A stretch of DNA of 64,000 nucleotides from Chrysoperla carnea (Eukaryota > Arthropoda > Insecta > Neuroptera > Chrysopidae): assembly GCF_905475395.1 (NCBI RefSeq), contig NC_058339.1, forward strand, positions 10,796,001 to 10,860,000, given 5' to 3'. Below, one piece after another: positions 1 to 64,000 of the stretch (the stretch's first letter is position 1; each line of letters starts with the position of its first letter). The position numbers were made by a program, and so were the translations under genes. A model generated the notes under the pieces. It made no database searches. It saw only the letters and a list, made by a program, of their open reading frames with translations, and had not been told where the DNA came from.

Positions 1-180
1 CTTATCCTGCCAATTACACAATCAAATTGTAAATGTAAACAATTTGGTTTAAAAAAATAAAACCAACTTCAAAATGCATGTCACTGAAAATTGCAGTCAC
101 TTAGCAATCCGATTAAAGAATAAAACTTCAAATTGGAAATTTCAAATGTAATCATAACGAAATTTGATATTGATTCAATA

Positions 181-568
181 TCACGAAGGCTCCCCATGTA
201 GGAAAGTACGGCGGGTCCAGGCTTGGCCCATGCTTGGTCCAACTATGCAGAACTCTGGGCCAGACTTGTAAGTCAGACTTGGCCCAGACTTGGGTAAAGT
301 CTGGAATGATAATGCTGGCCCAAGACTGGTTACCCCGACTGGCCCACGCCTGGTTGGCAGAGCTGGGCCATAGTTAATTTTTAAGTTTGGCCCATGCCTG
401 GTTGGCAGGGCTGGGCCATAGTTAAGTTTTAGGTCTGGCCCATGCCTGGCTCTCAGGGCTGGGCCATAGTTAAGTTTTATGTGTGGCCCATGTCTGGTTG
501 GCATGGTCTAGGTTGGGTCTAGGGTCTGGGTTGGTATGGCCTAGTAGGCCATAGTTAAGTTTTAAGAT
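181..568. repeat. 48-bp minisatellite, GGCCCA-rich
   Basis: Three clean 48-bp units run from about 341 to 485, each with GGCCCATGCCTGG, a GGGCTGGGCC core and a CATAGTTAAGTTTTA tail. More divergent units extend either side to 181 and 568. Because 48 is a multiple of three the array keeps an open frame on the minus strand; the predicted peptide is a simple repeat and is not believed to be a gene. Confidence 0.85.
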
Positions 569-942
569 TATTTTATGAAGAATTCAATTCTGTGAATTAT
601 TTGACAGGGCCAATCCCAGCTGTACTGCAGCACTGAGACAACCCGCGGTAGAAGAGGAGCAAGTTCCTAACAATCTACCTAAATCTATCAAATCTACCCA
701 ATCTATGTTCCAAATAATAGTTTAATATACTAGTTTCGCAATGCGAGACGTACCAGATATTGAGTTGATAAGAACAGATATCAAAGAGTTGATCTTAGCT
801 CATTCGAGCCGAGAAGCGATAACATTGTACCGGTAAAAATATGTGTTTATATACACCTTAGTAGAACATCTTACTAGTGAGAGGTTTTAAAAATAAATAT
901 TACTTTGTAAAAAGGATAGTGATTAAAAGACAGAGAAGGAGC
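569..942. other. Spacer between the two minisatellites
   Basis: Mixed-composition sequence with a short GC-richer patch at about 606-660. No open frame, RNA gene or repeat shared with the rest of the window was recognised. Confidence 0.5.
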
Positions 943-1840
943 GTTCTATGGCAAACCAATGTTGGCCCAGGCTTGGATAATCATTGGATTAGCCAAGGCT
1001 AGGATGCCTAGTCTTGGCCCAAGACTGGGCTCCCTTGCGTTGGCCGTTCTATGGCAAACCAATGTTGGCCCTGACTTGGATAATCCTTGGATTGGCCAAG
1101 GCTAGGATGCCTAGTCTTGGCCCAAGACTGGGCTCCCTTGCGTTGGCCGTTCTATGGCAAACCAATGTTGGCCCAGTCTTGGATAATCATTGGATTGGCC
1201 AAGACTAGGATGCCTAGTCTTGGCCCAAGATTGGGCTCCCTTGCGTTGGCCGTTCTATGACAAACCAATGTTGGCCCAGGCCTGGATAACCATTGGATTG
1301 GCCAAGGCTAGGATGTCTAGTCTTGGCCCAAGACTGGGCTCCCTTGCGTTGGTCGTTCTATGGCAAACCAATGTTGGCCCAGGCTTGGATAATCATTGGA
1401 TTGGCCAAGGCTAGGATGCCTAGTCTTGGTCCAAGACTGGGCTCCCTTGCGTTGGCCGTTCTATGGCAAACCAAAGTTGACCCAGGCTTAGATAATCATT
1501 GGATTGGCCAAGGCTAGGATGCCTAGTCTTGGGCCAAGACTGGGCTCCTTGCGTCGGCCGTTCTATGGCAAACCAATGTTGGCCCAGGCTTAGATAATCA
1601 TTGGATTGGCCAAGGCTAGGATGCCTAGTCTTGGCCCAAGACTGGGCTCCCTTGCGTTGGCCGTTCTATGGCAAACCAATGTTGGCCCAGGCTTAGATAA
1701 TCATTGGATTGGCCAAGGCTAGGATGCCTAGTCTTGGCCCAAGACTGGGCTCCCTTGCGTTGGCCGTTCTATGGCAAACCAATGTTGGACCAGGCTTGGA
1801 TAATCATTGGATCGGCCAAGGCTGGGCAACCCAGCCTTGT
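943..1840. repeat. 103-bp minisatellite, about 8.7 units
   Basis: Unit starts, taken at GTTCTATGGCAAACC, fall at 943, 1046, 1149, 1252, 1355, 1458, 1560, 1663 and 1766: eight steps, seven of 103 bp and one of 102 bp. Units differ by only a few bases, so the array is young or homogenised. Each contains the palindrome AGTCTTGGCCCAAGACT and the pair CCAATG/CATTGG. Because 103 is not a multiple of three, successive units shift frame, which explains the overlapping short open frames here. Confidence 0.95.
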
Positions 1841-1990
1841 GCCAGGCTCGGGCAATCGTCGGGTCGGCCAAGGCTAATTATTTCATCTTGGCTCAAGCAT
1901 GGGCCAACATCGGGGCGCCAAAGCTGGGATCCCCAGTACTGGACCAGGCTAGGCCCCGTCGTTCAACTATGGCGGTTCCTACATGGGTCG
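1841..1990. repeat. Degenerate end of the GGCCCA repeat region
   Basis: GC-rich sequence with scattered TTGGCCAAGGCT and GGCCAACATCGG fragments related to the 103-bp unit but no longer in register. It ends with the inverted CCCATGTAGGAA motif, then composition falls back to AT-rich. Confidence 0.6.
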
Positions 1991-2211
1991 TCAAATATGG
2001 AAAGAATTCTTGCTCTTTATAATTTATGAATAACCCCCCTGCCCCCTAAAAAAAAGAAACGTTAGATGTAGATAATTACCTTAAATTAGTTTTATCGTGT
2101 ATGCGTCATAATACTACCGTAAAAATTTAAGTTTTATTACATTATATCGTGATGTGTTGTTGAAAATAAGTCGGTACGGTGTATTAATAGTTTTGAAAAG
2201 TAATTTATGTA

Positions 2212-2293
2212 GCTGCGGTGTCCGAGTGGTTAAGGAGATGGACTTGAAATCCATTGGGTTCTTCCAGCACAGGTTCGAATCCTGTCCGCAGCG
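2212..2293 (+). tRNA. tRNA-Ser (anticodon TGA)
   Basis: An 82-nt class II tRNA that decodes UCA. The acceptor stem is GCTGCGG paired with CCGCAGC, followed by discriminator G. The anticodon arm is ATGGA-CTTGAAA-TCCAT with anticodon TGA. The A box (TGTCCGAGTGG) and B box (GGTTCGAATCC) of the internal RNA polymerase III promoter are intact, there is no intron, and a T-run terminator lies just downstream. The variable arm differs from its sisters (TTCTTCCAGC instead of TTCTACCCGC), which weakens the arm stem. First of three tandem copies. Confidence 0.95.
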
Positions 2294-2382
2294 TTAATTT
2301 ATTTTAAAATTTTTAATAATTCAACTCTGTTGTTTTAAATATAATTAGATTCAGCGCGTACTGTGTTGTTAACAAACATACA

Positions 2383-2464
2383 GCTGCGGTGTCCGAGTGG
2401 TTAAGGAGATGGATTTGAAATCCATTGGGTTCTACCCGCACAGGTTCGAATCCTGCCCGCAGCG
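2383..2464 (+). tRNA. tRNA-Ser (anticodon TGA)
   Basis: Second tandem copy, 171 bp after the first, 82 nt. Acceptor GCTGCGG/CCGCAGC pairs fully; the anticodon loop is TTTGAAA (one change outside the TGA anticodon); the variable arm GGG-TTCT-ACCC pairs; the B box is GGTTCGAATCC. A C at the 3' side of the T stem (CCTGC rather than CCTGT) gives one A·C mismatch there. T-rich terminator follows. Confidence 0.95.
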
Positions 2465-2553
2465 ATAATTTTATTTTAAAATTGTTAATAATTCTCTCTA
2501 TTGTTTTAAATATAATTAGATTCCGCACGTACTATATTGTTAACAGACATACA

Positions 2554-2635
2554 GCTGCGGTGTCCGAGTGGTTAAGCAGATGGACTTGAAATCCATTGGG
2601 TTTTACCCGCACAGGTTCGAATCCTGTCCGCAGCG
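2554..2635 (+). tRNA. tRNA-Ser (anticodon TGA)
   Basis: Third tandem copy, again 171 bp on. Acceptor, anticodon and T arms are as in the second copy's best pairings; the D-arm region reads GGTTAAGCAGATGG, with C in place of the G seen in the other four genes. The variable arm GGG-TTTT-ACCC pairs. A six-T run directly after the gene is a strong RNA polymerase III terminator. Confidence 0.94.
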
Positions 2636-2639
2636 TAAT

Positions 2640-3845
2640 TTTTTAATTAAATTTTGTTATTTCATAATTTACATTGAGCATGTAGCTATGTGGACGTTTA
2701 AACATACAAACTTTTTCAAATTTTGGAATAGCTTAAATATTCGAGATTTTTTCCGTTTTAAAATTAATTTTATTGTCATAAAATTCATCAAATTAAAAAA
2801 TAAAATGGCAGACTTTTAAAACAAAATAAATATTTTACATTTATTTTGATAGCCTGATTCAATGCAGTTATGTAGGCGATTTATATTTATAATGAATTGA
2901 ATGAAATAAATTGTATCAAAGGTTTATTTTCTTTGTAATTATTTCATAATCCCATGTGATTAATAAATAATATAAATCATTCAATTTGAATATTTCAAAT
3001 ACTTCCATTATTTATGGTGAGGAACTGTAATTACATGCAGAAATAAGCAGCATCTCGCAATAATATTTGTTTATAATTTGTAAATAGACAGTCAAAAAAA
3101 TTAAATTTTAAAAAAAATTTTTGCTCATTTAAATTTTCTGTTAGTTTTGTCAAATTTAAAACCACATAACGACTGGTCTTCAGGCCAATTGTATTCTTTG
3201 AAAATATCTTCAATTCAATAAAAATATTCTCAATTAAATATCAAAATCGTCTGCGAAACTACAGAATTTAAGACACATTCGCTTCTAGGTACACTACATC
3301 TTACCCTTATCTTATTATCTTGATGAATTACTAGTTTATTATTTAAATAATAAAATTTTTTAACTCTCGCAGGTTAAGTAGTCTCTTTCTGCACTGTTTT
3401 GCGTGCGTCAAATAGCTTATTAATACAAGGGCAGTAATTATGAGTTAAAATTACCTAAGTAAGGTTGAAGGGCTTTTTTGGCAGTGTGTACACTTACTCG
3501 GAGGCCCGAAGCCATAGTGTTACTCTGTAGGGCTATAATATAATGAAATGAAAAAATGTACTTTTCGTTAAAAGTAGCATATCTCAGCCCATTTTAATAC
3601 TAGAAAGTCTTGAATATCTTCTATCAACTACCTATAACCCCAAGGTGAAAGACTTTATTGCTTGTATTAATATGAATGTGTTTTGATGAATTTGATTAAA
3701 AAGGGAATATAATCACTTCAACTTTAATGACTTCCACCAAGCTCAGAAATGACGAATGTATTAATTGACAGAAGTAAAGAAAATAAATTATTAATAAAAT
3801 ATTATTAATAATCCAGGCTAAATACATCTGATATTAATAATTTTT
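2640..3845. other. AT-rich intergenic stretch
   Basis: Very AT-rich. Short open frames of 60-80 codons at 2568-2819 and 3031-3213 have no recognisable composition, motif or start context. No RNA gene or repeat shared with the rest of the window was seen. Confidence 0.6.
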
Positions 3846-4527
3846 GGAAAAAATTAGTTGCAGGATCGGACCCATTTTTTTGTGTAGGACTAAATGTGTA
3901 TAACTGAGGAAAAATATTTAAAACAGCTGAATTTGGCCGGAAAGGGGTGCGCCGGGGGTGGAAATAGGGAGCAAGTGGTTTTTAGCGATTTGTGGCTAAA
4001 GTATTAATTATACAGAAAAAAGTTAAATAGGAAAGTTCTTGGCAATAAAAAAATACATAACTTTTGTGCTTACCATTTTTTCACATAACCTCAAATTTAA
4101 CGAGTAAAATGTAAAAAACTAATTTTTTTGTTTTTAGCGTTTCTTTTTTAGAAAAAAAAAATCGGAAAAACTGGATATGTTGAGGAAACGTTCTGTGTTT
4201 TATTACCAACAAATTGTTTTTTGATTTTTAAAAAAAAGTTAAATAGTTTTTGAGATATTCAATTTTTTGGCAAAAACCACCCCTTTTTTCAGCTGGATGA
4301 ACAATCTATTTTTTTTCATCGTACAGTGTTGACCATGGTCTCATTTTCTTTGTTAGGATGTATATTTTCATTTAAAAAAGTAAAAACATATCATTGCAAT
4401 GAAAAAACATTGTTGAAATCGCCAAAAACTAAAAATTCAATTTTTTCATTTACACATTTTTTCAATGTCTATGATAATTATACAATTAAAAATTAAAACC
4501 GCGTTCATAATTAATGTTTTCGATTTT

Positions 4528-5022
4528 TATACCAAGCATATATGTAATATGCAAGGTATACTAAGTTTAGTCCCAAGTTTGTAACGCTTAAAAATATTGA
4601 TGCTAATCACAAAATTTTGGTATAGGTGTTCATAGAATGACCTAATTAGTCCATTTCCGTCCGTCCGTCCGTCTGTGGACACGATAACTCAAAAACGAAA
4701 AAAGATATCGAGCTGAAATTTTTACAGCGTACTCAGGACGTCATAAGTGAGGTCGAAATGAGCATCGTAGGCCAATTGGGTCTTCGGTCCGTAGGACCCA
4801 TCTTGTAAACCGTTAGAGATAGAACAAAAGTTTAAATATAAAAAATGTTCCTTATAAAAAAATAAACAACTTTTGGTTGAAACATTTTTTCGTAAACATC
4901 ACTGTTTACCCGTGAGGGCCCAAATTAGGCGAAAATTTTATAGTATGTTCTATGCTTGAATATCAGGTATGTATGTGTTATGTATAATGAAATCAACACT
5001 GACTATGCATGTTATTTCAAAA
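4528..5022 (+). mobile_element. INE-1-like (Helentron-type) short element, copy 1, nested
   Basis: Starts at the TATACC hairpin end (TATACCAAGCATATATG) and includes the GTCCGTCCGTCCGTCTG run at about 4660 and the GTTTACCCGTGAGGGC block at about 4904. The distal CAATTGTTTGTTTTCACTTG end is missing or decayed after about 5022. It lies inside the long-inverted-repeat transposon, so it inserted after that element, or was captured before its last move. Confidence 0.85.
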
Positions 5023-5050
5023 ATTGGAAAATCTGTTGGACAGAATTTCT

Positions 5051-5295
5051 TGCAAGTGTGAAAAAGGATGTATAACCTCCAAATGTAGTTGCAGAAAACA
5101 TGCCTTAAAATGTACAATTTATGTACTAACTGTCACGATTTAGAAAACTGCACTAATGCTGAGGTGGTATTTTATGACCGTAATGACGATTCTGATCAAG
5201 ATGAAGAACAAGGAACTGCTATAGAACCTGCGTCAATAATCGACCAGGAAGAGAAAGAAAAAGAAGAAGAACCCGAAGCGAACGAAGAAAATTAA
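5051..5295 (+). pseudogene. Relic of a transposon-encoded cysteine-rich (CXC-like) C-terminus with acidic tail
   Basis: Reading from 5051 gives CKCEKGCITSKCSCRKHALK, a dense C-X-C array like the Tesmin/TSO1 CXC fold, which is found near the C-terminus of some transposon proteins. The next part, LCTNCHDLENCTNAEVV, continues that pattern but lies in the neighbouring frame (the 68-codon open frame at 5089-5295), so the gene is interrupted by a frame change near 5110-5125. The tail is strongly acidic (runs of D and E) and ends at TAA 5293-5295. It lies between the transposon arms and is probably the end of its former protein. No catalytic core is left. Confidence 0.6.
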
Positions 5296-6122
5296 CGGCG
5301 AGCAAATAATTTGAGGAGTTTAAGTTTAAGTTTGTATAATATTAAAAATATAAAACTGTTACAAATTCTAAAATTTATACTTTTTTTCTTTCAATTATTT
5401 TTAAAAAGCTAATATTCCCAGCAATGATAATGAAAATTTTTTTAATATTTATATATAAAATGTCAGATAGCAAAAATGTTAATTATAACGTTTTTAATTT
5501 TAATTGAAAAAATGTGTAAATGAAAAAATTGAATTTTTAGTTTTTGGCGATTTCAACAATGTTTTTTCATTGCAATGATATGTTTTTACTTTTTTAAATG
5601 AAAATATACATCCTAACAAAGAAAATGAGACCATGGTCAACACTGTACGATGAAAAAAAATAGATTGTTCATCCAGCTGAAAAAAGGGGTGGTTTTTGCC
5701 AAAAAATTGAATATCTCAAAAACTATTTAACTTTTTTTTAAAAATCAAAAAACAATTTGTTGGTAATAAAACACAGAACGTTTCCTCAACATATCCAGTT
5801 TTTCCGATTTTTTTTTCTAAAAAAGAAACGCTAAAAACAAAAAAATTAGTTTTTTACATTTTACTCGTTAAATTTGAGGTTATGTGAAAAAATGGTAAGC
5901 ACGAAAGTTATGTATTTTTTTATTGCCAAGAACTTTCCTATTTAACTTTTTTCTGTATAATTAATACTTTAGCCACAAATCGCTAAAAACCACTTGCTCC
6001 CTATTTCCACCCCCGGCGCACCCCTTTCCGGCCAAATTCAGCTGTTTTAAATATTTTTCCTCAGTTATACACATTTAGTCCTACACAAAAAAATGGGTCC
6101 GATGCTGCAACTAATTTTTTCC

Positions 6123-6770
6123 TTAAAAAAATGCAATTCAGTTGGTCTATAAAGATTTATTTTCATAGTGAAACAAGACACAGGTTGTGTTTTATAATTG
6201 AATATAATCTAAACCCGCAACGTTGAACTAATTTTAAACAAATCAAAATAAACACATATTGGAACAGCATATAATCAGAACAGAGCGCCTACATGATGTT
6301 TCTTTAATAGATTTTTATTTTTTTAATCGTTATTAATGGATTGCTTAACTAATTAAACTTGTATTAAATATAGAAAATTTTATAAATACAAAGTATTGAA
6401 TGTGGAGTGTACTGTAGTTGGTTATTTATATGTTTCTTATAAATAGAATGATTTATTATACAGCAGTAAAAATTTGCCCAAAATAACGAAAGTTTAAGCT
6501 AGTCATAATTTCATTTTAAGTATCCGACGAGTCCTTAAAGATTGTAGGAGTGGAAATATGTTTTTAGGAGGTGCGCAAGTCGAAGGACTAGAGAGAATTT
6601 AGCTTCTTCGAAAACTGATGTGTGTAATATCGACTAATATATCATTTTACATGGAGAGTCGAATGAAACCCTTTTTACCTCGAAAATGTAAGACAAAGCG
6701 TGTATGATTTGTAACAATATATAAAACAGATATAATCGCAATTATTGACCAATTCAGTCTGATTTCTTAT
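6123..6770. other. AT-rich intergenic stretch
   Basis: No convincing coding frame, RNA gene or repeat shared with the rest of the window was seen. Confidence 0.55.
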
Positions 6771-7331
6771 TATACTATGTATATATGTAATATACAAGGT
6801 ATACTTGGTCCCTAGTTTTAACGCTTAAAGATATTGACCATTGATACCAACATCGATTGATTGATACCAACAAAATTTTAGTATAGGTGTTTATAAAACC
6901 TAATTAGTTAATTTTCGGTTGTCCGTCCGCCTGTCCGTCTGTCAACACGATATCTCAAGTAAACAAAAAGATGTCAAGCTGAAATTTTTACAGCGTACTT
7001 AGGACGTAAAAAGTGAGGTCGAGTTCGTAAATGAGCAACATAGGTTAATTGGGTCTTGCATAGGACCCATTTTGTAAACCGTTAGATATAGAAAAAAAGT
7101 TTAAATGTAAAAAATGTTCCTTCTAAAAAAATAAAAAAATTTTGTTTGAAACATTTTTTCGTTAACATAACTGTTTACACGTGAGAGTGCAAATTGTATA
7201 GTATGTATTATATGGGTATATCAGTTATATGTGTCATATGTATGTATGTGTAATGTGACAGAGTTATCAACACTGTCTGTACATGGTATTTTAACAATTT
7301 ACTCAGTCAATTGTTTGTTTTCACTTGTTAA
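6771..7331 (+). mobile_element. INE-1-like short element, copy 2
   Basis: Near full length. Starts TATACTATGTATATATG after a T-rich flank, carries a degenerate GTCCGTCCGCCTGTCCGTCTG run at about 6922, and ends with the CAATTGTTTGTTTTCACTTGTT terminus. More diverged from the family than copies 4-6, with several small deletions. Confidence 0.92.
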
Positions 7332-8511
7332 TCATAAAATTGTTTGAATATTTGCAATAACTATCAAAATCAACATCCGTAATTTGGAGTTTTATAAATA
7401 ATAAATTATTCACTCATGCATTAAACAATACTTGATTTAACAAAAATTCATTTTATGTTATATTTTATTACTACGGTGATAAAATCATAGAAAAATTGAA
7501 AACCTTAAGTGATGAATTAAAATAATCAATGTAGAATATTTCTGTTTGATGAAATAAGAACAATAGGATCAAAATACAACAATAAATATAAAACATTCAA
7601 TGTTAAATTTCCAGGTGAAGATTTATATAAATTATTTACTGTTTGAACTCTGTCTTCCGTATTTTATTTTGCTCTGAATGTTTTTTTTTTACGTTAAAAT
7701 GTCTAGGAAGTGTATGTTGTCTACTATAATGACTGAAATAAAATCTAATTATAGTTTTTGATACAAATGCAACGCAACGATGTATGAGAAGGTGCTGTAC
7801 CTTGGATCCCAGTATACATTAATGTTTCTTAACAGAAGGACTCACTCCTATTAAATTTATAAATTCCCTATTTATAGCACCATTATTCCTATACATAAAG
7901 CACTTTTCCAGAATTTAAATATTAACAGCTTTCAATAAAAATTTCATTTAGGATGTCCTTTCACTGGCAGAAAGTAAATTATGCACTTTTAACACATATA
8001 TAATAAAAGCAAGTAAAGATTTCTTGAGTTAACGATCTCAATACTTAATTCAATAAAATAAGTATTTGACTTCTTATAAATTAGGTAGTAATATCTCCTA
8101 GGTAGTAATATTTTTTAAAAGATACCAAGGTATAACACTTTCTCCTTTCAGTATATTTCCTTTGTGACATATATTATTATTGTATCTTTGATTCCAGTAT
8201 AAAAGTTTTAAAATATTTATAGTTTTCATTTAACTTTATTTACATCAATAAATAAATTTATATTAAAATTTATTTATTAATCTATATTGTTAACTATTAA
8301 ATAATGAAAACTTTTTATTGGCACATAAATCATTGTCGTTCAATTATTTCTGATAATAATTCTAAAACTTTATTATTAGTATTACTTCGAAATTGTATCT
8401 AATCAAAGTTTTAAGACAATTGCGCACAAAAGAGGCGCTCATAGTTTTGAATATCATTTAATTTCATTTCGAGAAAGAATACCATAATAAAATATATTTG
8501 TGGCACTCTTT
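7332..8511. other. AT-rich intergenic stretch
   Basis: AT-rich with polyT and (TTA)n-like tracts. Nothing recognisable. Confidence 0.55.
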
Positions 8512-9047
8512 TATACCATGTATATATCAAATATACCCAAGGTATATTAAGTTTAGTCTCAAGTTTATAACGTTAAAAATATTGATGCTATGAAAAAAAT
8601 TTTGGTATAGATGTTCATAAAATCACCTAATTAGTTCATTTTCGATTGTCTGTCTGTCAACACGAAAACTCAAAAACGAAAAATGATATCAAGTTGAAAT
8701 TTTTACAGCGTATTCAGGACATAAAAAGTAAGGTCGAGTTCGTAAATGGGCAACATAGGTCAAACGGGTCTTGGGCCATTTTATAAACCGTTAGAGATAG
8801 AACAAAAGTTCAAATATAAAAAATGTTCCTTGTAATATAATAAACAACTTTTGTTTGAATTTTGAACATTTTTTCGTAAACATCACTGTTTACCCACGAG
8901 GGCGTAAATTAGATTGCGGGCGCAAATTGTATAGTTTGTATTATATGGGAATATCAATTATGTATGTGTAGTTTGACAGTATAATCAACATGGTCTATAC
9001 ATGGTATTTTAACAATTAACTCAAGTCAATTGTTTGTTTTCACTTGT
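8512..9047 (+). mobile_element. INE-1-like short element, copy 3
   Basis: Full-span copy from TATACCATGTATATATC to TTTTCACTTG. The GTCCGTCC run has decayed to GATTGTCTGTCTGTC. Both ends abut T runs, as in the other copies. Confidence 0.92.
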
Positions 9048-11141
9048 TTTTTTCCATAAAATACATTTAAAGTGATGAAATGAATGACTGAATAATTTGT
9101 GTTAAGAAAATAAGCATTTCTCCTGTAATGCTTATTTTCTTAATATCGAAAAATTGTACTCTTAATTTTCGTCTAATTTTCCTAAATTCTAACAGAATTC
9201 ATTCTCAAAATATGAAACTTAAGTCGCAAATATTTTCATACACTCATTTTTTTTTTTTTTTGGAAGGTTCTTAAATATGTAGTTACGTAAACCTGTAAAT
9301 CTGTATAGTGTAGAATGTAAATACAATGTACACTTTTATTCGTGTTATATTGTGATTGTGATTTACATGGTTAATTATACAATGACACAGGTTTTAATTA
9401 ATACAAAGTTCATTCATTCACTTCTCTTCTCTTTAGTTAGTTAGTTATGATACAGTACAGCTACGCTAGACAAAATGAGTTCATTGTACCGACGTCATTA
9501 TATTGTTGTTATAACGCTTTGTATTTTGTATTCTATTGTATATTGTATGATGTATATGTATACAACTTAACACAGGTTATGTGTATATGTTTACTTGTTG
9601 AGATGATTTTTTTAACCTCCATACAAACTACACCTGTAAACCTGTAACATGTAAGCAGTAGCGTATCTACTGTCGATTTGTCATCCAGAAAAATGAGTCC
9701 TTATCTTCTATTGAACAATCATCTTCCCACCCCTATTAATTTTACAAAAAAGAAAAAAAACGAATAAGAAAGGTTGTGGTGTTGATTTTTTTCGTGTCGT
9801 AAAATTGCTTGTTGTAAATATCGCATCAAAACTATAAAAGTGATGAGCAAGATTAAGGCCAATTTCAAAAACAAGACTGTATTTGGCTATTTTTGTTTAA
9901 CAAACTTAGTGTAATGGGCTTAGTATCTTTTTTTACTCATTAGCCTTGGTCTTTCAAGTTTTGTTTAGTCAAAAAGCAAGATCAAAGTAGAACACCAAGT
10001 ATGCTAGACAGAAGCAGTTAATTACAACAAGGCCAATGTGTAAGAGAAACAGCAAAGTTCAAGTCTAAGTGTGTAAGATAAAGATAGTCAAAAGGGAATA
10101 AAATTGACAATAACATTTGTTCCAAATTTTTGAGCAGCACAATCAAAAGCGTTCAAAGCACTAAAAATAGGGCCTGTCTTTCATATCACATACGGTTATC
10201 TGAACAGTACTAGATACGATTATTAATCCTGATAAAGCTCAAAGTAATGGCACTCTATCCTCTGTTATTTTTTGCGTATAAATATTTTTCAATCTGAAAT
10301 ACCCGAAACCACTCAAGATAATTAATTAATACGATGATATTCCTGAAAATTGTCGTACGAGGCAATTTACAGCTTTTGTTTTCGCGTCTTACTGCCGCTG
10401 TGCCGTTATTTCCTCCTTTTGCGTGTGTCCGATTGGGTAGTACCTGTTGAGTAACTGTACCGTCTTATCTAGCTTTTTTCAAAATTTGGTGTATTAAGGA
10501 GTAGGGAGTCATCTAAGATTTTGGAAAGATGAAATGCAGAGTAGACATTTTTTGAAGAGAAAACTTCTATAAAAGCATAAGACGATAAGTGTTATAAATA
10601 ATATTTGGTACGTTAATTAAAAAATTTATAAAGAAACACAGTTATTCCAAAGTTTTAAGTTTTCACTTCCGTCAACAGTCATCATGACTGACTCTGATTT
10701 TTTTTGATTTCTGATATCTATGCGAATAAAAACCAAAAAAGCTTTTAATTATTTAATACATTGAGGTCGCTTGTGAACAGCTCACACCAGATTGCTTTTA
10801 TCTATCTTGTATTTGTATTGCACTCATGTAAGGTAAATAAATAGAACTGTAAAATTTAAGATTATTTTTTTTAAGATAAGTGCATCATTATAAGTCTTAA
10901 GATTGATAAAGAAATGAGTGGGATTTGATTCTTTATAATTTCTGTAATACACCTACAATTTTGAGAGGTATGTAAATTGAAATTTGTTTCAATGAGACGT
11001 TATTTTTCAACGAGAGGATAATCAATCTACACTTTGATATTTAATAATGGATTGACCTCTATGTGCTATCTATCACAATGGAGGTTATTCGATCAAATAC
11101 GGAAAACGATAAAGAAATATTACATATAATAATAAGATAAA
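9048..11141. other. 2.1-kb intergenic stretch
   Basis: AT-rich. It includes a small perfect hairpin at about 9106-9145 (16-bp arms, TAAGAAAATAAGCATT) and a slightly GC-richer patch at about 10365-10470 with no open frame. A 66-codon frame at 9447-9647 is Tyr/Leu-rich and unconvincing. No gene seen. Confidence 0.5.
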
Positions 11142-11703
11142 CAAGTGAAAATAAACAATTGACTGAGTTAATTGTTGAAATACCATGCATAGTCAGTGTT
11201 GATTTCTTTATCACATTACACATACAAACATGTGACACACACATAACTAATAATCAAGTATAGTATTTTGTAGTAATATTACAAAATTTCCGCCTAATTG
11301 GCGCCATCACGATTAAACAGTGATGTTTACGAAAAAATGTTTCAAACAAAAGTTGTTTAATTTTTGATAAGGAACATTTTTTACATTTAAACTTTTGTTC
11401 TATCTCTAACGGTTTACAAGATGGGTCCTACGGACCCAAGACCCAATTGACCTATGATGCTCATTAACGAACTTGACTTCACTTTCTACGTCCTGAGTAC
11501 GCTGTAAAAATTTCAGCTCGATATCTTCTTTCGTTTTTGAGTTATCGTGTCCACAGACGGACGGACAACCGGAAATGGACTAATTAGGTGATTTTATGAA
11601 CACCTATGACAAAATTTTTTTCCTAGCATCATTATTTTTAAGCGGTACAAACTTTGGGCTAAACTTAATATACTATGCATATTTCATATATGCATGGTAT
11701 AAA
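11142..11703 (-). mobile_element. INE-1-like short element, copy 4 (recent subfamily)
   Basis: Full-length minus-strand copy: the CAAGTGAAAA end is at 11142 and the TATACC hairpin end at about 11703. It shares with copies 5 and 6 the diagnostic stretch around 11180-11300 (GATTTCTTTATCACATTACA and GCCTAATTGGCGCC). Target flank is A/T-rich with no longer duplication. Confidence 0.94.
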
Positions 11704-12065
11704 AATTCGGTTTCTTGAATCGAGATATGCATTGTTTCTTATCTAGGGGTTGTAGAAGAATAGGCAAAAGTAAGAACCAGCTGAAAATTATACAAGTCTA
11801 AATAGATGCAGATCTATCACTTTAACTATTCAACGTAAATCGCTGTAAATGTGCTTGTTTAAATATATTACCTACCCCCACCCCCAAAATAAACATTCGA
11901 AGTAGATAATTGCTGTAAAATACTTTTATCGTTTAAGCGTTGTAATACTACCGTAAAAAAGTTACTTTATTTTATTACATTGCAATTTTTATTATAATAT
12001 CGTGATGTGTGTTGAATATAGAAGTTGGTATGGTTTATTCATAGTTTTCGAAAGTAATTTATGTA

Positions 12066-12147
12066 GCTGCGGTGTCCGAGTGGTTAAGGAGATGGACTTG
12101 AAATCCATTGGGTTCTACCCGCACAGGTTCGAATCCTGTCCGCAGCG
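12066..12147 (+). tRNA. tRNA-Ser (anticodon TGA)
   Basis: An 82-nt tRNA-Ser with all stems paired: acceptor GCTGCGG/CCGCAGC, anticodon arm ATGGA-CTTGAAA-TCCAT, variable arm GGG-TTCT-ACCC and T stem ACAGG/CCTGT. It has the best pairing of the five copies and so is the best guess at the ancestral sequence. A and B boxes are intact; a short T run lies downstream. Confidence 0.96.
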
Positions 12148-12236
12148 ACTATTTTCTTTTAAAATTTTTAATAATTCTCTCTATTGTTTTAAATATAATT
12201 AGATTCAGCGTGTACTATATTGTTAACAAACATACA

Positions 12237-12318
12237 GCTGCGGTGTCCGAGTGGTTAAGGAGATGGACTTGAAATCCATTGGGTTTTACCCGTACAGGTT
12301 CGAATCCTGTCCACAGCG
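12237..12318 (+). tRNA. tRNA-Ser (anticodon TGA), possibly decaying
   Basis: Same structure as its neighbour 171 bp upstream, but the 3' acceptor strand reads CCACAGC against GCTGCGG, giving a C·A mismatch in the stem, and the variable-arm base is CCCGTACAGG instead of CCCGCACAGG. The anticodon TGA and both promoter boxes are intact. It may still be transcribed, but it is the most damaged of the five. Confidence 0.85.
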
Positions 12319-13408
12319 TTAATTTTTATTTGAGATTTATTTATCTTTTGCCAATATTATCGTTATGTGACGAAATATAATTTGTAAGATCACCAATTTT
12401 GAGCAACTTTGTACATCGATTTTATTATATTTTTGTAATAAAAGTTTCCATGATACAACAAACAGACGTTATGATTGCATGAGGTCGATCCGTTCGCGTT
12501 GGTTAGCAAGTACGTAATAGCTAGCTGGCTGTATGTATATCCCATGTTTTCTACTATTCGTTGTGTGCGTAGTCATGGTAGGGACAATAAAATCGATGCC
12601 AGCGCTTCCAGTGAAAAATTTTGGCGTTAAAGGGGGCTGTTATGACTAATTTGCAGTTCTTTACATGTTAATGTTATAGAAATGTCAAATTAAAATTATT
12701 GTAAAACACGAATTAATTAAACTTAATGCATTAAAAATTGTGAAAATAAGAATTCAAATTGCACAAATATTATGTTTCAAATGTAAATTATCATAATTTT
12801 TTATTTAAATTTGTGAGACAATAATATTAAATTTTCAATGTAAGTCTTAAATGCAATCCATACAATTATATATGCATCCATACAATTCTATAATTAAAGT
12901 AGTGTATCGTTACCATGGAAACGAAACTCATGCACGGAGCGAATAGTGAATATTGTTATAACATTCATCCTAAAACTGGTATTAGATATATGTGAATTCA
13001 CATCCCAAGGAGATCACTTTTCTGATTTTATGACATATTCGCTCGCCTTTATAGGAAACTAGCTCCCTGCTTACAATTTTATTTTATGTTGTCGAACATA
13101 ACTATTACAGGTTGATGCATCTTTATAACATTACATAGGGTTGTTGAACCGAATCTTTGTTGTATTCGTTATTCGTTGTCCCATGTGCCACGTGTCATAT
13201 TTGATAACAGATACTTATTATAAAATATTATTATTAGTGTGTTGACATAATTATATTATTTAAATGCCTTAAATATGTTAAATTTTTTTTTATATTTTTA
13301 GAGTAAAGAACGTTTTTTTTTAATTTTATGACCCAAAAAAATATCCTATTGGATTTTAATGCTAAGAACGACTCATCTGACGATAGAAATTAAATAAAGT
13401 TCGAAAAC
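12319..13408. other. Intergenic stretch with one conserved block
   Basis: AT-rich apart from the conserved block at 12560-12657 listed separately. No gene seen. Confidence 0.5.
12560..12657 (+). repeat. Conserved short repeat, copy 1
   Basis: This block is unusually GC-balanced for the region. About 59 bp of it, from TTGTGTGCGTAGTCATGG to CCAGTGAAAAAT, are identical to the reverse complement of 36935-36997. The flanks (GTTATGACT) are also shared but more loosely. No open frame and no tRNA-like boxes. Confidence 0.8.
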
Positions 13409-13410
13409 TA

Positions 13411-13658
13411 AAACCCCGACAATTACAGAATCGCGCTTTTAAAAGTATGAAAACAAGAAAATATTTTCATCTGGAATTGTTATGATAAGTAAAATCGTCA
13501 TTATTGTCGGGGGACCTCTTTTCGGTCCTGTGGAAAACTGTTTCATCTTAGGGGTCTCTCGACTGTAATTATGATTTTACTTATGATTACAATTTCAGAT
13601 GAAAATATTTTCTTGTTTTAATACTTTTAAGAGCGCGATTCTGTAATTGTCGGAGCTT
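13411..13658. mobile_element. Palindromic MITE, TA target (248 bp)
   Basis: The two halves are near-perfect inverted copies of about 100 bp, starting from the TIR CCGACAATTACAGAATCGCG. TA dinucleotides flank both ends (13409-13410, 13659-13660), as expected of Tc1/mariner-group MITEs. A central loop carries GTCGGGGGACC. No coding capacity. Confidence 0.8.
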
Positions 13659-13689
13659 TAAACCAATTAAGGGTTATAATTTCGTGAGA

Positions 13690-14497
13690 AAGTATAACAA
13701 CATATATATATATTTGAAAAGTGTTATCACAACTTTATGTCCTGTAGAGGGCGCCGTATTCAATTTAATGTGACGGTGTATAGCTTATAACTAGTGGGCG
13801 ATCATGACGCTTCTAACGATATCTCATTTGTCAAATTATGATTAGTGGTTTAGAAGCTAGATCCGAACAGATGAACATATAATACTGTAAAGTTTTATCA
13901 AAATCCGTCCAGTAGTTTTACATAATATTATAGCAGTAGGATTTTGAAACTATGAGTGAGCTTTCAACACTAATACTAATCAAAGAACTGCAAACTTGAA
14001 TAGACCTATAAACAAATTTGCGTACAATTTTCTAATAATTAAATACCCGGAAATACAAAAAAATTTAATTAAAAATGCTTTTACATATTTTATAAATAGT
14101 TATGTTCGGATATGTTCAATATTCGATTAGGTACCTTTATTTTTTTGTAATATACAATTAAAAGAATCATTAAAGTGAAATTAACGAAGCAAACTCATAA
14201 ACTCAGTAGCATGTGAAATAATTAAAAGTAATTAGGTAAATCCATTATAGGTGATTACTTTTACAAACAAAAATATTATCTAATAGTTTTTATGTTAATT
14301 ACATGAAAAAGAGGTCAAATGAACAAACAGTAAACACACAACTTTTTGTGTGGTTGGTTTTTATTTGTTTCGATTATTAATGATTTTCGATAATTGAAAA
14401 AAAATATCACAGTTATGTGTGTTTGGTACACGATTAGGTTTTTTAAATATTCTTAAAATTATATAAATTTTATTTTTTAGTTTTTATTTTATTTAAC
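13690..14497. other. Intergenic, possible old repeat
   Basis: The stretch at about 13730-13960 ends with ATCAAAATCCGTCCAGTAG, a wording common in decayed insect interspersed repeats; it has no second copy in this window. The rest is AT-rich with nothing recognised. Confidence 0.35.
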
Positions 14498-14501
14498 TTG
14501 A

Positions 14502-15139
14502 GGATGTATGAGCATGACAACAATGTTTGATTTAAAGGCTCAAAATTTGTTTGTAGGTAGTCTTTTCTTCAAAGAAAATGTGGTTAAAATTTCAGCTTAG
14601 GTATCCGTCCAAATTTTTAAGAAAACAGTCATTAAAAATCGATATAAAATACATTGGCTCTTATGGAGGAATCTCAAAAAACGACATATTTTGGAAGTTT
14701 TTGATAATTTTCATTTGGAATGAATGAAAACAAATTTAAAAAAAACTTTTTAATAGAAAGTAAACATATTAGCAATGAATTAGAAAAGAAAAAACTAAGT
14801 GTCACCGTCCATATAAGGGATGTAAGAGCAGGGTAGATTAAGGGTTGAAATTATTTTTATCTTATTTTCAACTTTGATGATGAATTTTGTTATAACTTCA
14901 TGAATGTAGACGAAAAATAAGAATAAAATTTTTCGATATGTGTCTTGGTTTTCGAAATTTCGAAAGCTAAATAATTAAACAAAATTTTCAATTTTCGATA
15001 TTTTGAAAATTAAGGCAGATATCGAAAAATTTTATTCTTACTTTCCGTCTTATATCGTCAAGTAATAATATAAATTTATCATCAAAATTGAAAATATCTA
15101 TTTTTAAATTTGTGCACTCACTACCATGCTCATACATCC
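14502..15139 (+). mobile_element. TTAA-target MITE, family T1, copy A (638 bp)
   Basis: Terminal inverted repeats GGATGTATGAGCATG at both ends, flanked by TTGA (14498-14501) and TTAA (15140-15143), consistent with a TTAA target with one mutation. The interior holds a palindrome in which CGAAAAATTTTATTCTTA-type blocks face each other. A second long copy lies inverted at 62179-62820. TTAA targets are used by piggyBac and Kolobok; the GG start fits Kolobok better than the CCY start of piggyBac. No transposase. Confidence 0.88.
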
Positions 15140-15363
15140 TTAACGTATATTCAGGCATGGACTGGAAAATTTCTTTTTCATATCAGCATTTTGCAATAAT
15201 AAATGAAAAAAATTGTTAAACTTTATTTTTTACCCGATTGTCAAAGAGTGGTTATGTTTTTCGCGCGTATCTTTTGGATTACTATTGATTTTGGTATCTT
15301 AAGTCCACCGCAGTATCAACTGAGCTATCGATTGTTGTTATATATGTATAAAAATTTATAATA

Positions 15364-16129
15364 CAGTAGAATCTCGATAAGTTAAACCTCGGTAACATAA
15401 AAACCTTAGTTACTTCAAAAAATACTACGTTCCCTTCCCATCAGAGCCCAAAACCTCTATAGCTTAAAATACGCAACCTCTATAACTTAAATAAATAATT
15501 TCTGTTAGGCCCTCAGTAACTAAAAGAAATGTTTCCACAACCTCTATAACATAAAATTGTGTGAATGAGTCATTTTGAAAGAGTGTCAAAACAAATGGTT
15601 TCGATATTTATTGCTTGCACGTTTTTACTTGTTAACGTAAACAATAACATTACCTATTGTTTGCTTTATCTAAATTCTTCAAAGCTTTGCGGTGGTTAGC
15701 TTTGTGACAACGACTTACTTGCATCATAAGTTTTTTGATTGTTGTTCTGGAAACATCGCTTTACTTACTGTGTGATAAAACTGCCTTAAAATGAGTACAA
15801 AAAGAAAACTAACAACCCTCACCTACGCTGATAAATTAAAAGCTATAGAAGCAGTGAAAAATGGATTGAAAAGGAAAGAAGTTGCGGCTCAATTTGGAAT
15901 ACATGAGAGTACATTGTCTCTCATCATTAAAAAAGAAGCTGAAATCTTGAAGAAACAAGAATCAGGAGGAAATCTTCAATGTAAAAGACAAAAAAATGCC
16001 GAATTCCCTAATTTAGAACATCCCATCCTTCTGATGCATTCAATAACATAGACCCTTGATAACTAAAAACCTCTATAACTTAAAATATTTTTTGTTTCCC
16101 TTGGACTTTAACTTATCGAGATTCTACTG
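15364..16129 (+). mobile_element. Tigger/pogo-type DNA transposon, internally deleted (766 bp)
   Basis: TIRs CAGTAGAATCTCGATAAG / reverse at 16112-16129, flanked by TA at 15362-15363 and 16130-16131. The sub-terminal zones carry at least four copies of ACCTCTATAACTTAAA-like repeats, candidate transposase sites. The only coding part is the N-terminal DNA-binding domain. It interrupts a tRNA-derived repeat whose uninterrupted sequence is seen at 48340-48385. Confidence 0.93.
15791..16051 (+). CDS. Truncated pogo/Tigger transposase: N-terminal HTH only
   Basis: An 86-residue open frame. Residues 1-55 (KRKLTTLTYADKLKAIEAVK, then KRKEVAAQFGIHESTLSLII) form the psq/CENP-B-type helix-turn-helix that binds the transposon ends: a KLKAIEAV helix, then EVAAQFGI and a recognition helix STLSLIIKK. 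A basic linker follows. After about residue 72 the frame runs into sequence near the 3' end of the element and stops, so the second HTH and the DDE catalytic core are deleted. The ATG is preceded by AAA ATG. It cannot catalyse transposition; it could at most bind TIRs. The frame itself is uninterrupted. Confidence 0.85.
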   Translation: MSTKRKLTTLTYADKLKAIEAVKNGLKRKEVAAQFGIHESTLSLIIKKEAEILKKQESGGNLQCKRQKNAEFPNLEHPILLMHSIT

Positions 16130-16468
16130 TATATTATAAAAATGATCAATAAGTTTATTTCCAACTCTCTGTAAATTAGTATCAACATTTCTTTGGTAGC
16201 AACCAAATCCTATATTTAAAGCAAACGCAAATAAATTTTCTTTTAATTCGTCTATTCGCTTTATTTTCACGATTATATATTCCAACTAAGTACAATTATA
16301 TTTTCCATCAATAAAATGCATGACTTTTAACTAAAATCAATCTCTTTCATAGAAGTAATGATTTTGTTTAGTTAACTTCAGTGATTTTGTATCAATGAAT
16401 TCAAATTTTAAATTCAATCCCATTCTATTGTAAATACAAATATTAAGCTGTACTTGTTCCAATCAATA

Positions 16469-17690
16469 GGAAATTGTTTGAAAGTATTTTTATTTTGGGT
16501 TAATACGAAACGACCAACTTCGGGATTAGGTTGTCATTATTTTAATTTTTTTCAGTGTAAGAATATCAGTATCGATAGTCTATGAATATCAGTATATGTA
16601 AATCTTTCGTAGGAATTATTTTCGCGTAGAAATTTTGCATGTCGATATGTAAAAGTAATAAAAGTGTTTTTTCGTAATATTTAAAAAAAAAAAAAAATTT
16701 TATTACTATGTCGTGGGTTTGTTTTTGATTATTAATAAACATTTTATGGCTTCGCAATAAAAAGTATGTTTATTTATATTATTTAACATCATTTTTGTAT
16801 TTGAAGAAGTAGAAAGAAACGAAAAAATTACACAGAAGCCGAGAATTGAACCATTATCCTCTACTTATCCAGTCTAGGACATAACAAACTCAAACTTGGA
16901 AAGTTTTTGCGTGTTTAAGGTTGTTGTCTTGCTATGGGCATATCGACAGAAAATTCTAAATTTGTGTATACTTATTCGGAATATAATCATACATTAACCA
17001 AAAAAAATTTAAGTCGATTGACCGTTTCTAACTCGAGTTAAATACAAATAAAGTTCGGATAATTAACATGGAGAGCATAGGAAAGGTTGCGTTTTGTTGT
17101 GTTTTTAACAAGTTTTTTAATTCTAGAAAAAAAACTAGATTTAAGATATTTTCAAAAACTAACTGAACATTTATAAATTTGTGCATGTGAGTTGCACAAA
17201 AAAAAAACTATTGACCGATTCATTCTTGAGATATAGTCACTCAAAGTTATTTAAATATTTTTGTATAACAGAAACAATTATATTTAGAGTATAAGTAGTG
17301 TAAGAGAGATGTCTATTATATACAGAATTACAGATGTTTATTATCATACAGAATACGTGATAAATGGACAGTCGAGTTAAAAGCATATTAAAATTAATAC
17401 TTATTTGAGTGTGCTAAGCATATCTATACGTACATACCACATGCTCTATGATGTAGTACACTATTTTTACAAAATTGTACAAAGACAACCACCTTAAAGT
17501 TTATTGTGGATATAATTTTTGGAATCAGCAATAAATTAAATTGTATGACAATTGAAGAGAGCTTATAATTTTGCAGATTTGAAACAATTTATTTTATTGA
17601 TTTTAATATTAATCAATAGATTTCTTAGTTTTATCTTGGATCGTTTTCAGCTATAACACACAACAAACTTACGAACTAAAAGATCTTAAA
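16469..17690. other. Intergenic stretch, weak tRNA-like trace
   Basis: A block at about 16800-16885 (AGAAAGAAACGAAAAAATT and, on the minus strand, GGTTCAATTCTC) resembles 50700-50775 and may be the B-box part of another old SINE. The rest has no recognised feature. Confidence 0.4.
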
Positions 17691-18251
17691 CAAGTGAAAA
17701 CAAACAATTGACTGAGTTAATTGTTGAAATACCATGCATAGTCAGTATTGATTTCTTTATCACATTACACATACAAACATGTGACACATACATAACTGGA
17801 TAATCAAGTATAGTACATATTATAAAATTTCCGCCTAATTGGCGCCCTCACGGGTAAACAGTGATGTTTACGAAAAAATGTTTCAAACAAAAGTTGTTTA
17901 ATTTTTGATAAGGAACATTTTTTACATTTAAACTTTTGTTCTATCTCTAACGGTTTACAAGATGGGTCCTACGATCCTAAGACCCAATTGACCTATGATG
18001 CTCATTTACGAATTTGACCTCACTTTTTACGTCCTGAGTACGCTGTAAAAATTTCAACTCGATATCTTTTTTCGTTTTTGAGTTATCGTGTCCACAGACG
18101 GACGGACGGACGGACAACCGGAAATGGACTAATTAGGTGATTTTATGAACACCTATGACAAAAATTTTTTCCTAGCATTATTATTTTTAAGCGTTACAAA
18201 CTTGGGACTAAACTTAATATACTATGTATATTTCATATATACATGGTATAA
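17691..18251 (-). mobile_element. INE-1-like short element, copy 5 (recent subfamily)
   Basis: Full-length minus-strand copy with an intact GACGGACGGACGGACGGAC run (about 18098) and both hairpin ends. Very similar to copy 6 along its whole length, including CATAACTGGATAATCAAGTA. Confidence 0.95.
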
Positions 18252-18871
18252 AAACAAATTATATAAGATAGATTCATCTAATTTATAACTTGGTCTTAAA
18301 ACCATGATTAAAAAATGCTTTTAAAATCCCTTAATTATTTACCCACCAGATTGAATGTTAACAATTTTGTATAAGAATTACATGAAATATTTTTTAGTTC
18401 AGCTACCTACATAAAATAAAAATAAATCTTTTACAACAGAATTAGTATGAATCCCATTATAATTACAGACAATTTCTTGGAAACTTTCAAATGGCAATCA
18501 CCTTTAGTCACTTCGCTCTTGACGTTTTTAGTCAATTGTCATATTTTATACCTGCTTGCTCTTTTGATATTATACAAATTATCCTTTTGATAAATAGCTT
18601 TATACCTAAAATAATAAAAGGTTTAGGTGTAGTCAGCATCATTTCATCAATATTTTTTTATCTAACTTGATTGAATACCTCATTCATGTCTTTTAAATAT
18701 TATTTTTGAACCAATAATGGCTGCATATCGAGTATTATATAATTACAAAAGAAATTGTATATTGAATTCATTTTTTAGAATTTAGGTTATGATGTAACAA
18801 GTTAAAACGTACAACTAATTGTTCAAATTATTACCAAGCTAAGAATATAACACAAAGGTTTTAGGTTAAAA
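18252..18871. other. AT-rich intergenic stretch
   Basis: No recognisable gene or repeat. Confidence 0.55.
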
Positions 18872-19822
18872 ACTAATATCAGAATCCAAAAAATCTAATT
18901 TTGCTCTATCACATCCAAATTTTATCCAATTTTGATAAACGAAGTATGTAATACTACTAAATTTGGGTCATATTTTTCAAATTTGTGATCAAAATTAACC
19001 TAGCTCTAATAGGTTTCAAGAATGTGGAGCCCTGGTACCGAAAGAAAGCACATTAGTGATAGCTAGCAAAAAACTGATATCACAGGTGAAAAGAATGACC
19101 CAAAATTAGTGAGTTTCAAAAAAAATTCCAATAAAATCCGATCAAAGTAGCCTTTTTTATCAAAAAATCAAATTTTTGAACTTAGTGACGTCATCAGAAT
19201 ACAAAAAATTTAATTTTGCTCTATCATATCCAAATTTGATCCAATTTTGATAAACGAAGTATGTAATCCTACTAAATTTGGGACATACTTTTCAAATTTG
19301 TGATCAAAATTAACCTAGCTCTAATAGGTTTCAAGAATGTGGAGTCCTGGTTCCGGAATTAAGCACATAAGTGATAACTAGCGACAAATTAGTATCAGAG
19401 CTGAAAAGAAAAACCCAAAATTAGTGGGTTTCAAAAAAAACTCCAATAAAATCCGATCAAAGTTGCTTGTTTTATCAATAAATCAAATTTTTGAACTTGG
19501 TGACGTTATCAGAATACAAAAAATTTAATTTTGCTCTGTGACATCCAAATTTTAACCAATTTGGATAAACGAAGTATGTAATCCTACTAAATTTGGGTCA
19601 TATTTTTCAAATTTGTGATCAAAATTAACCTAGCTCAAATAGGTTTCAAGAATGTGGAGTCCAGGTTCCGGAATTAAGCACATAAGTGATAGCTATCGAA
19701 AAATTAGTATCAGAGCTGAAAAGAATAACCCAAAATTAGTATCAGAGCTGAAAAGAATAACCCAAAATTAGTGGGTTTCAAAAACAATTCCAATAAAATC
19801 CGATCATGGCCTGTTTTTTTTC
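18872..19822 (+). repeat. 315-bp satellite array, about three units
   Basis: CAGAATMCAAAAAATYTAAT starts units at 18880, 19195 and 19510, exactly 315 bp apart. Every unit carries AACCTAGCTCTAATAGGTTT, a GTGGAGTCCTGG block and GTGACGTCATCAGAAT-like sequence. The third unit has an extra internal tandem copy of about 32 bp around 19715-19765. The same satellite lies in the opposite orientation at 63225-64000. Confidence 0.93.
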
Positions 19823-19829
19823 AACAAAA

Positions 19830-20534
19830 CAGACGGGTAGTACACAGTAAAGGCGACCGCTCAGAAGGGTCAAATAATGTTTTATCGAGTTTAAGGCGTA
19901 GTAAAGTGATTATATGAATAATGATCAAAAACAATTTCAATTGTTATTCAAAAGTTAATTAGTTTTCAGTGTTATCATTTATTAACAAAATAAATTAACT
20001 TTGTCCAGTTTGAAAAAAAAAACTTTCTCTTATATTGAAATAATAAAGGAAAATTTCTTAATACTACGGTTTATGATTAAGTAATACATCAATTGCAGTA
20101 TATAGTTATAGTTATTATTTATTAATAAGACAATGATTTAATATTTTTTTAAATTTATTTATTACTATTTTAAGTACTTAAATGCAGCTCTAAGTTGGTG
20201 ACTCATATTTAAAAAAAAATAAACTCATTATATAATTGATAAGTATTATTGTTAAATTCCAATTAGAAAACGATTATTAATGTAAATGATTAATGAAGAT
20301 GACACTTTATTATTTTAATTATCAATAATAATTAATTGTCTCAATTATAATTTTAATTGTCTTTACTTTTTTTTGTTTTGATTCTTTTTGGAAAGTTTTT
20401 TGATTAAAATTTTAATAGAAAAAAAATTATTTTGTTAAATTCTACTTTATTTTCACAAATATCATTTTTCCAAGATGGATGGATGATTCCATATGTGACT
20501 GACACTATATTTGACTCAAAATGCGTTTTAAATT
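19830..20534. other. AT-rich intergenic stretch
   Basis: Low-complexity A/T sequence; nothing recognised. Confidence 0.55.
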
Positions 20535-20745
20535 GCGTCACATTATGAATAACACATAGGTTTATTCCTATGTGTCCTTGTGATAGTCATATGTCATAAT
20601 CATATGATGCGTAAAGATTTTTTGTTATTTAAACAATATCTAGCCAATGACATATTGATTAGACAAAGACACATAGGAACTAACTGACAGTCTTCTCTCT
20701 CATTCAACATATCGCAAATTTTGGGCCATTACGTTCTCTACGTAT
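20535..20745. mobile_element. Diverged MITE, family R, copy 1
   Basis: Shares TAGCCAATGACATA, GACACATAG and CTCTCATTCAACATATCGCAAATTTTGG blocks with the better preserved copy at 34925-35087. Its left inverted end (TTGCGTCACATTATGAATAA) is decayed. Confidence 0.6.
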
Positions 20746-20749
20746 GATA

Positions 20750-22270
20750 TTCAATGGGATTATCATATCAAAAAGTATAAAATATAATTTACAAAAAAAT
20801 CAATTTAGGTGCTTTGCTAAATCAGAATAGGTGTTTTTATTATAAATGTTATACTAATAGTTTTATCAGCAATGCGAATTTTTCAATAATTAATAAATTT
20901 TCAAATAAAATATTTTACTATTTTATTGCGTGATTATTATCTATTAACACGAAGTTACAAATTTTAGATATTATTATTCTTATTGGTATAAGAAATGGGA
21001 AACCGTTACTCATAGTTTCTGAGTAAAAAGTTCAAAAAATAAATTTTAATTAAAAACAAGTGAAACTAAATAATAATTGACTGAGTTAATTGTTGAAAAA
21101 CTCTGAATGAACAGTGTTGAATATCTGTCAGCTTGTATTATTTTTTTTAAGAAGATAAGTTTAAAAAAGCAAAAAGATTCCGTGGGTTATATAAATGGTG
21201 ATCATTTTCCCCGAAATTTTCGAATATTTTTCAATAACTAATCCTAAAAACAGTGTATATACTTGGTTTTTTAAATTTTCACTAATTAAATTATTCAAAC
21301 TGATTTAGATTTTGGCGAACTTAAAATAGGCATACGCATTACCGAGCTTGAGTAAAAAAAGGATCAATTTTATTGACCCCGATTTGTTCAAAATTGATGA
21401 CCTTATTATTCAATAAAACTGTCTGTGGGTATAATTTGTTGGGTGAATGCAACATATAACTATTAATTATGTAAGTTTTACGATGTTGGTCGTATATATT
21501 CATAATAAACTGCAGGTCTTTGTAACGAATGTAACAATGTTATTAATCGTCGACCATTGTCTTCAGAAATGACATAACAATAATATATCTAACTGTACAA
21601 TAAATAGTTCAGTTAATTCAACCTTTTATTTTATAAACATTTTTATTATTGTATCACATACAGTTGTTCTAACATACACATTTATTAAACAACTTCACTA
21701 TTCTAGCCCAAGGTTTGAGCTCGAGTTAGATGATTCTGGACTTGGACACGGTGTTCCGTCCAATAACCTGAATATTTGTCAAAACCTTTATTTTAATAGT
21801 ACAAATTTTGTATCAAAAGCCACAAATGATCATGTGTCACCGTCAGTTTCGTTAGTTATTCAAAGTCAAAGGTTGCAAAAATCAGTTTTTTGAGAATATC
21901 TCATTTCCCTTGCCTTCAATCGTATTTTTTATGATAAATTTTTCTTTTTATGATAAATTTTTCTTTAAACGATTGATACTTTTTTATGTATTTATATTTA
22001 TTTTAATAATTTTATACTAATTAAAATTTCATCTTTTTTTTCAGGTAATTCAACGTATTAATTTTTCATTTGACTTCTTTCTCGGTAAGATAGTTAACCA
22101 TATTTAAATATTAAATTTTTTGGAATAATTATTATTAGTACTAATCGGTGCACCGAACGTAGGAAAATCGAAAAATTTTCGAACTTTTCTCTGGGTAATA
22201 ACTCGAACCTATTTTTTTTGAAAATGAATTTTTGCTCATGATACTCGCTGGTATTATAACTTTCTATCAT
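20750..22270. other. AT-rich intergenic stretch
   Basis: No gene seen. Contains the INE-1-like fragment at 21057-21125 and a short near-tandem repeat (TATGATAAATTTTTCTTT) at about 21940-21970. Confidence 0.5.
21057..21125 (-). mobile_element. INE-1-like short element, fragment (copy 12)
   Basis: Only the CAAGTGAAA end and its hairpin (ATTGACTGAGTTAATTGTT) remain, about 69 bp. Sequence after it is unrelated. Confidence 0.8.
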
Positions 22271-22271
22271 T

Positions 22272-22790
22272 AAATTCAATCATTAAATTATCCTGATTTT
22301 ATACTTTTTGGATCAAAATTACCCCATCCACCGAGTTTCATCAAATTCCAAAAATTTTTTTTGCGTTCTTCTCGATTTTTTTAAAGAGGTACCCCTTAAA
22401 AAAATCCAAAAATCGGGTGCATTTGCTGACTGGTCCAATAGTTTTTGAGATACGGACCAAAATCGGTCCAAATTTTGCGATATCTCAGAAACTCTGCATC
22501 CAATCATTAAACTAACCCGATTTTTTTACTTTTTGGATCAAAATTACCCATTCCACTGAGTTTCATCAAATTCCCAAATAAAAATTTTTTTCCCGATTTT
22601 CTCGATTTTTTCAAAGGGGTACGTACCCCTTAAAAAAATTGCAAAAAATTGAAAAAAATTTTTTATGTCCAATTTCGATAAAACTCAGTATATAAGGTAA
22701 TTTTGACCCAAATAGTACAAAAATCGGGTGCATTTGTTGACTGGTCGAATAGTTTTTGAGATACGGACTAAAATCGATCCAAACCTTGTA
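22272..22790 (-). repeat. 310-bp AT-rich repeat family, array 1
   Basis: Made of the phrases GAGATACGGACTAAAATCGA, AATCGGGTGCATTTG, GGATCAAAATTACCC and AGGGGTACGTACCCCTT-like sequence, in the opposite orientation to 37765-38070 and 57123-57745. Slightly more than one and a half units, with internal deletions. Short open frames here (22319-22507, 22611-22847) are by-products of the repeat. Confidence 0.85.
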
Positions 22791-22859
22791 CCTGTTTAAC
22801 TGGATTTTTTTTCTGTTAAATTCCACCAGCGTTTCGTAAAAATACAATCAAATCTTTCA

Positions 22860-23699
22860 GGTTAAAAATATGAAATTAATACTTTAGTTTGAAGAGTCAA
22901 ACAAAAGAAATAAGTCACTATGGCTCAATCAAGGTCGTTTATCGATAACGTATTTTTGTGTGAAACTAAAATGTAAAATAGTCACTCGTTGGTATAAGTC
23001 ATGGTTAATTCTTACACATTTGAGACGATATGCGATGATGCATTGTTTTATTGAACAAAATATAAAATAAATTGTGACTCATCAAAAATATTTAGATAGC
23101 AACAATACTCACTCATATTCCATGGAACGTACGTTTTCGTTTATAGTTTAAAATATCAACAATGAATTAAGAGATAGAATAAAACGTGATTTGATTTTAA
23201 TTAAAATCAAAATAAACAAAAAAAAATCTGTAAAAAATAATTTATTCATGTGTTTCATTATTGCATATTACTCTTATCATGTGAAAAAAACCCGTTGAAA
23301 AAATTTATAATTACTCCTTTTTTTTATTTAGATGTGTAGCTTAAATCGCAATGCTCTTGTTCATGGTACTTCATCTTCGAGATTCTTCCTAAGATTCTCT
23401 TCTGAAAACTGTGCTTTCTAGTTTCTGAAAAGTCTTCGTATGCGATATGAGAGTCAAATAGGTCAGGTTTAAAATTATAAGGACCTAAAATATTGAAAAC
23501 GAACATTTCCCTAATCTATGTATTCGAAAATCTATAGAATTTTTCATCATTCTAGTAAATACTAAAATCCTTTTTAGGCCCCTCTAAAGTAAATGCAAGA
23601 AAATAAAGTATTTGAATCTGCTACTGTCTCACATTGTCCTCCCCTTTTTAACTATATTCTTTATAACAAGTGAAATTTACAAAATTTAAAAAACCTCCC
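22860..23699. other. AT-rich intergenic stretch
   Basis: No recognisable gene; a 60-codon minus-strand frame at 23324-23506 has no supporting signal. Confidence 0.5.
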
Positions 23700-23985
23700 A
23701 AAAAGTTTTCCGGTACGGAACCTTAAACTCGCATTTGAAGCATATCTAAGAACACTCTCCATTAAAGTGCCTTTTTCCTTAAAGCTTTTTCCAAATTGAG
23801 CCGATTTGAGAGAGCGTCGCCAATTTTTAGTTTTTTCAGATATGGAACCCTTAATTCGAACTTGAAACATAGCTAAGAACACTCGTCATTAAATTACCTT
23901 TCAAACAAAAACAAAAAATCAAAATCGATTCATCCGTTTTGGCGCTACAATGCCACATATAGACAGGCAGACACACACATAGTAG
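23700..23985. repeat. Old interspersed repeat with internal duplication
   Basis: Two imperfect units about 127 bp apart (GGAACCTTAAACTCGCATTTG at 23717 and GGAACCCTTAATTCGAACTT at 23845), each continuing to CTAAGAACACTC..CATTAAA. It ends with TCATCCGTTTTGGCGCTACAATGCCAC-like sequence and a GACAGGCAGACACACACA tract, a common kind of ending for insect interspersed repeats. The open frame at 23661-23882 runs through it and is not a gene. Confidence 0.6.
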
Positions 23986-24542
23986 TCAAAAAAATAATAA
24001 TAATAAGTGATGAACAAAATTAGTGTCGATCTTGCAGTTTTGGTTTAAAAATCTTTCAAGATCAAGACTAATATAGTATCACTTCAACAAGACGAATACC
24101 AAGACCTTATCTATATGATTAATGATCAGGACCAAAACCTTACTCTACAAGACCAAAATTTATTTGCGCAAGAAGTATTGTCTGAAATTATACTGGATAA
24201 TTATACTTGTTGAAAAATGTCCACAAACACAGAAACATCAGACATTCAAGAAAATATCTTTATATTCTTTTTGAAAATTCACAGCGTTATGAATAATAAA
24301 ATTTACATTTAATCAATTCAAACAAAATATAAAAAAAAAAAATTAATTTCGTGCAACTTAATTAATATTCAATAGGTTTTTTTTCTGCAAATATTTCAAT
24401 CATTTTTGTGGTTGACAGTTAATTTTTAAATTTCGTCACTTTGTACCTCTGTACAGAGTGTTTAGTTATATTTTTATATTTTGAGGTATGCAAACGCGAT
24501 GTGTGCGTTGATATTTTTTTATACAGATTATAATAAACTAAA

Positions 24543-25101
24543 CAAGTGAAAACAAACAATTGACTGAGTTAATTGTTGAAATACCATGCATAGTCAGTGT
24601 TGATTTCTTTATCACATTACACATACAAACATGTGACACATACATAACTGGATAATCAAGTATACTACATATTATAAAATTTCGGCCTAATTGGCGCCCT
24701 CACGGGTAAACAGTGATGTTTACGAAAAAATGTTTCAAACAAAAGTTGTTTAATTTTTGATAAGGAACATTTTTTACATTTAAACTTTTGTTCTATCTCT
24801 AACGATTTACAAGATGGGTCCTACGGACCCAAGACCCAATTGACCTATGATGCTCATTTACGAACTTGACCTCACTTTTTACGTCCTGAGTACGCTGTAA
24901 AAATTCAGCTCGATATCTTTTTTTGTTTTTGAGTTAGCGTGTCCACAGACGGACGGACGGACGGACAACCGGAAATGGACTAATTAGGTGATTTTATGAA
25001 CACCTATGACAAAATTTTTTTCCTTGCATCATTATTTTTAAGCGTTACAAACTTGGGACTAAACTTAATATACTATGTTGGTTTCATATATACATGGTAT
25101 A
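24543..25101 (-). mobile_element. INE-1-like short element, copy 6 (recent subfamily)
   Basis: Full-length minus-strand copy nearly identical to copy 5 at 17691-18251; it has the GACGGACGGACGGACGGAC run and both hairpin ends. A good seed for a family consensus. Confidence 0.95.
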
Positions 25102-25105
25102 AAAA

Positions 25106-25805
25106 ATAAACATTACTGTGTCAGTATATGTTCTAGATTTACCATAATGGAGTTATTCCATTATGGTAGCTCTAGAACTTAATTATTTTGACTTTTGTAT
25201 CATATGCAACTATACTCTGGAGTCTAGAACGCATCAAATCCAATCAAATAAAGAAATACTGAAACTATATAAATACATGAAAATTTAGTAACGGAAACTG
25301 GACTTGATTTATGTTAGATATATTTTAATTTAATTAAAATTTCATTAGAACACACTAATATTATTTGTCCGATGTCATTTTGAAGGTCGGTCAATATGGT
25401 ATTTTCGTAAAAAAATTAATGTAAAATTGGCAAATATTTTTAAAATTTTATCAAATTTAATATAATGACGTTTGGTTGGTAATTAACAAGACGTGTACAT
25501 CAATAAACTGTTGTACCTAATGATATGATTGCCAAATTTTTAAAATTTTGGTATCAGTAGTATTACATAACATTTATTACTCATACACGAGTTTTGTTTA
25601 AAAATTAATTTAATTTTAAAAATTTTAGTATTTTTAAGGTTTTTTTTATCTCTATAATCTCGATTTAATTTTTTTTTTTACGATTTTAGTAATCTAATGA
25701 AATATTAGATGCACATTTTTAAGAATATAACTCTATGAAATATTAGAGAATATCTAAATGTGACTGAAACTCCTTGATAGATGAACTGACTACCATGTTT
25801 GAGAG
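25106..25805. other. AT-rich intergenic stretch
   Basis: Nothing recognised apart from a short hairpin (CATAATGGAGTTATTCCATTATG) near 25143-25166. Confidence 0.5.
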
Positions 25806-25807
25806 TA

Positions 25808-25919
25808 GAGTTCTATCAAACCGAAGTGGCACCGAGCAAGAGAGAGTGTATGATGTATATGTATGTGCACTCGTATCTACACTCTCTCTTGTCAGTGCCA
25901 CTTTGGTTTGATAGAACTC
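25808..25919. mobile_element. Small palindromic MITE, TA target (112 bp)
   Basis: TIRs GAGTTCTATCAAACC..AAGTGGCAC of about 44 bp in total enclose a short loop, and TA flanks both ends (25806-25807, 25920-25921). Typical mariner-group MITE layout; no second copy in the window. Confidence 0.8.
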
Positions 25920-25921
25920 TA

Positions 25922-26836
25922 ACTGTGCGAATTCAAGTCTTAACAGTGGCAGTTTGTTAATTAGGGTGTATAAAAAACCTGTGCCGGTAACTTGAGGGAT
26001 TTATTATAAAAAACGACTCATTTGAAGCTACAGGTGTCATAAACCTAATGCACCGTTTCAGATTTCTCGATTAAAATTATTTATCGAGTTTCAAGCATAT
26101 GTCAACTTAACACCCTGTACACAGAGTGTGATTATTCTTATTTATTTTAAGGGTGCGATTTAACCCGAACGTTTCCATATATTAAATAGTACATATAATT
26201 TTAATAATTAATTAATTAATAGATTTGTCGTTCTACTTTATAAATTTTAAATGATTGCAATAATATTCAAGGGTAAGTGTTTGCTAATTTGTTTATTTAA
26301 TTTTTATAGAAAATATAGTGATGTATAAAATGGAATTAATTAAATTTCATAATTTTATTATATAAATATATGGATGAAGATAAAGTAACACCAATCTTCA
26401 ATATTTTTGTATTTTGTTAATCACGACATTCGATAGTGAAAAACTCTTATCATTTTTATACCTTTGTTACATTCAAAAATGGGATCAAAATCCCCAAAAA
26501 ACAAAAAAATTATCGAGAACCTATAAAAAAATTTTTAAAAAAATATACCAAATGATTAGGGGAAAATCTTGGAACCGACCAAAAATAAATTTTAATATTA
26601 CATATCACACACTTGTTAATTTCTAAAATCGAATTACTTTTCTTAATCATTAACTGTCCCTCTTTGAAAAATTAATAAAATTTTTTTTGAAATTATTTGG
26701 CTTTGTGACTTATGTTTTTTTTTGTAATTCCATTCATGAATGCTTAAAAATGCTGTTTTTATTTTGAATATTGGCATACGACATACGTGTAATTGAACAT
26801 GAACATGTGGATTAGTAATGTGACACACCATGTGAT
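25922..26836. other. AT-rich intergenic stretch
   Basis: Short frames at 26414-26626 and 26643-26831 lack any recognisable composition. A partial phrase (AAAATGGGATCAAAATCCCC) is too short to assign. Confidence 0.5.
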
Positions 26837-26884
26837 TAGTGATGCGACGAATATTCTCATTCGCATTCGCATTTATCCATATAC

Positions 26885-27096
26885 GGTTTTTTCTGGCAAG
26901 CCATTATTATTGTTATTAAATTAGCTTTCTTCTGATACCAATTTCGATTGGTTAACAGACAGGTGTAGCTAGCTATATTGACTTACCTGCTCATATTAAG
27001 ACCTAAACCGATTTGTTAGCCAATCGAAGTTGGTATCAGAAGAAAGATAATTTAATTACGAAAATAATGGTAGTATAGGCTTGCCTGAAAAGAACC
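26885..27096. mobile_element. Hairpin MITE (212 bp)
   Basis: Long inverted halves: GGCAAGCCATTATTATTGTTA at the left faces AATAATGG..GGCTTGCC at the right, and TCTTCTGATACCAATTTCGA faces its partner at 27020-27045. The loop holds TAGCTAGCTATATTG. No target duplication established. Confidence 0.7.
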
Positions 27097-27646
27097 ATTC
27101 ATGGAATTTAATTAAAAATAGCCCTGAATACTTTTCGATAGAAAAATAAATCTAGAGGTGTCGTGGGACCCTCGGTAGAAACTTTGGTTCATTATAAATG
27201 TAGCGCTTATTTTTTTATTTGAAAGATATTTTTCTGAAAATTTAAGGTATTAATTTTAGAAGTCAAATACTTGTTTGATTCTTTAAAGAATTTAATTTTT
27301 ATAGCTACTTTTAGTTTTTACTGTATGAAATAATTGTAATATTAGTTTAAAACAGACATATTTCTGATTTAGTAGTCAACCCAATATTTGAGTACATTAC
27401 GTTTGAGAGTTTCCTAGGTAACCTTGATATCGGTTTTTGGTGTCTGTTGCTTTTTTTGGTTTCAAATCCCAACCAGCACACAAATATCGTGCGATAAGAA
27501 ACATAGTTCCAAAACTTTATAGACATATATAAAAATCAATAAAATTTCGAAAAAATATGTTCATCAGATGGATAAAGATCGAGCTTATACGGGTCTTTTG
27601 TACCATATGTATATCAAATATGGTGAAAGCGATGGGAAAATCAGGT

Positions 27647-27944
27647 AATAGGTTAGGTTAGGTTAGATTGGCTGTCCACGAAGGACACACTTAGGCTATA
27701 GAGCCCATTGTGATACCATTTATGTGTTTTACCACCTTTCTGCTGATAATTTCATTTATCAGCTTCTCAATTTCAGAGGCTGAGTGCACCTCCTTCATGC
27801 ATATACCATGCACTACGCCAGCCCATCACAACTATTAATTAAATTAATTTTGTTACGACGGCGGGAATAGAACCCGCTACCCTAAGCATACTGCGGACGG
27901 AATTGGTTACGCCTTGACCAACTGAGCTAATAGGGCGACAAAAT
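27647..27944 (-). mobile_element. tRNA-derived SINE with TTAGG-type tail
   Basis: On the minus strand the head reads TAGCTCAGTTGG (A box, 27930-27919) and GGTTCTATTCC (B box, 27873-27863, near the GGTTCGANNCC consensus), so it can act as an internal RNA polymerase III promoter. A body of about 170 bp follows, then a stem-loop (TGTCC..GGACA, about 27672-27690) and a (CCTAA)n tail at 27670-27651. A perfect 9-bp target duplication AAATCAGGT flanks it (27638-27646 and 27945-27953). Its tail matches that of the LINE at 58684, the probable source of its mobilising enzyme. Confidence 0.92.
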
Positions 27945-28384
27945 AAATCAGGTTATGCTTGTCATAAAAATGTTTTGTCATTTGATTTACGAATATATAC
28001 AAAACTGCAGTTCAATCGACAAACTATGATAGGAATGTTTCAAAAGTAAATAAAATTTCATAGAAAATAGGTCTCATCTAGTTAAAAGATTAGTGAAGAT
28101 CGGCAATATACGTCAAACTTATACTACGTACTTTTTTACGTTATTGAAGAATTATATGTGTTAAGTTAACATTTGCATTCCCATTCGAGAATATAAGTGA
28201 TAAATTCGCATTCGCGAATGTATAAAATACGACATTCGTCCCATCACTAAAATGGATATGTGTATAGTGAATTATAATTCACCTGTATGCGATTAATACA
28301 TAAAGTTTTTGTACGTGGAAGGTGTGTTACGAGGTAGTGAAGTAAGTACACTCAAAAGTAATGTTTTACTCACTCACTCTTTGG

Positions 28385-28500
28385 CTAGTGCAAGCAAGCA
28401 GGCATGGTGGTGGTCAAACTGCCAATGCAGAAGCTACTGTTAACTGTTATTCAGACACACAACTGAGTGTACAAGCGCGTTACAATCCTCAGACCTCAGT
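28385..28500 (+). promoter_or_regulatory. Candidate promoter / 5' UTR patch for the exon at 29190
   Basis: A GC-balanced patch in AT-rich surroundings (TGGTGGTGGTCAAACTGCC, GAGTGTACAAGCGCG) with an initiator-like CTCAGTT at about 28494. It lies about 700 bp upstream of the candidate start codon. No downstream promoter element was found at the expected spacing. Composition is the main evidence. Confidence 0.25.
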
Positions 28501-29189
28501 TAATACATAACACGCGTGCTATTCATTTAATTTAATAACATTCACAAACCATGTGCTAAATCAAAAAGTATATTTTTTACAACAATACACCAAACAGAAT
28601 TTAAGTGAATAACATTTGGTAATAATGTGACCCCAAAAAAAGTTGTTTTCAATAAATGCCAAAAAAAAAATGTTTTTTTGGCAGTATGAAAAAATATTTT
28701 TTTTGTAGAAATATGAAACTTTAAGCGCAACAACATTTTTAAGTATAAACTAACCAAAGAAAATTTACCTGAAAATTTAAGTATTTTGTGTACCAAAAAA
28801 TCAAAGTGCAATTTTTTTGTGTGTATTTTTCCATATTTTATTTATAAGAAAATCGGTCAACAAAAAATTATTTTGGCACAATTTCAAAAATCTCAAAATA
28901 AATATTGTTTTGTGTAAAAGTGTTAATAAAAAAGTGAAATAAAACTTGGAAATTATTGGATAAAAGATAGCAATTTTTTTTTATTGTGCTTATCAACAAA
29001 CCAAACACCAATTGTTTTGAAATTCAGGTGTTTATAATAAAAAAAATTATTATCATTGATAATAATTTATCATATTTTTCATTATGTGACAAGTATTCGT
29101 TACATACGCAGTTAAATATTTTTGTTCCGAGTTTTAAAAATTTGATTACAAGAAGTTTTCGAAGTGTTTTCGAAAAGTTTGATTTGTAT
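28501..29189 (+). other. AT-rich sequence, possible 5' UTR
   Basis: Very A-rich and T-rich, with long homopolymer runs. If the exon at 29190 is real this would be its leader. The minus-strand 89-codon frame at 28542-28811 is Phe/Lys-rich low-complexity translation and not a gene. Confidence 0.35.
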
Positions 29190-29559
29190 ATGAGTGAAAC
29201 AACAGTGTTATTTAATACAGTGGTTGTGGATGATCTGTTAATGTCGCCATATAGTCGTTATGGTGTTGGCGGTGGCGTTGGGGGTGCCGTTGTGACAGCA
29301 CAAACACATACACCCCCTCATCGTGTTGTGAATGGTGCTAGTAATCCATCACCAACTGTTGTGTTTATCGAAAAATCAACATCGATATATTCGACAACAA
29401 ATAATAATTCTAGTAGTGCAAATTCAAAAAAGTTTAATCATAGTAATAATAATAATTCAACATCGACTACTTCGTCGGTGGGCTGTCGTCCGACCAGTAC
29501 CACAGCGGCACGTCGATTTTTAAGGTGGATCAGCAGATTGGGCCATCAAGGAAAACCAG
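29190..29559 (+). CDS. Candidate first coding exon of an unrecognised protein
   Basis: From ATG 29190 the frame encodes 123 residues plus one base, ending at CCAG|GTGTGT, a good splice donor (exon phase 1). It starts MSETTVLFNTVVVDDLLMSP, then a Gly/Val-rich stretch (YGVGGGVGGAVV), a Ser/Thr/Asn low-complexity region typical of insect regulatory proteins, and a basic end RRFLRWISRLGHQGKP. GC content rises clearly over the exon and falls after the donor. The frame runs open upstream to 28986, but that part is Ile/Phe/Lys-rich like random AT sequence, so the internal ATG is preferred. No domain family is recognised and no downstream exon was found in the window. The alternative is a chance frame over trinucleotide-rich DNA. 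Confidence 0.45.
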
Positions 29560-29720
29560 GTGTGTGTTTTAATAGATGTTGTTATAATATAGGTATTTAT
29601 TTAATAATTCTTTCTCGCCATTTATCCAAAAATCTTAAATTATGGTCAATTACACTTTGTTTTGGGATCAAGGGAAACCACATTTTAAATATCTAAGTTG
29701 TTGGATTTATTATAATAAAA
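29560..29720 (+). other. Start of putative intron 1
   Basis: GTGTGTGT after the candidate exon, followed by AT-rich sequence. The open frame that runs through to 29696 is read-through of intronic sequence. Confidence 0.35.
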
Positions 29721-30271
29721 CAAGTGAAAACAAACAATTGACTGAATTAATTGTTGAAATACCATGCATAAATAGTGTTGATTATTCTATCACATTGCAC
29801 ATACATATACAATTTATATAATACATATTATACAATTTACGTCTAATTTGCGCCTTCACGGGTAAACAGTGATGTTTACGAAAAAACGTTTCAAACAAAA
29901 GTTGTTTATTTTTTCATAAGGAACATTTGTTATACTTAAACTTTTGTTCTATCTCTAACGGTTTACAAGATGGGTCTTACGGACCCATAGGTCCAGACCC
30001 AATTGACCGATGTTGCTCATTTACGAACTCGACCTCACTTTTTACGTCCTGAGTACGCTGTAAAAATTTCAGCTTGATATCTTTTTTCGTTTTTGAGTTA
30101 TCGTGCCCACAGACGGACGGATGGACGGACAACCGGAAATGGACTAATTAGGTGATTTTATACATATAACACCTATACCAAAATTTTGTTCGTAGCATCA
30201 ATATTTTTAAGCGTTACAAACTTGGGACTAAACTTAGTATACTTTGCACATTACATATATGCATGGTATAA
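29721..30271 (-). mobile_element. INE-1-like short element, copy 7
   Basis: Full-length minus-strand copy in the putative intron: CAAGTGAAAAC end at 29721, GACGGACGGATGGACGGAC run at about 30112, TATACC hairpin end at about 30271. The frame at 30234-30422 only borrows this end. Confidence 0.94.
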
Positions 30272-30274
30272 AAA

Positions 30275-32660
30275 CAGTAGCAGGTACGGCCTCTGAAAGG
30301 GTTTTCGTGGCTGATTGAGATTCATGAAAACAATCTATGGTTTTCGGAGTATTTTTTTTCTGGTGAATTCGAAAATCAAGGTCGTTTTTTCGAAATATGA
30401 TCGAGTAATTTGTTATAAACAATTTAATTGTTTATAACACTACCAATCATACTAGACGATGATTTTTGCAGTTGTAACTGTGAAAATGGATAATATTATT
30501 CGCTAAAACTAACCCTCCGAAATAATTTTTCTAAAATATTAGTTGTAATAAAAGTTATTTAAGAAATTTTGTGAGAAAACCCCGGAGAAAATAGTGCTAT
30601 GAAATCATTTTTCCGTCAATTTACTCAAATCACGATAACTCCCAATCAAAAAGATATTGTACTAAAATTTAAACAGCGTGCTCTTAAGAATTCTACAAAT
30701 TCGATTCGGAACAATTATAATTCAAAATCTAAACTGAATTTTTCATCAAGTAAAAGTTTACAGAACCGGAAATATAGTTTATTAACACCAAAATGGTACT
30801 ATTTTTCAAATCTATTAATATGTGCTGGCTTGAAAATTTGCTGAAATTAAAAAAGTATTATTCTTAATGACATGCATGGTTAATTGTAATTAAAAATTAG
30901 CTGATATTAATAATTATTGACAATTAAAAACGCAATGATTTTATTATTTTTTATTACAAAAATAAGTGAAAGTATCATATAGAAAATACCGGTCTATTTT
31001 TAGGAGTAATATTAAGTAATTTGATAATATTTATCTTAAATCATTGTCTTTGTATATTAACTTATTAAAAGGTGACATAATTATTTTTAATCGTTAATTT
31101 GACGAAGATAAAAACTCAATGTTCAAGTTAAAAATTTGTTGAATATTTTTAACTTCCTTTAATAGTTTTATTGTACTTATGCACATTTACACATTTACAA
31201 TGTGGTCGAACGTCTCGTTTTAAAAGAGACTGTCCATTTTTTCTAAATTCCGTCCTGGTTTCTCCTCGAAATGCTTCGCGACGCAAACCTTACCCGTTTC
31301 TAATTAGAGTTAATATTAGACGATTTAAAATCTTATATATTATTCCTTTATCTCATTCCTTTATCAAATTAGTGCTGGTTACTGTCGAAAAATACACTCA
31401 CGGTCTAAAAATGTACCGCTTAGGAAAAAAACAGGCTAGAGAAACAATATTAAGATTAAATTTTATTCTTTATGTAATTTTTATATCAGTTCTGTAATAA
31501 AATTGCCTATAAATAAAGATAAAGTAAATTAATTTTTTTTAGCCACGAGTACTGCGCTGCGGAATTCAGCGCACGGGTCTTGCTACTTGAATTTAATATA
31601 GTTTTTCCAAAAATTTAAAGTAGAAAGTTGAGTAGGTAGGAAAAGTTGCACAGGGGTTCTCGTTGAGGTTTTAAATTAAAATTTGATACCCGGTAATTTA
31701 CAGAGTATGTACCTACCTACTAGGCCAAGGAACGTTTTTAGTAAATATGACCACGTTATACACAAGTTCGATATCTAGCTTATTTTTCGAGAAATGGAAG
31801 CTGTAGGCTGAAAATTAATAAATACGCAAGGAATACGTAATTGACTTAACATAAATGATTCTCCTTTTACTAAACAAGTGTCAAGAAATGGAAAGCCCCA
31901 ACAAAAAATTCAATTTGATTGATTCTTTTGATTAAATGATAAAAAAATCAAAAGTAGCCCACTTCAACCAATTTTGTGGAAAAACCAATATCGCGTGATA
32001 TTTCCTTGGTAAGAAAATGAGAATTATGATAGCTGAAATCTATACATTTAGTATTGTAAGGATTATTCAAAGTTTGCATAAATAAAAGGGCTTTAAACAT
32101 GATCGCAAGAAAACATATTTTCTAGAAAACGACCTCATGTTAACGATGTCCGCTCTGATTGTAGAATATTGTAACCTTCGAAATTTACAATGGAAACTAT
32201 TAAACTACGATTGTTTCGCTTTGCGTGTTGAGTTTGAAGATAAACATCACATTATAAAAATTTTCAATAGTATGAATATTTAATTGTATTATTAACCTCA
32301 TTAAAGTTAGACCGGAATGATTTTCTTATCAATTATGACGCGCGAAAAATAATTACTTTCAATAAATTACTTTTAGAATTTTGTCTTATTCTTGGTATTT
32401 TAATTTAAAATAATTTGAAAAGAAATATTTTTAAAATTACACGATTCATAACTTTCAAAATTGTGAAAATTTCAACAATAAATAAATATTATAATCCATT
32501 AATAATTAATAAATCGGTTAACAGTCGGGTCTAGTTTTGAAATATCTCCTTAATGATATAGAGAATTCCATTAATTAAATTAAAAAAAATTCCAATTCGT
32601 AAATTATTTTTCCAAAGAATGCCTTTTTTTTAAAGTGACGAAATCGCGAATCAATTTTAA
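30275..32660. other. 2.4-kb intergenic or intronic stretch
   Basis: Two frames look less random than usual: 30599-30844 (81 codons, Ser/Asn/Lys-rich) and 31171-31497 (108 codons, Arg-rich middle, CG-containing codons around 31225-31300). Neither has a recognisable motif, start context or splice signal, so neither is called. A small perfect hairpin lies at about 30411-30436. Nothing else seen. Confidence 0.4.
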
Positions 32661-32673
32661 ATTTTCTGGTTAA

Positions 32674-33227
32674 GGTAGTTCCTCCGCGACAGTCCAGTCA
32701 AAAAGTTTTGGACTAATACTATCATTCAGTGCATTAACTGTGCTATGACTATTATACATATACCATATATTATTTTCACAAGACTGTAGTTACACACTAA
32801 TTTATCTCCTATACGTATACAGACACACACTATGATATATACGTTTACCATTAGTTTCTATATCCTCTCCACAAAAATTATCGCTAAAACGAGTTATTTA
32901 TTTAAGTTTTTTATCGAAACTATATGGTAAATAATTTTTATTTTTTTTAATATATTTTCTAAATATAGTATTCTACATTATATTAGTTTTTCATAGAGAT
33001 GGTGAACGTCATTCATTGATAAATAAATATAATATTTGTAAATTTGTGTATTTTTATACGCTTCTCCCATGTACACGTACAAATTGCGCCACTTTTAATT
33101 GCTAATATCTCATGTATGGCATGGTAAATCATCTTCTAATTTTAACAGCATGTGTTTTATGAATTAAATATTTTATATTCTGAGTTTTGAGAAATTCTTG
33201 AAATATCACTTTCGTGTAGGTACTACC
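32674..33227. mobile_element. TTAA-target element, family T2 (554 bp)
   Basis: TIRs GGTAGTTCCTCC and GTAGGTACTACC face each other, and TTAA flanks both ends (32670-32673 and 33228-33231). No coding capacity. It has inserted beside, or in, the A-box-like part of the tRNA-derived repeat that starts at 33228. Confidence 0.78.
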
Positions 33228-33690
33228 TTAACCAACTACGCTATTGATGCTTGTTACATTTACAACAAAAAATATATTAAATGTTAAAATAAAAATAATA
33301 AATAAAAATTATCAATATGTTTATTTCAATGTTTATTTCAAACTTTCTGTTAACTGATAACAACAATCTTCATGAAGTTGCCTCAATCACATATGGACTA
33401 GACATGATAGATATGTTTTCGTACTAACCTAATTCTATATTTAAAGAAAACGCAAAGAAATTTTCTTTTAATTCATCGATTCGCTTTATTTACACGATTA
33501 TATATTTCAACTTAGTACAATTTTATTTTCCATCAATAAAATGCATGACTTTAAACTAAAATCAATCTCTTTCATAGAAGTAATGATTTTGTTTATTTAA
33601 CTTCAATGATTTTGTATCAATGAATTCATATTTTAAATATTCTAAATTCTGTAAATACCAATATTTAGCTGTACTTGTTCCAATCGTTAT
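33228..33690 (-). mobile_element. tRNA-derived repeat (SINE-like), copy 2
   Basis: Minus-strand TAGCGTAGTTGGTTAA (33250-33229) is the A-box-like start, cut off by the T2 element. The body from about 33308 to 33687 matches 16138-16464 and, in its first half, 48377-48545. Confidence 0.65.
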
Positions 33691-34260
33691 CAAGTATCAG
33701 ATGAGCAAAGTGATAGAAAATAAATTGGCTTGGATGGCTTCGCTTCGGTTTGTTTTTATTTGCTAAAAATATAGAATTTAGTAAATAATTGTCAAATGAA
33801 GGTGTATAAGGAAATAGGAAATGATTCAATTTATTGAACAATTTCAATGACTAAATAATAAATTTATTATTACCAATAAATTTTGTATGGATTTACATAT
33901 AAATTTATGTACAAATGTGACATTTGAACTTACACAAACAATTTCTAATAGTTTTTTTTTTTTGTTAAGAGTTAAGTAATTTATTTTTATTGAATACAAA
34001 TAAAAATAATGATTAAATTTATTAATTGTATTTACATTAATTTTTAACAATTATATAATTAAATATTAATTATTTGTGTATTTTTTGTGAAATTTAACCT
34101 AGGGGGACCTTAGATCATTGTCAAATAATGACTATGTAATTAACTTTTTCTTTTATTGGATATATTTTAGAAAATTTATTATGTGTCCTAAAAATTGAAC
34201 AGACTTTCTTGTATTTTTTAACTGAGTCCTGATTGTCCCAGTCTATATGAGGAATAATTT
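33691..34260. other. AT-rich intergenic stretch
   Basis: Only Lys/Asn/Phe-rich short frames (33665-33847, 33844-34050). Nothing recognised. Confidence 0.5.
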
Positions 34261-34264
34261 TTAA

Positions 34265-34325
34265 GGATGTTTGAAGCATGACAACAATGTTTGATTTAAA
34301 GAATCAAAATTTGTTTATAGTTTGA
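34265..34325 (+). mobile_element. TTAA-target MITE family T1, end fragment
   Basis: TTAA (34261-34264) followed by GGATGTTTGAAGCATGACAA and TTTGATTTAAAG, matching the first 60 bp of copy A at 14502. The rest of the element is missing. Confidence 0.75.
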
Positions 34326-34822
34326 CATTATTAGAACCAATGATCGATTATATTTTTACCATGGTTGAATAGAGAATTTTATACCCTTTCAAATGAAGTA
34401 CAGCAAAGTTGGGAATGCCATTTAAAACTCAAAGAAGGGGTGAAACTTAAAATTTTCTAGGTACCATTTTTGAAGAATTTTATCTCTTAGAACTCGACAT
34501 GATTCTCTTGAGAATTTTATCTCCAATCGTTTTGATATTCTCGTTTCACGCATCTCAGCTTTATGATTTACGTGTGTCAAAGTACTATCAGGTATTATAT
34601 TTATGTTGTAGGTATCTAATCATCACCAAAAAAATCAAACTATTGAAGCCAATTAAATGTTAATAATAATCCTTGGAATACGATTTATAATAAACCTATA
34701 TTATACGTTTGTATTAAACTTTATCTGATTAAATAGAATTAATTAACGCGAACATTTACCTATTTATAATAATAGTTATAGAGATACGAACATGAAATAA
34801 ATCAATATCTGAAGGATTTATA
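34326..34822. other. Intergenic stretch
   Basis: Nothing recognised apart from the pogo-like end that follows. Confidence 0.5.
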
Positions 34823-34824
34823 TA

Positions 34825-34850
34825 CAGTGAAAGTTGTCTATAACGTCGTC
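34825..34850 (+). mobile_element. Solo pogo/Tigger-like end
   Basis: TA then CAGTGAAAGTTGTCTATAAC, in the style of Tigger TIRs. No facing partner within the next kilobase. A similar end is at 51277. Confidence 0.4.
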
Positions 34851-34924
34851 CTAATTTATTGTGGCTTCAAACCATAGAATATTATACATAGATAACGCGA
34901 GGTATCTGCTAGCCTGTAAGTGGA

Positions 34925-35087
34925 TGCGATATAATGAATGAGAGAGAAGACTACCAGTTAGTTCCTATTTGTCCTTGTCATTTTGATTTTGTGTAATGTA
35001 AACAATAACTAGCCAATGACATATAGATTCGACAAGGACACATACACCTGGCACTCTTCTCTCATTCATCATATCGCAAATTTTGGG
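34925..35087. mobile_element. MITE, family R, copy 2 (163 bp)
   Basis: Inverted ends TGCGATATAATGAATGAGAG and CTCTCATTCATCATATCGCA. The interior TCCTTGTCATTTTGAT..GACAAGGACACATA is itself partly palindromic. Related to 20535-20745. Confidence 0.72.
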
Positions 35088-35155
35088 GCATGGACATCTT
35101 TCTATCATGTCTAGAATTCCCTTATAAATTTTATGGATTTTCTGGTATATTTAAC

Positions 35156-35873
35156 CAGGGTTCGAGGATATATATCAATGGATATATATCCGATATATAT
35201 CACGTGAATTTTTATGATATATATCAATACAAAAATGATTTTAAAAAATTTAATATTATTTGGTAATTTTTGGCGTTTGTTATCGTATTTCTACTTCCCA
35301 AATTTTGATGGCATTGGAGTAGAGTTAAAACCTACTAATACTAAGCTCAAATCGTGTCGTGTCAAAAAAAGTTCGTTACTAAAGAGTAAGTTTAAGTAAG
35401 ATTCAGAATCGGAAGATGATCTAGCTTTATCTTCCTTGCAGTCAATCCACGCACAATTATGAAACGACATTTTTTTTTTTATTTGATAATTAACAGTTTA
35501 TTACGAACGACTGATGACTGATTTGATAATTAAAAGACTGATTATACTCTAGAGTTATTATTTGTAATGTTTATTGTTTTGTTGCCTAAGTGCAGGTATG
35601 ACCATTGACTGATAACAATTTATAAAATTGTTTTTTGTTTTAAAGTTGATTTTTTTTATAAAAATTTTATTATTTTTAATTGATTTTGCCTGATCTAGAA
35701 GAATATTTTATGTTTTGGTTTCATTTGTCTGATTTGAAGTGCCTAAGTAAATAAAACCTTTAAAACATTTTTTTTTTTTTTTAAATATCAAAATATTGTT
35801 ATATATCGGATATATATCAAAAATACCCGATATTTTGATATTTATAATAAATATCGGATATTTTCGAACCCTG
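35156..35873 (+). mobile_element. hAT-like non-autonomous element, copy 1 (718 bp)
   Basis: Ends CAGGGTTCGAGGATATATAT and ATATTTTCGAACCCTG. TATATATC-rich sub-terminal repeats lie inside both ends. It matches 40906-42480 except for the insertion in that copy. The interior has a short coding trace: FDGIGVELKPTNTKLKS, then after one stop codon (shared with copy 2) DSESEDDLALSSLQS. It keeps the single CTCTAGAG (35547-35554) at which copy 2 was hit. A clear 8-bp flank duplication is not visible here. Confidence 0.85.
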
Positions 35874-35881
35874 CTTTGTAA

Positions 35882-36907
35882 TATCTTTCACAAAAGACAG
35901 TCCTAAAAAAAAAATCTAAATCTGACTTACTTACATCACCATATTTACATAGCAGTTCCTTGAAGGATACAATAGTCAACTTTGTATTTCTCTAGGATAT
36001 GCTATTCCATTTTACTTTGTATATGTTACATTTATTTTATTTATTTTTTATTAAAAATAAATTTATTATTTCTTAAATGAAAAACGTGGGTGTTTCATTA
36101 AAATAGATCACACATTGTAAAAAAAAAACATTACTTACGTAACCTTGTAAAAGTGTTTGTTCGTTCATTCTATTGATAAAAAAAATTTTTTTTTTTTTCC
36201 TACATACAAAAAAAACAAGATAAGTAATTAATTAAATTTCAAAATTCAAGGCGAACTATATTAAAGTCTATTATAATCAATTTTAGCCTACAGCTGTTAA
36301 TTTTTATTTATTGCAGATCAGTAATATGCATAATAATTATAATAGCAATAATAATTGTTATTCAATATTTATTGTATTGGTTTCTAGAAGATTTATATAT
36401 GCATTTAAAAAGCTATAGATTGATTCAAATTGCTTTCAATTGAAAATATTTTATAGCAATTAATTGAGTTTAAGTGCAAATTGATTGGCAAAAAAATTAC
36501 ATCTAAACTCTGATACGTTTGAAGACGTCAGGATGAACAATGGCGCAGCGTTAAGCTTCTGCTTCAGTAAAAGTTGAACTGATATTTATTAAAAAATTAA
36601 AACCTTCTGGAACCAAATCTGCAGAATCAGAAGTTAAAGATAATAGAGATAATTTAAAGTAAATACAAGGCAATTTTATGTTATGTTATATTGTTATAAT
36701 AAATATCCTGATCAAACCAAATGTAATGTATGCACATTGCCCACACAAATATTGTGTGGGCTACTAAATCTATCTCTTATGTCCTATGTCTTTTTTAAAC
36801 TAATTACAATTAATTCATACTAGCTAATTACAATTAATTCATACAGAAAAATGTAAAAGAAGCTATAAAACTAAATTCTTTAAAAAATAAAACAAGTATT
36901 TGCAAAT
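35882..36907. other. AT-rich intergenic stretch
   Basis: PolyA/polyT tracts and nothing else recognised. Confidence 0.5.
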
Positions 36908-36997
36908 AAGTCATAACAGCCTCGTTTATCGCAAAAATTTTTCACTGGAAGCGCTGGCATCGATTTTATTGTCCCTACCATGACTACGCACACAACT
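36908..36997 (-). repeat. Conserved short repeat, copy 2
   Basis: Reverse complement of 12560-12657; about 59 bp are identical (CACTGGAAGCGCTGGCATCG and onward to CTACGCACACAA). Confidence 0.8.
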
Positions 36998-36999
36998 AA

Positions 37000-37760
37000 T
37001 ACGGAAATAATGATAATAATTAAATATTTTAAGCTGAATTATATGTGTTGTGTATTGCAAATGATTGGTAACAGAATTATGGAGGTCATGTGATTTATTA
37101 GACTAATTCGTAAAATATAATAATACATAAAATATCGTGGTTCATTAATATATTTATGTTGTTATGATATTTCATAATATTTCGTCACGTTTCGTCAATA
37201 TTGGTACACAAAATATATAATTACCAATTTGATTATCATTTTTGTAGAGGTAAAAATGTTTAACTGAAATTGTGTGTAAAATTTTGTTCAAAAGATTCAT
37301 TTTTTTACGTAATCTTTGATAATATATTATTTATTGAAAATTTGTTATTTAAAAAAGGTTAAATGTCATTTCTTGCGCTTTCTAACGACGTAAGATTAAG
37401 TTAATTGAACTGAACTAGAGGTATTTTAATAATTTGACATTTATAAAATTAGATAGAATTGTATTGTTTTAAATGAAGAAAAAGGTTTTGGGATAAAAGT
37501 ATTTTAATTTATTAGAAAAATTTTAGAAAGTGAATATTACTAGCGTGGAATATAAACTAGGCTGACAATAATATTAATTGAGGTGCTCTTCTTGATTTTT
37601 TTTGTAAGATCTGGCACCCCACGCTTTTAACAATAAATTTTAGATTACAATTATAATAATTTAATTACTTTATAGTCCTTTTCAAAAACATGGTATTATT
37701 TTTAAAAGATTCCACTGAAATTTTTACTATCTATTTTTAGTTTTGGGTTATTATATTTTT
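37000..37760. other. AT-rich intergenic stretch
   Basis: Nothing recognised. Confidence 0.5.
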
Positions 37761-37764
37761 AGAG

Positions 37765-38070
37765 TTTTTGAAATATCGCAATATTTGGACCGTATCTCAA
37801 AAACTATTCGACCAGTCAGCAAATGCACCCGATTTTTGTACTTTTTGGGTCAAAATTACCTTATAAACGGAGTTTTATCAAAATTGAAGGTATAAAAATT
37901 TTTTCGATTTTTTGTAATTTTTTTAAGGGGTACCCCTTTGTAAAAATCGAGAAAAACGCAAAAAGTATAAAAATCGGGTTAGTTTAATAATTGGATACAG
38001 AGTTTCTGAGATATCGCAATATTTGGATGGATTTTAGTCCGTATCTCAAAAATTATTCGACCAGTCAACA
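37765..38070 (+). repeat. 310-bp AT-rich repeat family, array 2
   Basis: About one unit: ATATCGCAATATTTGGACCG, CCGTATCTCAAAAACTATTC, GGGTCAAAATTACCTTATA and AAGGGGTACCCCTTTG, in the same orientation as 57123-57745. Confidence 0.85.
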
Positions 38071-38299
38071 TCTTATATAACGCTTATAACGCTATATTGC
38101 ATTTCTTTATTTTAAGAAAAATTCTACTTGAATTTCTATGGTTCGACCGTCAATATGTTGCCATTTGACTTTATCATTTTTGTTTGATTAAAATCTAAAA
38201 TGACTGTAGTACCTACCAACAAATGGAATATATATTATTACATATCATGATTGAATAACTTTCGATTGGAATTAAAATACCAATCATATAAAAATGATA

Positions 38300-38345
38300 T
38301 CACTACGTAGGATATATATGTATATATATATATATATATATACAT
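38300..38345. repeat. (AT)n microsatellite
   Basis: TATATATGTATATATATATA tract of about 40 bp, in otherwise featureless sequence (38071-38567). Confidence 0.85.
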
Positions 38346-38567
38346 GTTATATTTATAGCTACATTAATTAGGTGCTTGACCTGTTTGTTTGTTTATTTGT
38401 TTGTTGAAACGACATTTCGAAGCAATAATATAATTAAGATAATAACTGTTTTAGTTATAAAACTATTTGTTATTGTTATAATATCTTTACAGGTAGATTG
38501 TGAGGTTTATAATACCGGCCAGATACCGCTCACTTGCTTGTGTCATTAAAAGTTTAAAAAACATTAA

Positions 38568-39063
38568 CTAGTGAAAACAAACAATTGACTGAGTTAATTG
38601 TTAAAATACCATGTATAGACTGCATTGATTACACTGTCACACTACACATACATACATGTCACATATACATAACTGATATTCCTATATAATACATACTATA
38701 TGAGTTGAGCTGAATTTGTGCTCTCACGGGTAAACACTGATGTTTACGAAAAAATGTTTCAAACCAAAGTTGTTTATTTTTTTATAAGGAATATTTTTTA
38801 AATTTAAACTTTTGTTCAATCTCTAATGGTTTAAAAAATGGGTATGTTGCCCATTTGCGAAATGGACCTGCAAAAATTTCTTGATATCATTTTTCGTTTT
38901 TGAGTTATCGTGTTGGCAGACGGACGCACGGGCAACCGGAAATGGACTAATTAGATGATTCTATAAACACAAATACCAAAATTTTTTTCATCAATATTTT
39001 TAAGCGTTACAAACTTGGGACTAAACTTAATATACTATGATATATTTCATATATACATGGTAT
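38568..39063 (-). mobile_element. INE-1-like short element, copy 8
   Basis: Minus-strand copy with both ends; a deletion removes part of the central GGACCCA block around 38845, and the GTCCGTCC run is reduced to GACGGACGCACGGGCAACC. Confidence 0.92.
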
Positions 39064-39069
39064 AAAAAT

Positions 39070-39907
39070 TCTATAGTTTACATTTGAATCAAGGTTTAAA
39101 GACACTATTGGTATCAACTATTCTAATCGATTGAAGAATCTGATATAAGTGAAATTTACAAAAAAAAAAAAAAAAAAACGCCCGACAAGTCCAGCGCCAG
39201 AGCTTGCAAATTTGGCAACTAAACCTTAAATAATAACAACCCTCTTTAAATAATAATCTAGAATCTATTTAAAAAAAATCTTCCTCAAAGTTGACTATAA
39301 CGTGAAGAGTTAATATTTCTTCGCAAATATTTCTGCGAAGTGGTACTATTTCAAGTTTCCAGATAGTATTTATCCAATTGAAACGTAAAAAAAATAGTAG
39401 TGAAGAGAAGTGTTCACTTAGTTTGTACATGGTCTAATCACCTCATAGTGCTTTATGAAGTATCGTACGTTATTTTTTTTCCACCCTATATAAGATATAA
39501 AATTTATCAAACTCACTGATAAATCAAATTACACACTTTTTCAATGTACAATTAATTTATTTATAAGCAAAGTAGAATGCTAAATTTATTTTAAACAATG
39601 ATAACATGGCAAAATAAAAAATAACAATAACATACTTAATTATTTATTCATGTTGTTCCCACGACATTCCGTTAACACAAACATTAACACTACCGCCACG
39701 TTACGGTATGACTATGGCTACACCTTTAGTGTACGGTTATACCTACTATGCAACATGGATTCAATATTACTAGACTAAGAGCTGATATAGATGTTTTTTT
39801 GTCCGACATGAACTATTAATTGGAATACAAAAAAAGTTCTTAAATTTAGAATCTTAAATATAAGATTTCAATTTTATATTTTTATTTGAGAATTTGAATC
39901 TTACTCC
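39070..39907. other. Intergenic stretch
   Basis: A 19-A run at about 39160-39178 is followed by a short GC-richer patch (CCAGCGCCAGAGCTTGC). No gene or repeat family recognised. Confidence 0.45.
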
Positions 39908-39910
39908 TAA

Positions 39911-40901
39911 GGGGACATCCATAAATTACGTAACACATTTTGAAGATTTTTTAGACTCCCCCCCCCTGGTATGTAACAGATCGTAACAAATTACCAGACC
40001 CCCCTACCCCTGAAGGATTTGTTACGTAACATAATCATTTTGTCTCAACAGAAAAAGTTCTTGAATTATTTAAATTTAAATTTATTGCACAAAACAATTG
40101 CTACATATTTAGTTTATTAATTAAAGAAGTAATATGAAAAATTAACGTTCATTTTTTTTGAGCAAAATCATCTTCCCAACTGGGTTTGAACTAGTCGGTT
40201 ATCGAGTCAATTACAGGAATTTTTGAATTATCTAATTCAAGAAGTGGTGTCGTTTCTTTGTCGTCTTCCTCTATATCATCAACATCTATCCATTCCACGT
40301 CATCAAATTCATTATTATTAATCATACATAGAATCTAAAAGAATACAAAATAAAGTATTGTTAGTCTTAGTGTTTTCTGTTTGTTTGTTTTTCATTTCAT
40401 CTTTATTTTTAATTTTTTTAAAGTCATTCCAAATTTTATTTGTTTCAAGTTGTGCTTGCTGCGAAGAAATTGTAGGATGAGCTTTTTTATAAGCTCTGAA
40501 TAAATCTTGATAAAGAATCCCGATATTTGGTGTCATTTTTTATAAAGCAAATTAAAGTCAAATGTTGAATTATTAAGTCCAGTTGTTGATGAACATTTTT
40601 GCGTATCTCTATAGCAAGGAAAAACAAATGACTTCGCGCGTATATATAGCAGCAGTGCGGTATCATGCCAATAGCAGCGCTTCTGTACATGGCGCGAATA
40701 TTTGAATTATATCTCAATAATTAAATATAATTATAAAAGTATGATTAGAAATTTTTTTTTAATTTTTTAATCCAAGCAATATAATTAAATTTTTGTTACG
40801 TAACATATGTTAGATTGACACCCCCCCTTAACGTAACAATGCATAACAAATTGAAATACCCCCCCCCCTTAAAATGTGTTACGTAATTTATGGATGTTCC
40901 C
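39911..40901 (-). mobile_element. PIF/Harbinger-like element (991 bp)
   Basis: TIRs GGGGACATCCATAAATTACG at the left and its inverted copy at 40882-40901 (one mismatch), extended inward by GTAACACATTTT and C-runs. TAA flanks both ends (39908-39910 and 40902-40904): a 3-bp TWA target duplication as in PIF/Harbinger. It contains a short open frame (40318-40536, minus) but no DDE nuclease. Confidence 0.75.
40201..40536 (-). pseudogene. Coding relic inside the Harbinger-like element
   Basis: The minus-strand frame from ATG 40536 gives 72 residues, MTPNIGILYQDLFRAYKKAH then PTISSQQAQLETNKIWNDFK, a helical, Lys-rich sequence reminiscent of small SANT/Myb-like or accessory transposon proteins but not assignable. 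Downstream, in another frame, 40317-40200 encodes an acidic segment (EFDDVEWIDVDDIEEDD) ending in a stop. The two pieces were probably once one protein, now separated by a frame change or a lost splice. No catalytic motif. Confidence 0.5.
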
Positions 40902-41322
40902 TAAACAGGTTTCGAGGATATATATCAATGGATATATATCATGATATATATCCGATATATATCACGTGAATTTTTATGATATACTATTATAATACAAAAA
41001 TGATTTAAAAAAAATTTAATATTATTTAGTAATTTTTGGCGTTTGTTACCGTATGTCTACTTCCCAAATTTTGATGGCATTGGAGTAGAGTTAAAACCTA
41101 CTAATACTAAGCTCAAATCGTGTCGTGTCAGAAAAAGTTCGTTACTAAAGAGTAAGTTTAAGTAAGATTCAGAATCGGAAGATGATCTAGCTTTATCTTC
41201 CTTGCAGTCAAACCAAGCACAATTATGAAACGACATTTTTTTTTTTTTATTTGATAATTAACAGTTTATTACGAATGACTGATGACTGATTTGATAATTA
41301 AAAGACTGATAATACTCTAGAG

Positions 41323-42147
41323 CAGGGCTTCTTAAACTTTTGTAATTCACGACCCCATTTATGATTGCGAGTTTCTTGACGACCCCATACAAATATAAAA
41401 GAAAAATAAATTAATATTTTTTGATGATTTATTTATTAGATAATAATGTACATATACATATGAAAATATATAAGTTTAGAATTCGTTTTGAAACATACAA
41501 AAATCTAAAATTAAAAATTGCACAAAAAATTATAAAATTGTATTTATTATAGTTTCAAAAATAAAAGTGGATTCTGACTGTCTTAATTCTCTCGAATATA
41601 TTCAAGTAGTTGCGTGGTAAGTATTAAATTAAAGTATAAGTTAAAAATTTAATGAGATGGATGTGCCTGTTTTTTATTGCATAACAAATCAAATCTTGGT
41701 GGAATGTTTGAAACTGCTGGACGTAAGACCTCTTCAACATTTTTTATCGCTGAACGATATTGGGATTTAATATGTGTTAAAGCTGTTTCTTCAGCAATAA
41801 TACCTAGAAATTTTGTTGATAATTATTTCTCGGGATTATTTCGGCTTTTAGAGATTGACAAAAATAAATTTATATTTTTTATTAATTCCAATAACATTTC
41901 ATAATTCATAGTAAATGTTATTCAAGTTATTATAATACTCTTAATAGAAATGCAGGTACAAACAATCTTTCCGAACTAGAAGATTTTATGATATATTTAT
42001 CTACGATAATTGTTATTTTATCTTTATAACAATAATTTTACAAGTTAAAAAACATTTTCTGTTAAATTGTATTTTTACCTCTCGCGACCCCAGAATTTTG
42101 GTACGCGACCCCAAATGGGGTCGCGACCCATAGTTTAAGAAGCCCTG
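41323..42147 (-). mobile_element. Nested hAT transposon, Charlie/ZBED5-like (825 bp)
   Basis: TIRs CAGGGCTTCTTAAACT at both ends, with GTCGCGACCCC-type sub-terminal sequence at the right as in SPIN/Charlie elements. A perfect 8-bp duplication CTCTAGAG flanks it (41315-41322 and 42148-42155). Coding strand is minus; only the C-terminal end of the transposase remains, the remainder having been deleted. Confidence 0.95.
41649..41829 (-). pseudogene. C-terminal fragment of a ZBED5-like hAT transposase
   Basis: On the minus strand the frame ending at TAA 41651-41649 reads IIAEETALTHIKSQYRSAIK, then NVEEVLRPAVSNI and PPRFDLLCNKKQAHPSH. This is the conserved end of hAT transposases of the ZBED5/FAM200 group, where an ..SALT.IK.KYRSRL..VE..LR.A....PRFD.LC..KQAHPSH pattern follows the dimerisation region. 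A stop interrupts the frame about 10 codons upstream of EETALTHIK, and the catalytic domain is gone. The plus-strand 75-codon frame at 41677-41904 is its antisense shadow. Confidence 0.85.
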
Positions 42148-42489
42148 CTCTAGAGTTATTATTTGTAATGTTTTTTGTTTTGTTGCCTAAGTGTAGGTAT
42201 GACCATTGACTGATAACAATTTATAAAACTGTTTTTTGTTTTAAAGTTGATTTTTATTTATAAAAATTTTATTACATATTTTTAATTGATTTTGCCTGAT
42301 CTAGAGAAGAATATTTTATGTTTTGGTTTCATTTGTCTGATTTGAAGCGCCTAAGTAAATAAAACCTTGAAAACATTTTAGTTTTTTTTAAATATCAAAA
42401 TTTTGATATATATCGGATATATATCAAAAATATCGGATATTTTGATATTTATAATAAATATCGGATATTTTCGAACCCTGCTCCTAAAC

Positions 42490-42881
42490 CAGCCTTATTG
42501 AAAAAGAAATTAATAAAGGACTCCAGGTGCTATGTTATTAGAGTAATGAAATTACCTATAAAACTCATTTTAATTTAAATTATGGATATATTATATGCTT
42601 TTAATATACTTGGCTTGCTGCCAAATGTACACTTTGATGGAAATATTACATGAAAAACAACGTAAATTTGTTATGTTATCTAGCATCCATAGTTTATTGA
42701 ATTCAGCTGGGAATATACAAGCTCCTATTTGATATACATCAATTATAAAGGATTTTAGGACTGGTGAAAAGCAAAACTTGATATTAATAAAAATTTTGTA
42801 TTATGAAAAACAAGTACGGTAGATAGAGTCTAGATAAACGGGTTTTTCGGATTACTGGGTCTCTACAGAAAATGTATTGTA
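42490..42881. other. Intergenic stretch
   Basis: A trace at about 42830-42870 (GATAAACGGGTTTTTCGG) vaguely resembles pogo ends but has no partner. Otherwise nothing. Confidence 0.4.
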
Positions 42882-42883
42882 TG

Positions 42884-43222
42884 TACAGAGTGTCCCAGAA
42901 ATAACGGACGCCCTTGTGCTTCAGGTAGAAAATAAAATTCTAAGAAAAAAGTTTCTTTTTCGCTTCCATTTCTTGATCCGATGCACAGATATCCACCATT
43001 TCTTTCTACACATGAATACACTTGCACACGTATGCAAACATAAACATGCAGTTTTTACCCCTCCTATCTTGTCGCTGTATCGTGCTTTTGATTAGTTGCT
43101 TTTTTTAATTACTAGCTAATTATCTGTGCATCGGATCAAACAATGGAAGTACTTTTCGTCTTAGAACTTTATTTTCTATCTTGATGCAAGAAAGACGTCC
43201 ATTACTCTGGGATGTACCTGTA
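42884..43222. mobile_element. MITE with about 110-bp inverted repeats (339 bp)
   Basis: TACAGAGTGTCCCAGA at the left faces CTCTGGGATGTACCTGTA at the right. Further inward CTTGATCCGATGCACAGATA faces TATCTGTGCATCGGATCAA. TA at both outer ends suggests a Tc1/mariner-type target. The 72-codon frame at 42877-43095 crosses the left arm and is not a gene. Confidence 0.75.
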
Positions 43223-43805
43223 GATCATTTTTACGTGATTGTACTATCACAGGGGTAGAGAGCGGTGTGGAAAGGCAAAAAAAGTGTTCGGCTAAATAAT
43301 TTTCTGAATAGCGAACTATAGATGTTTAAATTTTGTTATTTTTAAAACCTTGCCCAACAGTAAAAAACGCGTTCTTTTTTCGTCGAGTCCCTCATTTAAA
43401 AAAATTCAAAACTGGCAACTGACACACTATCTTTGCTTTTTGATTGTCAACATTTTACCACACAAATAGAAAAACATTCAAATTTTGTTTTAATTTTGGA
43501 ACATACTTTATTAGCAAATTTGTCAAGCTTTATTTTTATTTTCTAGATTAAAAATAAAAATAAATAAATAATGAGTTGTTCATTGAGAAACGTAAAATAA
43601 ACATTTTTCACAATACATAATATTAAAAAAAAACTTACTTACCTAATTTGTTTATCTTACTCAAGTCCAAGGTTTTCTTTCATATGCAATTATGATGCAG
43701 TTAACTCTTTAATTGTAACTTAACAAGGAAAATGTGATTTTTAATGCATGATATACCATTTAAAAGTATAATTTGACTGGCTAATTACACATCAAGAATA
43801 GAACA
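43223..43805. other. AT-rich intergenic stretch
   Basis: Nothing recognised. Confidence 0.5.
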
Positions 43806-43873
43806 AGAGTGGTTTTTGAGATACGGATTAAAATCGATCCAAACATTGCGATATCTCAGAAATTCTGCATTGG
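43806..43873 (-). repeat. 310-bp repeat family, fragment
   Basis: TTTTTGAGATACGGATTAAA..TTGCGATATCTCAGAA: about 65 bp of the family, in the same orientation as array 1 (22272-22790). Confidence 0.8.
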
Positions 43874-44224
43874 AACTTTTTATAGGTGAAATACTTTTTT
43901 AAATCGGTTAAGTAGTTAATTGACAAAAATGGCGAATTTTCATTAGTACACTTTTTTCCCAACAGTATTTCAAATACCGTTAAAAATCATTCAAAAAAAT
44001 AAAATTAAGAACAGTTTGTAAATTTGTAGCAGGTTGAATTAGATTAGAAAATTAATAATACCAACTTAACCTTATTTCACATAAAAACTAAAGTAATTCA
44101 TTTTAATGGTTTATTCAAATGGCTTGTATTGTAAATTATAAAAACATCTCTCAACAGTTGACAAAAATTACATGCAATTTATACTCGGTGGCCGGTATAA
44201 AACGAATTTGAAATGAATATGAAA

Positions 44225-44725
44225 CAAGTGAAAACAAACAATTGACTAAGTTAATTGTTGAAATACCATGTATAGACAATGTTGATTACTCTGTCACATT
44301 ACACATACTTACGTTACTGATATTCCCATATAATACATACTATTAATTTAAGCCTAATTTGCGTCCTCACGGGTAAACAGTGATGTTTACGAAAAAATGC
44401 TTCAAACAAAAGTTGTTTATTTTTTTATAAGGAACATCTGCATTTAAACTTTTGTTCTATCTCTAACGGCTTAAAAGATGGGTTCCACCCAAGACCTAAT
44501 TGACCGGTATTGCTCACACTATAAAAATTTCAGCTTGATATCTCTTTTCGTTTTTGAGTAATCTCGATGTCAGACGGATAGACAGACAGACAGAAAACCG
44601 GAAATGGACTAATTAGGTGATTTTCTGAACACCTATACCAAAATTTTGTTAGTATCATCAATATTTTAAGCGTTAACTTGGGACTAAATTTAATGTACCG
44701 TGGTATATTTCATATACATGGTATA
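44225..44725 (-). mobile_element. INE-1-like short element, copy 9
   Basis: Both ends present; small internal deletions around the GGACCCA block and a degenerate GACGGATAGACAGACAGACAG run at about 44573. Sequence between 43874 and 44224 holds nothing recognised. Confidence 0.92.
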
Positions 44726-44727
44726 AA

Positions 44728-45320
44728 CACGGAAGATGGTGATTTAATGATTTTTTCTAAAATAAATACTGACCTTTACTATTTATAAATTAGTCTCAAC
44801 AATAGTAATTTCTATTTATTAAGTAAAGAATCAACCTACTTTAAGCGTAATTATGGTATATAAACGGTGTATAATAATGATACTTTCATACTAATAGTAA
44901 TAGTAAGTGTATATTCATATAATTTAATTTTTATAAATTAAATAATAATTTACTACTTGTGTTTCCTTATTTTCTTTTTAATTTAAACATCAAATGAGAG
45001 TTTACTCTTCAGATTCACTTAATGGTAGCTCTTCCGCTTGTAAATAGGATTTATTTTCTGTTTAAATGAGCATCTGTGGCAATTTGATCCCGATTAATGT
45101 TTGAATTTGTATTCCAACAACAGTTGAAATTCGAGTGCTTTCTACAAGAGAATCATGTTTCTAATGAGTTAATGATTACTCATCGAAGGAAACGGGAACT
45201 TTGGCGTATTTCGATTTTTATAAAAATATTTTCGTGTCTTCGGTTTTCATTTTCAAGCAATAAATGCCTAAATAATAATATTCCAGCCTATTTAGTTCTT
45301 AATTATTATTTTTTTAATTA
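44728..45320. other. AT-rich intergenic stretch
   Basis: The 74-codon frame at 45097-45321 has no recognisable motif. Nothing else seen. Confidence 0.45.
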
Positions 45321-45690
45321 AGGAGATATGCAAGGATTGAATAATACTAGGCATTTCAATAAAACTTTATAAATACATTTTTTGATTAACAAAGTTTCCA
45401 AAAATCACTAAAAATTCCTAAGTCACCGAGCTTTTTATTATTATATTTTCGTTCAAAATTGACTGAAAAAGTGATGAATCACATAGGTTATCCTTTTCAA
45501 TTGGATATTTTTATATCAAAAAATCTAGAGAGTGTGATAAAAAACTATCTTTAATATTTAGACAATCTTGTAGTTTATAATATTACCATAAAAATATAAA
45601 GTTGTCGATGATATAAAAACAAAATTTTAATTTATTATGAGTTCATCGAAGATCCATCATTTGATGAATCGAGATGACTAGGGTATTGAT
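45321..45690 (+). repeat. 360-bp dispersed repeat, copy 1
   Basis: Matches 61836-62176 in reverse, through AATAATACTAGGCATTTCAA, GATGAATCACATAGGTTATC and ATGAGTTCATCGAAGATCCA. Starts right after TTAATTAAGGAG, where the other copy carries the TTAA-target MITE. Confidence 0.85.
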
Positions 45691-48239
45691 GATTGAAGAG
45701 AAATATCTATATTGTCAAATTTATAAGCACTACTTGCACACAATATGTTATATATTTTTGTAGTTGTGTGGTATTGTAAAGCCATAAATAATTCATTACT
45801 TGACTACAAAGCATGTATTTGGTTTATATGAATGTACCGTGCAATCAACCAAAATTTTTTACAATACTTAATAGGTTTTCAATCACCTTAGGGCGTATTC
45901 AATGTATCAAAGTTCGATGTCGAATGTGGAGCTTAAATAGAAAATGTAAAAATTCAGAACATTTCACAGTTATTTCAATTTATTGTGAAGTGCCCTTTCG
46001 TGACAGTTTTGCATAACGTTGATTTTAGTTGGGATTTTCTATTTTAAAAGGAATTTACTTATGCTTTCTTAAAAATTTGTATGGACTGATTACTCTCTAA
46101 CTCAAACTTACAAATCGCTTCGCAACGAAAAAATCAATCAAACTGTAAGTCTTGACTAAAAAAAGTTGCTCCATTCCATTGCACCACAAGTTGCAACAAA
46201 ACATATTGATTATTGCGTTTTTATTTGTATATAAAATAATTTTAATATGCAGTAGTTTCATTTTAATAATATTTACTTTACTTTAGTGTCCAATTTGATT
46301 ATTTTTTTTGAATCATCAAATAAATATTTAAAAAAAAAGAAGTATTAAATGGTACCAATGACCTAAATTTGGAAAATAATGTATAACTTTTGAATGAATA
46401 AAATATATTTTGTTATTAATAAGTTTGAATGAGACAGAGATAGTATGTACATTTAATATGAATAGTATTATTTGATGAGATGTGTGAGGTAACTGGAATT
46501 TAAACACAAGTAACTGTGTCTTCAATCAAACATATGTTTTTTTTTTCAATACTGTATTCTTTTAGTTTTATTTATCGTATTGATTGTGGTTCATCACCTA
46601 AGTTTTACGACCGTAACCATTCATTTTAATCAAATGTTTAAATGTAGTTCAAATCCTGAAATAGTAAAATGAATCTTTAAGTAATACGGTGGAATCAATA
46701 GTAATAAAAATTCTCTGCAAGTTCGGGAGGTTTTGTATTCATTCGGTTCGAATATGCTCTTAGAGGAAAGAGAATCCTTCAGTAAATCTGGCCACTCAAG
46801 CAATTTTTATAAAGTTTAAGCTATTTAGGTTCTACCGCATTGCCAAAAATTTAAGAAAACAAAGGAAATATTAGATCAATTCACCAGCTTATATGAGAGT
46901 TCTGTCAATATCTGTCAATCACTTGATATTTGTCTGTCAGTCCAAACATGGAATAGAGATGAAAATTTTAATTCTTTCACATATAGATAGTAGTGAACTG
47001 AACTTGGGAAAATTAGACGAAAATTGAGAGTAAAATTTTTCGATATATATCATTGTTTTTGAAATATGATGCCTAAACATTTAGAGTCTCTTATAGAATT
47101 AAATCAGAGTCATTTATACAATAAATTAAAGGTCATCCCAGTCGATCACCAGTACCAGTGTGAAAGTACCTTTCAATGTAAACATATGACTCAAACAAAT
47201 TATATTACTTATATTTTTTGAAAAACTTGTTATTTATTTATAAAATGAAATAAATTCATAAGAAAAAGTTACGTTTTTTCAGCCTGATTTTTTACTTTTA
47301 TTTTTTCAACCCGTCAGCACTGGCGCCAACCGTCCGGTAATCTAAGCTCGTAATGAGAGAGAGTTATTCAATAATTGATAATTTATAACGACGAAAGGAA
47401 GATAGTTCCTATCGGGTGTCCCAAGATATATCACGTTCTTTTTTTTGAGATTTGTTGTGTTCGAAAAGAGAATTTAAATTTTTCAACATTATTCATTACA
47501 ATTTATAGAGTTTTATCCAACTCCAAATTTGTTAGGACTTCCGATTTTTTTTTTATTCATTTTTTATAGTTTTATAATTTTTAGTTTTATTAAACATTTT
47601 GAACATAAAAAAGCATAGCTTCCGTTTCTGATATGGTATGGTAAGTAAGGAAATCCGTGGTTATCATTAAACAAAAAATATTGTTTTTTACTACAAAAGT
47701 TTTTATTCCTACCTATCTATTTAAGTAATAGGTATATACAGAAAGGTAAAATACAAAAATGTATATAAACATTTTTCACCAAAACATACATATTTTATCG
47801 ATAAAAATTGTGAAATGTTGTGCATGAATAAATAATATTACGATAATAAATTTTTTATTTTAGTGCTTATCACAAATAAAGTATACATACTTTTATAATT
47901 TATGAATCCGCTATGCAAATTTTAATAATGTTAAGTCACATACAGGTAACACATTATAATTTAGAATAAAATCACATATTTACTTGCCTCAACCTCATTG
48001 CCGCATCAAATATGACGAATGAGGCCAAAAATATTATACAACTGCCGTACGGGGTTGAGTTTTGAAGTTGACACAAACGCATGAGTTGTTTATATGAAAA
48101 TAATATACTGTTTAACATGTTTTAAATATTGTTGTTTTGAACAATCTTTTTTTGATTGGTTCTACCATTTATAAATATTATAACAAAATATTGATGTGAT
48201 TTGCACAACCACATGAGCAGGTTTATTAGGTTATTTCAT
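45691..48239. other. 2.5-kb AT-rich intergenic stretch
   Basis: Several 60-70-codon frames (45813-46016, 46328-46525, 47375-47569) without any supporting feature. A GC-richer patch at about 47310-47345 (CAGCACTGGCGCCAACCGTC) has no frame. A short CGATATATATCATT trace at 47038 resembles the interior of family T1 but is too short to call. Confidence 0.45.
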
Positions 48240-48545
48240 AAAAAATTAAATTTCTTCGAGTCGTACTTGAACCAGCGACCTATGGATTACTATTGATTAT
48301 AGTCTCTTTAAGTTGGACCGCTGTATAAACTTGGCTACAAATGGTTGGTATATATGTATCAAAATATGGTATATATAATAAAAATGATCAATAAGTTTAT
48401 TCAAACTCTCAATAAGTTGGTAACAACAATCTCCAACAATTTCTCATGTATGTAGTTGAGCCAATCACTTATAGCTTAGACATGACACATATGTGTTCGT
48501 AGCAAGAAAATCTTTAATTAAAAATAATATTTAAAGCAAACTTAA
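48240..48545 (-). mobile_element. tRNA-derived repeat (SINE-like), copy 3
   Basis: Has the best tRNA-like head of the family: minus-strand TAGCCAAGTTTATACAGCGG (48337-48318), CAACTTAAAGAGAC, and a B-box-like GGTTCAAGTAC (48272-48262). The segment 48340-48385 preserves the uninterrupted form of the site where Tigger inserted in copy 1. The body 48377-48545 matches copy 2. Confidence 0.68.
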
Positions 48546-49600
48546 AGATATATTCTAACTATCAACTTGATTTACAGAAATTTGTTAATGACAATTGACA
48601 ATGTTTTCTACAACGTTTCTTTGTTACTTGGGTTATACAAAAAATTAAATTTAATCCCGTTTTGATTCCACAAATCACGTGGAAAGCAAAAGTATATTAT
48701 CAAAAATTTTCCAAGCTTATAATGTGTGATTTGTACAATAAATTTGTGCCGAATAAAGAAAGAAATATTATATTGAATGAGTTTATCGTAGATTAATATT
48801 TACATATATAAATTTTTAATAGTTGATTTTGAATCACATGTGTGTGATTACTATTTCAATATTTTATTTATAAAACTCACATGATTTTCATTTAAATTTT
48901 TTTTTGTGTACTCTGCTTTGTTGTGTAACAACACTGTGTATATTGTGTTTATTTAGAAACAGAACGAAATTCATTCGTTTGTCGGTATTTTTTTGGAATA
49001 TTTGTTCCATGATTCGATCAAGGCATATCAGTAAGTTATGTTTATAGTGCCTGGGTTCATGTAGGCGCTATGTTCTTAGCTTTATGGAAAAGGTAATTGT
49101 ACCAAAAGTAGTGATGTTTAAACATGAGTTGAGGTGTATGGTAACATCGACGTGGCTTCAGAGCATTTTTATATTTGAAGGTTAACATGATTTTTGCCCA
49201 GTATACTTTATCGTTACATCATAAAAATAACGCTTCTAAATTTCTCAATTTTTCGTGCTAGTAAAAGTAACTTCCCTATAAAAATGCAAAAAAAAATTTT
49301 TTTTTTTAATTTTAAAACCGATCTAAGTACAATATTTTATATGTTATATTCTTATAAATAGAGTAAATTGTAATAATTTTTTTGTTTTTGTTTCAGGTGA
49401 GTCCAAATATTTAATAGTCAAAATTCATCTTTTCTATTCCTGTTTATAATCATCTTGGAAGGAATGATAAGTATGAATTGTAATAATTTTAAGGAGATTT
49501 TAATTTTACCTGTATTTTTTAAATTCTTTTAAAAACTTTTTCTTCTAAAAAAAAAAAAAACCGCATTTTTTGTCAATTGTAGTGCTAGTCTCATAATCAT
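48546..49600. other. Intergenic stretch
   Basis: AT-rich with polyA/polyT tracts. Nothing recognised. Confidence 0.5.
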
Positions 49601-50243
49601 TTTTAACCGACTTCAAACAAAAACGGAGGAGGTTATCAATTCGACTGTATTTTTTTTTTATTATTATTTTTTTTTTATGTTATTGTTACCGCAGAACTTT
49701 TGACTGGGTGAACCGATTTTGATGATTCTTTATCTGTTTGAAAGCTGGTGCTTCCCGTTTGGTCCCATTTCATTTTGGTCTAGTTCTGACATCCATGAGA
49801 AAATCATAAAAGTCTGAAATTTGCATTAAGTATGCACGGCAAGAGGACGAATAACTCAATATCACTTCGATGATTCTTTTTTTAGTGAAAAATTAGTTAG
49901 TGTACTTCAGATTCACTAAAAATCACAAAATAAAAAATACTTTTAACAAAAAGAAAACCGACTTCAAAAGAATAATTCTTCCAAAACAAATTAAAATGCA
50001 CTAAAAAGTAAACAAATAATGATAATATAATGGAGTTAAAATTATTGTTATTTTTGGAGTCGGTGGCAGCCAAGGAAACAAATCCGACAGAACAGTTTGC
50101 TACATTAGCTTGGCTGACACCAACTCCAAGAATAACAATAATTTTAACTCCATTATATTATCATCATTTGTTTACTTTTTAGTGCATTTTAATTTGTTTT
50201 GGAAAAATTATTCTTTTGAAGTCGGTTTTCTTTTTGTTAAAAG
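49601..50243 (+). mobile_element. Foldback-type element, copy 1 (arm plus hairpin, 643 bp)
   Basis: An arm (49601-49939) beginning TTAACCGACTTCAAAC and GGAGGAGGTTATCAATTCGA is followed by a 304-bp near-perfect hairpin (49940-50243) whose outer ends are CTTTTAACAAAAAG and partner, and whose core is TTGGAGTCGGTGGCAGCCAA facing TTGGCTGACACCAACTCC. CCGACTTC therefore occurs at both outer ends and at the inner hairpin base. Widely scattered elements with this wording occur in insects. The frame at 50110-50301 is translation of one hairpin arm. Confidence 0.85.
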
Positions 50244-50244
50244 T

Positions 50245-53051
50245 TTTTTTTATATTGCAATACAAACAGTTATTATATTTGATCACTATAAATTGAGTTA
50301 ATTATTGGCCAATTCAATCTGAAATTCATAAAATTTTGATTGCATGTTTTAATGCACCGTACAAAATAAGTATGACATAGTTTTGCAACGTCATGGATCT
50401 CGAAATAAACGTCCAAATATAATTAATGGTCATGCCATAAAAACAATATATATTTTCTTCAATAAAAAAATTTTTAATTACCAAAGATACAAATTTAAAT
50501 GATTTCAAAAATATTATTAACAAATCATTATTTTTGTTGCAAGTTGTGTAGAAACTTATAAAGTTGAAATTTCACAATATCATTTTTTTGTTTCAATCAC
50601 TGTTGTTTGTATATTTTGTACTTATGTTATTCGCAACAGATGAATTCGACAGTTGTTTATTCTTTTACCCATAACGCATACAGGAAGAATTGTGGCCCTT
50701 ATGTTCATTTAAAGAAATAAAAAGAAACGAAAAAATTTTTCAGAAATCGAATCCTATTCTGTTCTAGGTAAGTGACTGGCTCTATTATTAAGGGACTGGT
50801 TAGGGACTGGTAAGGGACTGGTTTTATTATATTTTTGTTTACTCTATATGTCAATACGTTCTTCTAGTAACTATTGATATTTCATTTAATGCAATTCGTA
50901 CAAATATATTTCGAACTGTTTCTTCTGTGAGACGTACTCATTTTAGCATGAATCAATTGACGCTTGAATTGGCCACAAACATCACGCTACTTTAGTATTA
51001 ACCTAGAGTTGTAAGGCAAGATAAAATAAAGGAATGCTAACTTAATATTTTATATAAAAAAACTAGCATCGTGCATTTCAGCACTGCAGCGGCTGAGTTC
51101 GTGTTTTGCGAATAACTATAATATGTATTTATTCCACACGACTGACATATTTATGGTATGAAATCAAAATAAATGCGGGTATATGTATAATGGTTATTAT
51201 GACTTTGGTTTATATTGTTAGTGTTAATGCACTTTAGCTGTTTTGTTATTGGATAAAATATTTTAGTTTTTGTATACAGTGAAAGTCATTTATGACATCG
51301 GCTTGCCTTATAAAGCCATGTTCAGAGAGGTCCGAATCTAACAATACTCAGCAAGTTTTGTTTATGATCTTGAACTGAGTTTTGAAATGTTATATTTGAT
51401 AATCAAACAGTATGATTGAACTGTAAAACTCGTTGAATTGTTCGGAATTTTTAATGGGAATTCTGACCTTTCATTGACGGAAAGAAATAAAGGTTTCAGA
51501 TTATTCGGTTTGAAAATTTTGATTTTGGAGCAGTATTTTCAACGACTATTGGGTTTTGTGAATTAAATTATTGGAGACGGATAATATAATTTAGGTCTGA
51601 TTGTATATGTGACTGTTTTCAGAGAATATGATTATGCTTAGCGTGTTATTAACAATAATGATAAAAATTCATGGTCAATAAATTAGTCAAACGTTTATCA
51701 ATTAGTAATTTTTTTTAATTTAATTGTATATCCATGTTTAAATATTAAGGTACAAGCAATTAACAATTTAGTTATCAATAAGACAGGAAGTTAAACTAAA
51801 CAAAATTTTAATTAATAAATGTTAGTTTTTGGAATGGGGAAGTATTATAAATTTTCTGTACTATTTTTCTAAAAAGGCACTTTATTATTTTGTATCGACT
51901 GTTAATACTAAATAAGAACTATTCAAACAGAGATGGGCTTTGCTAAGTTTATAATATTATTGTAACTATCGATTTGTTTGACAGTGGTAATCGGATTTTA
52001 GCGGCATATCAAGGAATATGAAATTATCACCTAAGGCTTCGTCTTATACAAGAATTCGACCTTACTCTGGCAAGAAGTCTTGTTCTCAAGGAATATTCAT
52101 CAATTTTAAGCTGCCTACGAACTAAAAATTTTCTAGATTTGCAAAAGAAAAATCGGCAGCAAAGCAATTTTAGAAGAAAAAGTTATTAGATACGACTTTT
52201 AACAACGGCTTTTCAAATTTCTAACCGTTCTGATTGTTTAATTTCGCTCCTGTTCCTTGAATTATAACATTTTAAGGGCGTCAAAACATATTTTTGACCT
52301 GACGTGAGTCTAGATGCGATTTTGATTTCAAAAATACATTATGCAAGTTACCTTCCCTGATGGCCTGCACGTGTTTAATGCGTATACAATCATTTATTTG
52401 ATTTGCTAGAAGCGATGATGCTATTCAACGTATGGGTATTATTATGATTAAGTTCAAAGTCTATACATAAAGACAATTAAATCAATTGAAATTGTTTATA
52501 AAATGACATGATTATTGACACTGATGGGCGGTAGAGTTAAATATCACACATATTTATATTAATATCATGTGCAGACAATAATATTATAAATTCGTATATT
52601 AATAGTGCTTATAATAAATAATATTTTATATTGCAGTCCGTCTGTCCGACCGACACAACACGACCGACATATATATTAATTTACTGTTAAAATTACTTAC
52701 AGTTGTTGTTCGTTTTAATATAGAGGTATAATATTGTTTTTTGTTTTTTTGAAAGTCTAAATCTAAATTTAATACTTAGTGAATGGTTTTTAATTTAATT
52801 ATTTATTACGTATACAAATTGCAATAATTAAAAAAAATTGAAATATTCATAAGTTTACTTTTGAGCCTTTCATAAAACTTTATTATTTTAAAAAGTTAAA
52901 ATCAGGTCATTTTTTCTTGTTTTGAATTTTTTGATCGATGGTTAAGTTCAGCCGTTCTCAATTTGGCTGAACGCAGTCAATATCTAAATATATTCCAAGA
53001 AATAAATCGGACAGTAGGATAAATTATGCTAGAGTAGAAAATAAAATGAAA
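50245..53051. other. 2.8-kb intergenic stretch
   Basis: Holds a short tandem AGGGACTGGT run (about 50791-50822), an old SINE-like trace at about 50700-50775 similar to 16800-16885, and the pogo-like end at 51277. No gene seen. Confidence 0.45.
51277..51300 (+). mobile_element. Solo pogo/Tigger-like end
   Basis: TA then CAGTGAAAGTCATTTATGAC, close to the sequence at 34825. No facing partner nearby. Confidence 0.35.
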
Positions 53052-53480
53052 CAAGTGAAAACAAACAATTGACTGAGTTTATTGTTGAAATACCATGTAT
53101 AGAGACAGTGTTGATAAGCAATTGTGTGTTTTTTTATGTCATGTAAGTAAAGAAAGACAGTCACTCTTACACACAATGTAATAAGAGTATCTTTCTTTTC
53201 ACTTCCTCAGTGAACATATTATATGTTATAAACAAACACATACATAATATACAATAAATATATACTTGATACTATAAAATACATACATGCTATATAACAT
53301 CTAATTTTCGCCCTCACGCGAGTAAACAGTGACGTTTACGACAAAATGTTTCAACCAAAGGTTGTTTATTTTTTTATACAGACCCAAGACCCAATTGATC
53401 TTAGTTGTTCATTTAAGAACTCGAATACATTTTTTACGTCTTGAGCACGCTATTTCAGCTTGATATATTTTTTTGTTTTA
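53052..53480 (-). mobile_element. INE-1-like short element, copy 10, truncated with an insertion
   Basis: The CAAGTGAAAAC end and the CCCTCACGCGAGTAAACAGTG block are present, but the element stops near 53480 before the GTCCGTCC run and TATACC end. About 100 bp of extra sequence (53119-53235, with facing AAAGAAAGACAGTCACTCTT-like and AAGAGTATCTTTCTTT parts) interrupts the CAAGTG-side half. Confidence 0.85.
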
Positions 53481-53761
53481 AAATTTGAAATGTTCAATTA
53501 TGAAGAGAAATTTACAACTTCAATTAATCAAATTTAATTAATTTACCTCCATGTAAAGACTCAACATCTATATATGAGAAGCTGTGTAAAAATTTCATAT
53601 CAGAATTTTTTAACTCTTACAACAATATTTCATTTTTGATTGAATCCCATCGGTCATATGGTTAATTTTTTGTCAAGCAATAAGAACGCACGCATAACTT
53701 AAGTATGGTACTACTTCTACACATTTAAGGATGTATTTTTGTTGACTTCGAGTTGAGACAT

Positions 53762-53838
53762 AGTTATTGAAATAAATACCACGATACTCGAAATTGAATA
53801 ATTTTATTTCGAGTATCGTGGTATTTATTTCAATAACT
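53762..53838. mobile_element. Perfect 32-bp-arm palindrome, TA flanked
   Basis: The two 32-bp arms (53762-53793 and 53807-53838) are exact inverted copies around a 13-bp loop. TA lies at each outer end, so it could be a very small TA-target MITE. Perfect arms in such decayed surroundings imply recent origin or repair-driven homogenisation. Confidence 0.7.
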
Positions 53839-54208
53839 ACTTTTAAATTATCTATATTATGCATACTTGCGCACAATCTTGAAAATTTTTACCATTATTG
53901 CACATAGAAGTAATTAGAATAAAAAAAATTAGAATGTAAGCAAGTAGTTTAAAGAGGAGATTATCATCAAAATGAATAAATCAAACAAATTAATATTTAT
54001 CTATACTTCAAAAAATAATAATAAATGTAATTTATACGTATGTTTCTACAACATACTTGGATTAAAAATGAAAGTGTAGACTAAAGAGATAGATATACTG
54101 CATGAAATTAACAACAAATAAGTTCAATATAATCATAATTTTTTAATCAATTTAGCTTGAAGGTGGTTTTAATAAATAAATAACATGTAATTTAATTATT
54201 AAAAAAAA
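53839..54208. other. AT-rich intergenic stretch
   Basis: Nothing recognised. Confidence 0.5.
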
Positions 54209-54846
54209 CTTTTAACAAAAAGAAAACGTACTTCAAAAGAAAAACTTTTCCAAAACAAATTAAAATGCACTAGAAAGTAAATAAATAACGATAATATAAT
54301 GTAGTTAAAATTATTGTTATTTTTGGAGTCGGTGTCAGTCAAGAAAACAACTCTGACAGAACAGTTTGCTACATTAGCTTGGCTGACACCGACTCCAAAA
54401 ATAACAATAATTTTAACTACATAATATTATCGTTATTTTTTTACTTTTTAGTGCATTTTAATTTGTTTTGGAAAAGTTTTTCTTTTGAAGTCGGTTTTCT
54501 TTTTGTTAAAAGTTTTTTTTATTTTGTGATTTTTAGTGAATTTGAAGTACACTAACTAATTCGTCACTAAAAAAAGAATCATCGAAATCGGTTGGCTTGA
54601 TATTGAGATATTCGTTCTCTTGTCGTGCATACTTGCTGCAAATTTAAGACTTTTATGATTTTTTCATGGATGCCGTTGTCAGAACTGGACCTAAATGAAA
54701 TGGGACCAAACGGGAAACACCAGCTTTCAAACAGTTAAAGAATTATCAAAATCAGTTCACCCAGTCAAAAGTTCTGAGGTAACAAACATTAAAAAAAAAT
54801 ACAGTCGAATTGATAACCTCCTCCGTTTTTGTTTGAAGTCGGTTAA
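54209..54846 (-). mobile_element. Foldback-type element, copy 2 (638 bp)
   Basis: Same layout as 49601-50243 but reversed: hairpin at 54209-54512, then the arm running to GAAGTCGGTTAATA at 54846. The two copies lie about 4 kb apart in opposite orientation. The 103-codon frame at 54695-55006 starts inside the arm and is not a gene. Confidence 0.85.
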
Positions 54847-54849
54847 TAA

Positions 54850-55975
54850 ATACAAAAACACTGTATTAATGAAAGGTGCAACAATATTACCAATTATTTT
54901 CGAGTTGCAAATAAAAAATATCAAACTTCAAAGAACATTTTGTTTTTATTTAAAACAACAGTTTTTACAAAAAATTTTCAAATTTTTTTTATCAATTAGA
55001 AAGTAAACCAAGAGTATTTTTTTTTTTTAAATTAACAATTGGCTAAAAAAATTATTAATTTTTAATTAATATTTTCACCACTCCTTAAATTAATAATAAA
55101 AAAAAAATCTAATAAAAGTTTATCTATTTGAGACATGTAATGAATTATTAATTTTTTTTTTTTGCATTCAAACTTGCATTTGAATGTTGCACCTATTCAT
55201 GTTTGAAAAGGTTTAGAAGGTTAAATTTTTAGTTTATATCAATTAAAGAAAAAATATTAATTCATATTAAATGTCGTAAAACCTTTCCTAAATATGAATT
55301 TATTTCTACATAAGTATCAATTTTGTAATTTTTTATTGACAAATTCATTAAAATTTGTACCAAATATATTTTTTATTTTAACTTGAAATATTTAAATTAA
55401 TTTACTTTGTCTTAAAAAAGTGTCATAGCCTATGCAATATAAATTAATAAACTTAAAACATGTTAAAAAATCCAGTCAACTCATTATCTTTGTTCTATAA
55501 TTACTAGGTTACAGGAAGCGTTGAAAAAACTATATAGAATAAAAAAATATAAAAACTGGACTAATTGATAATTTAATAGCGTTATGTATTCAAAAAATGA
55601 AAAAATGCTAATTTTGTCATGAAAATCGATATAATACCGCTATATAAAATATTCTAATACACGACCCTTTTTGTTAGTTGGTAGTAATCTTAGTTTAAAG
55701 TTTTGATTTCAGTAAAGCATCTTAATAAGGGACTCATCAACCCTGTATGACTGTCCAAAATTTCCAATTGGTATTCCACGAAGCCAAAAAATTGTACGCC
55801 AATTATATAAAAATTTTTTTAGTTTACAATGAAAGAAGACAAATTTGTTTATTAACAATTTCCGAACTTGTTGAAAAATTAACTTCAATATACATTTCCA
55901 ACGGTAATAAATTAAGTTAATCTAGTTATTTCATGATCCTGAAGGTTCAAAGAACAAAACCTACCCATCGCATAT
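54850..55975. other. AT-rich intergenic stretch
   Basis: Low-complexity A/T with homopolymer runs. Nothing recognised. Confidence 0.5.
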
Positions 55976-56407
55976 TATACCATGCATATATGTAATATGC
56001 AAGGTATACTAAGTTTAGTCCCAAGTTTGTAACGCTTAAAAATATTGATGCAACCAACGATATCAAAGCTGAAATTTTTACAGCGTACTCAGGACGTTAA
56101 AAGTGAGGTGGAGTTCGTAAATGAGCAACATAGGTCAATTGGGTCTTGACCTATGGGTCAGTAGGACCCATCTTGTAAACCGTTAGAGATAGAAAAGTTT
56201 AAATGTAAAAAATGTTCAATAAAAAAATAAACAACTTATGTTTGAAACATTTTTTCGTAAACATCACTGTTTACCCGTGAGGGCGCAAATTAGGCGTAAA
56301 TTGTATAGCATGTATTATATAAATTGTATATGTACGTGCAATGTGTTCAACAATATTTATGCATGGTATTTCAACAATTAACTCTGTCAATTGTTTGTTT
56401 TCACTTG
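55976..56407 (+). mobile_element. INE-1-like short element, copy 11 (internal deletion)
   Basis: TATACCATGCATATATGTAA start and CAATTGTTTGTTTTCACTTG end are both intact. About 120 bp including the whole GTCCGTCC run is missing after AATATTGATGCAACC. Confidence 0.92.
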
Positions 56408-57122
56408 TTTCTTTCTTATTTTCAAGCTTTGACATAACATGTTACGTAATAAATTTTTATTATAACTAACTATAATTATGACAATAGAATTATTTGAAAA
56501 ATATTTTTTTTATCACAAATTTTTGTGGTTAATAAAGGTATAATGTATACTGTCCAAAGGTGCGCTGCTCCACACGGTATAGCTTAGTAAAATGATTATC
56601 ATACGTGTAATAATTTCTCTATTTTCTAGATAAAAGGTTATTTACCTTCATCGTGTGTGGACAAATGATTATGTATTATTATTATTAATAAAACACATTT
56701 TTGATAAAATAATTAGAAGTATAATAATTAATTATTGCATTATTTATAATTTATAAAAATATCTAGAAGTCAGGTTTTTATTAAGTACGATAAAATTTAG
56801 GTTAATGAACGAAATATTTAATTTACTCAACAAAATTTTTAAAAAATTTTTTAATATAAACATTAGTTTAATAAATTAAAAAAACAATAATTCGTGACAA
56901 ATTCAAGTATTGGAATTTTTTGTGATTATTAGTTTGGTTTTTATGTTCTTATATATCCGCTATTAATTGATAATTAATCAGATTTCGCATTATTAGAATT
57001 AAAATAAAATAAAAACTGGTGAGAAGCAGAGGTCCGTCACTTAAATCATATTTTCCCCTTGATTATATAATTCTAATTAAAAGATTCTTTTAATTAAAAT
57101 GGGATTTCCTTTTCTTAGTTAC
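56408..57122. other. AT-rich intergenic stretch
   Basis: Nothing recognised. Confidence 0.5.
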
Positions 57123-57745
57123 CATGCAGAGTTTCTGAGATATCGCAATGTTTGGATCGATTTTAGCCCGTATCTCAAAACTCTTCGACTTGTCATCAAA
57201 TGCATCCGATTTTTGTACTTTTTGGGTCAAAATTACCTTATAGACTGAGTTTTATCGAAATTGGAGACAAAAAATTTTTTTTCGATTTTTTGCAATTTTT
57301 TAAGGGGTACGCAACCCTTTGAAAAAATCGAGAAAAACGGGAAAAAATTATTTTGTATGGAATTTAATGAAACTTGGTGGATGGGGTAATTTCGATCCAA
57401 AAAGTATAAAAATCCAGTTAATTTAATGATAGGATGCACAGTTTCTGAGATATCGCAATATTTGGGTCGATTTTAGTCCGTATCTCCAAAACTATTCGAT
57501 CAGTCAACAAATGCACCCGATTTTTGTACTTTTTGGGTCAAAAAAAATTTGTTTTGGAATTTGATGAAACTTGGTGGATTGGGTAATTTTGATCCAAAAA
57601 GTTTAAAAATCGGCTTAGTTTAATGATTGGATGCAGAGTTTTTGACATATCACAATATTTGGATCGATTTTAATCCGTATCTCAAAAACTATTCGACCAG
57701 TCAACAAATGCACCCAAGTTTTGTACTTGTCAAAATTATTTTATG
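57123..57745 (+). repeat. 310-bp AT-rich repeat family, array 3
   Basis: The largest array. CAGAGTTTCTGAGATATCGC-type starts are at 57127, 57437 and 57633; the first step is 310 bp and the second is shortened by an internal deletion. Every unit keeps GGGTCAAAATTACC and CCGTATCTCAAAA phrases. The minus-strand frame 57233-57439 is a by-product. Confidence 0.88.
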
Positions 57746-58676
57746 TGTAAAAACAAAAGTTAAATTTATTACGTTATCATTTCTATAAATGAAATAGGAT
57801 TTTGTATTACCTACTTAAACTAAAAATAATTTTGTATGAGTTACGAAATTGACTGGAAATATATTTTTTGAAACAATTGTTGTGCTGGTATATTTATGTA
57901 ATAACTTCGTTTTTGTATTTTTAATTTAATTGAAGGAAATTATATTGCAAATTTTATTTTTTTAATTATGAATTCTAAATAGTGCAATACAATTTCAATT
58001 ACAACCAAACGTCATGAAATCGAATAACCTTTAAAAATGTGTATTCATTATTGACAACAATTTATTTAAAAAAAATTTCTAACATTCTGTTTACAATCAG
58101 AGCTGCTCCGGATATTAAAATTCCGGTGATGTGTTTTGTAATTATATTATTACTTAATAATGAATATTTTTATAAAAAATTTAATTAACACAAAAATAAA
58201 TCAATACGATTTACTTCCAACAAAATTGAAATGATTTAGCAGAAAGTTTCAAAAAAACTATAATTCCAAATTTTAATTGATTTGAGGGTTTGTAGACGCA
58301 TGAAAAAATGTTTAAGTAGAGTTAGTAGTATTATCATACTATTATAAGTTTTATCAAAGATAATAAAGGATAATTCAAGGATTTTTCGAAATAAATTTCG
58401 ATTTTTACCACAATTTTTGTCTTATAAAAATACGTATTTGGACTACCAAGTAGTCATCATCAGTATGAATTAGCTATAAATAGCGTATGTTTCTCATTGC
58501 TAATTTGGTGAACTGGATCAAAATTTATAACCTAAGTCTATGTTCAAAAAAATTAGTACTTCTTAAAATTGCTACTACAGTCTCATAGAGTTCCAAAACT
58601 CCGAGTTATGCCTTTTTCTGAGTAGAATGCTAAAAATTTAAGTAGGAAAAATTCAAATGTTACACAAAAGATGAAG
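57746..58676. other. AT-rich intergenic stretch
   Basis: Nothing recognised apart from a small hairpin near 58440 (GGACTACCAAGTAGTC). Confidence 0.45.
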
Positions 58677-58683
58677 AAGAACT

Positions 58684-59103
58684 AAGTTAGGTTAGGTTAG
58701 GTTAGGGTGGCTGTCCTGAGGTGGGACACACCCGGCCACTTCTTCATGAACCATTTGGAGCTGTTTAAGAAAAGCAAGAGAGCTTTGACATCGACGAGAG
58801 GTCGTTAAAGAGAGGCTGACTCAAGTAAGTTCACTTCCTCATGGCAAGAGCTGGGCAGTGACAGAGAAGATGAGACATTGTCTCCTCCTCGTCACTACTG
58901 TGACAGCTCCTACAGTAGTTGTGATACACTGCCAGGCCTAAGCGTTCAGCATGCTTGCCGCCCAGCCAGTGTCCTGTGATAGCCGCAACAACTTTGCGAA
59001 CCGAGGGTCTTGGAAGTGATATGAGATCTAAGGAACGCCTGCGATTGTACTCAGACCATATCTGTTTTTTAGTACCACAAGTACGTTCCTCCCTCCATCT
59101 AAT
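58684..59103 (-). mobile_element. 5'-truncated LINE, 3' end with RNase-H-type C-terminus
   Basis: Minus strand: the last part of ORF2, a 3' UTR of about 110 bp, a TGTCC..GGACA stem-loop at about 58712-58726 and a (CCTAA)n tail at 58706-58685. A candidate 7-bp target duplication AAGAACT lies at 58677-58683 and 59104-59110. Severe 5' truncation is usual for LINE copies. Confidence 0.88.
58829..59103 (-). pseudogene. LINE ORF2 C-terminal fragment
   Basis: The minus-strand frame reads WREERTCGTKKQIWSEYNRR, then SVRKVVAAITGHWLGGKHAE, RLGLAVYHNYCRSC and HLLCHCPALAMRK, ending at TGA about 58829. The TGHW..GKHAERLGL stretch and the following C-X2-C..H-X3-C zinc-knuckle-like motif are the usual end of reverse-transcriptase/RNase H polyproteins in Jockey/I/R1-group LINEs. 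No stop interrupts the surviving part; everything upstream was lost at insertion. The plus-strand frame 58955-59170 is its shadow. Confidence 0.85.
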
Positions 59104-59124
59104 AAGAACTCTGAATGAAACGAA

Positions 59125-59936
59125 AATTATTCATAATAAATTTTATAAAACGTCGAACTATGAACAATAATAATTAAAATTATTACATTATCACTATTTT
59201 TTAATGACAGAAAAAAATTTCACCTTGAAAATATATACATTTAGTGATATTTATGTCACTATTAAGTATTGTCATATTTTTTACAATAATTTTTATTATA
59301 ATTAGATATTTAATTAACCATAGCGAAAAATATTACCTTTTAAAGTAACATCCCGATGTTATGAATATGCTATTTTAAAAATATAAATCCTTGACAAACT
59401 TCCTTACCAATTAATTATTATTTTCTATTCGTATAGAAAAATCAAGGATGTCGATTTCTTTAAGATTTTTGTCTCTTTTGTAATATCTGTTAGGTTGGTT
59501 TAAGTACTAATGTCACAGTTTAACAGCTAAACAATTAATTTGAATGTAGCAAAATTTAAACTGGATTTTTCATATACATCTGTTTGAAATGTATGAATTT
59601 TTAGAATGTGACTTTTGGAATCATGTGTAAACGCGTGAACCTGCGGTCTTATATGTTACTTCTTATATCTTCGTAGCCCTCTGTAATACTTTAATTTTTT
59701 TTATGTAAAATCAATTTTTAATATAAGTTCAAAAACTAAAACTCTACTACAGGACGGCCCCCCAACTGTGATGAACATTTTATTTATTATGACAATTTTT
59801 TCTTGTTTCATACTTTTTCGAACGTTATTTTTATTCCAAGTACATTTTACTTACAAAAAAAATAATATATTTACACAGGTAAGTATTACATCAAACTACG
59901 CATATTACTGCACCCAAAACTTCAAGTAAATTTTAC
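59125..59936. other. AT-rich intergenic stretch
   Basis: Nothing recognised. Confidence 0.5.
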
Positions 59937-59940
59937 TTAT

Positions 59941-60089
59941 GGATGTATGACCGAAAATTAATCATCAAATTTCATAATAAGATAAAGTTAACAATAATTT
60001 CAACCTTAAATCTAGCCTGCTCGTCAATACTTGCAGTCAATAAAAATGCGATCCTTTATGTCAAACATTGTTGTCATGCTCATACATCC
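59941..60089 (-). mobile_element. TTAA-family MITE T1, short copy C (149 bp)
   Basis: Left end GGATGTATGA and right end GTTGTCATGCTCATACATCC, as in the long copies, with most of the interior deleted. It is flanked by TTAT on both sides (59937-59940 and 60090-60093), not TTAA. Confidence 0.82.
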
Positions 60090-60093
60090 TTAT

Positions 60094-60828
60094 CTTGATG
60101 AGACTATTCATTGATATTTATTGATAGTTACATAGTTAATTGGCTTGGTAATTACATTACAGTATAATCAATTTGAAACATTTTAAGTGTACTAATAATA
60201 CTGATTAGTGTTTTTTTCTTTTTGTTACAGGTAATTAAGAATATTTTTAAACTAGCTACAATTATGTTTTCGTAATTTCGGTAAGTAAATTTCACTTGTG
60301 ATAAACATGCAATTATGTGAAGTTGAAACAAATTTTTACCGACTTATCTATGTAGGTATATTAAATCATTATCCAAAATAATCAATCAATGTTTTAGTAT
60401 ATTATTTTATACTTCAAAATCATTGTCTTATTTTTAAATCATTTCATTTTAATGGAAATTTTTTATTTTGCCAAAATACTTTCTATTTTATCGATTTACG
60501 ATGGAGGGGGTAAAATGGGATGTAGGTACTTGTTATTTACAAACATCTTCAATATTCTAAGGTTATCCATGAGTAGGTATTATCGTATATTTAATAAATA
60601 CTTAAATTTTGAATTTTATCAATTCTTACATTTATACCCTAATCTCTGAGGGTATCTCTAGGTCAGAAGTTTGTGTTGCTTAGAAATATTTATAGTAGAC
60701 GTAAAATTTTTGCACGAGTGTTCGTCCAACATCCAATTATGGACCCATTTCTACTCATTTCTATCCATTTTTGAATCCTTTCCAAAATTTTTTTGATATC
60801 AATTTCACCTTTGCCAATCGTGCTTTAA
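60094..60828. other. AT-rich intergenic stretch
   Basis: The 65-codon frame at 60452-60649 has no supporting feature. Nothing else recognised. Confidence 0.45.
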
Positions 60829-60829
60829 A

Positions 60830-60960
60830 TGAAAATCAATGCTTTAAGTAAAAAGTGCTTTAGCTCTTTCTGTATCTCAAACTTCTTGTTAAGTCGAAAA
60901 CTTATTAACTCAAAAATTTGTTGCCTTTCGCTAGAGGTTCGAGTTATCGAGGTTCCACTG
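60830..60960. mobile_element. Tigger-like right end
   Basis: GGTTCGAGTTATCGAGGTTCC then ACTG followed by TA (60961-60962) is the inverted form of a Tigger TIR. Sub-terminal repeats (AAGTCGAAAACTTATTAACTC) precede it. The left end was not located; 60830 is an estimate. The 96-codon frame at 60829-61119 starts in it and is not called. Confidence 0.55.
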
Positions 60961-60962
60961 TA

Positions 60963-61835
60963 CATGTTATTCAACTCTCTAAAGCCACTCGGTGACCGTC
61001 CAATTCTATTTCAAAATCAGTTTTTAATATTCTTGATCTCCAAACTTGAAGTGATCGAGCTGCGAAAAAGGCTTTATCGTCCTGTCGTGAATAGGTCGAA
61101 AAGATTTTCTTTTTATTAATGATCAAAAAATAAATCAGTGCAAGACATTTGAGATTGTGATTTTAAAATGAATTATTAAAGATTCCATGGGAATGCATAT
61201 TTTATCCATAGTTATAATTTTTCCACTTTTATGCTTTACTGAGCTAATTTACATTTTACGACGAATCGAACTGATAAAAGTATGGTCTCATTAATTGTCT
61301 TCAAAGGCACGCATAGATATCATTTTATAAAATTTGTGGTACAAACTCCTGCGCCTATTAAAATATTGTTATGTTCAGGCAGAGTATACTTAATTCTAGC
61401 GCTGCTAAAACATACTACATACATTAGATTATAATAATGTACAATCAATTTTGCGCTCTAATTCATATAAATAACAATTCTGAGAATATATTATATTATG
61501 AAAATTACAGTTAACCTTCATTTCTAGCAAATATTAAATGCTATATATTTTATACCATACCTTTGATGTCTGTCTGTAGTCAAGTTTATAACGTAATCTG
61601 AACTTAAATCAAAATTGGATTAATTCATTTTACATTTATTTTAGTTCAATTTATTTGTACTTTTTGTCTGGGAAATTCACGCTAAAAACTGTGCGAGATA
61701 ATTGTGTTTTTGAGTTTTTAAATTAATTTATTTTAGAATTTTTAGTGTCCAGACACACTCTTATTAAATTATATTATTTTGATAATATAGATATCTTTCT
61801 TCAATTATCAAAACTCTAACTATAGTCGTCTCTGT
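60963..61835. other. Intergenic stretch
   Basis: A short TTATACCATACCTTTGATGTCTGTCTGTA trace at about 61549 may be the worn start of another INE-1-like copy, with nothing convincing after it. No gene seen. Confidence 0.4.
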
Positions 61836-62176
61836 TCATCAAATGATGGATCTTCGATGAACTCATAATTAAATTAAAATTTTGTTTTTATATCATCGAC
61901 AACCTAATATTTTTATGGTATAAACTACAAGATTATCTAAATATTTTAGATAGTTTTTTATCACAATCTCTAGATTTTTTGATATAGAAATTTCCAATTG
62001 AAAAAGATAACCTATATGATTCATCATTTTTCAGCCAACTTTGAACGATAAAATAATAATAAAAAGTCCGATGACCTAGGAATTTTTTGTGATTTTTGGA
62101 AACTTTGTTAATAAAAAAATGTATTTATAAAGTTTTATTTAAATCCCTAGTATTATTCAAGACTTGCTATCTCCTT
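61836..62176 (-). repeat. 360-bp dispersed repeat, copy 2
   Basis: Reverse complement of 45321-45690. It ends at CTATCTCC, immediately before the TTAA that precedes MITE copy B. Confidence 0.85.
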
Positions 62177-62178
62177 AA

Positions 62179-62820
62179 GGATGTATGAGCATGGTAGTGG
62201 GGGCACTAATTTAAAAATAGATATTTTCAATTTTGATGATGATTTCAATTTATATTATTACTTGACGATATAAGACGAAAAGTAAGAATAAAATTTTTCG
62301 ATATCTGGCTTAATTTTCAAAATATCGAAAATTGAAAATTTTGTTTAATTATTTTGCTTTCGATATTTCGAAAACCAAGACACATATCGAAAAATTTTAT
62401 TCTTATTTTTCGTCCACATTCATGAAGTTATAACAAAATTCATCATCAAAGTTGAAAATAAGATAAAAATAATTTCAAACCTTAATCTACCCTGCTCTTA
62501 CATTCCTTATATGGACGGTGACACTTAGTTTTTTTCTTTTCTAATTCATTGCTAATATGTTTACTTTCTATTAAAAAGTTTTTTTTTAATTTGTTTTCAT
62601 TCATTCCAAATGAATATTATCAAAAACTTCCAAAATATGTCGTTTTTTGAGATTCCTCCATAAGAGCCAATGTATTTTATATCGATTTTTAATGACTTTT
62701 TTCTTAAAAATTTGCACGGATACCTAAGCGAATTTTAACCACATATTCTTTGAGTAAAAGACTACCTACAAACAAATTTTGAGCCTTTAAATAAAACATT
62801 GTTGTCATGCTCATACATCC
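62179..62820 (-). mobile_element. TTAA-target MITE, family T1, copy B (642 bp)
   Basis: Perfect ends GGATGTATGAGCATG / CATGCTCATACATCC with exact TTAA on each side (62175-62178 and 62821-62824). Full-length match, in reverse, to copy A at 14502-15139. Inserted at the edge of the 360-bp repeat. Confidence 0.92.
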
Positions 62821-62824
62821 TTAA

Positions 62825-63224
62825 AAGGGTATTCAATTTTAAAATATTTTTTGTATACACATAGAGTAAGTTTGAATATTATGTAAGAAGTAATGTAAGA
62901 CGTAATTTTCAATTCAAAACATAGATTTGTTAAATTAACTACTCAATTATTCAAATTAGATTGCGAATAAAATGAATCGTAGTAATGTGTTCGTAGACGA
63001 ATAGTTCAAACGACAAGCTTGTTTTTATTATTATTATTTGTTTTTAAACAGCTGTGTGTATGAAAGCTATGCCAAACGCGTATTAAATCGCCTTCATATT
63101 CAATTATGAAGCTAGTCGATTTTGTTGGTTCAAAAACTCATGAGCACAATTTACCTTTTGATCGTTTATTTCGAAAATTACCCCTGTTCTAAATAAAAAA
63201 ATGTTCTATAATATTACCATAATC
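62825..63224. other. Intergenic stretch
   Basis: Nothing recognised. Confidence 0.5.
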
Positions 63225-64000
63225 AAAATTTGCGCTTAATTCCGTGACCAGGACTCTGCCTTCTTGAAATCTATAAGAGATAGAATAATTTTGGTCGCAA
63301 ATTTGAAAAGTATGGCCCAAATTTTGTAGAATTACATACTTGGTTTATCAAAATTGGATAAAATTTGGATGTGATAGAGCAAAATAAAATTTTTTGGATT
63401 TTTCTGATGACGTCATAAAGTTAAAAAATTTGATTTTTTTGATAACACAGACAAATTTGATCCGATCTTATTAGACTTTTTTTTGAAATCCACTAATTTT
63501 ATGTCATTCTTTTCAGCTGTGAAGTCAGTTTTTCGCTAGCTATCACTTATGAGCTTAATTCCGGGACCAGGATTCCACATTCTGGAAACCTATTAGAGCT
63601 AGGTTAATTTTTATCACAAATTGGAAAATTTTGACCCAAATTTAGTAGGATTACATACTTGGTTTACCGAAATTGGATAAAATTTGGATGTGATAGAGCA
63701 AAATTAAATTTTTTGGATTTTGATGACGTCATAAAGTTGAAAAATACGATTTTTTTGATAACATAGGCAAATTTGATCCGATTTGATTGGAATTTTTTAT
63801 AAAATCCACTAATTTTGGGTTATTTTTTTCGGCTGTGATGCCAGTTTTTTGCTAGCTATTACTTATGAGCTTAATTCCAGGACCAGGATTCCACATTCTG
63901 GAAATCTATTAGTGCTAGGTTAATTTTGATCACAAATTTGAAAACTATGACTCCAATTTAGTATGATTACTTAATTACATAAAAAATGAAATGCTCCCAA
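63225..64000 (-). repeat. 315-bp satellite, second array (runs off the window)
   Basis: GCTTAATTCCRKGACCAGGA starts units at 63234, 63553 and 63869 (steps 319 and 316 bp). Same satellite as 18872-19822 in the opposite orientation; unit phrases AACCTATTAGAGCTAGGTTA and GATGACGTCATAAAGTT recur. The array continues past the window end. Confidence 0.92.

Follow-up and report, generated by a model that had tools for sequence, protein, structure and literature searches.

A tRNA-headed SINE and a 5′-truncated LINE fragment with a common 3′ end and a CCTAA tail

Described partnerships and telomere-associated elements

Partnerships between SINEs and LINEs that are recognised by a common 3′ end are of a known kind, and the general rule behind the use of LINE enzymes by SINEs is reviewed in PMC3747384. 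Insect pairs are few in the literature examined (PMC3747384, PMC3272025, PMC8010984), and another, if confirmed genome-wide, would therefore be a useful case of 3′-end recognition. Gecko of Aedes aegypti, with the I-clade LINEs MosquI and I-74_AAe, is the sole Protostomes row in Table 1 of PMC3747384; lepidopteran pairs are described in PMC3272025 and PMC8010984. Gecko is, like the SINE described here, a tRNA-headed insect SINE with a LINE tail, a likeness of description rather than of sequence. We regard Gecko and its I-clade LINEs as a near parallel.

The available account of PxSE5 and PxLINE1.1 from Plutella xylostella (PMC8010984) offers a second comparison. These elements likewise share a short 3′ end (43 bp at 84%), similar in extent to that of the pair described here, and PxLINE1.1, like the LINE described here, ends in a short tandem repeat. 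The unit of that repeat is ATGT, unlike CCTAA, and PxSE5 is derived from 5S rRNA, unlike our tRNA-headed SINE. PxLINE1.1 also encodes endonuclease and reverse transcriptase domains, whereas our LINE is represented by a short fragment.

UnaSINE/UnaL2 and the ZfL2 LINEs, in which 3′ recognition is stringent, have an arrangement that is also found here, a 3′ stem-loop followed by short repeats, and in the UnaL2 and ZfL2 systems it is required for retrotransposition (PMC3747384, PMC4176376). These LINEs are of the L2 type, and the UnaL2 tail is TGTAA as opposed to CCTAA. The loop matters in ZfL2, where it determines the specificity of zebrafish ZfL2-1 and ZfL2-2 (PMC4176376); in the pair described here the loops differ.

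The telomere repeat that is termed canonical and ancestral in insects (PMC12564400) has CCTAA as its C-strand, and this tail is what makes the present pair unusual. FoTeR, TRAS and SART are likewise tied to telomere repeats (PMC12857005, PMC4700185), and the 3′ end of the fungal (Fusarium) element FoTeR is typically followed by 3–7 telomere units (TAACCC), C-strand units in the same orientation as those reported below (PMC12857005). FoTeR, TRAS and SART target or occupy telomeric repeats, whereas our two copies lie in ordinary DNA with direct repeats of their own. A literature search, with Repbase outside its scope, found no SINE with a CCTAA-type tail in the sources consulted, and it is only on that search that the novelty of this pair rests.

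Two insertions with one 3′ end

Both elements were found on the minus strand of the 64-kb stretch of DNA analysed here (the window), and both end in GTGTGTCC-loop-GGACAGCCA followed by 3–4 CCTAA units. The first-pass annotation had placed them at 27647–27944 and 58684–59103; direct repeats trim these extents slightly, to 27650–27944 and 58684–59100. Their features, each listed in the 5′ to 3′ direction of the element, are as follows.

27945–27956, minus: putative target-site duplication of the SINE, 5′ copy, ATAACCTGATTT
27650–27944, minus: tRNA-headed SINE, insert between two direct repeats
27918–27929, minus: Pol III A box, TAGCTCAGTTGG (consensus match)
27864–27874, minus: Pol III B box, GGTTCTATTCC (consensus match)
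27742–27763, minus: 8-bp perfect inverted repeat in the SINE body, GCTGATAA-ATGAAA-TTATCAGC (read directly)
27670–27690, minus: 3′ hairpin of the SINE, GTGTGTCC-TTCGT-GGACAGCC
27651–27666, minus: tail of the SINE, CTAA(CCTAA)2CC
27638–27649, minus: putative target-site duplication of the SINE, 3′ copy, ATTACCTGATTT, 1 mismatch
59101–59110, minus: putative target-site duplication of the LINE, 5′ copy, AGTTCTTATT
58684–59100, minus: 5′-truncated LINE fragment, insert between two direct repeats
58834–59100, minus: remnant of coding sequence in which a C-X2-C-X10-H-X4-C motif is present (CRSC...HLLCHC; zf-RVT E 0.035, below the cut-off)
58709–58731, minus: 3′ hairpin of the LINE, GTGTGTCC-CACCTCA-GGACAGCC
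58686–58706, minus: tail of the LINE, (CCTAA)4C
58674–58683, minus: putative target-site duplication of the LINE, 3′ copy, AGTTCTTCTT, 1 mismatch

In the SINE, of which the 64-kb window holds one copy, the A and B boxes are followed by an AT-rich linker, a body containing the inverted repeat, the hairpin and the CCTAA tail; 8 nt separate the 5′ direct repeat from the tRNA-like start. The two boxes, identified by consensus motifs, are 43 nt apart, a tRNA-like spacing that supports the description of the element as a tRNA-headed SINE. The A-box consensus has four further matches elsewhere in the window, and the other five of the six B-box matches in the window all fall inside tRNA-Ser genes. Neither ARAGORN nor Rfam called a tRNA in the SINE head. 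When the Rfam threshold was relaxed, five weak matches were obtained in which only the T-arm region scored, the best being beta_tmRNA (15.4 bits, E 0.0075, far below the cut-off); one overlapping match to a family of the same clan is left out of those given.

The second insertion shows the 5′ truncation, 3′ tail and putative target-site duplication of a LINE. The reading frame that carries the C-X2-C-X10-H-X4-C motif then runs into a stop, and the only relevant Pfam match in the fragment is zf-RVT (E 0.027 and 0.035, below the cut-off). Pfam detected no RNase H domain in this short, 5′-truncated sequence, and what had been called an RNase-H LINE is thus retained as a LINE-like fragment but without the RNase H label as a finding; the remnant may be the end of an RNase-H-type LINE. 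A frame containing NSSKWF stays open across the hairpin and meets its stop within the tail, which would put the LINE hairpin at the end of the coding region. We keep this side point apart from the main argument; in this copy the NSSKWF frame differs from the frame of the CCHC motif.

The direct repeats are imperfect at both loci. Those of the SINE are 12 bp long with 1 mismatch, and 2.8% of 1500 random pairs score equally high; those of the LINE are 10 bp long with 1 mismatch, and the corresponding figure is 7.1% of 1500. The insert ends were picked by eye before testing in both cases, and the direct repeats, taken alone, are weak evidence, although their position next to the inserts is the expected one. 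Within the 5′ copy at the SINE, the letters TAACCT are similar to the tail and in this single case may have helped priming.

Stem arms and tail had been proposed as common to the two elements, and searches of the window sustain this. The hairpin pattern GTGTGTCC-N(3-8)-GGACAGCC matches at two places only, 27670–27690 and 58709–58731, both on the minus strand, and in 0 of 100 dinucleotide shuffles. Likewise, CCTAACCTAACC with at most one mismatch gave five overlapping matches, all at the SINE and LINE tails, against an expectation of 0.09 for the window. With the tail included, a 44-column alignment of the two 3′ ends reaches 84% (E 2.7e-6). The last 32 bp, anchored on the tail, score 22. None of 5988 segments taken at random from the window came up to this value (maximum 14; of 6000 draws, 12 close to the LINE locus were excluded), nor did any of the 478 among them with a GC content of at least 45%. 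When the LINE segment was shuffled 4000 times by mononucleotides, the highest score was 17. Once the final 25 bp are cut off, the two bodies give a score of 19, within the range of 15–20 given by 20 shuffles. In this comparison, which the first-pass annotation had suggested and which is made here on one copy of each, the likeness is therefore restricted to the 3′ end and accompanied by an identical tail repeat, the relation expected of a SINE/LINE pair.

The hairpins themselves agree less closely. Identical letters span both arms, and the pairs common to the two elements come to 5 bp (TGTCC/GGACA). The loops are unlike, TTCGT (5 nt) in the SINE versus CACCTCA (7 nt) in the LINE, and differ in length and in several letters; the two elements thus do not have the same loop and stem in the manner of the ZfL2 LINEs, a standard that comes from those LINEs rather than from any general definition. 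Folding provides weak backing for a 3′ hairpin in the two elements: the SINE end has a z score of −1.94, with 9 of 200 shuffles equally stable, and the LINE end one of −0.69, with 47 of 200 equally stable. A 7-bp bulged hairpin was considered for both ends and rejected. It suits the LINE, but in the SINE it is less stable than the 5-bp form (−5.5 versus −6.7 kcal/mol), and we therefore claim only the five common pairs. With its equal arms and unlike loops, the pair would offer a test of which part is recognised, the stem or the loop.

Probable origin of the shared end and possible role of the tail

Shared descent of the 3′ ends of the SINE and of the LINE lineage is well supported by the alignments. 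We consider it probable that this LINE, or a close relative of it, is the source of the SINE's 3′ end, in which case about 25 bases and the tail repeat would be shared by descent. What is directly seen, in one copy per family, are the A and B boxes, the common 3′ end with its tail and the imperfect direct repeats. In the mechanism that we propose, the tRNA-type promoter would drive transcription of the SINE. The LINE protein would bind the 3′ hairpin of SINE or LINE RNA, and target-primed reverse transcription would begin within the CCUAA tail where the target DNA is nicked. The outcome would be a SINE or a 5′-truncated LINE flanked by short direct repeats. If the SINE carries the 3′ end of the LINE lineage, as is most likely, it would be copyable by that lineage's enzyme, and we infer that it was copied in this way. 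The pairing put forward in the first-pass annotation thus stands as regards the shared end and tail; the unlike loops leave the exact pairing in doubt.

The unlike loops and weak folding speak against an exact match between this SINE and this LINE, and make a sister LINE subfamily a serious rival partner. It is conceivable, with a chance that we put at somewhat over one in three, that the SINE in truth pairs with a different LINE or subfamily, one whose arms and tail are the same but whose loop is that of the SINE, and that the fragment in the window is a cousin of this partner. Identical arms beside unlike loops argue for such a partner, as does the loop specificity of the ZfL2 LINEs (PMC4176376), but no LINE of this description was found in the window. 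Mutation of the loop in single old copies is possible, yet length and several letters differ. Acquisition from this LINE or a close relative, the reading that we prefer, already admits a near relation as the source; the two accounts overlap and their likelihoods are not exclusive. Convergence or chance, by which two unrelated elements would each have come to end in a GC-rich hairpin and a microsatellite, is highly improbable. It draws on the single copy of each family and on the comparison of the last 45 bp without the tail, whose score of 22 was equalled or exceeded in 5 of 2000 dinucleotide shuffles, the highest giving 23; against it are the anchored controls, 0 of 5988 and 0 of 4000, and the identity of the tail unit as well.

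A further question is whether the telomere-like tail is functional, the CCUAA ends of both RNAs pairing with telomeric TTAGG overhangs, or whether the family stems from a telomere-inserting LINE. Both tails consist of 3–4 copies of the C-strand unit of the insect telomere repeat; they are oriented as at FoTeR 3′ ends (PMC12857005), an orientation that could permit pairing with a telomeric overhang. Insertion into telomeric repeats, by which TRAS, SART and FoTeR are recognised, is not seen because both copies are in ordinary DNA, each between non-telomeric direct repeats of its own. Other short LINE tail units are known, such as TAA in I and TGTAA in UnaL2 (PMC3747384), and a functional tail of either sort accordingly seems unlikely; our default reading is that the tail would be an incidental unit kept by slippage. 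More speculatively, and with little expectation that it is so, telomeric G-overhangs, in addition to nicked DNA, might prime the LINE and SINE RNAs through their C-strand tails, so that the pair would scatter short interstitial telomere repeats across the genome and could back up chromosome ends. If the families are abundant, the CCTAA tails would create many short interstitial telomere repeats, which could mislead both the counting of telomeres and work with TTAGG probes.

Relatives and other features of the window

Searches of viral_contigs by tail or body pattern brought up nothing related to the SINE or to the LINE. The LINE peptide yielded 15 stretches in viral_contigs that fit the pattern, none of which was confirmed, and the two pattern matches in genome_contigs were dismissed as chance, being bacterial DNA without a CCTAA array. 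The SINE had no match in phages and the LINE peptide none in plasmids; three matches of the peptide to PDB chains (E ≤10) were not meaningful, the best having an E value of 0.092.

The window also contains a dense dispersed repeat of about 460–580 bp, nine copies of which were aligned with a mean column identity of 80%. One of its ORFs was checked and had no Pfam match, a conserved 23-mer had no match in viral_contigs, and one copy had none in plasmids. The copies lie at the following positions.

4524–5025, 6870–7329, 8509–9053, 11129–11705, 17688–18254, 24540–25105, 29718–30274, 38566–39068 and 44222–44727: copies of the dispersed repeat
near 53040–53479 and 55973–56423: partial copies of the dispersed repeat

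Five tRNA-Ser (TGA) genes are arranged in tandem, three at 2129–2642 and two at 11984–12331, about 171 bp apart; aligned with each other over 352 columns, the clusters agree at 90.6%. A U2 snRNA match (600–820, minus strand, 85.9 bits), consistent with a eukaryotic source, adjoins a GC-rich 103-bp satellite of 8.6 copies at 942–1823. Another satellite, with a unit of 315–316 bp, is present at 18878–19740 and 63234–63970 in opposite orientation, the two arrays being about 85% alike. A CENP-B-type DNA-binding domain (PF04218, E 2.9e-11) is encoded at 15779–16048; domains of this type occur in pogo/Tigger-like transposons and in their derived proteins. Finally, segments of about 620 bp at 3846–4466 and 5503–6122 form an inverted pair with 99.5% identity, which argues that the pair is recent or gene-converted.
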